From contig NC_063075.1 in the NCBI RefSeq assembly GCF_022605165.1, forward strand, positions 1-64,000: a DNA stretch of 64,000 bases. The letters run 5' to 3'. Position numbers and translations under genes: made by a program. Each line of letters opens with the position of its first letter. The first letter of the stretch is position 1. The notes under the pieces are model-generated. The model saw only the letters and a program-made list of their open reading frames with translations, was not told where the DNA came from and did not search any database. The stretch is from Purpureocillium takamizusanense. Taxonomy: Eukaryota; Ascomycota; Sordariomycetes; Hypocreales; Ophiocordycipitaceae. Shown piece by piece: positions 1-64,000 of the stretch.

Positions 1-138
1 CTAACCCTAACCCTAACCCTAACCCTAACCCTAACCCTAACCCTAACCCTAACCCTAACCCTAACCCTAACCCTAACCCTAACCCTAACCCTAACCCTAA
101 CCCTAACCCTAACCCTAACCCTAACCCTAACCCTAACC
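1..138. repeat. Telomeric repeat array, (CTAACC)x23
   Basis: Twenty-three perfect head-to-tail copies of the hexamer CTAACC start at the first base. This is the C-rich strand of the TTAGGG telomere used by most filamentous fungi, in the orientation expected at a left chromosome end. The array stops abruptly at a T-rich stretch, with no degenerate variants in between. The window therefore starts at a real chromosome end. Confidence 0.98.
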
Positions 139-273
139 TTTTACTTAATACTTTATAGTTTAGTTTCTACCCCTAGGGGTAAAGGCGTAGCTCCTCCCCT
201 TTACTAATTTGCCTATACTTTCTAGCCCTATATACCTTAACCTTAACCTAATTGCTATCCGTCCTTATGCCCT
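139..273. other. Subtelomeric AT-rich spacer
   Basis: About 135 bp of AT-rich sequence separates the telomeric array from the stop codon of the chitinase gene. It contains the short palindrome CCCCTAGGGG and several CTTAACC/CCTAACC-like motifs that may be decayed telomeric repeats. There is no open frame. No helicase-like telomere-linked gene or long subtelomeric repeat is seen. Confidence 0.6.
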
Positions 274-3200
274 TTATAATGGAGACCTAATCTGGCCTAC
301 TTGAGATACTATCTGTGCCGCCTCGGAGGTAAGCTTTAACGCAGCCGGGTTATTCGCTATGCCGCTACCAAACTTTTGGGTGATCATGGCTCCGCGGCTA
401 GTGAGCCACTCTGTCGCCAGAGAGACTACGTGGTTATAGTAGTCAGGCTCCCACTCCTTCCACGCCTCTAAAATGCCCTTTAGTTCCGGGATGAATTCGT
501 CGGCGTGAGCCATCTCCGCGGTCAGCGTCTTTCCGGCTGCTGTAAAAGCCCGCTGCAGGACGGCGTCGTTAAGGTAGTTGAAAATTCCAACAGTTCCCTG
601 CATAGCCCCGAGCACTTGTTTCAGTGTTATTTCGTCTCCTTTACTCGCCACTTTACGCAGTAACGTCTCGAAGTGTTCAGCTCGGCCGAGTGGGGAGTTG
701 CCCATCATTAACGTTCGCTTGAGAACGTTGAGCGGCCCGGGTAGGAAAGTCACGCCCTCGCGATAGGCATACGACCCAATGGTTTCGAAGATGCGGTCGT
801 TGGGTGTGACCGGTAGCGTGTAGTGGGCCGCGTCACGAACGGCCAGGCCGATTCGCGGAAGGCTGACGTCGTATACTTTATTCCAGCCATTGTACACCGC
901 CATGGGATCGAGCTTGTTCTTCATGTCGACGCCAGAGAAGAGCTTACCGGACAACAGGCTTCTTACAAAGCTGTCGATCATGTTGACCTCTCGAAGGTGT
1001 TCCAGCTGAAAGCCCTTCTTTGGCAGTTCTGCGGCAGGGATAAACTTCATTGCTGTCGAGCCGCATGTTTCCTTCAGCAGATTGTAGCCGCCGCGGATAA
1101 AAAGTGTGTCTGACCCATCGCCCCTAAGGCTCTTCAATCCGGGCCAGTATGGTCGGCTTTTCACGGCCAATTCCTTGCCTTTATAAATAGCTGAGCCTGT
1201 CAGGTGGAATAGCGAAAGGAGTTTGGGACGTGGCTGTCCCGGAAAGGCAGCTCGGGCCTCGATATGATTCTCATCCTCCCCTGTCACTCCGCCATCTTCA
1301 TAGGTCCAGAGCGTCCGATCATCGCTAGTGACGTATGAAGAACGTCTGAGTAAGCTTGTATAGCCCTGTTCATCATTGTAGCCAGCTTCGTCGTCACATG
1401 CAGCCCGGTTCTCGATCAATTGACAAAAGTCATAGTCGCAGGTGGCGGTTTGGAGCGTCAGCGTGTTTGGCGTGCAGCAGAGAGCTCGATTTCTTCCCCC
1501 TATTTGGAATGTTAGGTATTACAAAAACAAGCGACCAAAGACAGAGTGACAGAAAAGACTTACAAGCGCAGCCGCCGTACGAGTCTCCTCGTTCGTCTTT
1601 CAGGAGAGTGACCTCTGACCTGCCACACGTGTTGTCCGCACAATCGCCTTTACCGACCCAGCGGCAGTCGAGTAGTGGTGGAGGGTCATTTTTGGGACAA
1701 CAGAACTCATTGCCGTGCTTGAAGACTGTGCCCCAGCCTGTCTTGTCCCATATATAGGCGATCTTTTGCTGGTCACTCTTGCACGAGCTTCCGCTGTGAT
1801 GAAATCAGCCAGCACTCAAAGACCCAAACACCTCATGCTCGAACTTACACTCCATCGGACCAACTGCACTGGCTGATGGCGTCACTGAATATACCCAACT
1901 CACAACAAAATGCCTTCTGGCCTCTGGTGCAATGAGCCGTCTCAGAGGATTCTCCCGGTGAACCGCCATAGTCGGACATTGTAATTTTGACCTCACCCGC
2001 GTGGCATTGTCCATTGCAGTCTCGTCCGGCATTTGTCCCACCACTACCGCCTCTCCATTGGCATTTGGTCATTCCGCTCCCCTTGGGGCAGCAGATAGGC
2101 TTGTAATCTTTTGACTGTCCCGATCCAATCAACAACGCCTTTCAATACAGAAAAAACATGGTCCGGATTGTCAACTTACCCTCCCAGCTTTGTCATAGCC
2201 AACCTGGTCATCACCGGACTTGCAAGAAGTGAGAGAGTCCTCTTGAACGTAGCAGTCTTTACGGAGATACGAGTTCAGAGTGTCTTTTGTCATCTGGCTG
2301 GCTTGGAGTGTTTTCTTGCTCAGTGGCGAGTTGAGGGTCAACTTGTCTTTGCCCGTGAGAGCCGCATGCGCTGTGAAGTCAAAGTCGTCTGTTCCACCAT
2401 AGGAGTTAGCCAGGTAGGTTGAGGATAGTGAAGACGTGTTGTCGTTAGCGCGTACCGAGATCGGACGCCCAGATTAAAGAGCCTGAGAATCCAACATCAT
2501 TTGCCCATTCGACCTTTTGTTGGAAAGTATCCTTGTCGTCATATGAGATCCACTGATTTGTGTCAAAAGTGAAATACTTTGTGGCTGATTCCTTATCATG
2601 GGTGACTTTGATGCTGGGGTTCTTCTTTAAGATGTCCTGCACCTCATAATACGCAAGATCTATCACCGTTTTAGCCGACCATATGCAAGCAATTGGATCA
2701 AGACCTACATCCGCTTGTCTTTGTGCACACCCCTGGCTTTGCACCTCCTGAGAAGGGGCATCCTGGTGTTGCACAAGTGGGATTAGCAAGTGTAAAAGCC
2801 CGACCGTAGAACCCGAAGCCCAAGGCAATTTTGTGAGCTGGGATCTCCACGCGCCAGAACAGCTCTGCAGCCAATTTAATCTCTGTCAAGTTGGTATGAC
2901 TCTGGACAATAGAGCCGCTGTCGGTTTTCAGTACATGCAAGAAATCGTATAAATCACTATCACTATAATACTGGTCAAGACTCACATCGGATTTGTGCTG
3001 TCCCATGTTCCGTGGAGGTCATAAGACATCTATAAAGTTCAGAACCTAAAACAGAGAACTTGAAAGTCAAAATCGAACATACTAAGTTGACCCAGTCGCA
3101 ATACTTCATCATCCCGGGCAGATCGAACCATTTTAGATACCAGTAAGAAGACGGTGCTGTAAAGGTGATGCCTAAGCTACGCCCTGTTTTATCAAACGTA

Positions 3201-4460
3201 GCTCGGAGTGTCTTCACGAGCTCGACATAGTTCTTCGTATCCTCCTTCTTGCCACCTCGATCAGGAGCCGCAGGATACTCCCTATTGTAGAGGTGTCAGC
3301 AACGAACTTATAGTGAGAAATAACCCTACAGCCGGGTTTATTGCGTACCAGTCCAAATCAACCCCATCAAAACCGTAGTAGGTTAAAAATGCGACAAGCT
3401 CATTGGCAAATAGCTGGCGGTTAGACGAACTGCCGGCTATGTTCCCAAAAATGGGCTGTGTATAGGTGCCGTTGTCCGAAAATGTCCAGCCACCAATACT
3501 GATGAATATCTTCAGGTCTGGATTCGTGATTTTAAGATCCGAGATGTCATCAAAGAGAGAAATTGGCGTCGCGGCGTCCATAGTTGTGATCTTAAAGGAT
3601 GTCGGGTCCAGATAAGCGAAAGCATAATTCAGATGCGTTAGGGCCGCGACTTTAGCTTCTTGTTAGGCATACTCATATAATTTGGAGTCGGGAGTTCATA
3701 CGTGGTAGGTCGCGTGGCGACGTCTTGTGGCAGATGGAAGGGGCATTCCAAGCCTCATAGTACCCAATGACTAGATGCGTTATTTTTCTATCCATACCAG
3801 CATTTTACACGGCTCATCTTACCTCTCGACAAGGTCTTCCCTTTCGTTGACCCTCCCGGAGGCGAAGGATTCTCATTGCAGTTTGACTGACAGCCTTTCC
3901 CACAGAATTCTGGCAAGGTTTATGTTAAACTTTCCACACTTGACGAACGTATACTATAATGGGTTACACAATACCCTTGGTGGTGCCACAGAATCCGTAC
4001 TGGGAGCAGCAAGTGTTCAATGGACAAGTTGTCTTGCCATCCTTGGAGTCTCTCCCACATTCAGCAACAGCATCACAGTTACTGGTACAGCCTTTGCCAC
4101 AGTAGGCAGACCCGTAGCCGCAGATTCCAGATTCTGAACGCTGGTTTAGTAACCGGTATTATTGAGGATCATAATGGGAGTAGATTCCTACCACCGCAAC
4201 ATGCTCTATTGCTGCATGGTTCTGTATATATTTTAGGTATCCGCGCATTGTGGAACACGCCGAGAGAACTCACTTCCTGGGCCGCATGTGTAGTCTTCTC
4301 TAGCTTTCAAGCGGTGCAGGACTCTAGTAGCGTCATTGTACGGGGAAACTTCAACTTGAGGCGCGTGTAGGTGACCATGAGACGGCCGATACTTAGGAGA
4401 CGCAGAGCATAGTCCAATGGTCTGTAGCAGCACCAACGCAATGACAAAAATCGACTTCAT
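274..4460 (-). CDS. Secreted subgroup C GH18 chitinase (killer-toxin-subunit-like), 14 exons
   Basis: Predicted secreted chitinase that cleaves beta-1,4-linked GlcNAc in cell walls. My model is 4460-4274, 4221-4192, 4133-3975, 3909-3823, 3770-3702, 3649-3349, 3281-3083, 3029-2986, 2917-2709, 2659-2456, 2388-2180, 2138-1849, 1793-1564 and 1499-274. All phases agree and give 1,147 aa. In order it has a signal peptide (about 1-20), a Cys-rich hevein-type chitin-binding region (ACCG, CGYG, CGKGC motifs), then GH18. The catalytic DGVDLDWE motif is split by an intron inside the Trp codon; reading through that intron would wrongly replace the catalytic Glu with Tyr. Further GH18 landmarks are GYYEAWN, the SIGGW strand and LGFGFYGRAF. 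A long Cys-rich C-terminal half follows (ICCP, DCNGQC, AFCC, LCCTP). Length and layout match subgroup C chitinases, which resemble the chitinase subunit of yeast zymocin. No LysM is seen in this protein; the divergent neighbour supplies LysM modules. Transcription runs toward the telomere. Confidence 0.9.
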
Positions 4461-5288
4461 GACAAAGATGGTATTCTTCTTTTCGAGCTAAAGAACCGAA
4501 CATGAAGTGGATGGCGGTTTCGAAAGAAGTTGGCTGCGAAGTACGGCTGTGGGAGGTAAATAGGATGATCGCTCAACATGTATTCATCGAACAGATACAA
4601 TGACTGTACATGGGCCATGCGCACTGTGGCATTATACTGAGGCAGGGCTTGTTCCCTGAATATATCCTTGACCCTGTTCTCTCTCCACATGCTCAGTGCA
4701 ATCTTGTCCACCAGCCGCTGCCGCGCTTCCGGTCGTGCCTTGCCTCGCTAAATACATGCCTCTTCGTACCGCGAAATGGAAATGCGCTCAGCTGCGGTGT
4801 AACATGGGTAATTGCGTTCCTGCATGGCTGCATGGGATGTTTTGTCGGGCTGCAACGCTTTGTCACACCGTGACCTCCCAGACCGCGCCAAAGCATCCAC
4901 GTAGATAATCTCCAGCGGGATCTAGAACGTTGCAACTCTGAAGCTCCTGCATGCTGCGCCTCTTATCACAGTTACCAGTTCATACGGCCCACCCCGATGT
5001 GGCATGCCCAGAAATTGTGTGCACGGTACGGGAAACTCATCTCCGCAACGTTTCATTTTTGCTGGGTGGTCTGATATCTTCAATTTAGGACATACCCCGT
5101 CATGTGGCGGCGTTTCCACTCCAAATTGGCCGGAACATTCTGTCATTGACTGCGACTTAAATCCAAACCTACATGCAGGTGCGTATATACTAGGAGCTCT
5201 TGGGCCAACAAGAAGAGGCTCTCTTTGATACTGTTGCGACAACTCAATTTTCGCCTTGCTCCGCCGTGCCAAGCCTGGCACGACAACC
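4461..5288. promoter_or_regulatory. Shared divergent promoter, chitinase / LysM protein
   Basis: These 828 bp lie between the start codons of two head-to-head secreted-protein genes and hold no supportable ORF. The arrangement suggests co-regulation. I did not recognise a specific binding site. Confidence 0.55.
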
Positions 5289-7820
5289 ATGTCCACGCTT
5301 TTCATAACCCTTTTGGCCACGATCTCGACCGTCAAAGGCCAACAATTTGATGGCTATACATTCCCTCATGACTTGCTTGGGCTGAGTCTGGGCTGCTTTG
5401 CAGTTGTGAACAGAACCGTATCGTCTTGTCCGGCGTGGTTACCGAGATATGCCGGTTTGGAGTATGTATACCAAGAAGTTAGCACTGCGTACAGCATATT
5501 GAGGATATAACTTAGGGGAGCAAGTGTTGAGATACTTCCCAGCGAACAGCTCACTATCTTGTGCGAGAGTTCCTGCCGGCGTGATTTAGGCAATCTAAGA
5601 ACTTCGATCTTGGGAGCATGTACAGCATCCTCCGATGTAATGGTTCCAAACAAGTTCGCGTACCCAGGTGAGTCCCCAGCTATATAACTGTCCTGTAGCG
5701 AGTGGAGAGGTGGACAATCGCAGACAGTATCTGATGTTTTAACTCGTAGCAACTTTCCTGGTTGACCGTTTTCTCTACGCTGCGAGTCTGTCATGTCTGA
5801 AAGATAAGTGAGTCTTCTTATGCTCGATCGATGCAACGACAGAAAATTCAACTCAGATACTTGACTGAATCCAAGGTTCAAGGGTTTCCGGAAAGTATTG
5901 TGATGCTGTTGTGGCTGATTGGGTCAACCAACCCAATTACACGAACTCTCAGACGTGTTCACAATGCGAGCTGGGTGTACAGCAGATACAGCTAGGCTCA
6001 CCATTCGGGTTCAGCGACACGCTGGCTCAGGCGTTTGCTGATACAACAAAGAGCTGTAGCGCGGCAAATTATGGATTTGCTACGCCAACATCTTACGCGC
6101 TCAATGCTACTACGTTGCCCTCTCCACCTGCATGCATAGGATCAGCATATACAATCAAAGAAAATGACACATGCGTCACCATTTCGGGAGCCAACGATAT
6201 ATCGACATACCAGGTGATCACCACGAACAAGCTCAACCTCGGATGCGATAACCTTCCTGGTGTGGGTCGATCTATCTGTCTGCCTACCGGAAGCAGATGT
6301 CGTACCTACCAGTTGGGTCTTTATGAAACCTGCGAGACTCTAATGATGAGCTGGAATGTAACCCTTGCTCAGGTCCAGGCATGGAATCCAATGATCAATT
6401 CGGCCTGTTCTAACCTGGCATCGTGGAGAGGCTGGTATCTCTGTTCGAGGTAAACTAAAAAGCCTCTGTTATCTACAAGTTCGTGGTCTTGACATGACAT
6501 AGTTCACCATCAGGGATAGCCACAGTCGGTTCGGGCAACACCGTGACGACCATAGCCCCAGTGCCGACGAATGCCCAAGATCAATCCAATACTAGATGTG
6601 GACAGTGGTACTATGTACGTCACTTACGATTGTTCCCGTGGCCAACCATAATCTCACGTTTTAGTGAAAAGGTCGAGGCTGGCGACAATTGCGCTGCGAT
6701 ATCGCTCAAGTTCAGCCTAGCCCTGTCGGACTTTTACTTTCTGAACCCCCAAGTGGATTCAACCTGCCGCAACCTGAGAGCCAACACTTCTTACTGCGTG
6801 AAACCTGTAGGGAACATAGAAACATACTCTAGATACCCGACAAGTACGGCGGCAACCACTTTCACGCGTCCAGTGACGACAAGCGACTTTGTGCCCAGCC
6901 CAGTCCAGACAGCTACCTTGCGACCCAAGGCCTCCGGCACTACCAGTGACTGCTACATGTACGAGAACGCGTTCGACTCCACGTCTAAGCTGAAGAACTT
7001 GGTCATGGCAAATTCGTGCTCTAATTGGGCAAACTTCGTCAATGTCACTGTTGAGCAGTTGGTGGAATGGAACCCCAGTCTCTCGGCAAGTAACTGTGTG
7101 CTCCAGGCGGGGAAAAGCTACTGCGTACAGAAATGGCGGACTCCTCGTAAGGCTTTCCGTTATAAACTTCACCTGGTCTTTTGCCTCTGCGCGTTGCATG
7201 TCTACTGTCCACTGACACCGGGGTTTACTCTCTAGCCCATGTGGCGCTGCCATACGACTACTGCGTACACGTGAACCGCACGCGCATACCAGCCTTGTCA
7301 GTTCAGCCGTCGGAATGTAGCTGCTACACGATCTTCCGGGTTCAGGACAAGGGTTAGATGCCTTCTGCGATTGTCTGTCTAGCGTTCACATGCTGACTTT
7401 CCTGCAGCCAACTTCAACTGCTCCATGGTCCCCAATCTATTCAACATCACAGTCGCAGAACTGACCAGACTGAATCCCTGGATCGGATCCGAATGCGATA
7501 CTGGTATTTGGAGCCAGCTGACGCCGGACGGCTACGAACAGGTTTGCGTCTTGAAATCTAGCGCGCGGCCAACCGGTTGGCCAATATCCTCAACCACTAC
7601 AACTTCCATGACAGCCACCGAGACGACTCCGCCGGCTCCTACGCAGCCCGGAGCATCCAAGGATTGCAAGAAATGGCACAAAATCATGAGTGGGGACGAC
7701 TGTTGGAGTGTTGCCAAGGCGGCAGGTATCAGCTTGGATGCGTTCTACCGGCTGAACCCTGGCGTAGGATCCGATTGTCGTACGCTTTGGTTGGGGTATG
7801 CTGTCTGTATTGGAGAGTAG
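5289..7820 (+). CDS. Secreted multi-LysM protein (about six LysM-like modules)
   Basis: Predicted secreted chitin/GlcNAc-binding protein. Hand-spliced exons are 5289-5461, 5516-5667, 5750-5807, 5883-6449, 6503-6614, 6672-7146, 7236-7352 and 7408-7820, giving 688 aa with consistent phases. A signal peptide (about 1-17, ending near VKG-QQ) leads into a Cys-rich N-terminal region (LTILCESSC, FLVDRFLYAASLSC). LysM modules follow, recognised by the pattern Y.V..GDNC..IS...N..., LNP and C..L..G..YC. Modules near GDNCAAIS and GDDCWSVA are canonical; two between them are degenerate. A Thr/Pro-rich linker precedes the last module. The gene is head-to-head with a subgroup C chitinase, an arrangement known for LysM proteins such as TAL6 in Trichoderma. 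Possible roles are shielding the fungus's own wall, sequestering chitin fragments, or targeting the partner chitinase. Confidence 0.87.
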
Positions 7821-8129
7821 GGAATTGGTTCAAGTACCGCCACGGCCGCGGCTGTGTTTCTTTTGAACCTGATATTTTGAGCTATAGTGTAGATTCAGAC
7901 TAGCAGCTCAAGCATACTAAACCTCTCTCGCAACCACGGAAACCAAAATATGGCCTTGTACCTCGACATGGCTTGTTTAAGGCTTCAATTGGTTCGCAAA
8001 AAGTTCTTGACTTGGTTGAAACCTCCCAACTAATATCACTAAAGAGAAAGTTCTATAATGACATTCAACTTGGAAAGATTCAATCGCCGCAACGGTCCTC
8101 ACACTCACTCGCAGCCTAAGCCTCCTTAA
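7821..8129. other. Intergenic spacer between convergent genes
   Basis: A 309-bp gap between the 3' ends of the LysM gene and the next minus-strand gene. No RNA gene, repeat or credible small ORF is seen. Confidence 0.5.
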
Positions 8130-9022
8130 TTACGAATCTCGCCTCCAATGCCCGACAAATACACTCTCATCCTCGAATCCGTTAATGTATGGAGGCCTCA
8201 CGTACTGGTCGTCCCAGTCGCATTTCCCAAGCAAATCATACTTATCTAGGTATCCGTCCACTGGCATGTACATCCAGCCCACATCTTCCTCTTCGTACTC
8301 GGTGGCACCATCATGGAACGGGGAAGGCACTGTGTAGTTCCTCTCCTGTGGGGGAAAGGGAGACTCCCACTTCTTGCACAGAATCTTCACGACTGGCGAG
8401 TCACCACCTGGATGGTCCATAGACTCGAGACAGAGGTCATCCACGAAGAGACAATATTCGTATCTGGGCGTGGATGTTGCGTAGAGCCAGCCAAGCTCAT
8501 CCTGTGGACTAGTAGCATTCGGCAGGAGACGATCGTCGAGGTTCTTTGGGACCCAGGACTGGAAGTGATCTCGGACTTGGTGGGACGTGGCTCCGCTAAC
8601 GGCGGCTGTTAGTAGTAGAAAACTCAACATAGACGCGTTGCCAACCGTACTACAGTGTCTTCTCGTCGATGACGTGGAGATCGTGGAATTTCAGCATATC
8701 TTCGCGGATGTAAAACGCGAGGCTTTCTTGGACCTTGCTGCGTAAGGCTTCCAGCAGGCCAATCCAAGCTGTCTGATTACCTTCAGAGCACCGATATATC
8801 TAGACCCTGTGCGTTAATGTAATGCGTCTTTAGACCATCTAAATAGAAAAGAGAAAGAGAGAAAGGTGTATGTCTTACCACGAACCCCCAGACGGAATCG
8901 CGAAACTGTGTGCACGTCAAATTTGATTCGATATGGTCAAAATCGATGTCACGGGTCGACGCGTAGTCGAGATATGTTTCGGTCCTGGAGACCCGAGAAG
9001 GTCCTGCCAAGCTACTGCTCAT
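8130..9022 (-). CDS. Uncharacterised fungal cytosolic protein, 252 aa
   Basis: Function unknown. My model joins 9022-8879, 8799-8651 and 8595-8130. Both introns have good ends (GTAAGA...CTAG and GTACGG...TTAG, the latter with a perfect TACTAAC branch site). The protein contains QFRDSVWGFV, then IYRCSEG and SWVPKNLDD, a combination I associate with a hypothetical family in Fusarium and relatives, without a known function. It is acidic with many Trp and Asp residues and no membrane segment. Exon 3 read alone gives a 166-aa ORF with an apparent signal peptide, but those residues are intron sequence. In-frame Met codons exist upstream of 9022, so the N-terminus is uncertain. It is probably not part of the biosynthetic cluster. 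Confidence 0.72.
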
Positions 9023-9305
9023 GGCTCGAGGACGACGAATCCAATCAGCTCCAGCCCGGCCCAGTGTTCCAGGGTGCGCCGAGTGTGTCGTGGCGGCGGT
9101 ATTATCCAAGGTTGTGAATGGGGACTTTAGACGGCTTCGGGCGGCGCGAGAGAAGGCGCTATATCTAACTGCAATGTGTCGCAACATGACAGAATTGGGG
9201 GTATCGAGGGGCACATGGAGTTGTGTGAGAAAGCAAGTGGAAGCGAGAGAGAAGGTAGGTTGCGCAAAATTTATTACCTGGGGCACTCGCCCATTTTATT
9301 AAATG

Positions 9306-9636
9306 CGGGAACTACTAACATTATTCATTGCCCACATATCTCTATTTGCCCGCTTCGCGCACGATGTGACCCTAACAACTCAGCAGCCGAGAACCCTAGT
9401 AACGCGCAGGCCTTAATTGCTACTGCAGCTCGGTAGCCCGCGATGGCTTGAATTGCGTGCAGTTCTGCGGCTGGTGCTTTATTAATTGCGCGTAGTCTAT
9501 AGGCCATACTAGCCTGCTAGCAGGGGGCGTAGCGTAGCTACGGAAGGCCTGCTGTGCTAACATGACTGCGAGCCCCCGGTTTTTATGGGCGGGCGTGGGC
9601 AAGAAAAAATATGCTCCTGGGTAAGTAATAGCTCTC
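9306..9636. mobile_element. Candidate MITE with about 50-bp degenerate inverted ends
   Basis: The left end (around 9308-9352, containing CACATATCTCTATTTGCCC) and the right end (around 9588-9636, containing GGGCGTGGGCAAGAAAAAAT) are degenerate inverted repeats of each other. The same end sequence recurs at 35175-35310 and 41356-41412. The interior segment at about 9431-9455 is also similar to the reverse complement near 41283-41316. There is no ORF. The right edge coincides with the stop codon of the PKS gene, so the element sits in the PKS 3' UTR. No target duplication could be fixed because the ends are worn. Confidence 0.5.
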
Positions 9637-12600
9637 ATGCTAAGAAGCCCGACGCCTTCCAACTTGAGATAAATAGCCGAACTAAATCATCACTGACAGG
9701 AGGTAAATTCGCTAATGTCCGTGAGTGTTTTCTCGCTTTGGAAGTGGCTAGCAAGAGACCACCACAACTCATCCGTAAGAAATTCTCATCTAGGAAATCC
9801 ACCAACACATATGCGGGGTTGGCGCCTTGTGGGCGGTTGTCTTGGATTCGTGGCCAATCACGGACGCGCTGTAGCCACTGATCGAAAGGGATCACACCTG
9901 TCAGATCAGTCGGGATGTTGAGCGCGTCGGCCAATACGCCAACAGTGTCGCTCCAAACTTGCCTACATGGGTTCTCGATATGGTAGATGGGGTGTAGTAT
10001 CACGCCTTCTGGCTGTGTGAGGATGTCAACTAAGCTCCGAGCAACATCATCGGCGGGCGTCCAGCCCATGTTGCCTGGAAGACTTGGAAGTGCGCCCAGG
10101 GTCTGAGATGACTTGACTAGGAACGACACGTGCTCCATAGGATTCCAATGACCGTTCGTTGTGCTCCCAGCGATCTGACCTAGCCGCACTGCAGTCGCAC
10201 GAAAGTGGCCAGGATGCTGGAGGAGGGTCGATTCGAGCATCCGTTCACAGGTGTATTTTGCTTCACCGTAACCGGTTGGTAGCACGCTCTGAATTGGCAC
10301 GCTCTCCTCGGGTACGATTGCTTGTCCAGTCCAGAGGGGATAGTGGCCAACCGTGGCAATAGAGGAGACAAATTGAAATGTCACGCAGAGGTGCTGGTGG
10401 GTTGAGATGTCCCGAGCGAGATGAAGCATGTGTGCCATGATACGTAGCTGCGGCTCAAACTGCCTGAGCGTCCATTTGGAATGCATCAGCCAGGCGTTGT
10501 GCACTATATGGGTGACGTTGTTGAGGAGCCAACTATAGTCATCGTCCCGCAAACCAAGTTGTGTAGTTTGAGATAGATCCGATTCTAGGACTCGTAGTTT
10601 GGCTATCGCGGCTGTGGGGAGTTCAATGCCCTTGGTGCGTAAGGCTTGCATCTGTCGCTCCCTTGGTTTTTGCTTACCGGGACGGTTGAGGCAGACGACG
10701 TATCGCACGTCAGTGCGTAGTGAGGCCACCGCGACGAGGTGCGACCCTAAGCTTCCAGTCGCGCCTGTGATCAATATGCCCTTGGCGCTTGAACAGAGAG
10801 GAGGAGCGCTCCCAGTCGAATGTGAAGGCAGCTTGTTCAAGGTCCCGGCCAAGTGTTGGGTCAAGTTGCGGACGTACGTGGCGATGATGTTTTCCCGTGC
10901 TGCGTCTTGTGCTGAAAATTTGGCTTTACCTTGGTTGTAAGCGCTCAATGTTCGTTCTTTCCGCCTTAATTGGCATCTGTTATCGAGGAACGCATCGTAT
11001 CAGTATTAAGGTTGAAATTGCAAAGTAGAGAGGGAGAAGTTTAAACGACAACTGACTTTTATCGGCACATGTAGGCTACTTACCGGCCAGTGTCGCTGGC
11101 AACCGCTATTATCAACTTTTCTATGTCGCTCTCTGGCGTCTCGCCACCTGTCCAGTCCACATGACCATAACCAGCGGCCTTCAGGTCCGCCTCCCATCTC
11201 GACTCACGCGCCAAGGCATGTGGGCGCCCATCGTCGAATAGCCACCATCCCTCGAACAAGCCGAAGATTAGATCAACCCAGTAAGGCGCGCGCGTCATCT
11301 CTAGCATGAGTAGGAACCCGTCTGGGAGGAGCATCTTTCGCACATTGCTTGCGCTGCGCACGAGAGAGTGAGTGGCGTGAATAGCGTTGCTCGCGACGAC
11401 CAAGTGCTGCGTGCCAATCAAATCATCGTTAGGTTCCTTCTCGATGTCGTAAACCTGGAACGCCATCCATGGGAACCGCCTGCCCCAAGTCTTACGCGCG
11501 GTCGTTATAAAGGATGGGGCCAGATCAGTGAACGTGTACTTAACGGGTATCTGCAGTCGTGCAAGCAACGGTACAAGGCGGCGCGTTGTACCGCCGGTGC
11601 CGGCCCCCATTTCCAGGATGCGCAGTGGCTGGTCTGCGGTGATGCCTTCGAGGTTCGCCACCAGCCGTGTCATGAAGTACTCCATTTGTGAATACATGAC
11701 TTGATTCAGCGGCCACTCGGCGTAAAAGGCACTGGCAAGGTCGCTGCCTTGTTGACTACCAAATATGAGTTTCACGCCATCCGTCTCCCCAGAAAGTACC
11801 TGGGCGAGATTCGCACCTGCATGGTTGGTCAACTCGTTGGCTGGCAGCTGGTCGGGAAAGCGTGTGATGAGTTCCTGGTAGACAGCCTTGCTGTGTCGCG
11901 GTGGCAGTGGCACCGCAGTGCGAGTGATGACGTCCCCATCTATGTTGAAAATCTGGGTTTCTGTCTCCAACATGTCGTAAAGGTGTTTGACGAAGTGTGA
12001 GCAGCGCTTGTCGTATGATATGCGAGGCAGGCGCTGGCCTGGTCGGGCGTTGGCAAATCCGGCTCCAAGCTCCTCGAAGGCTTCGAGCACAAACGCTATC
12101 GTCAACTCGGTCTGCAGTGGTAGCACTTCAGCTACATAGTTCTCTTGTGCTAGCTCCTCAACGCACCGATCTGTAAGTTTCTTAGTCTCTGCGAAAGCAT
12201 GCATGACCAGCACTGATGATAGGCTGAGCTTGCTAGATTGCGAGTGTCCAGGTTTCTCTTTGTCTGTATCTGGTTCCGACGCTGGTGACGTCAGACTAGT
12301 TGTCGCCACGGCACTGTCTGAAGATGTTCCGGTGCTGTATCCATCACCATCGCTATTCAGATGTGAATGACCAGCGCCGGGCGTTGCGCCCCTCTCGATA
12401 TCTTTGCCCAGTGCGAGAGAGACACACCTAAGCAAGCCCGGCATATCGACAACAGCGAGGACCTCTCTGTCCGGAAGTTTTGTCTGAAAGGTACTCTCGA
12501 TTTCGCGAATGAGTTCCATACCAGTCAGAGAGTCAATTCCAAGGTCTGCCAGTTCACTCTCATCCTTAATTTCGATAACTTTCAATCCTGTTAGATCCGC

Positions 12601-15600
12601 AATCACGGCCTTAACTCTCAACTTCACATCGTCTGAAGCAGGATGTTGTTCTAACTGTGCCAATTTCAATTCAACAGCGGATTGGACGTCTGTTGGCAGG
12701 ATCCCCGTGGTGTCGCGTGTAGCTGGGGACGCATTGCCCCGGTCCAGAGTGATGCTATTGCTTGATTGAGGCTTGTATGGAAGGGAGGCCGATGCGCGCC
12801 TAATTGATGGTGTCTCAGCAAGGAACGCATCGTCACTGAGGCGCGCGAGCATTTTTTCCATGGACAGTTTCGGAACCCTGACATATGCAATCCCCAGAAT
12901 GACCTCCAACAGTTTTCCATTCACGGCGTCAAAGACGAAGACGTCGGTCAGTGACAGTCGATCAGACCGGCGATGGTGCCTAGCAAAGGCGTGGAACTCA
13001 TTTGCCTGCTTAGAGCATGGTGCTCGAATCCACTGCTCGATAGCATTTGCCAAGAAGACCTCTCCAGGGGACCGGTCCGTCAGGCAGTTCACCCATAAAC
13101 CGCCGAGCTGGCAGAACGTGTCGGCAAGATGAGCATCAAACTGGACAACGTTGTTGCGGTGCTGCTTCTGGCGGATAATGTACCCCGCGGTCTCATTACC
13201 AGACCCAGCTATCTTCTGCAGTCCACGGAACTCGTCACCATAATCCACGATGTCGGTAAACACGCGGTAGATGGTGCGATTGGTAAGCATCTCATCGACA
13301 TCGGAACGTTGCAGTAGATCCAACGCGCGATGATGTCCGATCAAACGTTCGAAATGGGCCAGCTGTTGTGTAGGCGACCGGCCATTCTGGTCTTTGAATA
13401 CAACGTTGCCTATTGTGTGCACCAGTCGACCCTGGGTCTTATTCTCAGGACTGAATACCTCAAACTGCCACCTGTTGTCGCCTTGAGTGTCGTAGTAGAT
13501 CTCGATATAAGTCATACGCGTCGAGTTCCCGCATAATGGTGAGTGATACTGGATGTCCTCAAGCTGCGGCTCAGACAAATTTTGATTCTCCGAACGAATC
13601 GTTCTAATGGCGTCAAGTACAAGGCCAATTTGCACGGTGGCGGGACAGATTGGTGCCGTTTGAATGGTTAGATGCCCTGACAGTACGTTCTTGTACTCTT
13701 CTGTCGTGGTATTAACACGGAATCGTGCCACTGTCTTGGCCTGACCGTCTTGGAATCCATCAAAAGTCAGAAAACCCCCAGATTGCTGATCCACCCCGGG
13801 AAACTTCGACTCCTCCTCAAGAGACGCTGGCACATTCTTCGGCCGTGTCTTCAGTGCCTTCCAGTGTCGTGCCTCTGGGTCAAACTGGTACGGCGGGAGA
13901 AGTAGGGGCTGGATGTTCCCCTCGAAAGATTTCTGCAACGCGTGGTGCGCCCAGTGTTGCACATGTAGGCCGGCCTCCCAAAGACTGATGACGTAGTTGG
14001 TCAGCCTATTCCAACCGTCATCACAATTAGAAAGGTCGATGCTCTGAAAGAGGTATTGTCCAGTACGCCGAAAACTGCCGAGTGCTCGGGACGCCATTGC
14101 TGTAATAGTCGAATTGGTACCTGCTTCGAGGAAAATGCAGCGTGATGCACCGTAATGTCGCGCAAGACGATCGATGGCGTGGTGGAAGTACACGGGGTTG
14201 CGCATGTGGTCAGCAACAAAACTAGCCCGCGGTGCTACTAGTGGCGCCTCTTCATGTTCCGTGGCTCGCTGAACAGGGATCACGGGGTTCTTGAGGATGA
14301 TTCCATGAGTAGTCTTCTCAAGGCGATCTAGGAGAGGGTCGACCAAGGCAGAGTGGAAAGCGTTGGTGACATTCAATCTTTTATACCTCGTAGTTTTGAT
14401 GGGATGTGCTTGAAGCTGTGTGACCAAAGCATCGATGGCTGCAGTTGGACCAGCGAGAGTGAAGCTGCGTGGCCCATTGTAGCAAGCTATGTTTGGGGGG
14501 TCGCCTGGATGCTTCTGCTTGGCTTCGATGAGCAGCTTCTCGACATCGCTCTGCTCGGCCTCAACGACCAGCATAGCTCCCTTGTCAGCTCCCCATGCAT
14601 CTCGTACCAAGGCTGCCCGTTTTGTGATTATCTTTAGGGCGTCATGTAAAGAGTAGGCTTCTGCAACACATAGTGCTGTAAGCTCGCCGAAGCTGTGGCC
14701 CACTAACGCAGCTGGTTGGATGCCGACGTCCATCCAGCAGCGGGCACAGGCGTACTGTGACGCAAAGAGTATTGTTTGCAGCTCCACTAGGTCGGAAATT
14801 GGGGCTTGTTGGAAGATGCCGGGAAAGATACTGTGGTATCCGATTGCCTGGACGACGGCATCAACGTGATCGAGATGCTTTCGTAGCAGGGCCACGTTGT
14901 TATATAACTGAGGGTCGAGGCCGACATATGTGGAAGTTTGTCCGCCGAAGCACAATACTGTTGTGGGCCTTCCCGGTAATGCCGACGACGAGGTTCCAGT
15001 CTCACCTTGTTCGACAGTGGCTAATGTTTGATTGAGCTCTTCGATTGAGCTTGCCGTGAAGATATATCTCCGTTCCAAGGTACGATTGCTCTGGCGAGCA
15101 AGGTTGAAAGAAATGTTCGCAAGACATGTTTCCTTAGCGTAGTGATTGATGAACTTTCGAAATGATTTTGCGAAGCGTCTCAAGCTCTTTTCGTCAATGA
15201 TACTGATCCAGAACGGGTATCTAGTCCCCGATGGAGGTCTGGTCACCGCCTGCGTAGACGGCGCTTGCAGAACGATCACGGAAGCGTTTGAGCCGGAAGC
15301 GCCGTAGTTGTTAACAAGCGCAGCGCGCAAGCGTGTATCCCACGGCTGCGCGTGAGTAGGTATGAACATATGATCGGCCGAAGATGCCCGTAAAGCTGGA
15401 TTCATTGTCATAAAACTCGCTTGCGGTGGAAGCATGGACTTGTGTAGCATAAGCAGGACTTTTATAAAGCTGATGATTCCTGACGTGCATTCCATATGGC
15501 CAACGAGACCCTTGACGGAGCTGACCATGAGTGGACTGTCTGGGCCGCGAGTCTCTCCGCCAAAGACCTGCCGAATGCTGTCAAATTCTACCGGATCGCC

Positions 15601-17788
15601 GACGTTGGTACCTGTGCCGTGCGCTTCGATGACCGAGATTTGTGAGGGTTTGACGTGTGCCTTGGCCGTCACAGTGTAGAATAGATCTGTCAGCGACGGT
15701 GCGTTCGGGACGAAGACCGGTGTGCAATTTTGACTCTGAGAAACGGCGGTTGCAGCAATGACACCGAAGATAGAGTCCCCGTCAGCGACTGCTCGATCCA
15801 TCTTCTTCAAAAATACGGCACCAACGCCTTCTCCCCGGCAATATCCATCAGCCCTACCGTCGAATGGCTTACATTGTCCGGTAGGGCTTAAGAATGAGCC
15901 CGACGCAAGATTCTCAAACCATGCGGTTGAAGTCATGATATGCGACCCGCCAGCGAGTGCCGAGCTACACTCGCCTGAAATAATCGAGTAGCATGCCTGA
16001 TGTAGAGCTACTAATGACGAGCTACAAGCCGTGTCGATAGTAAGTCCAGGCCCGGTCCAGCCGAAGTAATGCGATACCTTGCCAGCAATAAAGCCCTGTA
16101 GGTTGCCGGTGGCTGTAAAGGCATTTGCGTCATGACACGCCACGTTGTTCTCATAGTCGCTAAGGCATACTCCCACAAAGCAGCCGATCTTGGAATCGCG
16201 GTCCGTTTCGGACTTGTTGAAGTAACCGCTCTGTTCAACAGCTTGGTACGCCACCTGTAGCATATGCCGCTGCTGTGGATCCATAGTCTCGCTCTCTCTC
16301 GCGCTCTTCTTGAAGAAGCGATGGTCGAACTGATCGTGGCCCTCAATAAGGTTCGCAAACCACTTTCGCTTCTGGGGAGTGCGGAATGCTGAACTGTCCG
16401 GGAATCTCCTCGTATCTCCTAGCTTAATCTCCTCGTGCTGGGACTCGCCGTTCAATAATAAGTCCCAGAACTCATTTAAAGAGTTCGCCCCAGGTAATTT
16501 GCATGCCATACCCACAACTGCAATGTCGTTTGCTAACCAAGGGCGATCGGGCCGCCGGTCCTGCGCTACCCATCCGTCGACTTGTTCTGCCACACAGACC
16601 AAGTGCATTTTCGCCTTCAATGCCAGTGTTGGAGGCACACTGTACTCCGGCCCCATTGACAAGACTTGTAAGTCGTCTCCTTTGTCTCGTACAGCGGCAG
16701 AGAACGTATCAAGCCAACAAGGCGGCTCAAGAAGTATAAGTCGAAGCGCGTGAGAGTGCAATGGGCCGCTTTGCAATAGATCGCCGGTGCTACCAACAGC
16801 TCGAGAGGGAATCACCATCTCCGAAACATCAGGGAGCTGATATTCGACATGTGAATCGCAAAAGTCAATGAGCTGGCCGACGATGGCAGCGTTTGCTGGC
16901 GAGTGGAAGAATCCGCAAATGTCAACATCGGACACGTTCAGCCCTGTGGCTTTAAGCCTTCGTGTGAGATCACATGTGCGCTCCGCTGGAGCGGTGATGG
17001 TGCTCCGGTTCTCGTCATAGTGAACAGAAATATAGGCCTAGATGGCCGTTGTTAGTGAGACATTAGAGTACGTGGACCTGAGCGCGCCAGGACAGTGGTG
17101 GCCCTACCTGGTCAACATCGGTCAAAGTCCTCAACATGGCTTTGTGCTCTTCTGCCGAGCTCCAAGACACGCTCAACGACTTTGCCGGTGCTCCAACTAG
17201 CGTTGTATACTGGCTGTCAATGGCCAGGCCCACAAGCATACCAAGTCGCACAGCGGCAGCGCCGTATCTCCGGAAGTCGACCATGTTTCGAGCGCTTGCC
17301 ACAACAAAGGCGCTCAGTAAGCCCGTACATAACCCTAGTGTTTCGCTATTGCATTGAGATCCGGTACTGGGGGCACCTGCGCTGCCGAGTTTGGTGCCCA
17401 TCTGTCGAACAAATACGGCATATTCGGCTAGTTGAGTGATGACAACTAAGGGAACGAGTAGGACGCTCGGTAGCGGGTACGTTGTGTCTAACGGTTGATC
17501 TGTGAGAAACGCCTTGCTGAGGTCCGCCAGTTGCATATGTGCCAGAGCAGCCCTTGTCTGTAAGCCTGCAATGGCCGTAGCTGCCTCATGGACGCCATAC
17601 TGGAGGGACGTGATGACGTTGAGGAGCCAGCCGTTTTCGTCGATCTGTCGTACGAGGCCGCGTGCTCGCTCAACAGACGACGCGTTGAACGATACGGCAA
17701 GCGAGCCGAACAGAAAAACAGTTGGCCGCCCTGATGGGACAGGCTGGTCCTGCCGGTAGCCCGCCGTAGCCATGTCAGGTAGATACAT
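9635..17788 (-). CDS. Non-reducing PKS, methylorcinaldehyde-synthase type (SAT-KS-AT-PT-ACP-CMeT-R)
   Basis: Iterative type I PKS expected to make 3-methylorcinaldehyde, the aromatic precursor of tropolones, from one acetyl and three malonyl units with one SAM methylation and reductive release. Exons are 17788-17108, 17037-11084 and 10976-9635 (introns GTAGGG...CTAG and GTAAGT...ACAG; phases 0 and 2), giving 2,658 aa. Domains are SAT with GLCTG (C154); KS with DTACSSS (C565) and its two His residues (about 700 and 741); malonyl-AT GHSFGE (S1009); PT with His about 1349 and Asp about 1533; a single ACP, LGIDSL (S1730); C-methyltransferase with EMGAGTGG; and a C-terminal thioester reductase with GATGSLG (about 2282) and a YGEAK catalytic Tyr/Lys. 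There is no thioesterase. Length and order match TropA, MOS and AsPKS1. It is divergent from a TropB-type monooxygenase. A MITE abuts its stop codon. Confidence 0.95.
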
Positions 17789-18678
17789 GTAGGTTGACTG
17801 TCACACACAAGTGGCTCCTTTCCGAGTCGAAATATGTTGCCTTTAGCTTTTCGTTGACCTCGATTATCTTTGTGAAGATTAGCGGATTATAGCGGTGCGC
17901 TTTCATCTCGCTCCGCGGTCATGGCGCCAAATTACACCACACCCATTGCGCCGCATTCGGCGGCTTTCGCAGCTTCTTGTCGGCAACTAGTCGGACAATT
18001 TTCGGCCCCTACCAAGTGGCGGACAACAGGAAGGCGACGCTCGTTGCCAAAAGCCAATGCTTGCCATGTGTCGAACAAAGTTGAACTCCGTGTGCGGCCG
18101 GTGCTTAGTTGCGAGCTTCTTGATGATGCTGGCTTGTCGTTGCCGGGCTTCAGCGTCCACCGTCCAACCACGAGGGGGGCAGCTCCAAGGCCCCTGAAAA
18201 GTCGCCGGAACTATAAATACACCGAAGTAACTATCACATGCCACCAGTCAATTGGGTTGCAATTCACCCCCAATGATAATGGACATGGGTCATACATTCG
18301 TATAATTGTCATAGTAGGCTTTCATCGAACTCCTTCAATTGCACGCCATAGTGGGAAATTCTGCGTTTCTCGCGCTCTTTCCACGACTAGCGAGTGACAA
18401 CCCAAAGGCGCTGCCCCGGGCCTCAGGAGATTGTAGGAATATGCCGACAGACGTGGGGTTATTGCCCTGTTGCGGCGATGCGTTAGAGAAACTCCGAGAA
18501 CCCTGCCGATTTTCTGTAAAAGCACGTGCCTGGGCCACCGGACGGATAGCAGAGGCAAAACCGACTTCGTATATCCTGTGGCACAGCTACAGCCAGCAGA
18601 GAGTGACTGGTTCCCTGCCCTTCGGAATTCCTTGAGAACACTCTCCCAAATAAAGCACAGCTGACAGCAAATTTCACA
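17789..18678. promoter_or_regulatory. Divergent promoter between PKS and TropB-type monooxygenase
   Basis: These 890 bp separate the head-to-head start codons of the first two pathway enzymes. Short ORFs on both strands look like noise. The two cluster Zn2Cys6 regulators would be expected to act here, but I could not fix a site by eye. Confidence 0.6.
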
Positions 18679-20278
18679 ATGCCGGAAGACGATCGTGATT
18701 GGGCGAAGCCACATCTCGCCATTGTCGGCGGAGGAATTGTGGGAGTGATTCTCACCTTGGGGCTTCTGCGGCGGAAAGTGTCGGTGCGCTTGTATGAACA
18801 GTCGACTGGTTTCCAGGAGATTGGTGCAGGCATCGCCTTTTCGGCGTGCGCGCGCCGCTGCAGTACGTATAAAAAGCCTTGAACCTTCTTATTGATGGTG
18901 TAGCTTTACAACCACAGCCATTCAAAGTATTATTAAGGCTTGGCTGATAGGGCAACTGACGATGTATGGCAGTGGAACTGATAGATCCCTTGATAATTGA
19001 GGCACTGCAAAGTTGTGGCGCCGTGTCCGTGTCTGATGACACAAATGACCTGCGCTGGGTTGACGGCTATAACCAACCCTATGCTGATGACCCCCGTTAC
19101 GAGAGGCCGCTGGCTGAGATCAGCGGTAGTGGTTTCAGGGGCTGTCGGCGAGACCAGTTCCTCGAAGAGCTAGCTAAGCAGATTCCTGGTGGGGTGATTG
19201 AATTTCGCAAACGATGTCAGACCATAAGCCAGAAGCAAGGCGGACGAGTAGTGATCCAATTTTCGGACGGGTCTGTGGCCGACGTTGACGCTGGTACGTT
19301 AGACGAATGGATCTGAGGTCCGCCCGCTTGACCTAGCTGACAACGACCAAGTGATCGGCTGCGACGGTATTAAGTCACGAGTTCGCCAACAACTTTTTGG
19401 CGAGGATCATCCAGCATCATATCCACAGTACACTCACAAAGTGGCGTACAGAGGCCTCGTTCCGATGGACCTCGCTGTTGATGTGCTTGGGGAGTGGAAG
19501 GCGAATAATTTCCACCATCATGTCGGGCCTCATGCGCATCTAACACACTATCCAGTGGCCAACAAGTCAGCGCTGAACGTGGTCGCCTTTCTCTCGGACC
19601 CTGACCCGTGGCCTGATCGAAATACTATGGTGGCTGAGGGTACCCGCAACGAAGTGGAAAGCGGGCTACGAGACTGGAACCCAACCGTGCTAGGTTTAGT
19701 CCAACTTCTCCCGGAGAGACTGATTAAATGGGGTGTCTTCGACCTCGGCGAGTTCCCCGCGCCGCGGTATTACAATGGTCGAGTGTGTATAGCTGGCGAT
19801 GCCTCACATGCAAGCAGCCCACATCATGGTGCAGGTGCTTGTCTTGGTGTAAGTACAAGTTCTATTCATCCGTACATTGGCCTTGATAGCTTACGGCTAG
19901 GCGTACAACTAGGTTGAAGATGCTCTCTGCCTCACTACGCTGCTAGGCCATGTTCATGAAACGCTGGATAGTCCTCATCCTCGTCCAGATCTCACTATGT
20001 TGTTTGCACTAGAGGCGGCATTCGCGACGTTCGACGCGGTTCGCCGGCCTCGCAGCCAGTGGCTTGTGAATAGTAGTCGGCGGGTTTGCGCCTTGTACCA
20101 ACAAGAAGAGTGGGCAGATTCTAAGTGTTGGGTCAAGGCCGAGACGTGCTTCGAAGAAATCCGGGACCGTTCCTACGAGATCTGGCATTTTAACGTTGAC
20201 AGTATGCTGCAGGAGACACATATGGAGTTTAGAAGAAGATTGGCTGAGGAGGGTTGCAAGGTCAAGAAGCAGGAGTGA
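18679..20278 (+). CDS. FAD-dependent monooxygenase, TropB type (dearomatising)
   Basis: Predicted class A flavin monooxygenase that hydroxylates and dearomatises 3-methylorcinaldehyde, the step before ring expansion. Exons are 18679-18862, 18973-19293, 19337-19848 and 19913-20278, giving 460 aa; the 43-bp second intron is unusually short. Motifs are the Rossmann GGGIVG near residue 17, the DG motif ([10 protein letters not shown]), and the GD motif ([18 protein letters not shown]). Splicing across the first intron creates an ATG codon (A|TG) that gives RCMELIDP. The C-terminal stretch [16 protein letters not shown] is, as I recall it, nearly the same as in TropB. It is divergent from the PKS and followed by an SDR on the same strand. 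The alternative, a salicylate-hydroxylase-like enzyme of another pathway, is unlikely given the neighbours. Confidence 0.9.
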
Positions 20279-20543
20279 ATTCTTGGGGGTAGGCCTATCG
20301 GCGAATAAATCGAATGCCAGAACTCGCCGGGCCAAAGACCTATTGCGTCCAATACCGCGACTGATTTCTTGCATTTAGTCATCTATAAAAGTAAACCGAC
20401 ATTCCGTGAGCAAGCAATCAACAGGGATTCCGCGGTGGCGGCAGAAATTGAGTACGCGTCTGTTATAGAACGAAGTCCACGTCCCGTCCTGCATATCTAG
20501 ATTGTCTTTACCCATATCACTGAATGATATATTGACTTTCGAC

Positions 20544-21557
20544 ATGTCTGCGCTTAGTACCAAAGTATTGGTGCTTGTCACAGGTGCCAACACGGGGCTA
20601 GGTCAGTTGCCAAGGTCTATTGTTTTGCTGTTGTCTCAGTAGTGGGAGAAGGCGGTGCTAGAAGGGTGGGGGGGGGGGGTCCACAATGGTCTCTAACTTT
20701 AAGCGGTTTCGTTATAGGGTTCGAGATAGCGAAAGTTCTCTTCGCCCGACCTGGGGCATACCATATCCTCCTGGGATGCCGGGGCGACATAACTCGCGCA
20801 ATTGACGCTATAGCAGAGCTAAACCAACTTTCGCCAAACTCGCCCTCAACGGCAGAGCCACTCTCAATAGACATATCTTCTGATGAGTCTATTGCCACAG
20901 CTTTCGAGCAAGTCCGAGATAAATTCGGCTATCTCGATATCCTCGTGAATAACGCAGGTACGTTCCAGCCAGTTCCTCAACATTTAAATGCGGCAAGCTA
21001 GATCTAACTATCATATAGGTGCTGACCTGGACCTGGCCGTCGCGTCGGGGCGGATCACCAAGCGCGAGTGTTGGAACGAGACCTGGGATGTTAATGTAAC
21101 AGGCACGCATCTCTTCACGGAGGCTTTCGCGCCGCTTTTACTGGTCCCCAAGGCGCGCGGCTCGCGTGTCCTCTTCATCACTAGCGCGTTGTCTTCCATA
21201 TCCGAATTTGCGAACGGAACAAGTCCCCGCTACGTGCTCTCGCCCCCAGGATGGCCCAAGCCGAGCACTCTATACCTGGCTTATCGCGCGAGCAAGAGTG
21301 GAATGAACATTCTGGCGGTGGAATGGGCGCGTCTCCTACGCAATGATGGCGTCAAGGTCTTCAACGTGTCGCCGGGATTTCTCAACACGGGATTGGGGGA
21401 CGATCGCGCTACAGGGAAATGGAGGGATAAAAGCTCTTGGGGTGCCCTTGATCCCGCGATTGGAGCTGCCTTCTGCGTTGATGTCATCGACGGCTTGCGG
21501 GATGATCAGGTGTGGCCCATTCGAGTATTGAGAAGAGATGTCGTGCAGCAGTGGTAG
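20544..21557 (+). CDS. Short-chain dehydrogenase/reductase in the tropolone cluster
   Basis: Classical NAD(P)-dependent SDR. Exons are 20544-20601, 20718-20957 and 21019-21557, giving 278 aa; both introns interrupt a Gly codon in phase 1. Motifs are TGANTGLG for cofactor binding, NNAG, the catalytic Ser in ITSALSS, and YRASK as the YxxxK pair, followed by the VSPGFLNTGLG loop. The substrate is not shown by the sequence. By inference it could reduce the tropolone aldehyde (stipitaldehyde) to the alcohol that loses water to give the o-quinone methide used in cycloaddition, or act on the hydroxyhumulene side. It lies between the monooxygenase and dioxygenase genes, all on the same strand. The gene contains a run of ten G within its first intron. 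Confidence 0.88.
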
Positions 21558-22310
21558 GAGCAAGGCCCAATGGCGCAGTACTTGTCGTGCTGTAGTTCAA
21601 TGTCACAATATGGCAACCGTGATTACTTTTCTTGTTGCTCTTGGATATATGCTTGGGTTATTCACTGTTCATCGGGACGCTTGGCCGGCGCCACCATCGC
21701 CAACTGGCCGCGGCCAGAAGTGGCCTTGACTGTTCTTCAATGTACTTGGTACGGACTCCATACTTACAGGGTGTATTTTATTAATAACAACAATCATTAA
21801 ATCGCCGGCGGGAACTACATCGTCCCACGTTAGTTTATTCCTACACGTGCAATGCAAATGGGACAAGAGTAGGCCGTGTCCAGTTCGCGGCAAAAAAGGG
21901 AGGAAAATTCGCCGCTACTAGTGCCCACCCGTCTCGGCTTCCGCTCGGAGGTCCAGCGGCCATGCTGCCAAACAAATACGTGGAGCTTGTGCGAGGATGT
22001 GAGGACCACAAATCACACGGCATGCCATATCATACATGGTCAGAATCAATGACTACTGGACACGACCGCACAACAGCCATCCTCAAGTCGCCGATAGCTC
22101 AGTGCAAACGTGGCGCGGGGCGCCTTCATCCACCTTGGCAGCCTGCTGAACAGGCTGCAGGCCGCAGGCGTGACGGCGAGAATTTAGAAGCCCACGACCC
22201 TATAAGACCTTGACTTATGACCCAGCGTCAATGGAGCCGCTGTTCCTTTTCTAATCTTTTGAAGTCCAGCTTTATTGCAAGACTATCGCGCGGAAGCCTG
22301 AGAAAGCATC
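21558..22310. other. Intergenic region upstream of the dioxygenase
   Basis: These 753 bp hold the 3' end of the SDR transcript and the promoter of the dioxygenase. No supportable ORF, repeat or RNA gene is seen. Confidence 0.5.
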
Positions 22311-23434
22311 ATGGGCAGTGACAGGCAACAAGTGGCCATCCCAAAAGTGGACATTGCGCCATTCATGTCACCCGCGTCCTCGGAGCAAGAACGCCTCACC
22401 ATCATCGAAAATGTAAGTAGCGCCTGCCATACATATGGCTTCTTTACACTCGTCGGCCACGGCATACCAGAGGATGTTCTTTGCAGTGCCTTTGACTGTA
22501 ATAAAATGTTCTTTGCTCTGCCTGAGGAGGAGAAAATGGAGGTTCGGATAAATAAATCCATTGGTCGCTCGTTTCGAGGCTACGAGCCTCGGGGCATTCA
22601 AACGCACCACGAGGGGTTGCTCCCCGACATCAAGGAGGTAAGAACCCGTACAGCCGCATGCTCATGCCAATGTTGACATCGTATGTGCTTCCTCGAGACT
22701 TTCATGGTCGGGAGGGAAGTGCCAGAAGATGACCCCGACTGTGGCTCCTTCTCTACAGGGCCAAATCTCTGGCCGTCAACACTTCCCAAGGACAAGTTTC
22801 GGGACCGCATTATGGATTACCAGGGCAGAATGCTAGGGCTGGTGAAAGTCATTCTCGACATCTTGGCACGTGGCCTTCCAGAAGAATGGAATTGCCCGCC
22901 GGACGTTTTTGAGTCGCTTCTTGACAAGCCGTCCATTCCCATGAGACTCTTGCATTACGCTCCTGTGCAAGCTCAAGACCCTCGTCAGTTTGGAGGTGAG
23001 GACCTTTTGGTGCACATTTGTTCTGATGCGTACTTACAGGTGTTCTACCTCCAGTAGCTGACCATACCGACTTCGGATGTGTGTCCATATTATTGCAGGA
23101 GCCTGGGACATCTGGTCTTGAGGTTTTTTATCCACCGCTGGAAACTTGGCAGCCGGTTCCGGTCGTTGCCGGGGGCTTCGTCATCAACATGGGAGACATG
23201 ATGGAAAAGTACACGGCCGGCTATTACCGTAGCGCCCGTCATCGCGTCCTCACCAACAGGGACAAGCACCGGCACAGCATTGCTTTCTTTCTCAACGGGA
23301 ATATGAAGCTGAGTGCCAAGGCGCTGGATGGTTCTGGCGCTGAGACGGTGGTGGGTGACCATATCCGGCAGCGCCTCATAGAGACCATGGGCGATACGGG
23401 CAAGCTGTTGAAGCGGGAGGAGACCTCCGCATAG
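22311..23434 (+). CDS. 2-oxoglutarate/Fe(II) dioxygenase, TropC type (ring-expanding)
   Basis: Non-haem iron oxygenase expected to hydroxylate the methyl group of the dearomatised intermediate and trigger expansion of the six-membered ring to the tropolone stipitaldehyde. Exons are 22311-22637, 22698-22995 and 23040-23434, giving 339 aa. The iron triad is HTD (H217, D219) and H276 in SARHRV; R286 with S288 (RHS) fits the 2-oxoglutarate carboxylate site. The N-terminal DIOX_N part contains FTLVGHGIP, common to isopenicillin-N-synthase-like enzymes. Length and layout fit TropC. Placed after the TropB-type gene, it completes the core tropolone trio with the PKS. Confidence 0.9.
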
Positions 23435-24144
23435 ACGTGAGGCAGCTTGAATGTATTCATAAGTCACATAAAAGAGGTGTCAGAGGTGTCCGTTGGCTTT
23501 TCTGGGAGCTATACTTGCCAGGCAATCGCATGAGGCAGTTTCTTACGGGAAGTTCTAATCGGAGCTTTCGCAGATCGAATACATATCTCGTCGACGTACA
23601 AATTAGTAGTCGTAGCGGTATTGCTGCTTTTGGGAATTAGGGTTCGTCGCATGAGACTGCTATATAGCCATTGATCAGCTGCGTTTTGCTCCCAGTTGAG
23701 AATACTTGTCCCTGCCAGAACACAGCGTCACTTCTGCTTCTGCGTTGGCTTTGGAAACGGAAATGCCCGACACGGTACATGCCCAGCGACGCTGCTGTTG
23801 GTGACTGCTGATGGTACCACGGTACGGTTCGGATCAACCTCGCTCCCGGACAGTTATAAGTGAGCACGGGGGACGTGTGCTTGACCCTCCAACAAGCATC
23901 TTCTTGGCAACGTCGCTGAACAAGCTCAACATCCGCCCACTATTATATTTAGTACCTCCGCCGCGCCGCGGCAGCACGTACGAAGTACTTCGTACGTACC
24001 ACGCATCCATTAGGGGGCCCCGCTTGTGTTGCGGCCAACGTCAAGTCGGCTACAGAAGGGTTGGGCGTGTTCGCGTTCGTAGCGAGCGCCGCGCCCTTGG
24101 CAGCCTTTAACCCGTCCCTTAGTAAGGTTCTAGCCTAGGCGACG
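23435..24144. other. Intergenic region upstream of Zn2Cys6 regulator
   Basis: 710 bp without a credible gene. The right part is very GC-rich and contains a perfect 22-bp palindrome, listed separately. Confidence 0.5.
23976..23997. promoter_or_regulatory. Perfect 22-bp palindrome in regulator promoter
   Basis: The half-site ACGTACGAAGT is followed directly by its exact reverse complement, 147 bp before the ATG of the Zn2Cys6 regulator. This could be a dimeric regulator site or a hairpin. Similar TACGxAGTACTxCGTA palindromes occur dispersed in fungal genomes, so it may also be a small repeat. Confidence 0.45.
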
Positions 24145-26673
24145 ATGCCGAGTACAACGTGTGCCCCAGTCCTGGGCGGGCAGGCATCAGAACCTGGACA
24201 CAGTTCCCGCCCCGATGACAAGCAGCGCAAAGTCCGCAAGGGCACCCGGAGCTGCTGGGGATGCAAGCGGCGAAAGATCCGGTGCTCGTTTTCGACACCG
24301 TCCGACTCCGTCTGTGTCCCGTGCCGGCGGCGTCGTACCAACTGCGTGAGCCAGGAGCACCCCGAGGAAATGGCGGGGCCGTCATTGCCTGCTGTAGGCC
24401 GCGACCACCGAATGGACGATCGGATTGTTCGAGTCGAGGCCATCATCGAGAAACTGGTCAAGCAAGTGGGCAACGGTGCCCATACTGCCTCTTCGTACCC
24501 CGGGTCAAGCGACGGAGCAGACGTGGCCCCCTCCTTAGCTGCGAATAGTAACGCGCCAGAGGTACGCCGCACATGCTGCATTTGCACCACGATAGCTGAC
24601 CTGACATAGCCAGATATGCCATTGGATAGCTTTCGTCTCGACGAGGAACCGTCGCGCGCATCCTCGACGGTGCCGACACCGGAGACACGAAGAGCCCCGG
24701 GACCGACTACTCCTTCCCGCTGCCTCTCTCCTTGCGGCAACATCTCGGCCATACTGCACGCAGCCTTGCCACCCATCGAGGACGTTCGCTTGATCATCAA
24801 GGCAGGCATTGACGTGTCGTTCCACAAGCTCATCACCCATCCGCTCACCGTGCTCGCTCAAGAGCCGGGAGGGTGGAAGGGCAACCTAGCGGCGATACCT
24901 GACGCAAAGACGCATCCGGTTCTGCTCGCCAAGTATCTACTCATCATGGCCACATGTCTGCAGTTTGCGCACCCAGACCTCCATGGCGAGGAGATCAGTC
25001 TCCTGTCCGAACCGCCGCCTCAAATGATGCGCCGACTCGCTGACACGGCAACTGACCTTGTGACCAACAATGACAATCTTGTAGACTGTGTCGAGGGACT
25101 CGAGTGCGTCATGCTCCAGTCTCTCTTTGAGGCGAATGGTGGCCGTCTTCGGCGCGCTTGGTTCGCCTGCAGGCGCGCCATGTTGATTGCGCAGAGTATG
25201 GGCCTCCACCGCAGTCGCATACAACAGCCACTCAAAGTCATCGACCCTAACCAGCCTGTATATCCATGCTACTTCTGGTACCGCATCGTCTGCACGGATC
25301 GACAGCTGTCCTTGATGCTGGGTCTGCCGCAGGGTTCTCAAGATGTCTCCATGGGATCGGAAGCAGCCCTCGCGAGCGACAACATCCTAGGCAGATTCGA
25401 GCGCAAGCAATGCGTCATCGCATCGCGAATTCTCGATCGCAACGAGTCGGCAGACGCACATGTGGTGGATGACTTCGCGACGCTGCGAGAGATTGATGCC
25501 GACCTCCAAAAGGCTGCCAACGAGATGCCTGACAAGTGGTGGCTGGTTCCCAATCTCGCTAGTGTGGCTCGCGACCCGGAAAAGATGTTCTGGGAAACGA
25601 TTCGCTTGCTTGAGCAGATGCTCTACTTTAACTTACTCAACCTCCTGCACCTACCGTATATGCTTCGGTCAAACACGCCCGACACCACCAAGTATGAATA
25701 CAGCAAGCTGACGAGTGTCAATGCATCACGGGAGCTCCTAGCGCGGTTTGTCATGTTTCGTTCCTTCAACCGCGTAGCCTTTTGCTGCCGATCCGTCGAT
25801 TTTTTCGCCCTTATAGCCGCCATGACGCTAGTGATTGCCCTTCTCGACGGACACGATAAGCAGCGGCAGCGGCGAGGGGGATCCGATATTTCGGGAATCG
25901 GTATGCTCCCACATCAAAGAAATAGCGACCGAGCCATGATGGAGCAGGTTCTCGACAACATGCAAGAGGTTGCCAGGGCGAGCTCGGATGCTTTGAGTAA
26001 GCGTAGCTCGATCCTGCTCAAAAGTCTGCTCGATCTCGAGAAAGCCGCAGTTGAGGGAAAGTCGCACGAGCACAACGCGCGAGCGAACGGCAGTGCCGCG
26101 ACGACGGCTACGGCAGATGCCTACACCGAGTCGGCCGTTGATAACGGGCCATCTATCCGCATCTGTATTCCCTACTTTGGCACCGTCAGAATTGGCCGCG
26201 ATCGTGTGGTAGCCATCGAAGCTCAACAGCGCGCTACAGGCCCCCCGGCCATGGAGCAATCGCCTGTGCTGACTAGCACTGTCACTGCCTCATCGGCAGA
26301 ACGAGCGCCTGAAGGCGGGTATCAGCCTGAGCAGGCCAACGAATGGTTTGGTGCTGACGTCTTGAACTCCGGACCGGGCTCGTCCAACGCTGGCAGGCTG
26401 GATGAATCGCTGACGTCTCCGCACATGCGACAGCTCACCCAGATACCTATCACGGCAGGGCCACTACTGGCGGAGCAAGTGCACCAGCAACTATTTACGA
26501 GTTCCGTCAACGACGTTTTGCAGCGGCAGGACCCGTGCCCTAGCCAGATCGCAGGAATGGACGATTGGGCGTTTCATGACGTTGACACGGCCTTTTTTGA
26601 AAGACTATTCAGAGGTCCCGGTGGGGGAGAGGTTGGTTATGACGGCATTTGGGCGGATTGGGGAGGCGTCTAG
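24145..26673 (+). CDS. Zn2Cys6 transcription factor with fungal-specific middle domain
   Basis: Predicted nuclear pathway regulator. Two exons, 24145-24561 and 24610-26673 (48-bp intron, phase 0), give 826 aa. The N-terminus has the binuclear zinc cluster CWGCKRRKIRC then CVPCRRRRTNC (spacing 2-6-9-2-6) after a basic stretch. A short heptad-like region (RIVRVEAIIEKLVKQV) fits a dimerisation coil. The long C-terminal part fits the fungal_trans regulatory domain, with the typical stretch RAWFACRRAMLIAQSMGLH. It lies between the dioxygenase and the terpene cyclase genes, so it most likely controls this cluster. Its promoter carries a 22-bp palindrome. Confidence 0.9.
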
Positions 26674-27407
26674 TAGGTAAGCGCTGCGGCTATGGGACCA
26701 ATCCTCGGTTCGGGCGCGGCCATTATCTTCTTGATGCTTTATATATAGGACAATGACTATAGAAGTGATTGAAGGTTCCATCACTAGTCGTCAACTACAG
26801 GAGCAGGGGCGTTGCATTACACCGGTGTCTAATCGCTGGGCCATTGCCGGCGTTCCAGGTGACTGCCACACCATCGGACACCGCAACATCATTGAACATA
26901 AAGACAGGGCAAAATGCGTTATGAGAATTTTCTAAGGGTGCTACGAGGTAGGAGCATGGGATTGGCAGCTACTTCGAGGGTGATCATCGTTGGCCTGGCC
27001 GACAGACGACGCACTGGGGACGAACAACGCTATTTTGCGCATCTTATCGGACGTTTCTACGTTGTATACTAGCCGGAATTGAGAAGAACCGGAATGGTTT
27101 TGCGTGAGAGTGCCGAGCAATGGCAAAATTTACTAAACTCGTTGCCGCCACCGCCAATATGTCTCTAACCCACTGATGAAAGCTAGGCTTTCGCAAAGCC
27201 ACAAGTTACTCGGCGTATTCCCATCGGCTTTGTCTCCAACTTCATCAACTGGTTCCTGTGCCGCAGGACCGAACAAAGGACTTTATGAACCTTCCAACTT
27301 TGCATGCTCCCCGGACAAACCGCGGTAGCGAAAGCGACAGCGAGCAGTATGCGCTCTTCTTGTCACACAGCTGCTTCGTGTTTTGTGTCAAAGCACACCT
27401 TGGATGT
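26674..27407. other. Convergent intergenic spacer
   Basis: 734 bp between the 3' ends of the regulator and the terpene cyclase. I see no gene, RNA or repeat. Confidence 0.5.
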
Positions 27408-28550
27408 TCAAGAGCTGACCTCGGCGTTGACAATGGCGTCGAAATGATCTGCATATCGGACAGGAGTAGTGAATAGCGCGCCCCGATGACCCTCATGTTT
27501 GAGAAATTGTTCCAGTATTTGGCCCATTGCCTCGGGGATCGGAAAGCGAATATTACCACGCACCCGCTCGTGATATCTGTCCATCATCGGAACATAGACC
27601 AGACCTGCCGATGCAAAACGCCTGAGATGCTCATTAGGTTGTGTGTCCAAGTAATCTAAACATCTCATATATATCCAGCGCAGCTCGCGCTTCAGCTGAG
27701 CCCTATCTCCGGCGACGGTTTCAGTCTTTTCGCCCTGTAGGATTCCCATGCATTCTTTAGCAATATCTAAACTCATGCAATGGGACATGGATGCTATTTC
27801 AAGAGAGTAGTCTGTCATGGGCTTGGCCATCGGACTTTCAGTTGCCAAGAGCAAGGCACTGCAACCAAGGGTGTTTGCCGTGAGAACTCTATACTGGGTC
27901 ATCATGCTCGTTTTAGATACCAGCAACGGCCGCAATCCCAGGTCGACTTTTTCCAGGTATTGGCAGATTGCTTGCCGCCAGACACACATTTCTGCGAACT
28001 TGATGAGGTCAGGCTTAACGTCTTCAGCATATAAGCCAGCTAGGCATTCGGCCCAAGTATGGCCAAGAAAGCGGAAAGTGCCATCAATAAGGTGTTTCGG
28101 CGGGATCTGCATATCGTCTGGTATCGTCGCGAATCCCACGTATATCTGTTTCCAATAATGTCGAGGATGCATCGCCCCGCCCCAGTGCACCCACCACGAG
28201 AGACTATCCCTCATTGCATATAAACACACGTCGTCTAGCGTTGAATCGCCCTTGTCACTGGTAATGGCGTAGTCGTTAGGGTGACAGTCTATAGATGTCT
28301 CCATGAAGTGGTCAATGTGTTTGACCAAGTCCTGAACGCCATAGCATGTGCAGGGCGGTGCACAGGTATCCCCTAAGGCAGAGAACAAGGGTGCGGCGTC
28401 CTCATCAATCCTCGCGCCCAGTCGAACCTTATGGGTTTTAATGGAAGGGCGCTTTAGGTTGCAATAATGGACGTTAAAGCGAAGTGGAGCTGAACCTGGG
28501 ATGAAGCCATCTCCAAAATACTGCTTGAGACTTTGCCACATCCCATTCAT
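27408..28550 (-). CDS. Candidate humulene synthase, AsR6 type (non-canonical class I terpene cyclase)
   Basis: Single-exon, 380-aa, helix-rich protein without signal peptide or membrane segment. It does not show the usual terpene-synthase DDxxD plus NSE pair. Possible metal ligands are the acidic DSTLDD segment (around residue 105) and the later segment SLDIAKECMGILQGEK, but these are guesses. The family known from xenovulene (AsR6) and eupenifeldin biosynthesis makes alpha-humulene with a fold that sequence searches did not link to older synthases. Size, absence of ordinary motifs, and position between tropolone genes and a Diels-Alderase-like gene support this assignment. The alternative is an unknown helical protein; the cluster context decides my call. 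Confidence 0.72.
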   Translation of the reverse strand: MNGMWQSLKQYFGDGFIPGSAPLRFNVHYCNLKRPSIKTHKVRLGARIDEDAAPLFSALGDTCAPPCTCYGVQDLVKHIDHFMETSIDCHPNDYAITSDKGDSTLDDVCLYAMRDSLSWWVHWGGAMHPRHYWKQIYVGFATIPDDMQIPPKHLIDGTFRFLGHTWAECLAGLYAEDVKPDLIKFAEMCVWRQAICQYLEKVDLGLRPLLVSKTSMMTQYRVLTANTLGCSALLLATESPMAKPMTDYSLEIASMSHCMSLDIAKECMGILQGEKTETVAGDRAQLKRELRWIYMRCLDYLDTQPNEHLRRFASAGLVYVPMMDRYHERVRGNIRFPIPEAMGQILEQFLKHEGHRGALFTTPVRYADHFDAIVNAEVSS

Positions 28551-30522
28551 ATTGAAAATTCGCTAGTCGACTAATTCGATTTAAAGTGGTGTTGGAACGA
28601 CCAGGCAAATGGTGTGAAGGCCAAAAATTCAGTATTTGCGGAAAATGGACTTTACATAAACATAGAATACCAAGCAGGGAAGCAGAGGGAAGCAAATGAA
28701 GATCGCAAGCGCTGTCGGCGACTTTAGCGAAGAAGTTGGTTCGGACAGTTCGGGACAGTTATGTCGGTGAAAGTATTGTAGAACCCCTGCCCACCCCTCG
28801 GCGCTGCTCCCCCGTCACATACGGTCCGAGAATGGTGCTAAGACGAACCTGGTGAATATACTGACCATACACCGGACACGGCTGTCAGTCGGTCCTGATG
28901 CTGTAGATCGGCGGGAAATAGAATCAAGGAACCAGACGTGTCCATCGGCGTGTTTTCGGCACAAAGAACATTAGGCATTAGCGGGATATCGCGACACATA
29001 AAGGCTTAACGCATATGTAATTACGTCAGTCGCATAGTCTAAGCTAATTTGAAGGGCTCTGTTATGTATGGCGTACTGGTAGAAGTTGCATTAGTCGTCA
29101 AAGTCGGCGATGGCACGCATGGTCATATCGCTCTCTAGAGCGCTTGCAGAGCCCTCCGGGCGGACCTATCTAGGGCTCTGGCATTCATTGACCAATAAAA
29201 TAATATAAAACACACATAATTACACAGCTCTACAGTGTAGTCAGAGGGAGAGACCAGCCGCTGCTAGGTTAGGTCTTGAAGCAGGCTGTGATGAGTTTCC
29301 ACAGACCAGGCGCATCCAGCAATGCCTTCAGCTCATGAAGGGCAGGCTACGTGCTCGTAAATACCTGTTGAAATGACTTGACATTGATTTACCGAATAAG
29401 CCGATTCGTTCGGCCTGCAAGCATTGTCTCTAGTGCTAGAAAAACGCACATGCTACAAGATACAAAATGGGTTCCTGCCACCAAATTATATAGATGTAAG
29501 AGGCATTCACCGCAGTTGATGAGTGTCTTTCTACCCAAAAGCTCATGGCAGACACACTTCTATTGCTCGCCTGGATTGCCCTTAGTGCTTGGATGTCAGC
29601 TTACCTTATTGACTACTTCGACTTGCTAACTAGCGATGTTAATGAGGCTGATGTACTGCTAGAGGTTATGCCTACAACAAAGCGTGAGGTTGATCCCAAA
29701 GCCCCTTGCGAATTATAAAGGGGTAGTTTAATTTAGGTCTCAACTTACCGTTAATGTATAGGACCCAAGAACATTCTTCGGCAAACGTCGCAGGAAGGTC
29801 ATTCCAAGTCGCCTACTTAGGGGATTCGGTGGCAAGATTGGTCCAGGGCCACTGGTAGCAGCCTTGACCAAAAGATCACTATTGCACAATATAGTTGGGA
29901 GCAACATGCAGTAGCCTCGGTCACGGTTTGAGGGTTAGCGGGCCTAGCGGTAACAGTTGTGGGGAATGCCCAACCCGAAAACGTACTCTCTCGACCTATA
30001 TCACAATGTTCGGGGTTAGGACGACGGGGTGGCTGAGAAACCATCAACATGACAAGAGTCTACCAAGATGGCAAGAGGACCCGGTCTACCACACGAAATA
30101 CGGCTGTCTACCTCATATCTTAGGCAATCAAGTTGGAAATAGAGGCCCGTTGGGCGATGGTGCGCTTGTCGCGCGTTCAGAGAGCCGTTGCAGATAGGAT
30201 ATTGCTGCTAGCGTGACTATACGGATACGATATCACATCTGAGTTAGCTAACCAATGCGCGATTCGTCAAGAACTCCATGTTTTCTCGCCGAGGAGGGAA
30301 GAATGTGCCGAGTCCTTGGATACATGCTCGGAAGTAACACACAAGTCGTCCGGCGATAGATCAGTCATCTCCGAGTGATTTCTAACTATGAACGCCGAGA
30401 ACCTTGAAAAGTAATAAATGCAGCTGCTATCGCAAGCACGCTCCGTCAGTTTTGTCTTATCTTACTCGTATGTACTCGTCAAACAGCGACACATCTCGCA
30501 AAATTCACATATATCCGGCACA
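28551..30522. other. Gene-poor stretch between cyclase and P450
   Basis: Nearly 2 kb with no gene I can support. Around 29141-29176 there is a short inverted repeat (CAGAGCCCT ... AGGGCTCTG) that could be the foot of a decayed transposon. A small ATG-initiated frame at 29545-29718 (57 codons, hydrophobic start) has no recognisable features. The P450 promoter lies at the right end. Confidence 0.45.
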
Positions 30523-32621
30523 ATGACTATTGTCCCTGCAAGTTTAGAATCCTCTTGGGATATGACGATATGCTCCTCGGTGGCGCTGGGAGTCTTTTTC
30601 CATCAGGTGGTCCGACAGTTGGAAGTCGACAGTCGCGGATGGACGTTGGTGTGTATTTGCATGGTCATGCTTGTATCTCCCATCATGGCCAACGTTTGGC
30701 TCGGCAATGGTGTCACAATCGCACTCTGGCGTACCGCGTCGGCCGACACGTCCTTCCTCGCCGGTCTGTTTGGTAGCATGCTGTTATACAGGGCGTTCTT
30801 CCATCGACTTAGGCGGTTCCCTGGGCCGTTTGCCGCGCGTTTGTCCAACTTTTACCAGTATGTAGTGCTTAAAACCTTGTCCATTCTAGAGTTGAAGAGC
30901 CAGTGATTCGCAGCGATATCAGCCTACTGCTTCATCGCTCTTAATCATTCGAAAATGACACACCTATAAATACCGACCCACGTACTGATTGTGAATACCA
31001 TAGCTTTGCCATCACAGCACGCACCAACATGCAGCATCATCTTTTCATACGGAAGCTGCATGGGCAATATGGCGATTTTGTGCGAACTGGACCACGCGAG
31101 CTGTCGATACGTCGTGCCTCAGCCATAAATCTGATATATGGCCCTTCTTCTACCTGCGGTAAGGCTACGTGGTACGATCAAAACTCCGACAACCCCGACC
31201 ATGTCTCCGTCGAAAATATTCGCGACCTGGGGAAACACAGAACCAGGCGAAAGGCTTGGGACAATGGGCTTGGCTTTAGAGGCACGTTCCTACTCAAGTA
31301 CACAATTGCCTTTCCCATGACTGATGTCGCTGACGGAGGCACTGCTGCAAGCCCTCGCCGCTTATGAGCCTCGCATAACAGCGAAATTGGATTTGTTACT
31401 GGCCCGAATGGACGAGGGGAAGTCGATGGACATGACTCAGCTCGGAATGTTTTTTTCTTTTGATGTTATGGGAGACATTGGCTTCTCAAGTGACTTTCGC
31501 ATGCTTGAGTGAGTGGTAACGCACATGTTTCCTTCCGATCTCCCCCTATTTCCACAACCTCTTCGTAGTCTTCTAGACATGCATGTAGCCACTAAGTACG
31601 CCACAGAACTGGCCAGGAGCATCGCGCTATCCGCAGCCTTCACGCAGCCATGGACGTCGCAGGCCTAATGACTACTGTTCCGTGGCTGATGAATATGCTG
31701 CGAAAGGTCCCTGGGGCCACTGGGGTATTCGAACGATTCGCTCAATGGTGTTACGATCAACTTGAGGAGAAGCGAGAGGCACTGAAAGTCGCTAATAAGG
31801 GCCAACAGCCACGTGATGTGATTTCATGGCTCATCAAGTCTGAGGATGAAGCATCTGGTATGGCTGGTTCAACTTCAGCTGCGATCCAGGAGGATGCTCG
31901 AGTCTTGATCATCGCTGGCAGGTTAGTATCTCTCCCAATTCTTGGACTGGGGATGGGAAACTAAACTGCACTGAAGCGATACCGCAGCCAGCGCAATCAC
32001 TAACACGTAAGTACTGCTCGAAGATGTTATCAGCTTGTGTGTCCTTCCTCGGTCTACTTTGACTAATTCTCCAGACTTTACTTTCTGGCCAAGTATCCCG
32101 CTGTCTGCGAAAAGCTTCAGCAGTTGCTGAAGGTTATATTCCCCGCCGGAGACACCGACTGGAATTACGCTAAGGTCAAGGCAATCCCGTACCTGGACTA
32201 CATTATCAACGAGACTCTGCGACTTCGTCCCGCGGCTCCGATTGGTTTCCTGCGAGAAACTCCGCCGCAGGGCTTGCAAGTTGATGATGTCTTCATACCT
32301 GGAGGAACCATCGTCTCCGTTCCGACTTGGGCAATTCACAGGGATTCTCGCAATTGGGAAAGACCGGATGATTTCGTGCCGGAGCGGTGGGAGAAAATGT
32401 CGACCAACACGGCGCCGTACATAGCTTTCCAACGTGGCCCATTTTCCTGCGCGGGCAAGAATCTTGCCATCATGGAGCTTCGCATGGTCATTAGCCGTAT
32501 TGTTCTCAGGTATAGGATAGCCTTTGCTCCAGGAGAGGATGGGGAGGCTTTTCAGTCTGGAGCCAAGGAGAAGTTGACTCTATGGCTTCCTCCACTACGC
32601 ATGGTTTTCACTCGGAGATAG
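30523..32621 (+). CDS. Cytochrome P450 of the tropolone-sesquiterpenoid cluster
   Basis: Membrane-anchored haem monooxygenase. Exons are 30523-30857, 31004-31281, 31352-31508, 31607-31921, 31977-32006 and 32075-32621, giving 553 aa with all phases matching. The N-terminus has two or three hydrophobic helices, then the proline hinge FPGPFAAR. The I-helix AGSDTA is assembled across an intron. The K-helix ETLRLRP, PERW, and the haem loop FQRGPFSCAG complete the family signature. The second intron starts with GC instead of GT (AG|GCACGT...CAAG). Possible substrates are the tropolone methyl/aldehyde (TropD/AsR2-like role) or humulene; the sequence does not decide. It lies between the terpene cyclase and the Diels-Alderase candidate. 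An in-frame Met 35 codons upstream is less likely the start. Confidence 0.9.
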
Positions 32622-34080
32622 GTCATTTTCATCCTCAGTCACCACTTTCACATGGTTTGCCTAGGACTGCGTCGCCGCGGCGTCCAATCTATCAGACAAT
32701 GAGTAGCACTATTTACACCGTTACGTTTCTCTATTTCCACACATCTAAGACCTGCCAAGCCTGGCTTACAGTGCAACACCAACCAAACAACCCTCCCCCC
32801 CACCCGGGGGGGGCTACGGGGCTACGGGGTTCGGACTGGGGGCTACAGCAGCGTTCGAGGCCAGCACGCTACGCGCAACCAAAGGCATCTCAGGCTCCTG
32901 GGCTGCGCCGCAGCTTTTAAATGCCCGCAGGCTACGCGCAATTAAACCCAACGGAAGCTACGAACTACAGCCTGAAGTCGGTGGGCTACGTGCGGCGGCG
33001 TGTAAGTGGCACTATAGGCCGCTATGAGGCAGGGGTTGTTATTATTGGCTGTAGCGGGCTTGGCAGGCTTCGATATGTAAAAATAGAAAAACGCATAGCT
33101 ATGAATAGCAACATTTGATCTGGGCTTGACTGTTCTTGCATGTAATGAAGTGCTAGGACAGAACGCACACACGCGAGCCCAGGCAGAGAATTGGGGCACG
33201 CACGTGACGCCCCCGAACCATGGGGTATTAGAGCCCGTCTAGCTAGCGAACTGGAAGCTTGAACCTACAAACTTCAGTCTTGCAATACAATCACCCCTAT
33301 GGTCGTCTGATCCTACCATTGCTACTCTTACCTGACTACCAACCTGATACCTGGCGAGTGAGCCATGACATTACAAGACAGAATATAAACTCAAGCCACG
33401 GTCCTTATCTATAAGAAACTCGAAACATATCCCTTAGCAGATAGCCTAGGGCCGTCAACCCTTTCCTGATGTCGAATGTCTATACTGTCGCTTTTCTTCA
33501 TTAATATTCCAAGGCATTTTGCTCGAGCACAAATAGCCACCAATGTTCTCGCCGAAAGATTGCTTGAAAAGCTCCATATCCCGCCGGTCACTTACGTACG
33601 AGTAGAGTCCATTACAAACGTACCGGTCCTGGCCGTGGTATGGCCGTCGGGACGAGGTAGGTGAACCGGACACATGCAGAAGTGCCGCACGGTCGCGCTA
33701 TGTACATGCATGACAATTTATTTCGCACATTTGGCCGAGGGAATGACCACAGGTCTAACTTCATGTCAGCTGTCAGCAGAACCACTACTACCCACATACG
33801 TACTCCACGACTTATTCACCGGGCCAGAGCGCGCATGACAGACAAAACCCGAGCACCAATCGGACATTTCATAGCCACTAAAAGTCGCCGATAAGCCCAG
33901 CGTCGTAATGAGGGCAACTGTCAGGGGTACCCTCGGTGAATCCTGAGCATCGACGCTAGAACGTGCTAAAATCTAGGTCATAGCTTAGTATTAAAGTCGG
34001 TAGTGTACTCGTCCCCGGTGCCGCTGGTTAAAGCACAAAACCTGTTCAAAATTTAACCATTTAAGGCGCAGAAGCTCGCA
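32622..34080. other. Repeat-bearing intergenic region
   Basis: Contains a C/G-run hairpin around 32792-32815, a degenerate GCTACG-rich stretch (32810-33060) that may be repeat-derived, the LTR-like element listed separately, and about 700 bp of unique sequence that should include the promoter of the next gene. No credible ORF. Confidence 0.5.
33141..33375. mobile_element. Solo-LTR-like element, copy 1
   Basis: A 235-bp unit with TGTAATG at the left and CATTACA at the right, the TG...CA inverted ends typical of LTRs. About 225 bp is nearly identical to 45448-45673 in the same orientation. Many of the differences are C/T changes. I could not see a clear 5-bp target duplication. The Pol-encoding interior is absent. 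Confidence 0.6.
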
Positions 34081-35166
34081 ATGAAGATTTTCGCATCACT
34101 TTTTGCCTTGGCTGCTGTGCCGCACGCGCTGGGGGGGCCTGCTATAAATACGGGCAAGGTTCCGCTGCCGGAGCGACTGTTGCACCATTTCCCGAACGGA
34201 ACCTGGGCGGAGAACATCTCCGTGCGTCCCAATGGCAACCTCCTGATCACTTTGTCTACGCCTACTGGATCGGTGATGCAGGTGAAGGAGCCATGGACTG
34301 CCAACCCTGTGGTGGAGGAAGTCTTCAACTTCGATCAATGGGTCGACAGGCTCATTGGTATAGGCGAAACTACTCGAGATACGTATGTTGTTGTTGGTTC
34401 ACGTTTTTACTCCCCGGACGCCATTGCATCTCCAGTTGAGACTACCTTTTGTGCCATGGAGCTCGACTTCAGCAAGGACCCAAACAAGCCCAAGGCACGC
34501 CTGATCGCTCGGCTCCCCGAGGCCTACCTCCTCCAGAGTGTTGCTGCCCTCCCCTGGGACCGCACCACCGTGCTTATTTCGGACCAGTATCTTCTGAAGC
34601 CGAGGTACAACCAAAGCGACTGGACGCCAAGCCCCGGCCAGGTCTGGCGGCTCAATACCGTTACGGGAAAATACAGCCTTGTCATGGCCAACTATCCCGA
34701 GATGACTTCCATCGGCGCCAAAGGTCCAGATGTTGGCATCAACGGCATCAAAATTCGAGGTAACTGGTTCTACTGGGGTAATACAGACAACAGCTATGTC
34801 TACCGGCTGAAGATCGACAAGAAAGGTGCCCCCGTGCCTCCCGGCAAACCACAGGTGGTCACGCACTTTGACACCTTCTGGAACGACTTCACATTTGGTC
34901 CCGAAGACGAGGACATCTTATGGTCGGCGGGTTGGAACCAGGTTGTGGCAGTCTCAAGCGCGGGTAAGGTTGTTGTTGTCGATGGCGTCGGTACAAGTAA
35001 CAACTTGACCTTCCCAGGACCAACTGCCACAGGCTTCGGCAGACACCATGAGGATAGGGATATTCTTTATGTTACGGGGAATTTATACTCTATCCCCGAT
35101 GTACCTATCGACGGCAAGATCGGTGGCTGGATACGAGCGATAAACACCACCGGCTTTCGATTCTAG
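34081..35166 (+). CDS. Candidate hetero-Diels-Alderase, AsR5/EupF/PycR1 type (secreted beta-propeller)
   Basis: Single-exon 361-aa protein with a clear signal peptide (about 1-18) and several possible N-glycosylation sites (NGT, NIS, NTT). The remainder is rich in beta-strand repeats (for example DRTTVLISDQYL, GQVWRLNTVTGKYSLV, GINGIKIRGNWFYWGNTD) fitting a six-bladed SMP-30/gluconolactonase-like propeller. Proteins of this type beside AsR6-like synthases catalyse the inverse-electron-demand hetero-Diels-Alder reaction between a tropolone o-quinone methide and (hydroxy)humulene, forming the dihydropyran link. The start is fixed by the signal peptide. The alternative is a plain lactonase-like protein, but both the fold and the neighbours fit a cyclase. 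Confidence 0.8.
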   Translation: MKIFASLFALAAVPHALGGPAINTGKVPLPERLLHHFPNGTWAENISVRPNGNLLITLSTPTGSVMQVKEPWTANPVVEEVFNFDQWVDRLIGIGETTRDTYVVVGSRFYSPDAIASPVETTFCAMELDFSKDPNKPKARLIARLPEAYLLQSVAALPWDRTTVLISDQYLLKPRYNQSDWTPSPGQVWRLNTVTGKYSLVMANYPEMTSIGAKGPDVGINGIKIRGNWFYWGNTDNSYVYRLKIDKKGAPVPPGKPQVVTHFDTFWNDFTFGPEDEDILWSAGWNQVVAVSSAGKVVVVDGVGTSNNLTFPGPTATGFGRHHEDRDILYVTGNLYSIPDVPIDGKIGGWIRAINTTGFRF

Positions 35167-35174
35167 GCCTGTAG

Positions 35175-35310
35175 AAGAAGAGGGGAACTACTTTACTATA
35201 CGCATATCTCAATTTGCCCATGTTCTGCCTAAATAAAGCGAAGCCCCATGTATACCGTGCGTATCGTGGGTAAATAGAGATATGCGTGTGGGAAAAGAAA
35301 TTCCTCTCTA
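35175..35310. repeat. Short inverted-repeat element (MITE relic)
   Basis: The left arm (about 35177-35212, with ACGCATATCTCAATTTGCCC) and the right arm (about 35255-35300, with GGGTAAATAGAGATATGCGT) are inverted copies separated by about 40 bp. They match the ends of the element at 9306-9636 and of the copy at 41356-41412. It lies directly after the stop codon of the propeller gene. Differences are mostly C/T or G/A, in keeping with RIP. Confidence 0.5.
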
Positions 35311-35868
35311 GAATGCCCACGAAGTCGCTATGAGATATGGCTGGACTAGTCCTAATCAACCGTCGCAGATTGCTCTTCTAATCAACTTTGGCTACGCTCA
35401 TAAGGGATGCTTAATTCCACATGAGTATTCAGACTAAAACTCACGTTGCATATATATCGATCAGGGTTGCTATCACGGAACTCTGTATAGATATGTTCCT
35501 CCGGTCAATTCGGCCGTTTAACTCCGCTGCTAATGTTTGGTTCTGTTATATACCGCTGGAGCCCACAGTTGGAGACCAATCTGCTCTTGGTAGACGCAAG
35601 CGAGACGTTGTTTATCGCCTTTTCGTTACGGAGACCCTTAGTGATAACCTATTGATGAACTTTAGGCGATTGAAGCAGCGAAATATCAGGAAGCTATATT
35701 ACATGGATACGCTAATGGAATAAGAATGAGTAGCGATAATTGGGTTATCCTTTTTTTTTTAAAGCTTGCTTATGTAAAAGCAACGATACCGCGACCATGT
35801 GAAGAAAAGGTGCATGAGGTCTGATAAAGGCTTGTAGGCACATCGCGGCGAACATCTTTCGCGTACTC
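35311..35868. other. Convergent intergenic spacer
   Basis: About 560 bp including a run of ten or more T near 35750. A 100-codon plus-strand frame at 35421-35723 has no recognisable domain, and I do not call it a gene. Confidence 0.45.
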
Positions 35869-38800
35869 TCACATTCTTCTCTTCCCCTTTGGCATGCGAG
35901 CCACCCAGTATAACGTCAATGCTGCTAATATGTTGAAGATAATGAACACCCACATGATAGCAAAGTTGCGCCATCTGTCCCCGTAATGGGAACCGATTCC
36001 ATCCAAGAAGACGTTTGTCTCCTTAATTTTGCAGTAGCTGCAGTCGCTTGTAGCGTACGGGTCGAGAAGATAACCACCCCGCCTCGAAATATAGTCGGCC
36101 ATATAGTCGCCGCATGTGCGGTTATCTGGAGGACTGATCTGAATCCATTCATTGTTGGCGCACGTCACGTCAACGTTGGCAAGACCTGTTGACAGTATAG
36201 CGGAAACCCAATACGAAAGTGGCGAAACACGGTACAAGAAAATCCAAAACCGAGGCATGGTCTCTGGCGAAGCCAATACACCACAGAAAAAGAAAATCAA
36301 GACAAAAAGAAAGTTGGCCGTGTTGCCTCCTGAGTCAGCCGTATCACCAAAGGCAACGCACATATGGGCAAACGTGCAAATGAACAGAAGCAATTGCCAG
36401 AATAGGAGCCACATCAGCCCCGCGCGCTCTGCGCCCTGTCCAGCGGCATCGGCATTTTTATAGAAGCCCACTGGGTAGTAGATCAGCGCCCACATAAAGA
36501 GTGACGCGATAGTATTCCAGGGGATCTCGGCCACAATCTGACTGAGCATAAAGACTTTCCATGAGTAAGTTTTGGCTGGCCGTTCACGAACCTCGTATAG
36601 CGATCGCTGTGCAACAAAATGGGGCATCTGTTGCTCTGCAAGTTGCCCCAAGATGCTGCACATCTCGAAAATGGCGAACATCTGATTTTGCAGTCCCTGA
36701 ATGGTTAAAGGTGCATTGAGAAACACAAGTCCGATGAATAAAGTGCTGGAGATGCAGAGGCTGAGCTTGGAGTAGATATAAGATGGTGTCCGCCAGTGTT
36801 GTTGCATCACGCGCTGCATAACGACCAGAAATTGTTGCCCAAATGGCGCAGCGAACTCACGGTACGACGATGGATTGTTCTTCTCATGCGAAGGCCGATT
36901 GTCACCTAAGGCCCTGAGACGCCCCAGTTCGCTCTGAACCGACTGGTATTCTGGGCTGGAACGCCACGTCTGATGCCAGTCGATATCGGAAGAGCTGCCT
37001 GGGGCAGCACCGACTGTTTCAAGCATCCACTCGGCCGGGTTGGTGCCAGGTTTGCAGGGATGTGAGCCATGGCGCTCGAAGTAGTCAGTGAGGATTTTGG
37101 AGTCTTCTCCAATATCGCCTATGGAATAGAGTTAGCATATAATCTAGCTTCTATGACGGCCTGAAATGTAGCCACGAAAACCAATCCCGGAACAGAAAGA
37201 AGCTAACCAAAGTATACTGTACGACCGCCCTCAGCAAGTAGGAGCAACCGGTCGAACCGTTGAAATAATATTGCCGACGGCTGATGGATAGTACAGAGTA
37301 TAGACTGGCCTGCTTTAGACAGCTTCTCCAATAAGTCCAGAATGGCCCAGCTGGTTTGAGAATCCAGGCCAGAAGTAGGCTCATCGACGAAGAGCAGAAA
37401 TGGCGGTTTGGCGGCCAGTTCTACCCCAATAGTCAAACGCTTGCGTTGTTCGACATTGAGGCCTTCACCAAGCACGCCAACAACGGCATCGGCATACTCC
37501 CCCATATCCAGTATCTTGATGACTTCATCCACATATGCCAGCTTTTCTTTTCTTGGAATACTTGACGGCTGACGAAGGACTGCAGAAAAATTGAGGGCCT
37601 ATCCAAACTAGTCAGAATGTATGACTGGGCGCGGAACAATACCAGTAGAGACGGCAATTATCTGAAGAGCAGAGTGTTGTGTTCTTACCTCACGAACAGT
37701 AGTAGTTTCCAAATGGAGATCAAGCTGTTGGGCATAGCCTGTCTTTCTCTGGAAACTCTCATCACGCAGCTTCCCATCGATCAAGATCTCGCCCGTAACA
37801 ACGCCCACGCCATAACGACGGTCAGCCAAACAGTCGAGGAGACTGGTCTTTCCAGCCCCGGAAACACCCATCAGTGCGGTGAGAGTGCCAGGCTTGACCC
37901 AGCCGTCCACATTTTCAAGGATACGTCGAGGTTTCCCCTTGATCTTGATGTCGTGGCACACGTTGTTCCAGTGGAAAACGCTGCTGGAGCCCTCGAAGCC
38001 TCCTCTTCCGCTGGCTGGATACTTGGACAGTCTCCTAACCCGTGAGCCAGGTGCGCTGATTGATTTCTCAACATCTCTGCCGCCGTTGGCCGAGGACTGT
38101 GGTTTAGAACCTTGGCGGAAGACAGGAACTTCGCCCTTGGACTTCTTGGCCCGGATGTATTCTGCGGCGATGAAGTAGACGGCATGGTTGAAAATCGCCA
38201 TGGCAATTATAATACCAACGTTTCGCCACTTGTGCCCATGGTGGTATTTGAATGCTGAGGTGATATGGTCGTCCCCATTAACATAGGTTTGCCCAGGCAC
38301 GGCCCCTATAGCGGCGCAAGCTACGCTTCCTGAGGTGGTATTGGCGTAGTCAGGGATATACGTGGAGCATGAGAAGTTGCGGTTGTGGAACTCATTAACC
38401 ATGAGAGACTCATAGCCATATGCTACCGGATTGACATAATTTAGCCAACGACACCAGCCAAGCATGTAGTCCTCGGGCACAATGAATCCTGTAAAGATGA
38501 GCAGGCAAAGCAGTAGGATTGATGCCGGAACCATAGCCTGTTGTTCCGATCGTGATAACGAGGCTCTAGACACTAAGTTAATAGTGTTCTTATAGCAGAT
38601 AGGGGAACGTACATAGATCGAAAAATCCCAGACATCGCCATAATGATAAGGAACATAGTGAAGAGATAGAAAAAGAAGGGGCCGGGTTGGCGGTTTAGGT
38701 TAGTCATGAAGTAGAATACCAAGTTGAAAGAAACCATGTTTAGGATCTTTAACGGCAGATCCACCAGGACGGAGGCATATGACTCGGCTGAAGGATGATA

Positions 38801-40596
38801 AAAGGCGTAGCGAGACTGCTTCTCCACAATTGGTCTTTGAGCATATAGTGTCAGGATCTCTAGCATAGAGGACAGCGCATTGAATAAAATCGCAATGAAG
38901 AGGACAACGGAGCGGCCGTAGAAGGAAGTCGTGCTTATGTCCATGTTGTAATACAAGGACGATATAATGAGTGCCATAATCGTGTTCCCAATCATCATGC
39001 CGACGGGCATTGAGGGATCGGCTTTAAGCCTCCAATATCCTCTCCAAAAACAAAGCAGGACCTGTTGACTATAGGTGAGGATGTAAGGCGAGTTAACACG
39101 TTGTCCTTTGGCTTGATATGCCGTTTTGAGCCGTCGAAAGGTCGTGGCGTCCTGGCCGTCGATGGCATGTTGCGCCTTATATTCCTCGATTTCGACCTGC
39201 AATGCCTCATATTCAGGGCTTCTTCGCCAAGCATGGGCAAATTCCTCAGCAGTTTGCGGTGGATTGCAACCCTGGCGAATTCTACGCTCCGTTGGGAACG
39301 TCATGGATGTGAGGAAGTCAGGACTTGTCTGACGCGCCGGGCATTCAAAGCCAAGGTTGATGAAATATTCCTTTGCCCTGTTCGCTGGTCCAAAGTATAT
39401 CTGATGGCCCTCGTATATGATCGTTGTCTTATCAAATACGTCGTAAGCGCTCTGTGGTGCCTGATACATCGACACAGCGCATGTGTGGCCAAACAGGTCG
39501 GACTGCAGCCTAAGTGTTTTGCAGAATTGAATGGCGTTCGCCGAGTCAAGACCACGAGTCGAACTGAGCTGATTAGTTTCAATTGCTGCAATAACAGGGC
39601 ATGTTACTCACTTGTCCCAGCACTGGAATGGGGCGTTGGCCAGGGTTGCCTCTGCGATGGTGACACGCTTGCGCTCTCCACCCGAAACACCTCGTACATA
39701 CTCGTCTCCGACTCTGGTATGGATGGTGTGACTGACACCATACATGGCCATGACGACATCTCGAAGGCCATCACAGTATCTGCGAGGGTGTTGTTAGCTA
39801 ATACCCCTGGTAGCACGGACGTATCAACATACTGGGTGCGACTGATGCCATGCGGCAGCTCCCGTGGGCAGCGTGCCCGCGATGCGAATGCCAGTGTCTC
39901 GCCAACTGTCAACATGGGAAAGTGAACGTCGAGCTCGGCGGTGTAAATAACGTCACCCCGGTGCGCGCTGTGCATCTCCTTTGCGGATATGCCATGATAG
40001 TTGAAGTAGGAATCGGCATTGACGTAGACACCGTTGGCATCGCCCGATATAGTCTTGAGGAAGGTCGAGCAACCGGAACCAGGTGGGCCAAGGACAGCAC
40101 ATAGTTCTCCAGGGCGGATTAATCCGTCGAATTGATGCAGAATGTCGATCCGAGTGCGGCCTATGGTGCTGGAGTAGAGTTGGCAAGCCATGCGTGGAAG
40201 AGACAACCAGATGTTTACGACATCCTTCTGAAAGTCTATGGGCGTGCCGTAGCCGAAGACGTTGACATTCTGAAAGCACAGGCCGATCTGACGGTATCTC
40301 TGGCCGCTCTCATTGGTCATTCTGGCAACATTCCTGGCCCAATCCCGCGCGCTGAACTTCTCACCGCGTGGGTTCAGTGGCGAGTTGAGATCATCTCCCC
40401 CAAAGATGGTATTTTGTTTCGGGTCGTTGGCAACGGAATCATCATTTTGGGAGATGCCTTGCACCAGATTGTGAAGGGCGGAATGGCGGCTCTTGAAAGG
40501 GGTCTTTGACTGAGCTGTAGTTTTGTCCTCGCGCACGGCGTGAAACCCTTCTGGCGATGCCACAACATCTCCAAGTCCGTCAACTGCGGCTGACAT
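35869..40596 (-). CDS. Full-size PDR-type ABC transporter (ABCG, NBD-TMD twice)
   Basis: Plasma-membrane efflux pump, the likely exporter or self-resistance component. Exons are 40596-39833, 39779-39612, 39563-38613, 38565-37689, 37598-37208 and 37118-35869; phases all agree, giving 1,466 aa, normal for the family. NBD1 has the PDR-typical Walker A with Cys instead of Lys (GPPGSGCST), signature VSGGERKR, and the SANAIQF segment. TMD1 carries six hydrophobic helices. NBD2 has Walker [10 protein letters not shown], a degenerate signature (LNVEQRKR) and Walker [17 protein letters not shown]2 has the large extracellular Cys-rich loop (CANNEW...CGDYM...CSYC) before the last helix. The alternation of degenerate and canonical sites is that of Pdr5/CDR pumps. 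It is divergent from the AflR-type regulator. Confidence 0.93.
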
Positions 40597-42265
40597 CTTC
40601 GGCGATTGAGGATACGGCTAGTCTAAGTCTTCCCAGAGCCGCGAGGAGCCACCGCCTGAACTCTGAAATGGATTCGCTTCGACTGCAGCTATACAAGTAA
40701 TTCGGTTGATGATGGCTAACGAGGGGCAATCAACTGGGTGAGGCAACGACGTTCACGTATTGGAAAACCCGAATTCTTTGTCCCGTTGAGCTTTATTATG
40801 CACCCGGTCTGCGCATCATCCGACATGTCGGCGGAATAAGATCTCGAAACCGCGACGCTAGTGATAACTGGCACCAACCAACGCGAAACACAGCCTTGTG
40901 CGATCAGCCGCGCCAGCCGAAAAGGGTTACATTAGGACAACGCGGGCCCTTGTCTAATTGGTCAGCATCTGATGTGATTCAAATGTCGTGCACCAGGCAA
41001 GACCGCGGGGGCTAGAAATCCCCGAAATCGCGGCGGACGAACGACCAATGCCGGTGTCTTCGTCCGTAGCAAGGCGCATGTTGATTCTGCGGTGGGCGCT
41101 CGCATCGCGGTGGCACGATTGGTAGCAAGTCGAGCCAACGAAGTCTGCTCGGCGTGGTGAAATTAGGAATGCCAACCATCAGTCCCTCTAAAGCCCACTT
41201 CAGGAAATTTCGCCATATTGAGTGTCGCACAGTACACGGGCTTACAGACGGTCGCGGGCCGTACTCAGCGCCGTCAGCAGCCTGCTCAATTGATGGCATC
41301 GCGGGCGGCTGGGCTACCGGGTGGTCTAGGCCTATGGCGGCCCAGTAAATAGCGGCTTGTGTACCGTGCGCGGCGTGGGCAAATAGAGACATGCGTGTGG
41401 GTAAACAGTAGTTCTCACTGTGCATAGCTAATAACTTAACCCATGCATGACTTCAGATCTGGCTGCAGGGAGCAGAGCCATGCATGAGGAACGACGGCAC
41501 GTCAGCGAACCCTGCGGGCTGTATTCATAACTAATACAGAGCTCCAATCTGGGCGGCGTCCTCAAGCCTTTGCGGTGCCTCTTTCACGGTTACTGGGATG
41601 CTCTAAGATGTGAACAACAATTGTCCCAAGGGCGGGCCAAACTATCATATGCAAGATACGCGGGGTGCCAGTACCTTTGATCAGAGCATAAGCACGCTCT
41701 TGCGAATGGATAGCCGTTGATGAGGAGCCCAGGCGATGTGTGGAGCAGTCACAGGCTAAGGCATGCATATGCATCCAACTGTGATGCTGCTGATGATGAT
41801 CCTGACTAGCTACGTGGCACACAAACGAGGAATAGGGGTCGTGCCCGGGCCCACCGCCTTCTTAACTAACGGCTACGACGACTCGCCAAAACCTCGCCTC
41901 ACACTTTGTACAAAACGTACCATCCTGCACGCCCCTTGTAGCCATATGCACGCCTTTCTCAAGCTGAACGAGGCTGCAGCGTAAAGTAAGTAATTCTCTG
42001 CAAATGGCAAAGCCCGTCCTCCTTCTAGTGTCGCTACTATTATGGCAATTTGCCAATGTGCGTATTGTATATACTATTAGTAATACTGCCTCTTTCTGAG
42101 TACCACTTTTTAAATGCCAAGTAGGCGCCGATTAGTTTATATTCCCGCGCCCAACGCTAGAGTCTCAAGACGTTGAAATATCAGCAAACCCCATGCAACG
42201 TCACTGCCTCATGTCCCCTGTACTGCAACCATCGTGTATGACTACCAGTCAGGCTAACTTGACGG
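40597..42265. other. Gene-poor divergent promoter region with MITE fragment
   Basis: 1.67 kb between the start codons of the transporter and the AflR-type regulator. It holds a fragment of the MITE family (about 41260-41412). Small ORFs on both strands show no family features. The flanks should contain the two promoters. Confidence 0.5.
41260..41412. repeat. Partial MITE copy
   Basis: The right part (41356-41412, GGGCAAATAGAGACATGCGT) matches the MITE ends at 9.3 kb and 35.2 kb. The part at 41283-41316 matches, on the opposite strand, the interior of the 9.3-kb element. The other end was not found, so the copy appears truncated. Confidence 0.45.
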
Positions 42266-43686
42266 ATGTTTCCCGCAAGTTCTGAGTATAGTGATCAAGA
42301 ACGCCCAGCCGGGAATGAGGCGGAGGCAAGCATGAAAACAGGTCGGCTGCGGTCCGCATGTGACTCCTGTCATAACGCCAAGATCAGATGCTCCGGGGGA
42401 AATCCATGCTCGACCTGTCAACGCTCTCAGACCCGGTGCGCCTATAGCCCCAGTACAAGGCTCGGCCGTCCAAAGGGTACCAAGAATAAACGAAGCCGCG
42501 TGCAGGAGAGGACGAAGGCTGGGCGTCCAGACAGTTGCAACGTCGCGACCAGAAGCAACGTGGAATCACAGCATGGCACCGGAGCTGAGCGAGAGATATA
42601 TGAGCAGCAGCAACAGCAGTCCGATTCCGTCGGGCTGGATTTCGACCTCGACCCCGACGTCGATTTTGACTCTGGCTTTGGCACAAACGATGGGGCCGAC
42701 AGCCACCATAACCTTCTTCTTGACATGAATGTGGGTTTCACTGACCCCACTGGAGTTGCCAGTGTGCACACGAGCCCGGATGCCAGCATGCGAACACACT
42801 TCACTACGGTAGGCCAATTGCTTCAGGGTCCTGGGTTCTGTACGGGCTGACGCCGGCTTTTGCTACACGACACTAGTCATCCAACGGATTCGTGGAGATC
42901 TCTAGTCCACGCCAAAACTTGCCATCGGATGTATCTGAAGCATTCAGGCATGATGGCGGGTACGGAACAGGCTCAGTCAGCCCATCGAGAGATGACTACA
43001 GTTTGAGCAGCCCTGGGTTAAACCTCCTCTCTGGACATAGCCTAGGTGATCCCGGCCCATTTACAGCCCTAGGTTCGCCTAGATGCTCATGTCTTCAGCA
43101 ACTAGTCCAGCTGCATTGTCGGCTAGGGGACTTGCAATACTCCCAGGTCCACGGCTTCTCCGTCGACACCGTGTTAGGCGGGCTCCAGCTGGCACAAGGG
43201 CCCTGGAATTGTTTCATGCAATGCAGCGTTTGTCAAAAGGGAGACAATCACAAAGAGGCTCCACTTTTGTTCGCCATGAGCATTCGCACATTGCTCTGCT
43301 CAGTGCAGAAGCTAAATGGAGCTCCCAGCGCAGGCAATAACTCCATGGATGTTGCTCTGTCCTTGGGCACCTTCGAGTTGACAGGTGATATGAAGTCCGA
43401 AATAATTGGCCTGGCTCTCCGAAAAGCCCTACAAACTATGAAGTCCGCCATGCTCTACCTGTGGGCCCGTGCCGGTCGACCAAGCCCATTGGAAATTGGG
43501 GAGTCAAACACCAGCGATGCTACTACGCAGGAAGGGTATACCAGGAATCAGGATGGCGGCCAAGAGAAAGTACAGCGAACACGATCTTTACTGACGCTGG
43601 CCCCGACGACACCAGGACCAGAGAATGTAGCATCTCTCCTCAACACGCTACAGTATACCATCCAAGCAATTGAGCACAAGCACTGA
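42266..43686 (+). CDS. AflR-type Zn2Cys6 transcription factor
   Basis: Predicted cluster-specific regulator. Exons 42266-42808 and 42877-43686 (68-bp intron, phase 0) give 450 aa. The zinc cluster CDSCHNAKIRC then CSTCQRSQTRC has AflR spacing (2-6-5-2-6) and is followed by a basic linker (GRPKGTKNKRSR), as in AflR. The C-terminal half fits the AflR family domain: CSCLQQLVQLHCRLGDL, then VDTVLGGLQLAQGPWNCFMQC, VCQKGDN and the FAMSIRTLL helix. Acidic Asp-rich and Gln-rich segments in the middle may activate transcription. It marks the apparent right border of the core cluster, just before the AT-rich island. Confidence 0.9.
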
Positions 43687-44969
43687 GTACACGCCCCTTA
43701 GGCATGTGAAGTGCTGGAGCAGGGTGGTGGTTCACTACGAGGATGGAGTGAACAATGATTTTCTACATTCATCGACCTTCCTATTAGTGGCTCATTAGTG
43801 TTATCTCTCGGTCTAAATTCACTCTGTTCAACGAATATGCGACACGATCCGCGATTTATAGAGGCTAGCTCATTGCCCGCCCCTTGCCGCCCCTTCCGTA
43901 GGCTTTGTGGCGGGACCACTCAGGTGTCGGAACCGGAATAATCGAGTGTCTGGGATCTTTCCGCGTTGCCACATTCCAGGTGCTACGGCGTGAAAACCCA
44001 CTGTCGTACCGCGCGGCGTTGCCGCATTCCGACGAAGCCAGCCGCGCAACGAATCAGTGACACCATCTGCCACCAGCAGGGACACTCAATCCCACCGAGC
44101 GACTCGGATGCAAGGCTTGCAGGCGGCTATAGAGCCGGAACTCGGACGGTTCGTGTATTGTTGATTGAGCGTGTTGAGATTGAAGGGCCGTTTTGAGCCG
44201 ACCCCTACGTCCATATTATATTCTTCCCTCGCGTGTATACTACGTAATCTCTCAGCTATAGCATCATCACTAAGGTATAAAGTTAAACTACGTACCTAGA
44301 AATAGGTTTTCTAAAGTACTCTAATAGATAATTATAAGGTATAAAGCTTATATATAGGTACTTAATTAAATATATATTTTAAATACTTAAAGTAGCTAAT
44401 AGAAAGATTATAGTATTATAAAGAAGCTATATAAGTTAGTATTTAAGCAAATTAAAACTTGTTTAGTAGCGTACTAACTATATTACAATAATATAACTTA
44501 ATTATAATTAAGCGCGCCGCTATTATATATATTAAAAATACTATTAGCGTGCTATTATTATAATAGCTTAGTCGATATATATAAAATAGGGTAGCTAAGT
44601 AAGAGAAGCAATAATATAGTCTTATTTTATAGAGGAGTCTTCTAATTTTAAGACTAAAGCTTATAGGTTTAAGCTTCTAATTCGCTAGCTAAACTAGCTT
44701 TAATACTTTATAAATTATATATATTATATATACGTTATAGTTCTCTACCTTAGCCTAGTACTTATTATAATTATAGTCTAAGATCTATAAATACTATACT
44801 AGTATAAGAGGTATTTATATATTCCTAGCCTTCTTAGGCTATACTATATTAATTGTGACGAGGCCGGCGCTGCGCGGCAGGAGCCGGTCGGGTTGTTGAT
44901 AATTAACGTGCTATGAAAGAGGGAAATTGGGGTTGTGTGCTGGGCAGCCCCTATACGCGCGGCGCCCGC

Positions 44970-45236
44970 CACGTGCAGCCCCACGTGACTAGCTGCGGGC
45001 CCAGGTCAGCGTGGGGTCCCAGCCACACGTAGCGTTACTGCGCCCGGGGCCGCGCCCCGGGCTCTCATTAGGCCAAGCCCCTTACAGCTTCTATACGCAT
45101 AGTACTTACTATATATAGGCCTACGTAACTAACTGCGGGCCTAGGTCCGTATAGGGTCTAAGCCCGTACGTAACGTTATTACGCTAAGGGTAATGCCCCG
45201 GGCTCTTATTAGGCCCAGCCCTTTATACTCCTCTTA
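44970..45236. repeat. Direct duplication with one RIP-mutated copy
   Basis: A unit of about 125 bp occurs twice in tandem, at 44970-45101 and 45113-45236. In the second copy, sites such as CACGTG, CTAGCTG and GCGTTACTGCG read TACGTA, CTAACTG and ACGTTATTACG. Most differences are C-to-T or G-to-A, so one copy looks heavily mutated while the other stays GC-rich. Confidence 0.6.
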
Positions 45237-45447
45237 TTATAATAAAATATTAAAAGATAAGTATAACGGGGTATTAAGGACAGAAGGTTAACGTACGTAA
45301 CACCCCCGCATAGAGGGTTACTAGAGCCCGTTTCTTAAGCGTTACTAAAGCTTAGATCTCTAAGCTTTAGTCTTATAGTTAATAACTTACGGAAATATAT
45401 TCCCTCTGGCTCTGAGATCCTTCGTGCCCTTACTTAGTTACGTACGC

Positions 45448-45673
45448 TGTAATGAAGTGCTAGGACAGAACGCACACACGCGAGCCCAGGCAGAGAATTG
45501 GGGCACGCACGTGATGCTCCCGAACCATGGGGTATTAGAGCCCGTCTAGCTAGCGAACTGGAAGCTTGAACCTATAAGCTTCAGTCTTGCAATACTATGA
45601 CCCCTACGCTCGTCCGACTACACTATTGCTTCTCTTACCTGACTACCAAACTGATATCTAGCGAGTGAGCCAT
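45448..45673. mobile_element. Solo-LTR-like element, copy 2 (3'-truncated)
   Basis: Starts with TGTAATGAAG, matches copy 1 at 33141 for about 225 bp in the same orientation, then diverges a few bases before the CATTACA end. Embedded in the RIP-decayed island. Confidence 0.6.
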
Positions 45674-46293
45674 TATACGCAGTTAAGTGTGGCCGTTATA
45701 ATAAGATTAGCTAAATATAGAATAAACTTATAGCTATTAATACGCTAAGTCTTATATAGGAAGCTATATAAGATAATTTTATAGGATTAAATAGCTTTAT
45801 AATTAATTAACCTTACTTATATTATCTAAAATATATATCTCGCTATAATAAGCGTATATCTTAGTATATTATATTGTATATAGCAATTATATATAATTAG
45901 AGGAACCGTCGACATTACTAATATAGCTAGAGATATAGTCGGACTATCTCCGAGTGGCCGTGGGATTCGAGTTGCCTGGGCGGGATGCCCGTGAACGATT
46001 GCGACCCTGGCAGCCCCAGCTCGCCCGCTTCTCGGCGGAGTTATTAGATCCCTCGGCGCCTGGACTGTCTGCTTGCCACGCCTTCCGCCCCTCAACTTGA
46101 CTGCATCATGGAATATCTCTCGCAGTATATGTTTTCGTGCACAAGGAGCGGTCTCAAGGCTCAATACATGACAATATCGAGACTCAGCCTTCGACAGCGC
46201 GCCTTCAAGCCCCATGGCCGGACATTCGGAACAAGGACAGCCCAGCAAACACTCACGTACGGCCAGTCGACAACACTACAGTCGTCCCTCGCG

Positions 46294-47550
46294 ATGCCCC
46301 TCGACATTCTCATCGTGGGCGCTGGTATCTGTGGCCCGGCTTTGGCAATTCTCTTGCAGAACTCAGATCCCAGCCACGATATCAAAATTATCGAGCGCTC
46401 TCCGTCTCTACGCGCGGCGGGACAGCAAATTGATTTGAGGGGCGAAGGCATCGAGGTATTGAGGAAGATGGGGCTTTTGGATGATATCAAGTCACATTGT
46501 GTCGACGAAACAGGCCTTGAGATTGTGGACTCAAGTGGAAACCCCACAACACGCTTTGGCATCAACCCGGCAGGCGAACGTCGACGGACACTAACATCTG
46601 AATACGAGATTATGCGTGGCGACGTCGTTAAAACACTATACGAGGCTAGCCTCGAACAGAATACAAGATTGAAGGCAGATCGTGGGAGTAAGGGAGGGAT
46701 AACCTACGAGTTTGGCAAGACGTTAACCGACCTATCCGAGAACCCCGGCGGTGTGAAGGTCACCTTCTCGGACGGACAAAAAGGGCAATACGACCTTGTT
46801 GTTGCGGCAGATGGCCAAGGATCGCGGACCAGGCGCCTAGCCTTTGGCGAGGACGTCAGTAATGCATCCTTCAAGTCAGTTGGGGTCCATGCTGCGTACT
46901 ACAGCATCCCACGGATCGAGGGGGAAGAATCACTTGCCAAGGCGTATAGTGCTTTGGACAGGCGACTACTAGTCACGAGAACTAGTAGTCGTCCTGTGAC
47001 TCAAGTCCTGCTCTTCACCATGAAAGGTAGCGAAAAGCTACGGCAGTCGTACAAGGAGTCAATTGAGAAACAGAAAGAGGCCTTTGCCGAGGTGTTTAGG
47101 GATGCTGGGTGGCAAACCGATCGGGTTTTGACTGGAATGACAGCATGCAGCGACTTCTACGCACACGAAGTTGGGCAGATCAAGATGAAGCATCTCTACA
47201 AAGGCCGGGTCGCACTGCTTGGAGATGCCGGTTACTGTCCGAGCCCTTTCACCGGTATGGGTACTACTGGCTGCCTTGTCGGCGCGTACATACTTGCCGG
47301 TGAACTGGCGCGAAATCGCAGCAGCGTTCCGGACGCTCTGCAAACATATGAGCGGATCATGCAGCCCCTCGCCAATGGGTTCCAGCAGATGCCTACCTCG
47401 GCGCTTGGCATCTTCTTCCCGTCGACCAAAATTGGGGTCTGGATGCTGCGTAAATTGCTCTGGGCAGTATCTACAATCGACCGAAATGCCCCGGTACAGC
47501 AAGGCAACGCAAAGTGTAATCTTCCCGATTATCCTGAGCTAAACCTATAG
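46294..47550 (+). CDS. FAD-dependent monooxygenase (aromatic-hydroxylase / tetracycline-hydroxylase-like)
   Basis: Single-exon 418-aa class A flavoprotein monooxygenase, substrate unknown. Rossmann motif ILIVGAGICGPA sits at the very N-terminus if the ATG at 46294 is used. The frame is open for another 62 codons upstream (from 46108), which would add a basic Ser/Arg-rich leader resembling a mitochondrial presequence; I prefer the internal start because enzymes of this family begin close to the GxGxxG motif. The DG motif (VAADGQGSRTRR) and GD motif (LLGDAGYCPSPFTGMGT) are intact. It resembles the distal monooxygenases more than the TropB-type enzyme. It lies beyond the AT-rich island, so membership of the tropolone cluster is doubtful. 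An 11-bp inverted repeat (46968-46996) lies within the coding sequence. Confidence 0.85.
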   Translation: MPLDILIVGAGICGPALAILLQNSDPSHDIKIIERSPSLRAAGQQIDLRGEGIEVLRKMGLLDDIKSHCVDETGLEIVDSSGNPTTRFGINPAGERRRTLTSEYEIMRGDVVKTLYEASLEQNTRLKADRGSKGGITYEFGKTLTDLSENPGGVKVTFSDGQKGQYDLVVAADGQGSRTRRLAFGEDVSNASFKSVGVHAAYYSIPRIEGEESLAKAYSALDRRLLVTRTSSRPVTQVLLFTMKGSEKLRQSYKESIEKQKEAFAEVFRDAGWQTDRVLTGMTACSDFYAHEVGQIKMKHLYKGRVALLGDAGYCPSPFTGMGTTGCLVGAYILAGELARNRSSVPDALQTYERIMQPLANGFQQMPTSALGIFFPSTKIGVWMLRKLLWAVSTIDRNAPVQQGNAKCNLPDYPELNL

Positions 47551-48059
47551 CCCCGCTAAAGAGCACCCTAATAAAGCGGGAATATGGAGCCCCTCTTATC
47601 TCGGTCACATCTCGTGGGGTAGGAGAGGTGACGACGATAGAATGTATATTCGGCGTCATCTACGAAGTAGAAGACAACTTACCCTGGCGGCGCTGTTCCT
47701 TACGTGATCGCTGCAGGCCCCGCGGCGGGTACGGGCGCGGGGTCGCTAAAAGCGTTTTGGGCCGATTAGTCATTTCGGGCGCCATGGTGCCTAAGGATCG
47801 TCAGGCGTTTGGCCTACCCAGCGCCCCCCCCCCCCCTTCCCCCCAGAGCTGGACGTGGACGCGCCAACCCCCGAAGCGACATCGAAAGCCTTTGCAAAAC
47901 TCGACTGACTTCCTGAATCTCCATTTCTGTCCTGAATGGAAGGTGCTTTTGTCCTTGTATCCGCCTGAGTCTTATGAATCCCCTCCCCAACGTCACTGGC
48001 CTCAATCGAATGCCCCGACTGCAACCTCCACGTTGAACACGTCCTCGCGCCGGATCCGA

Positions 48060-49301
48060 ATGTCACCAGAGTCCACAGACATCCCCGACTCCGACTCCGA
48101 CGATGAGGTCTTTGGGCCTCTTGTCGCCATCTCGGAAGAATCCCTCGTTCTTCTCGCTTTGAACATTAGCAACCGGGTCCTTCATGCGCCGAGTTCTAGT
48201 GGCAAGCTTGTCAGTCGAATCCGTGGGTCATATAACATCGTCCATATTATTCAACTGGATGGCGTCAGGCTCGTTATACGCGTCCCTGCCACGGGCTGGG
48301 GCTCGGGAATGACTATAACAGCGGCCCGGGCACTGCAGTCTCAGGTTGCCACAATACGTCTCATACGGCGGAGCACGACGATTCCAGTGCCAGAAGTATA
48401 CGGTCTGGACACAACAAGCAACAACGAGATCGGAGCCCCGTACTTGTGCATGAGCTTTATGCCTGGCAAAACAGTCTCCAAGACTTGGTTTGATGGCTTT
48501 AGCACAATTCCGCGAGAAGAGCTGCGTCTTAGGATCCTCACGAGCCTATCACAGACCATGGCTCAGTTTTCTCGGCTGGCTTTCGCAAAAATGGGATCCG
48601 TTATGGAGGATGAAGCTGGATCGACTTTCATCGGCCCTTCGTATGATTGGTATGAGGATGATGACGGCAGCTTGCAGGTTAAAGCCTCGGGCCCTTTCGA
48701 CTCAGCTTCAGCCTACCTCAAGCACCATGTCGTTTTAAGTTCTAAAGGAGGTGTATGGGACGAAGCGGAAGCTAAGGTGATGCATTCGGTTTTGCCATGT
48801 CTAGTTTCTCGAAATGGTTTCGTGCTATGTCCTCCAGATTTTGACTCTCAAAATGTCATGGTGGATGAGCAAGGGAATGTCACGGGACTCATTGACTGGG
48901 ATCTCACACAAACGATGCCGCGGTTTCTGGGGTATGCTCGATATCCCAGCTGGATCACCCGCGATTGGGACCCTTTGATGTATGGCTGGCCAAAGATGGT
49001 AAACTCCGAGGACTCTCCGGAGGCGTTAGAGCGCTACCGTGCGTACTATAAGAAGGAGCTCGGCAGGGCACTTTGCTGGCAGGGTGATTGGGAGTTCACG
49101 GAGAAATCACATGTTGCGGAGGCAGTGTGGATTGCCGGGCTGAATCGCCACAATCGGCCGGCGATATGTCGCAAGCTGGTCCAGGTTGCTGCAGGCGAGG
49201 ACGTCGATGCTCTGGATATCCTCTACGATATTGGGTCAGGTCATTACAGCGAAGAAGACTGGATTATTTTGGAATCCAAGCTAAGGCAGTTGATACGCTA
49301 A
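48060..49301 (+). CDS. Aminoglycoside phosphotransferase (APH)-family protein
   Basis: 413-aa kinase-fold protein of the large fungal APH family; substrate unknown, and no link to drug resistance is implied. Landmarks are the glycine-poor N-lobe with RGSYNIVHIIQLDG and VIRVPATGWG, a hinge-region YLCMSFMPG, a catalytic loop CPPDFDSQNVMV in which the usual HxD His is Pro (common in fungal members), and GLIDWDLTQTMPRFLGYARYP as the DxD metal-binding loop. The frame stays open for 144 codons upstream, including a C-rich run near 47827, but that part is low-complexity and I start at the ATG before SPESTDIPDSDSDDE. Confidence 0.8.
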   Translation: MSPESTDIPDSDSDDEVFGPLVAISEESLVLLALNISNRVLHAPSSSGKLVSRIRGSYNIVHIIQLDGVRLVIRVPATGWGSGMTITAARALQSQVATIRLIRRSTTIPVPEVYGLDTTSNNEIGAPYLCMSFMPGKTVSKTWFDGFSTIPREELRLRILTSLSQTMAQFSRLAFAKMGSVMEDEAGSTFIGPSYDWYEDDDGSLQVKASGPFDSASAYLKHHVVLSSKGGVWDEAEAKVMHSVLPCLVSRNGFVLCPPDFDSQNVMVDEQGNVTGLIDWDLTQTMPRFLGYARYPSWITRDWDPLMYGWPKMVNSEDSPEALERYRAYYKKELGRALCWQGDWEFTEKSHVAEAVWIAGLNRHNRPAICRKLVQVAAGEDVDALDILYDIGSGHYSEEDWIILESKLRQLIR

Positions 49302-49537
49302 GAATTGATTACTCCTGAAACTTGCTAGCCGCACCGTCTCACTTAGCCGCTGAGGTCCGCAAAAGCGGTCGCAACATGCATATGCATGGGCGGCAATAAA
49401 GGGAGTCAGTTATCTATATAACCTTTAAATAGTCTGCATACATACAGTTCTAGCGTCTCGTTTTTGACTTTCACCTATCCAAGCCCTTTCTTCCTCCAAT
49501 ATCACCTAAATCATCTGGCAGGACCGCATCACTCATC

Positions 49538-49787
49538 ATGCTCAAAGCTGGGAGTAGCACGCACCATTGGTGTGTTCAGTCCTCTTTGTTATGTAGCGTG
49601 ACTGACGTTTGATAGTCCTGTTTGCAAGAAGAGTGCAAAGTCCCGTTGCAAGGCCCAGGGTCACCTAACCGACTGTGGCGTGTGCGGTAGAGCATGGTCA
49701 CCTTCCTTTGATACGGACTGCCCTTACTGTCGAAACGCAAGAGAGAAGGAAAGGCAACGCAAGACCAAGGAAAAGAAAAAGAAATGA
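49538..49787 (+). CDS. Small Cys-rich, Lys-rich-tailed protein, 67 aa
   Basis: Not described by any long ORF because an intron interrupts it. Exons 49538-49569 and 49616-49787 (46-bp intron, GTGTGT...GATAG with a GACTGAC branch) join within a Cys codon. The product has CPVC, a lone Cys, CGVC and CPYC, a pattern suited to binding one or two zinc ions, followed by a strongly basic tail (KTKEKKKK). There is no signal peptide, so a nuclear or nucleic-acid-associated role is possible but unproven. The Cys pairs appear only after splicing, which supports the model. Confidence 0.62.
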
Positions 49788-50379
49788 TCGAAAGATAGTG
49801 GCGAAGATCTGCATGTCCCGGGGGGGTGGGGGGATTCACGGTACGCAATGAGGATTAGGAACTTAGTTGGATGGTATCGTACGGCGCGATGTAGTAGGAG
49901 ACCTAGACAGTGATCATCTGCGCCCCACGGTTCCTCCCTTAGCTGTTCACCTGGAAACTAGCAGTTGACTCCTACCCTGTAATTACGCCAGAACGAACAG
50001 GAATTCCTAAGAGACGTCAAGCTATGTCCGCTCCTTCAGCACGGGCCGGGCTTCTGTCATTGGCTGGTCTTCTTGCCGTCCAAACATGTCTTGGGAATAT
50101 GTAGCCACTGCGGCTGCACGAAGAGAGAGAACAAACTCACATCTTACGGAATGTATCAGAATGTTTTCACAAACTTCTTTCTTTGCTTCATCACAAAATT
50201 CCCTAACCGCTTCAATAGTCTTTCCCAAGTTTGCAACCATGGGCATAAGACTCATCACCCCGAGGTCCTCGGAAAAGCCGACCCTGAACCACTTAGCCAA
50301 CATGCACCTTCTACAAAATACGTGACGGAACAAAGATATGCTTGTAACCACTCTGGAGCTGCTCAGATCGCTAGAATCT
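49788..50379. other. Convergent intergenic spacer
   Basis: About 590 bp with a G-run near 49820. ORFs here on either strand (for example 50022-50399 minus) lack family features and overlap the end of the next gene, so I do not call them. Confidence 0.45.
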
Positions 50380-51540
50380 TTAGCTTTTACTTGTGCCATG
50401 CCCCTCTCCTTGAGACTCTAGTCCCGTGTCTCTCTTGGTTGGAAAGATAAACTTCTTCAGCTTAGCCATACCCACCCAGTCCCCTTCTACGGTTCCTGCT
50501 ATCTCTTTGTCGACCCAGCCCTCGGTATAACCGCCGCCAAAATCAGTAATCCACGCATTGTTGTCCCGGTCTATCAGAACGTTCTCTGCCTTGACATCTC
50601 CCCAGACCACGCCGGCTTTGTGCAGCCCTGCGAGGGCGGCATCAAGCTGGCCTAACCACCGTTCTCTGACCACAGGCGGGGGATCGTCGGGTTCATCAGG
50701 ATGAATTCTTGTAGACAGTGGGCAATCTCCATTGTCAATGTAAGTCAACAACAGGCCAAGAATAAAGCCAGAGTCATCCATGACGACGCCATATACGTGG
50801 CATATGTATAGCTGAGAGTCCAAGCCGGCCGCGTGAATTATCTTATAGGCTTTAAGCTCCTGTTGAATCTGGACGCTAGAGTTGCATGGCTTAAAGAAGC
50901 ATTCAGTCTGGCGGTTGTCGATGAGAACCTTGTTGGGTGGCTTGAAGAGCGCATCCTCGGGATCTTTGAAGCTTAAGGTGATTCCAGCGGGATCATAGAA
51001 GGCTGTCCATGTCTCCAGGTCGTCGAGGAAGTCGTCATCAAAGCGGACGAACGACGGCCGATGAGGCGATTCTGTCGCTGCGATACGGCGCGGATACGGC
51101 TTTTCATCAACAATGTCTAGGGCAAGGACGAAAAACTCTGGGAAAAGATGATCTTGCAGAGTGATCCTGATGTCCTCTGGGAGGCATGACGGGCTAGGCG
51201 CAAGCTCGGCGAAGAGCGGCTCAAATGGGGCAATGACCCATTCGTAGACGTCGGTGTCGTAGATGTCGCCAAGGACCTCTTCGCCTGACCGGAGCACCTC
51301 CAGGTACGACAAGTACTTCTTCATCATCACGGGGGAGTTAACAAACTGGGATGGCGAGACCTTGATGTAAAAGGCCTTGCCGTTTCGGCGGACCGTGAAG
51401 CGTGCATCATGATCATCGTCTCGGGTGCTGGTGATATGGTGTTCGATCTCGTATCTTAGCGCGACAGTCATTTCGGAGGCCGGCGCGTGAGGCGAAAGGC
51501 GAAATGCCCGCCTTTCCAGAAGGATAGAAACAAATCCCAC
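50380..51540 (-). CDS. Protein-kinase-like fungal protein
   Basis: Single exon, 386 aa. The C-terminal half has protein-kinase landmarks: a catalytic loop GDVKAENVLID (His of HRD replaced by Trp-Gly, Asp kept), then ITDFGGGYTEGW as the DFG loop, and a hydrophobic hinge (LGLLLTYIDNGDCPL). The N-lobe Lys is likely in YKIIHAAG or upstream, which I cannot fix. The N-terminal 190 residues are acidic and not recognised. Proteins of this kind are abundant, variable and of unknown substrate in fungal accessory regions. A truncated LINE is inserted just upstream of the start codon (about 35-50 bp), which may have cut the gene off from its promoter. Confidence 0.78.
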   Translation of the reverse strand: MGFVSILLERRAFRLSPHAPASEMTVALRYEIEHHITSTRDDDHDARFTVRRNGKAFYIKVSPSQFVNSPVMMKKYLSYLEVLRSGEEVLGDIYDTDVYEWVIAPFEPLFAELAPSPSCLPEDIRITLQDHLFPEFFVLALDIVDEKPYPRRIAATESPHRPSFVRFDDDFLDDLETWTAFYDPAGITLSFKDPEDALFKPPNKVLIDNRQTECFFKPCNSSVQIQQELKAYKIIHAAGLDSQLYICHVYGVVMDDSGFILGLLLTYIDNGDCPLSTRIHPDEPDDPPPVVRERWLGQLDAALAGLHKAGVVWGDVKAENVLIDRDNNAWITDFGGGYTEGWVDKEIAGTVEGDWVGMAKLKKFIFPTKRDTGLESQGEGHGTSKS

Positions 51541-51574
51541 AAAGGACCTCTCTTTAAAGCGGAAGTTCGTGTTG

Positions 51575-52614
51575 TTTTATTCGTCGGAACTGAACTGAAC
51601 TGAACTATATTCCTACTCGGTTATAGCCGCTAATTTAACCGCAGCCATGCCCGGTGAGCGGGGTCTGGTAGGTAGCCGATATGGCTGGAGGTTAATCCGG
51701 CCGCCCTACTTCGCTAGCGTAATGTAAATAAAGCCCCGACTAGCTGCCCCTAAAATTCCCGCTTTGCTCCTTAACCTTAATCTACCCGTAGCTAGCAACC
51801 TATAGTCTCCCCCTAATGCTTAGCTTTATCTAGTATAGGATTCGATCCTAAATTGCCTAAGGATCTCCGTTAGTTCTATAAACTTAATAGCCTTTGCGGC
51901 TGCCTTGCGCTTACTTAATATATCCTAGAGGTCGTATCGTCCTAAAATGGGGCCTAGTTCCTAGCGCCGAAGTTATCGATACGTATAGTATCGTAGTAAG
52001 ACGTGCGATACCGTTTAGCGTCCTTCCTAGTATCGGTAATTAGCGTCTATAGCGTCTGGCGCTCTTTGGTTGAAGAGGAAGTCTTTGAGTCCTATCTTCT
52101 CTATTCGCAACTAGATAAGAAGCGCGCTTTAGCGCTTGTTTAGTCCGTTATGTAACCGTAGGACCTTTTTGGTCGGCTTGGTAGTATAGCGGTATGAGGT
52201 CCTGCCTCGCTTCTCCGCTGCCTACCTTATCGCCTAGGTCTTGTGGGCTTCTTTGTGTGTCTATGTTTTCCGTGTAGAATAGAGGGAGTAGAGCTCCGCG
52301 GGTATCTTTACTCGCGGCCCTGGTGCTCCTCTCTCGCGCTATCCTATGGCTTCTTTGGCTGCCCTGTCCGCGTCTTCGTTGCCTTGCACTCTGGTATAGG
52401 CCGGGACCTATCGTATCTTAATCGGCAAGTTATATTCTTATAGTGTTGTCGTCTAGGATACGATCTTCTTTAGTAGATAGGCTCTAGATTTACCCTTGGG
52501 CTTGGCTGAAGACCGGATGGCTGCCTAATTGTTAGTGTAGATAATGACCTTGTTGCGTCTGTATCCATCGGCTCGATCTCGTTGTGCGATATCGAGCGCT
52601 TTTATTCGTCGGAA
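51575..52614 (-). mobile_element. 5'-truncated, RIP-decayed Tad1-like LINE with 15-bp target duplication
   Basis: A perfect 15-bp direct repeat, TTTTATTCGTCGGAA, lies at 51575-51589 and 52600-52614. Between them, on the minus strand, is the 3' part of a non-LTR retrotransposon. RNase H motifs are still readable (TNN-stop-AAIRSSAKPKGKS; later VPAYTRVQGNEDADRAAKEA), then the C-terminal domain (KIGLKDFLF). Expected Asp, Gln, His, Trp and Cys codons are changed exactly as C-to-T/G-to-A mutation would do (Asp to Asn, Gln to stop, His to Tyr, Trp to stop). The 3' end carries a short TTCAG-type tandem repeat, as many LINEs do. The reverse transcriptase is missing, as is common for 5'-truncated insertions. 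It is inactive. Confidence 0.85.
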
Positions 52615-53494
52615 TGGCAACGCGTTCGCAAGGAACAACTTTCGACAGAGGTCACGGGACCGGCTGCCGGTTTTCGATTTTACGGCCTGAGGCAGCTATA
52701 GCCAAGGCGCTTCGATTCTCCCGTTCCGAACCGTAGTAGCCGACTTGTTGACGTGCGTGGTCGGACGCGCCACAAGGGGGAGCCCAATAGATGCGTAGGA
52801 CGAAGTACTTGCGATTATAGGCGGAAATGAATTTAGCGGGCGGGTGTTAGAGTTATAGGACGTACGTACAGTATATATGGGAGGTTTGCCCCGTAACGAC
52901 CGACGCTGCGCGTGATGATCGCCAGCGTCACAAGCTGTCCCCCTTCCCTTTGTCCTGACCCCTGATCCATCCCAACTTGTCGGGTATTATTTGAAGGAAA
53001 TGAGTGAGGGCCCCGAGCAAATTATTGCGCAAGCAGCGCCTTCTCCTCGTTTCCACTTCCTTAGTAATTACTCATATAGCCCCATGCACCCCTCGATACC
53101 CCCAGGTATTCCATGCCCCAACGCATTGCAGGTAGACATAGAGTCTTGCGGCAGATCCCTGGCGCCGCCCGAAACCATTCAAAGTCGCTACTCACACAAC
53201 CTTGGCTAAGACTGCTGCCCCGACACGCTCGGCGAGCCATGGAATACCAGGTTGAGGCTAAACACAGGTAGGCTGTGTCAGCGCTCTCCAACAACTTCAT
53301 TTTCGGGGATTCTGCATCACAAAGCTGGTCTCTACTTTGGGTTGAAAGAGCCACGTCTTGATGCATACGTAACTTGAGCTCTTAAAGATAATTCTGATCC
53401 ATTGACTGATGCCAATGACGGACCCCCTGAATCCGGTTGTCTGACACGTTCCAACCATCGTACTAAGAGCCATGCCAATCTGACGAAACACAAG
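52615..53494. other. Intergenic region between LINE and P450
   Basis: 880 bp probably containing the former promoter of the kinase-like gene and the 3' UTR of the P450. Moderately AT/GC balanced; no supportable ORF. Confidence 0.45.
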
Positions 53495-55474
53495 CTATTG
53501 TATGAGAACACGAACACCTTTACTGTTACTTTTAGGCATAGCAATAAGCTGATCATGATCGTACGCGATATCCGTAATGGTGGTGTCTTGTAAGGTCATG
53601 TGCGGCCACACCCGCAATGCCAGAGCCGCCGTTGCTATATAGAGCTCGCAGTACGCAAGCCTATCCCGTTGTCAGTGACTCTTCCTTAGCCACTCGTCTA
53701 GTGTTCTATTAGGAGGGCGACTGACTGCATGCCAACACACTGGCGGTTCCCTTTTGCGAAAGACATTAGATATCTCTCTAAACCCTTTGTCCTCTGGCCA
53801 TCCACGTCCAACCATCGGTCGGGAACAAAAGAGGACGCATCTTCAAAGATTCTAGGGTCGTTATGTATTCCGTATGATGAGATGCCAATTGCAGATCCTC
53901 TTGGGATTGTGTACCATGTCTCAATGTTGCCTCCTCCGCTCGGAGCTTTCCACCGCGCTAGGTACTGCAGGTCTTCATCCGGCGCGACCATGGAGATCCG
54001 ACTAGCCACTCCGTGCATTAAGCGTAATGATTCGAGAACGACCCCACTCAAATATGGCAGTGACTGTAATGTTGACCAGGACGGGAGGTCCGTTGGATCG
54101 GATACACTTGCTGAGAGCTCCGAGCGCAATCTCTGTAGCTGGGCCGGGTTACTGAGCAGATGATATGTCGCAATCGCGAGTACAGCGGATACACTGTGTG
54201 TTCCGCCCAATACTACGACGACCGATTCGCTTGTTAGTCTTTCCAAGGTCTTTTCGGGGGTGGGCAGGTCAGATTGTAGCATTGCCTGAACGATCGTGGG
54301 CCGTGGCCGTCCTGATGAGTCCATGTCCTGCGCGGTTGTGGCTTGCTCAACAAGCCGCGGAATGGTAACCTGAACTGGGTCAGCCGTTTCTGTTTTGAGC
54401 ATAATAACCAATTCTGGGAGTCCAGACTCTGGTAAGTTCCAGAAAGGCACCAATGTCGTCGGAGATGGAACGAGCAACCGACCTTTGCGCGTTAGATAAG
54501 ACTCTGCAGATAAATTATTGGGAAACCTACAACGGCATTACATCTGCGAGATATGCTAGCGGTGGCAAATGTCTACTGAGATAAAAGAGCCGTGTCATCT
54601 TATCAACCGTACCCTTGAACGCCGGATTCCAGCCCGGTTGGTCCAGATTTCCTAGGCTATCGCCGAAGCAGTAGCTTGTGAGAGCATCCGTGGTAAAGCA
54701 TGAGTAGGCGGCCGCCACATGGACGGCCTCAGAGCCGCGGTATGAAAGCAGTTTATCGCATAGCTGCTGGGTCTTGCTTTGTATGAGTCCCTCCGCCTTT
54801 ATTATCTGCGACCTCGCAAAGTATTTGCTAGCTGGGACACGGCGAAGTCGGTGATGGTCATGTTCAGCCGTTCCGACGCTAGCCTGAGCCGACGTTAGAA
54901 GTGTCCCACACCCGCCCTCCCGGAAAGCGACTGACCAGCCGTAGGCTAGTAGGTTTGACTGTCAAAACTCGTCCTTGATGAAACTGTCCGGGCGTCTCCA
55001 ATCTAATACGTACCCCCAAGGCAAGGCTGCCAAGTAATGATGAGACTTGTTTCGTCTTCCTTTTCCGTGGGAGTAAACAACGTCGACAAAGCTCGGATCA
55101 TTGCAGTGGATCTCATCCGGATTTATCCGCACCAACGGGCCTTTCCCCAGGTCAGTGATGCGGTCGATAACAATTTGCGCCAGTCGCCGTCTTCCCTTAC
55201 CGTATTTCTCATGGAGATGTAAGATCTGTCGCGTGTATTGTCCTTGGCGGATGACATCGAACCAGAACTCGTAGATGTAGGAAGCACCAGCAAGCTTTGG
55301 GCCCGGAAAGCTGGCGAGAGGATGAAATTTGAGTCGATAAAATGCAACCGCGGCGACATGAAGAGCACAAATCGATACGAAGACGAAGACGTAGTTCCAG
55401 ATTGAGACCGACCTGAGCAACCTGAAGATTGCGAAGTCGACGCTTGTTGGAATAGACATATTGCTATCAAGCAT
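53495..55474 (-). CDS. Cytochrome P450 (distal terpenoid-like group)
   Basis: Membrane-anchored P450 with an N-terminal hydrophobic helix and hinge FHPLASFPGPKLAG. Exons I can fix are 55474-55201, 55140-55014, one beginning at 54878, one ending at 53726, and a last exon 53660-53495. The junction near 54545-54435 is uncertain; a phase-0 intron from GAT|GTAATG to CCAGAG gives the best family fit. The first intron is in frame and would otherwise insert 20 residues. Motifs are YGPLVRINP, the HDHHRLRR C-helix, an altered I-helix (LGGTHS in place of AGxDT), ESLRLMHG as K-helix, PDRW, and the haem loop FAKGNRQCVG. The last exon adds LAYCELYIATAAL and a normal C-terminus (AMPKSNSKGVRV). It resembles trichodiene-oxygenase-like and related fungal P450s. 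Substrate unknown; terpene-related neighbours are 2-8 kb away. Confidence 0.82.
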
Positions 55475-57088
55475 ACACTATGGGAATTGTTGTCAGAACG
55501 CAATGCATGACCCTGCGCATAAGGGTTTTATAGCAAGAGAACACACCATGTGTACAACAGTATCAAGGCCAGTTCCAAGCAATGTTCACATAGCGTTACC
55601 AGTTTGGATAAAGAAGAGGGATCGATTAGAAGTAGGTTGGCGGCCATGAATTCATGTGAGTAAGCTGACCTCAACGCCGCGATATAACTTAATATCCGCA
55701 GCAAGACCCGAACTCGGCCACTTGAATCTTGCACGGGATCATGGATGTAGCAACCAACCGGGTGACGACACATCATAGGTTAATGCAGATTGCGGAGAAC
55801 ACGCTTGGGGTTAGTGGGGATTTCCATTGAAATGAGCCAAGTTTATCACTACGTGATATGTCTCTTGCTACAACCATACCATCGGTGGTGCTGTGCTGTT
55901 GTTGAGCCAACGGACCGTATTCAGCTAATAACAAAGCATCTAGCAATCCCGCTGAAGGCTCCAATAAGGAGCGTATATTCTATCTACGCACCGATAACTC
56001 TCACTTGGCCTGAACCGGGCTTCTACCGCCAGATATATATCATACGGCAACAGACTCTCCCCGGCTCCATGTCTATGCGTCTATTTGAACACTTTATTTC
56101 GTCCGTCTTTGAGATGATATCGGGTTATGGCAATGATAAACTGGGGAACGGATAGAGCGCCGCCCCCCATTTTGCTTTAGCGCTCTGTCCGTCGGCAGAC
56201 CACGGAAGGCTATTACAGCGCTCGAAGTTCAAGTGCCTGGGCGCCAAGTGCTTTGATCGTCGCCCGCGATCTTTGGCAAAGTCTTTGTGGGGCGAGGCGG
56301 CGCTAATGCAGCCGGCGGCTGGTCCACGACTCCACAGAAACTGGGATGGTGCCACGTCCACATCCTCGGGCCGGAGTGACAACGAACTAGACTGGTCCTG
56401 GCGAGAACTGAAGAATATTCATCAGTTACTGTTTGGGCAAAACTTGCCCTACGGCGCAATAAGCCAATCGCATCAGCTGTCATAGGTCCTGCAAAGTCGG
56501 TCAAGGAAAAAGAAATGACGATGTGCGGCCGCTCAGGAGCAAAAGCGGCGCAGCGACACAATGACCCGACGCAACGGTCCTTTTGTTGCACAAGCAACTG
56601 TTTCACTGCAGGCACGAGGATCAGCCAGCGTGCCTAGGGTGCCACGTGCTGCGGCTCGATCGCGGATGAAAGATTGGCTAATAATCGAGTTATTATGCAT
56701 GGTTTGTCCCACACTGCGGGTAATTCGACTGGCTTGGCTCGGTCCCTTGCATTTGAGTGGATACCAAGCAGAGCCGTTGCATAGAAGCCGCAGTGACGCC
56801 CGCACTACTCGACGCCCGCACTACTACAGGTAGACGCCCGCACTACACGACGCCCAGTACTCTGCGATCCATCCGCGACTAGGCAAAGGTCATAACAACG
56901 CAGCGGGCTGATGAACAACGCACAAAATACAATTTTACGAGCGGCTTGACCTGCTCTGAGCCTGCTGCCATGCTACTTGTCCCCGGACTTGGCACATCTT
57001 GCTCCTAGTAGTCCTTTCCCTTCATCAGCCAACTTGAGGACAAGTCCAGCTGGTGAAGAGCTCCCTGTGTGTGTCGCCGACAGCAGCC
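55475..57088. other. Gene-poor stretch
   Basis: 1.6 kb without a gene I can support. It includes a short tandem of a GACGCCCGCACTAC-like unit at about 56795-56850 (three to four imperfect copies). The promoter of the methyltransferase is at the right end. Confidence 0.5.
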
Positions 57089-58386
57089 ATGGAGACCAAC
57101 CGGCACGGCAACGACAGTAACGATCGCGACGGCAGCAACGATCGCGACGCCAACAGCGGACACACCCACTCGGCGCTGGACTTCGAGTTCACCTTCGATG
57201 TGTCAGAGGTGGCAGGCGGCGTCATTGAGCCAGAAGTAAGAGAACCCTTGTAACACCTTATTGCCACGACAAGACTACCACGAGAGGATGCGTGCTAACT
57301 CGATTGGGCACGTTGCTGGTTGTGCTAGGCTTGGGACATGTCAGCGACCTTGTGCAAGTGAATGAACACGCACCAAGCTAAACAACGCTGCAACAGGAGT
57401 GACACAGCCTCCCTACCGGAGAGTGTCCAAGACTTTCCTGAGGAGTTCGGTCGCACCTATCATGCCTACCGAGCCGGCTGTATGAGCTCCTCAAGCCTCT
57501 CGAACCTCTTCATGACTTCTCACTAACTACGTGCCTCAAGCATATGCATTCCCAAATGACGCCCCAGAGCAAGAGCGCTTATGTCTGCAAGGCGAGTGTA
57601 TGAAAATACTCCTAGGCGGGAGGTTATACTTTGCTCCCCTCTCGCGTTCTCGGCCTCCACTTCGCATTCTCGATGTTGCCACTGGTGTAGGTGACTGGGC
57701 AATCGAAATGGGCGATTTATTCCCTGCATCCACCGTTATCGCCACAGATTTATCGCCGATTCAACCCGATAACGTGCCCCCAAACGTCTTCTTTTACGTA
57801 GAAGACTCGTAAGTTTGCCTTCCAGTCAGTTACTACGTTCTGCATCTCTGTCGGCGCGACTGCTGCAGTAAGCTGTCTAACTCGGCCGCCTAGAACAGAC
57901 CCATGGGATTTCTCTCACAAGTTTGACTACATACATACGCGCTATACCGTCGGGTGCTGGGCATCATTTGAGGTTCAGATTGCCCAGCAAGCCTTCGAGG
58001 CGCTTGAGTATGGGGGCTGGCTCGAGTCTCAAGAGGTTGATGGTGTTGTCTGTTGTGACGATGGCACCCTAGGCCCTAACGATTCAGTGGCCATATGGTT
58101 CAAAGACCTGGTGATAGCATCAGATATGCTAAACCGACCCGCTATCATGGGAGCCACTCTAAAACACGTATTTGAAAGCGTCGGCTTCGTCGATGTTCAA
58201 CAGCGGGGCATCAAAATGCCGATTGGCGGGTGGCCAAAGGACAATAGGCTCAAGGAAGTCGGCTTGATGTGGAGGGCAAATCTTTTGGAGGGCTTAGCTG
58301 GCTTCTCGTACCAGTGGCTCAATAGAGCATTTAACCGCACGGTTGACGAGATCAATGTACGTGCATACACGGCGCGCCCACAGTGA
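57089..58386 (+). CDS. LaeA-like / UMTA-family SAM-dependent methyltransferase
   Basis: Class I methyltransferase. Proposed exons are 57089-57235, 57329-57357, 57397-57479, 57541-57808 and 57894-58386, giving 339 aa. Exon 2 is only 29 nt and the following intron only 39 bp, so the N-terminal part is tentative; the rest is firm. Family landmarks are an acidic variable N-terminus, then SLPESVQDF...EFGRTYHAYRAGSYAFPND (assembled across an intron), motif I LDVATGVGDWAIEMG, IATDLSPIQP, DYIHTRYTVGCW, and GGWLESQEVD. Members either regulate secondary metabolism (LaeA) or methylate small molecules. Being beside terpene-synthase-like genes suggests a pathway enzyme or local regulator; I cannot decide. 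Confidence 0.82.
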
Positions 58387-59690
58387 CTAACGGCAGGACA
58401 ATGGGCCGTGGATCGTTTCAATGGTGACACAATCTACAGGTTTCCCTCGTCGATGTTCGGCAGCACCTTGGTGAAACGACAACGCACGCCTACATGCCTG
58501 GCTACATTGTCTGGGGAAGGAAGCCCTATCCAGGAGAAGTCTGATTGTTTGGAGGCGGGGTGCAAAAGGACGACACGTCGAGCAGCCGCAGAAGAGCCCA
58601 ATGGCAACGTGCATCACGCACGCGCAACACGAATTTACCCATGCGGCTAGCCTCGGGCCGTCCCCTAGCCACATATGTGCCCGAGACACATCAGTTGGGC
58701 AGGAAGGTTGTCCGGACTCTTCGTTGGCAATGTTTCGAGGAAATATGGCCTGTGACGAAGATACGCTGGGGAGCTAATAGGTCCGCAGCACGAGTCTGTC
58801 AGTATTTCGCTAGGGAGGAGTGATGAAACGGAGACTCTGCCTCATGGCAACGGTCATGAATTCAGGCGTTCCTGCCAGAGAAGGGGCGATTCTCTTCGCC
58901 CATATATGGCTTTGTAGAGTATCAAGGGCTTTTCCCGGTTTTCTATAGCCTGATGTCATGTGCATGAAGACCATCTTTATCCACTGGTTTCTATATGCCA
59001 TCGTACTGTTGTGGTGCTGATCCCACCACACTGCGCATAGTGCTAGTCGACGTTTCAGTCAACATCCGAAGTTAGAGCTTACGCCATTGTTCCGCTCTAA
59101 GCAGTATAGAAAGACAACCTCATTGCTCTTTGACACTGCTGCGATTTGCGAACCCAGCGACCTCAGCGCGGCTTCACGCGAATCGAGTTCTTAGAAAACA
59201 GCACACGGGAGTGGCCCACGTCACACATACATGCAACGAACTAGTCAAGACATGCAGCTTTGCATAATGAGGCTGTAGCTGCCGCTATCTGCGCCTCATG
59301 ATCATACTGGGATGCACATACGTTGTCATCGTTCTGGTCTCATGATGGCAAGAATGACGGCTGATAGGTGACTGAAGGCGTACTACGGCACTGGTTACGT
59401 CATGGATTGCACTATCAATTCTAGTAACATCTGGCCAGCAAGCTCGGATCGGTAGATACTGGACGTTGATGTGGTGGCTGCGGAAGTCGTGTGGTTCGAT
59501 GGATACGACACCAACATGCCCCGGAAGATTGCTTGTGCTGGTATAGCCAATTTTATGCCAGTTGACAGATCACGCGCCACGCGCGACGACAAAAAGCATG
59601 AGTGGCTATTTCTCAAAGCAGTACATAGTCGATACGGCATTTTATGCTACAAAGGTCCCCCGCATTTTCTGGCGTCGTCGTCGGCAATGT
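58387..59690. other. Gene-poor stretch between convergent genes
   Basis: 1.3 kb. ORFs on both strands (for example 59471-59731 plus) have no recognisable features and lack sensible splice partners. No repeat or RNA gene is noticed. Confidence 0.45.
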
Positions 59691-60851
59691 TCATAGTCGC
59701 GGTGAATCAATTTCCCACTCCTTCACCATGACTTCCCGTTCCAATTTGCCTATCGCGTGCAAGGCGAGCGCCGTAGTGTAGGCCCTGGAGCCGCCATAAT
59801 AACCCAGTTTGTTCCATTTGTACACAATTCCAGTTGGAAAGGACCCGTCCGGGTTTTGTAGATCCAGGAGTGCGTTTACAAGAGCCATGCACAATCTTGG
59901 TACTTGAGCGGATCCGCCTAAGCTGGAAGACAAGTGCGGTTTGAATGTCAGTATGGCCAAGACCAGAGCTGATATGTTCAATGCATTCGATACAGTGCCT
60001 TTGTCCCGTGTCATGTTTTCTAGTTCGGAGACGATAATATTCTCGAACTGTTCGGCCAGCACCTCACGAGCGTACTGGCTTTGGTCGAGAAGGCGGCTCA
60101 GGAAAAAGTAGATGACAAACCGGTTAACATAATACGACATCTCGGGAAGGGCCGTGTCTCCAACTTGATGTCGTTGCAGGGCGCCGAGGAAGTCCTTGAT
60201 AAACTGAAACGAAGGAAGTGCTACTGGATCTGTTTCCAATCCTGACACCGAAAGTAGCCATAAGAAATTGACCAGGCAGCCCACGCATACTTTGGGGACA
60301 TGAAGATATCGTTGGTGAACTATTGTTCTGTCGGAGTCCATGCGTAGCCATGTAGCAATTACTCCATCTGACCTGCGCATGGCAGAGCGAATCACGACCT
60401 CGGCCTGAGAGCGTAATTCCTCTAGAGTCAGATCACCGTTCCAGTACAGTGCCACCAAAGGACAACTCGTATCATCGATGTCATCCGGAAACAAGTCGAT
60501 TTCGGCATCTTCTTCAGGGATGAAGAAGTTCCAGTTTCCGTTTTCGCGCCGACTGGATAGGAGGACGGATTTCAATGCATTGAGGACTTCGTCGCCAATT
60601 CCTTCTTCTCGAAGTAGAGGCAGCATCACAGCTGAGTCGTACGAGGTTGGAATCTGATCAACCATTTTTGACGCGTCGTCGGGGACATGGGCCTGCGCGG
60701 GGTACCCGTACTTGGCCGTACATGTCATAGTGAGAAATCGCAGTGAGAGCCGACGGGCTCTTTCCACCTTGCCGAGAGTAAGCATAATGTTGCTATAGTG
60801 GGCCTCAAAGATCGAGAAGCTCGTCGTCATAAACTTTTCGTAAGGATACAT
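59691..60851 (-). CDS. DxDD-motif terpene-cyclase-like protein (alpha/alpha-toroid type)
   Basis: Single-exon, 386-aa protein. Residues 124-128 read DIDDT, the DxDD-T motif with which class II terpene cyclases protonate a double bond or epoxide. A QW-like segment follows near the C-terminus (LQNPDGSFPTG, then YYGGSRAYTTALALHAIGKL), as in squalene-hopene/copalyl-diphosphate-type toroid domains. There is no signal peptide. It is about half the length of ordinary class II diterpene cyclases, so either one domain is missing or it is a distinct small family. It is divergent from a TRI5-like synthase across 570 bp, which suggests a joint pathway. I cannot name the product. Confidence 0.65.
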   Translation of the reverse strand: MYPYEKFMTTSFSIFEAHYSNIMLTLGKVERARRLSLRFLTMTCTAKYGYPAQAHVPDDASKMVDQIPTSYDSAVMLPLLREEGIGDEVLNALKSVLLSSRRENGNWNFFIPEEDAEIDLFPDDIDDTSCPLVALYWNGDLTLEELRSQAEVVIRSAMRRSDGVIATWLRMDSDRTIVHQRYLHVPKVCVGCLVNFLWLLSVSGLETDPVALPSFQFIKDFLGALQRHQVGDTALPEMSYYVNRFVIYFFLSRLLDQSQYAREVLAEQFENIIVSELENMTRDKGTVSNALNISALVLAILTFKPHLSSSLGGSAQVPRLCMALVNALLDLQNPDGSFPTGIVYKWNKLGYYGGSRAYTTALALHAIGKLEREVMVKEWEIDSPRL

Positions 60852-61421
60852 GATGTTTAAGAGAATGTTCCTCGATAGGGGTCGTCTTTACTTGAAGGAT
60901 ATAGAGTTGCGTAGGTTGGTTACAAGAAAACAGTAACAGCAAGGCTGTGACGTTTATAGTAGAGAGTGGGCACCGACTTCTCAGATCCCCAGGCATTAAA
61001 TGTATTTTCGATTCAGCTTTCGTTTGCCCGCCCGACTGTGGCCTGTGGGAACTTTACTGCCTCAGCGCACACTAAACGACTCACAGACCTCCATGACGAC
61101 ATCCGAACAAGCTTGGGCAAAATTGAAAGAGCTCCCGTGGCTGCAGAAGTGAGCTCCCCTGTCTGGCTTCCTGAGTATATGCGTGTGCTGTACCGCATGA
61201 TGTGGGATCCAATCACTCAAAGACACGTCTCGCCGGGCGATAGCATTAGCTTCAGACGACTTGATGCGTATGCTGATCAAACTGTTTGAGACGATCGGCA
61301 TCGGGACAGCATTCACGCCGACTCTTAGTGTGCGATATCCAGAATTTGATTAGATACAAGTAATAGCCAGACAGTCTCCTTATGCATTGGCTTTGGCATC
61401 GAACCCCAGCTCAACACGACC
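60852..61421. promoter_or_regulatory. Divergent promoter between the two terpene-cyclase-like genes
   Basis: 570 bp between head-to-head starts. A 107-codon plus-strand frame (60966-61289) covers part of it but shows no family features and does not splice in an obvious way onto the TRI5-like gene. I treat it as non-coding, with some doubt. Confidence 0.45.
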
Positions 61422-62711
61422 ATGTCATCGATCACACTCACAGACGACCAAGTCAAAGCTTCATACAGAGGAAGCTGGGAGTTGGTTCGGCAAACTATAG
61501 CCGCTTTCATGGAGGGTATCGGTTTCGATTTGCGCTGTTCGATTCCTCGCGATATCGGATTGGAGGGCGCAGTACACTCCAAGATCAAGGAACTAGGGCT
61601 TCCCGAAGCTCATCTCCCACTTTTGCTGCAAGCGCACCGGCAGATATGCCATTGGACAGCGTTGAGCAATAGACATGCTACGATGGACATGAAAGTGAGT
61701 CATCATGAGCCTCTTCTTCAACGTTCAGTCATGAAATGAGTTTTGAATTGACGTGGTTGCAGGTCTGTATGGCGGTGTTTTGCGAGTTGCTTGAGATGGT
61801 GGAGATGAACGTTGTTCACGTGGACTATGCCAAGCTGTTCGCAAGTAGCCTGATCAACAACCAGCCCCAACCCGATCCTTACCTGGAATGCTTGGCAAAC
61901 TTTCTGCGCACCGAGGCCCCAAGAGTCATTGGTCATTTTCGGACGAGCCTACTCGTTTCCTCGTGTCTCGACATACTGAATGGAATGATACTCGAAAGCG
62001 CTTTACCTATACATTCAGCCCAGAAAATCCCTGGTTTCCATGAGTGGATAAGAGGCTGGAACGCAGGAGGCACGGCCGTTGGTCAATTCTTGATACCAAC
62101 TGGGGACCAGTCCGAAAGTCATTTCACTGAATACGTCCAGCTTCTTCCTGCAATCAGCGACATGCAGAGCTACGTTAATGACATTTTATCTTTCTATAAA
62201 GAACGCATCATCAGGCGCGAAAAGTGTTATTTACACCAGGTATCTCTGGAGAACCAATGCAGCGAGATGGAGTCGTTGAAGGAGCTATGCAGTCGCACCT
62301 CATCGCTCTATCTTAAGAATTGCGAGGTCATGGGTCAGTCTAACAGCCACGTGCGGCAAATCTATCGCGACTATGTCATGGGATATATTGAATGGCATTT
62401 CTACGACGAGCTGTATAAGTTGAATGAAATGGGGTTAAGGCTATTTCCGTGAGTGAGGGTCGGGAATCAGAACGAAATGAGTTATTTTTATAGTATTTCA
62501 TTCCCCTTAAAGGTTCTATAGGCAGGCCAGGTATCTGCTTGACGACATCGCCCAATGGCCGGCGGCTTATATCGAGCTCGCAGAACCACACCCTCAAACT
62601 ATGGGACCTTTCCTCGGGCATGACTCTACATCAGACCTTTCACCCTACCTTGCGGCTTCTTTAGGTATCGTTTTCGTAGCGCTGACAATGCCACTATCGC
62701 GATCACCTTAG
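61422..62711 (+). CDS. TRI5 (trichodiene synthase)-family class I sesquiterpene synthase-like protein
   Basis: Exons 61422-61694, 61763-62448 and 62513-62711 give 385 aa, the normal length for the family. The second metal-binding motif is intact as VNDILSFYKE (the NSE triad). Other TRI5 landmarks are present: RVIGHFRTS, a Gly-rich WNAGGTAVGQFLIP, and the helix VMGYIEWHFYDELYKL. At the place where TRI5 has its Asp-rich DDSKDD motif, the sequence reads ELLEMVE, with Glu but no Asp pair. It may use an unusual ligand set, accept another substrate, or be catalytically impaired. The third exon, beginning in FYRQARYLLDD, adds a C-terminal tail. It is divergent from the DxDD protein. No trichothecene genes are nearby. 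Confidence 0.8.
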
Positions 62712-64000
62712 GCATGCTATCTCTTAAGCCAACGTCAGTGCTCGACACGTAGCCTATGTGCTGCTTCCCTCGTCGCGTTGTGCCAGACACACAGGCCGCG
62801 CCTCTGGTCGCGATTCCGCCTGCGCGTCCATTGGGGCTGCCGACGGCAGCAACGCCCTAATACTTTCCGTACGACTAGGAAGCGATATCCTTCAACGTCT
62901 CCATGCTTGGCCTATAGTCTAGGGGAGGGCGAGTCGCGCACGCTCTGCAGTGCTTGCACTGATGTGGGTGGTGGCGCGTTCCGCCTGCCCCTGTCGCCGC
63001 CCGAGTGCGCCGGCGGTCGAATCGACGAGGCCTCGGCAGGGGCAGCGCGGGCGCCGCGGCGGGCGCACCGAAGCTCACTGCCCATGGTGTGGCTGCCGGA
63101 ACCGCGCTTATTAACTAGTTGATCGGGCTGCTGTTGGAGGCGGAGGCGGGGGCGGGGGGCGAACCATCGCCGCTTCCATTGTTGGTGCAGGAGCAACACC
63201 ACCATCATTGCTAGTACCTTAGTAGCAGTAGTGACGGACATGGCAGGGCTGGCGGCCGGTCGCACGTGGTCGTCACCTCCTTCCATGACACGGGCCGTAC
63301 TCGGCGCGGGGGCCAGTTCATGTTGGCACCTCAGCATAAGAAGGCGAAGGCGGACCATAGCGCTTGGAGCGACCCGGCGGCCAACAAGCCCTGAGTCGCA
63401 CTACTTATAATAAGCCTGCCCGCACGGCACCCGCCTATCCAGTGAAGCCCACCTACATACAGTTATTAGTACCTCAGCATGTCTAATAACCCGGCACCAG
63501 CAAGAGCCACCCACCCCATGGATACATGTCAAGGCACTGTCCAGTGGGCGGAGAGTTTATGGCCCTCCACTGGAGGCGGGCCGTTCTGCAAGGTACGGAT
63601 AGATTGCTGTCAGGTGCCGTTGTCCTGGACTCTGGAACCGAGATGGAGAACTGTTGGGGCGGGCTCCGATGCCCTCCATCAACGTGTCGGCAGGATGAAC
63701 CGCCTCCGAACATCCCACCAAGCCGCGCACGTACGAACCTTCTCTGCACGTAGCCCAAACGGATTACGCGCACTCTTGGGATAACTGCTGAAAATAGCGA
63801 TCCTGATCTCGTCTCGGGCTACCTTCATGTTATGCCGCCTCTCCATTTCCTCCACATCGACGGCCGGCCCATGACAACTACTGCCACGGCTGCCCATCCG
63901 CTGTATGCCCCGATATTGCATTCTCCGGCTGCCATCGGGCCCTAAGATGACCACGACGGGCGGGGTTACGCTTCGCGGTTCCTGGGAGACGGCAGACCTT
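62712..64000. other. GC-rich right end without a supportable gene
   Basis: About 1.3 kb. Several long GC-driven ORFs on both strands (for example 62912-63358 minus and 63479-63784 plus) are low-complexity (Ala/Arg/Pro-rich) and overlap each other. A gene may continue beyond the window, but nothing here identifies it. Confidence 0.4.

Follow-up and report, generated by a model that had tools for sequence, protein, structure and literature searches.

The product of a locus

Does the gene set behind a telomere of the insect-pathogenic fungus Purpureocillium takamizusanense make a tropolone sesquiterpenoid and, if so, of which type? The genus includes the biocontrol agent Purpureocillium lilacinum. 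The window, which is the whole stretch of DNA analysed here, comprises the first 64,000 nucleotides of contig NC_063075.1. An earlier note had predicted a subtelomeric tropolone-sesquiterpenoid cluster at 9,635 to 43,686. The gene set was present at these positions behind a telomere repeat, with strong homologs, and its ends are the stop of the polyketide synthase (PKS) and the stop of the second regulator; no substantial error was found in the note.

1 to 138: telomere repeat at the contig start, (CTAACC)23, 23 copies
43,700 to 46,100: AT-rich stretch with dispersed repeats of ~230 bp, read as the right cluster edge

An additional copy of the ~230-bp repeat lies within the cluster (33,141–33,366). 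GC content is 0.516 in the window and at least 0.60 from ~70 kb on, which places the cluster on a low-GC island. The locus displays homology to known enzymes, stop-free models, conserved key residues and gene linkage; the E-values of the matches to AsR6, EupfF/PycR1, TropB and SpoC/TropC given below are so small that chance is excluded. The gene set is apparently intact and a new member within the known tropolone-sesquiterpenoid clusters. We conclude that it is probably a biosynthetic cluster for a tropolone sesquiterpenoid of the type of pycnidione, a cytotoxic fungal compound in which a seven-membered-ring polyketide is joined to humulene. This would give a telomere-anchored cluster of this kind in an insect-pathogenic fungus.

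Putative tropolone-forming enzymes

9,635 to 17,788, minus strand: putative methylorcinaldehyde-synthase-type non-reducing PKS, SAT-KS-AT-PT-ACP-CMeT-R
18,679 to 20,278, plus strand: TropB-like FAD monooxygenase (oxidative dearomatisation), 4 exons, 455 aa, stop-free
20,544 to 21,557, plus strand: short-chain dehydrogenase/reductase (SDR), 3 exons, 278 aa, stop-free, PF00106 E 1.1e-30
22,311 to 23,434, plus strand: TropC-like non-haem iron ring-expanding dioxygenase, 3 exons, 334 aa, stop-free

The three PKS exons (17,108–17,788, or from 17,773; 11,084–17,037; 9,635–10,964) join to give 2,649 or 2,654 aa, for two possible starts, with no internal stop. Pfam searches identified SAT, KS, AT, ACP, C-methyltransferase and reductive release domains, together with a weak PT/DH match below the cut-off, and the domain order is that of the TropA/MOS type with CMeT and reductive release. 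The motifs DTACSS (KS), GIDSL (ACP), TGATGSLG and YGEAK (both R) are present. Among the best candidates scored, the next PKS match in the same genome is 36% identical over query residues 225–1389 of 1,985. A region on another contig, C2:1456158-1457320 (65% over one piece), was at first read as the remnant of another PKS of this type. That reading was dropped: its methyltransferase-to-R pieces match at just 41–56% identity, which indicates a different PKS.

TropB- and TropC-type enzymes had been proposed from the sequence, and the PDB searches bear this out. The best match of the TropB-like protein, searched as a 460-aa splice form, is TropB (E 9.8e-146), and its R202 and Y235 correspond to TropB R206 and Y239, the roles of which are described in PMC10789314. 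The TropC-like protein, searched as a 339-aa form, matched SpoC (E 1.3e-132), whose PDB entry also carries the label ring expansion oxygenase, and TropC came second (E 4.4e-122). The initial choices for intron 2 (43 nt in the TropB-like gene, 44 nt in the TropC-like gene) left small insertions relative to the PDB homologs and were rejected in favour of 58 and 59 nt, respectively; the PDB and own-genome searches used the 460-aa and 339-aa forms, not these final models. Intron 1 of the TropC-like model requires a GAG acceptor.

The SDR carries the motifs TGANTGLG and YRASK, and by analogy with PycL2 it is a proposed stipitaldehyde reductase. The earlier note listed this SDR as extra, but its presence is to be expected, as the eup, eup2 and pyc clusters have one each according to PMC9503010. 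The xenovulene cluster also has an SDR, asL5, reported as dispensable in PMC5958101, and an SDR is therefore not diagnostic of class.

The humulene synthase and its E/Z residue

27,408 to 28,550, minus strand: AsR6-type humulene synthase, 380 aa, single exon

This protein, which had been put forward as a candidate AsR6-like enzyme, matched the AsR6 humulene synthase in the PDB with E 1.7e-143. It retains lysine at the position of AsR6 K289, an essential residue, and leucine at that of L285. In AsR6, the substitution L285M leads to >85% 2Z-humulene (PMC11250809). In a phylogenetic tree, the window synthase grouped with a paralog from its own genome (100/99), sister to the Durotheca rogersii synthase (100/97); it fell outside the clade of strain CF-150626, apart from Aspergillus hancockii, and not in the AsR6 clade. 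Position 285 is L in Sarocladium schorii and D. rogersii, and M in CF-150626 and A. hancockii. S. schorii makes xenovulene, and both CF-150626 and A. hancockii make eupenifeldin; pycnidione is reported from Theissenia rogersii, a synonym of D. rogersii, which is a probable pycnidione source. A rule in which L gives EEE- and M gives ZEE-humulene fits all four tree rows with a product assigned in this way. L is also found in two rows (P0014, P0015) within the CF-150626 clade, so that L at 285 need not signify the pycnidione class.

The evidence fits the class suggested in the earlier note (pycnidione/epolone/eupenifeldin, retaining the seven-membered ring); leucine at the L285 position, read with the L285M rule, allows it to be narrowed to the pycnidione type. 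We take this type to be a 6S,7S dihydropyran-fused humulene tropolone, derived from EEE-humulene by the reductive branch. Judged from its sequence, the synthase is predicted to form 2E,6E,9E-humulene; the retained L285 and the sister position to the D. rogersii enzyme point both to this isomer and to the pycnidione type. The prediction is sharp, and a single enzyme assay can test it.

Diels-Alderase, P450 and transporter

30,523 to 32,621, plus strand: cytochrome P450, 6 exons, 553 aa, stop-free
34,081 to 35,166, plus strand: EupfF/PycR1-type hetero-Diels-Alderase, 361 aa, single exon
35,869 to 40,596, minus strand: PDR-type ABC transporter, ~1,471 aa, 5 exons, ab initio model, ABC2_membrane E 6.5e-42

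The 361-aa protein, previously listed as a candidate AsR5/EupF-like hetero-Diels-Alderase, matched EupfF (E 4.1e-152) and PycR1 (E 1.2e-140) in the PDB; AsR5 itself was absent from its PDB matches. This protein and the 380-aa synthase both show the homology whose absence, by the earlier note, would have refuted its reading. The scores, 510 bits for EupfF against 472 for PycR1, are a counter-indication to the pycnidione type.

The single core P450 and the PDR pump were likewise recovered, the former as an open model and the latter with its ABC2 membrane domain. The P450 model, which includes one GC-AG intron, carries the motifs ETLRL and FQRGPFSCAG, and the enzyme is a proposed humulene C-4 hydroxylase of the PycR5/Eup2R6 type. 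Its nearest named relative among the best 120 of 554 matches is the P450 of CF-150626 (57% identical over 98%). The best seven matches are P0184–P0190, of which P0187 comes from this eupenifeldin strain; five of the seven lie on a contig equal in size to the one with the same species' AsR6-like match. No row labelled pyc synthase or pyc P450 was seen among the matches listed. As its nearest named relative is from a eupenifeldin strain, the P450 does not separate the pyc from the eup class.

The same kinds of enzyme would serve a eupenifeldin-type pathway, in which the synthase would form 2Z,6E,9E-humulene and the product would have a syn eastern ring junction. The closer match of the Diels-Alderase to EupfF than to PycR1 and the likeness of the P450 to that of CF-150626 are in line with this, but the synthase has Leu rather than Met at the L285 position and lies outside the CF-150626 clade, apart from A. 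hancockii. We consider a eupenifeldin-type product unlikely.

Regulators and the neighbouring monooxygenase

24,145 to 26,673, plus strand: Zn2Cys6 transcription factor 1, two-exon open model, PF00172
42,266 to 43,686, plus strand: Zn2Cys6 transcription factor 2, 450 aa, two-exon open model, PF00172 E 1.3e-09
18,199, 22,085, 24,043, 28,715 (minus strand), 29,101, 29,806 and 33,882: candidate regulatory sites AAGTCGSCKR, defined post hoc

Both of the regulators expected here have a Zn2Cys6 domain; in the first, PF04082 scored 22.1 bits, slightly under the cut-off of 23. Of the eight AAGTCGSCKR matches in the window, seven are spread over five intergenic regions within the cluster, a post hoc observation. 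Elsewhere the core TCGNCGA is frequent, with 57 occurrences in 80 kb of contig C5 and 30 in 40 kb of C2. For the shorter AAGTCGSC, enrichment in the window is no more than mild (9 versus 4.2 expected; 9 was reached in 2 of 100 shuffles). Should the motif prove genuine, it would mark out the regulon and show where it ends.

As the earlier note had it, no ring-contracting monooxygenase pair was found within 9.6–43.7 kb, nor was a ring-contraction FMO of the PycR4 type seen there besides the TropB homolog. An FAD monooxygenase does lie at 46.1–47.5 kb, 2.4 kb past the cluster and across the repeat block. This gene, the leucine at 285 (as in AsR6) and the precedent of asL5 for an SDR in such a cluster would suit a xenovulene-type pathway, in which the P450 would be a TropD/AsR2-type enzyme making stipitacetal, with ring contraction to follow. 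However, the FAD monooxygenase is one of a very large family, with 4,173 matches, the best 120 of which bear no AsL4/AsL6 label; the repeat-rich gap that separates it from the cluster contains no AAGTCGSCKR; the best 120 of 554 P450 matches, whose labels are abbreviated and mostly generic, include no AsR2/TropD; and the synthase is not in the AsR6 clade. A xenovulene-type product is thus very improbable.

A second humulene synthase

An intact second humulene synthase, 78% identical to that of the window, is found on contig C5, away from the cluster and outside the window. The two differ with dN 0.13 and dS 0.8–1.0, indicating that the pair has been under purifying selection. A search of the genome for a second complete cluster found none among the best candidates scored, and no close second copy of the TropB-like, TropC-like or Diels-Alderase gene; the next matches were 33% (TropB-like), 33% (Diels-Alderase) and 30–39% over pieces (TropC-like). 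Nor could the motif tie the C5 synthase to the cluster, as the 1.5 kb upstream of this gene contain no AAGTCGSCKR site.

We raise, as a doubtful possibility, a pathway split over two contigs: the lone, conserved C5 synthase might feed the single cluster Diels-Alderase in trans, or else an additional branch that yields free humulene. Its control would then be independent of the AAGTCGSCKR sites, and the insect pathogen would make a pycnidione-type compound not described before. New here are the stranded second synthase and the AAGTCGSCKR sites in the intergenic regions of the cluster. The cluster-bound and stranded synthases offer a natural comparison within one non-canonical terpene cyclase family.

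The cluster could also be intact but silent, or yield a truncated product, through a gene broken invisibly to the models or silencing of the island. Its subtelomeric position on a low-GC island, the single GAG acceptor and single GC donor on which the models depend, and the observation that the neighbouring FAD monooxygenase, but not the synthase or the P450, was among the listed protein matches as the window's own are consistent with this. Nevertheless, the core models are open throughout and the synthase pair has been under purifying selection, and we regard silence or truncation as quite unlikely.

Proposed route

For a pycnidione-type product, we infer the reactions, their order and the expression of the genes as follows. 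The PKS would make 3-methylorcinaldehyde, which the TropB homolog would dearomatise and the TropC homolog ring-expand to stipitaldehyde; the SDR would reduce this to stipitol. The AsR6-type synthase would supply 2E,6E,9E-humulene, to be hydroxylated at C-4 by the P450. The EupfF/PycR1-type enzyme would then dehydrate stipitol to a quinone methide and add it once or twice onto the humulene. The PDR pump may export the product, and the two Zn2Cys6 proteins may regulate the pathway.

Comparison with known systems

The aspks1/AsR cluster (xenovulene A, Sarocladium schorii), as described in PMC5958101, shares with this locus the PKS, the TropB- and TropC-type enzymes, an AsR6-type synthase with L285, the Diels-Alderase, an ABC transporter, an SDR and a P450. 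In contrast, no AsL4/AsL6 pair was found within the P. takamizusanense cluster, and its synthase lies in a different clade.

The functions of the eup and eup2 clusters (eupenifeldin; Phoma sp. and Phaeosphaeriaceae sp. CF-150626) are also the same. Compared with CF-150626, the P450 is 57% identical over 98% and the humulene synthase 60% over 92%, and EupfF matches at E 4.1e-152. Leu stands here where those systems have Met at the E/Z position, and an EupR4/Eup2R5-type FMO was not found within the cluster.

Compared with pyc (pycnidione, Leptobacillium sp. CF-236968), no PycR4-type FMO was found in the region from 9.6 to 43.7 kb, and the Diels-Alderase is somewhat closer to EupfF. The functions listed for pyc in PMC9503010 and PMC11693898 (PKS, FMO, non-haem iron dioxygenase, SDR, humulene synthase, Diels-Alderase, C-4 P450 and transporter) are the same as those predicted here, and PycR1 is a strong homolog of the 361-aa protein.

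Location and extent of the cluster

The genome comprises 35,574,015 bases in 14 contigs; one of them, C8, has the window as its initial 64 kb, opening with 23 copies of CTAACC. The cluster is housed in a low-GC subtelomeric composition island running from the telomere to about C8 position 70000, as GC in 3-kb steps is 0.50–0.54 up to ∼70 kb and then at least 0.60 as far as 94 kb. The bounds that the earlier note had given the cluster were borne out, 9,635 being the stop of the PKS and 43,686 that of the second regulator. Pieces resembling a GH18 chitinase and LysM repeats, judged by eye, lie at window 3019–7817.

Dispersed repeats of ∼230 bp, with at least 60 matching stretches genome-wide (itself included), lie in the AT-rich stretch at 43.7–46.1 kb, and one copy (92%) lies within the cluster at 33,141–33,366. 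At 44–46 kb GC falls to 0.40, TpA/ApT is 1.5–1.6 and (CpA+TpG)/(ApC+GpT) is ∼0.6, a bias that looks like RIP. Next comes the following gene:

Window 46129–47547: FAD monooxygenase, just past the repeat-rich stretch, of a very large fungal family (4,173 matches)

The enzyme could conceivably contract tropolone rings; no AsL4 or AsL6 label was seen in the best 120 of these 4,173 matches. Further right, at 59691–62452, a terpene synthase of the TRI5 family (PF06330), whose best PDB match is SydA and which by eye lacks an obvious first Asp-rich motif, adjoins a 386-aa DIDDT-motif protein. The latter matched nothing in Pfam, and a second copy was not found in the genome; it weakly resembles the cyclase part of drimenol synthase (E 2.9e-5) and AstC (E 0.0018). 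Another P450 at 53698–55477 (PF00067, frame 53698–54537) perhaps belongs with these terpene genes to its right.

Gene models and enzyme assignments

A small gene finder working ab initio and manual building from reading frames and homologs supplied the exon models. The core models lack internal stops; they are weakest at one GAG acceptor in the TropC-like gene and one GC donor in the P450. Pfam assigned SAT, KS, AT, weak PT, ACP, CMeT and R domains to the PKS. Matches in the PDB were decisive for four enzymes (AsR6; EupfF and PycR1; TropB; SpoC and TropC). TropB R206 and Y239, described in passages of PMC10789314 as key binding-site residues, with Y239 promoting R stereochemistry, are retained as R202 and Y235 in the window protein. 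Family membership and context are the basis for the roles given to the SDR, P450, pump and regulators. The P450 would act ahead of the Diels-Alderase, since EupF/EupfF is described as coupling humulenol with two tropolone units (PMC8902786, in part). The humulene synthase (27408–28550, minus strand, 380 aa) and the P450 (30523–32621) had no entries of their own among the protein database matches, while the 46-kb monooxygenase did, so the first two may be absent from public annotation or wrongly modelled there.

A stranded second humulene synthase

A further synthase lies on another contig, C5:

C5:2757777–2758856: intact 360-aa AsR6-type synthase, single exon, open to TGA

The frame is 100% identical to P0001 of the synthase match list (Purpureocillium takamizusanense JDV02_006409), and shares 78% identity with the window synthase across 354 residues. 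Between the pair, dN is 0.13 and dS 0.83–1.04 (three methods); third-position GC is 0.73 in the C5 synthase versus 0.55 in the window copy. Five of the 10 neighbouring frames scanned are housekeeping-like (Phe-tRNA synthetase, Rpb3-type, SOF1-like WD40, 6-phosphofructo-2-kinase, Neugrin/mitochondrial ribosomal), an O-methyltransferase, a DUF3632 protein and, ∼15 kb off, a short-chain dehydrogenase account for three more, and two had no match. The other cluster proteins gave zero matches at E 1e-4 in the surrounding 80 kb. As no close second copy of TropB, TropC or the Diels-Alderase was found in the genome, the C5 synthase may act in trans for the cluster or be a source of free humulene. On contig C2, the methyltransferase-to-R end of another C-methylating PKS was seen at 1454800–1457564 (pieces 41–56% identical), and no KS or AT piece matched within the 40 kb examined.

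A candidate regulatory motif

Eight promoter stretches were scanned with 80 gapped patterns and all 8-mers. AAGTCGCC was present in five of the eight, against a maximum of four in 20 shuffles. The form AAGTCGSCKR, widened post hoc after site inspection, has eight matches in the window versus 0.97 expected, a number reached in 0 of 100 shuffles. Seven fall in five cluster intergenic regions (PKS/TropB; before TropC; before TF1, the first Zn2Cys6 regulator; synthase–P450, three sites; before the Diels-Alderase), none inside cluster genes, and the eighth is at 52,737.

AAGTCGSCKR sites in the cluster: 18199, 22085, 24043, 28715, 29101, 29806, 33882

Four matches occur in 150 kb of other sequence (Fisher p = 1.7e-7). 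Of the 56 genomic copies of the 11-mer AAGTCGSCGAT, three lie in the window (0.05 expected there). All these enrichment figures are flattering because the motif was picked on the sequences used for scoring, and the shorter AAGTCGSC is only mildly enriched (9 versus 4.2 expected). No AAGTCGSCKR site lies in the pump–second regulator or TropB–SDR intervals, before the 46-kb monooxygenase or in the 1.5-kb upstream region of the C5 synthase. This sequence pattern is a post hoc candidate for the binding site of a cluster regulator.

Product class

The compounds are divided in PMC9503010 on two points, whether stipitaldehyde is handled oxidatively or reductively and whether the humulene is 2E,6E,9E (EEE) or 2Z,6E,9E (ZEE); AsR6 L285M is described as giving >85% 2Z-humulene (PMC11250809, in part). 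We aligned the window synthase with 53 of its 63 matches, those of at least 300 aa, leaving out 10 shorter ones. Among these 54 sequences the 285 position is L in 14, M in 37, T in two and V in one; both the window synthase and its C5 paralog have L. All four aligned rows from product-known species or strains fit L = EEE and M = ZEE. L stands in the row of S. schorii, the xenovulene producer, and in that of D. rogersii, a synonym of Theissenia rogersii, though strains may differ. Pycnidione is reported from T. rogersii in a passage of PMC9630273, and M stands in the rows of CF-150626, a eupenifeldin strain (PMC11693898, in part), and A. hancockii, a eupenifeldin source (PMC5381763, in part). 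L rows are scattered over several places in the tree, with P0014 and P0015 of the match list within the CF-150626 clade; residue 285 has thus probably changed repeatedly, and is a guide to class, not proof. The window synthase and C5 paralog pair (support 100/99), with D. rogersii as sister (100/97).

Comparison with known systems

Among the seven best of 554 P450 matches, five lie on a contig equal in length to that of the same species' synthase match; the Diaporthe batatas P450 and synthase are not neighbours, their locus tags being 423 apart. One of the seven is from CF-150626 itself, and for another, Neoarthrinium, no synthase was seen in the list of 63 synthase matches. No AsR2/TropD label was seen in the best 120 of the 554. 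The earlier note had placed the product in the pycnidione/epolone/eupenifeldin class, citing the SDR in part. The Diels-Alderase scores 510 bits with EupfF versus 472 with PycR1, and this nearness to EupfF argues against a pycnidione reading. So does the SDR in the xenovulene cluster (asL5, described as not required in a passage of PMC5958101).

No report of a tropolone-sesquiterpenoid system in this host was found in the literature searched, most subscription papers lying outside it; in passages of PMC8902786 'Purpureocillium' stands in a leucinostatin reference, and passages of PMC13028671, which has the species epithet, are without 'tropolone'. The cluster is a known kind of system, solid and testable, and the stranded synthase alone would surprise a specialist.
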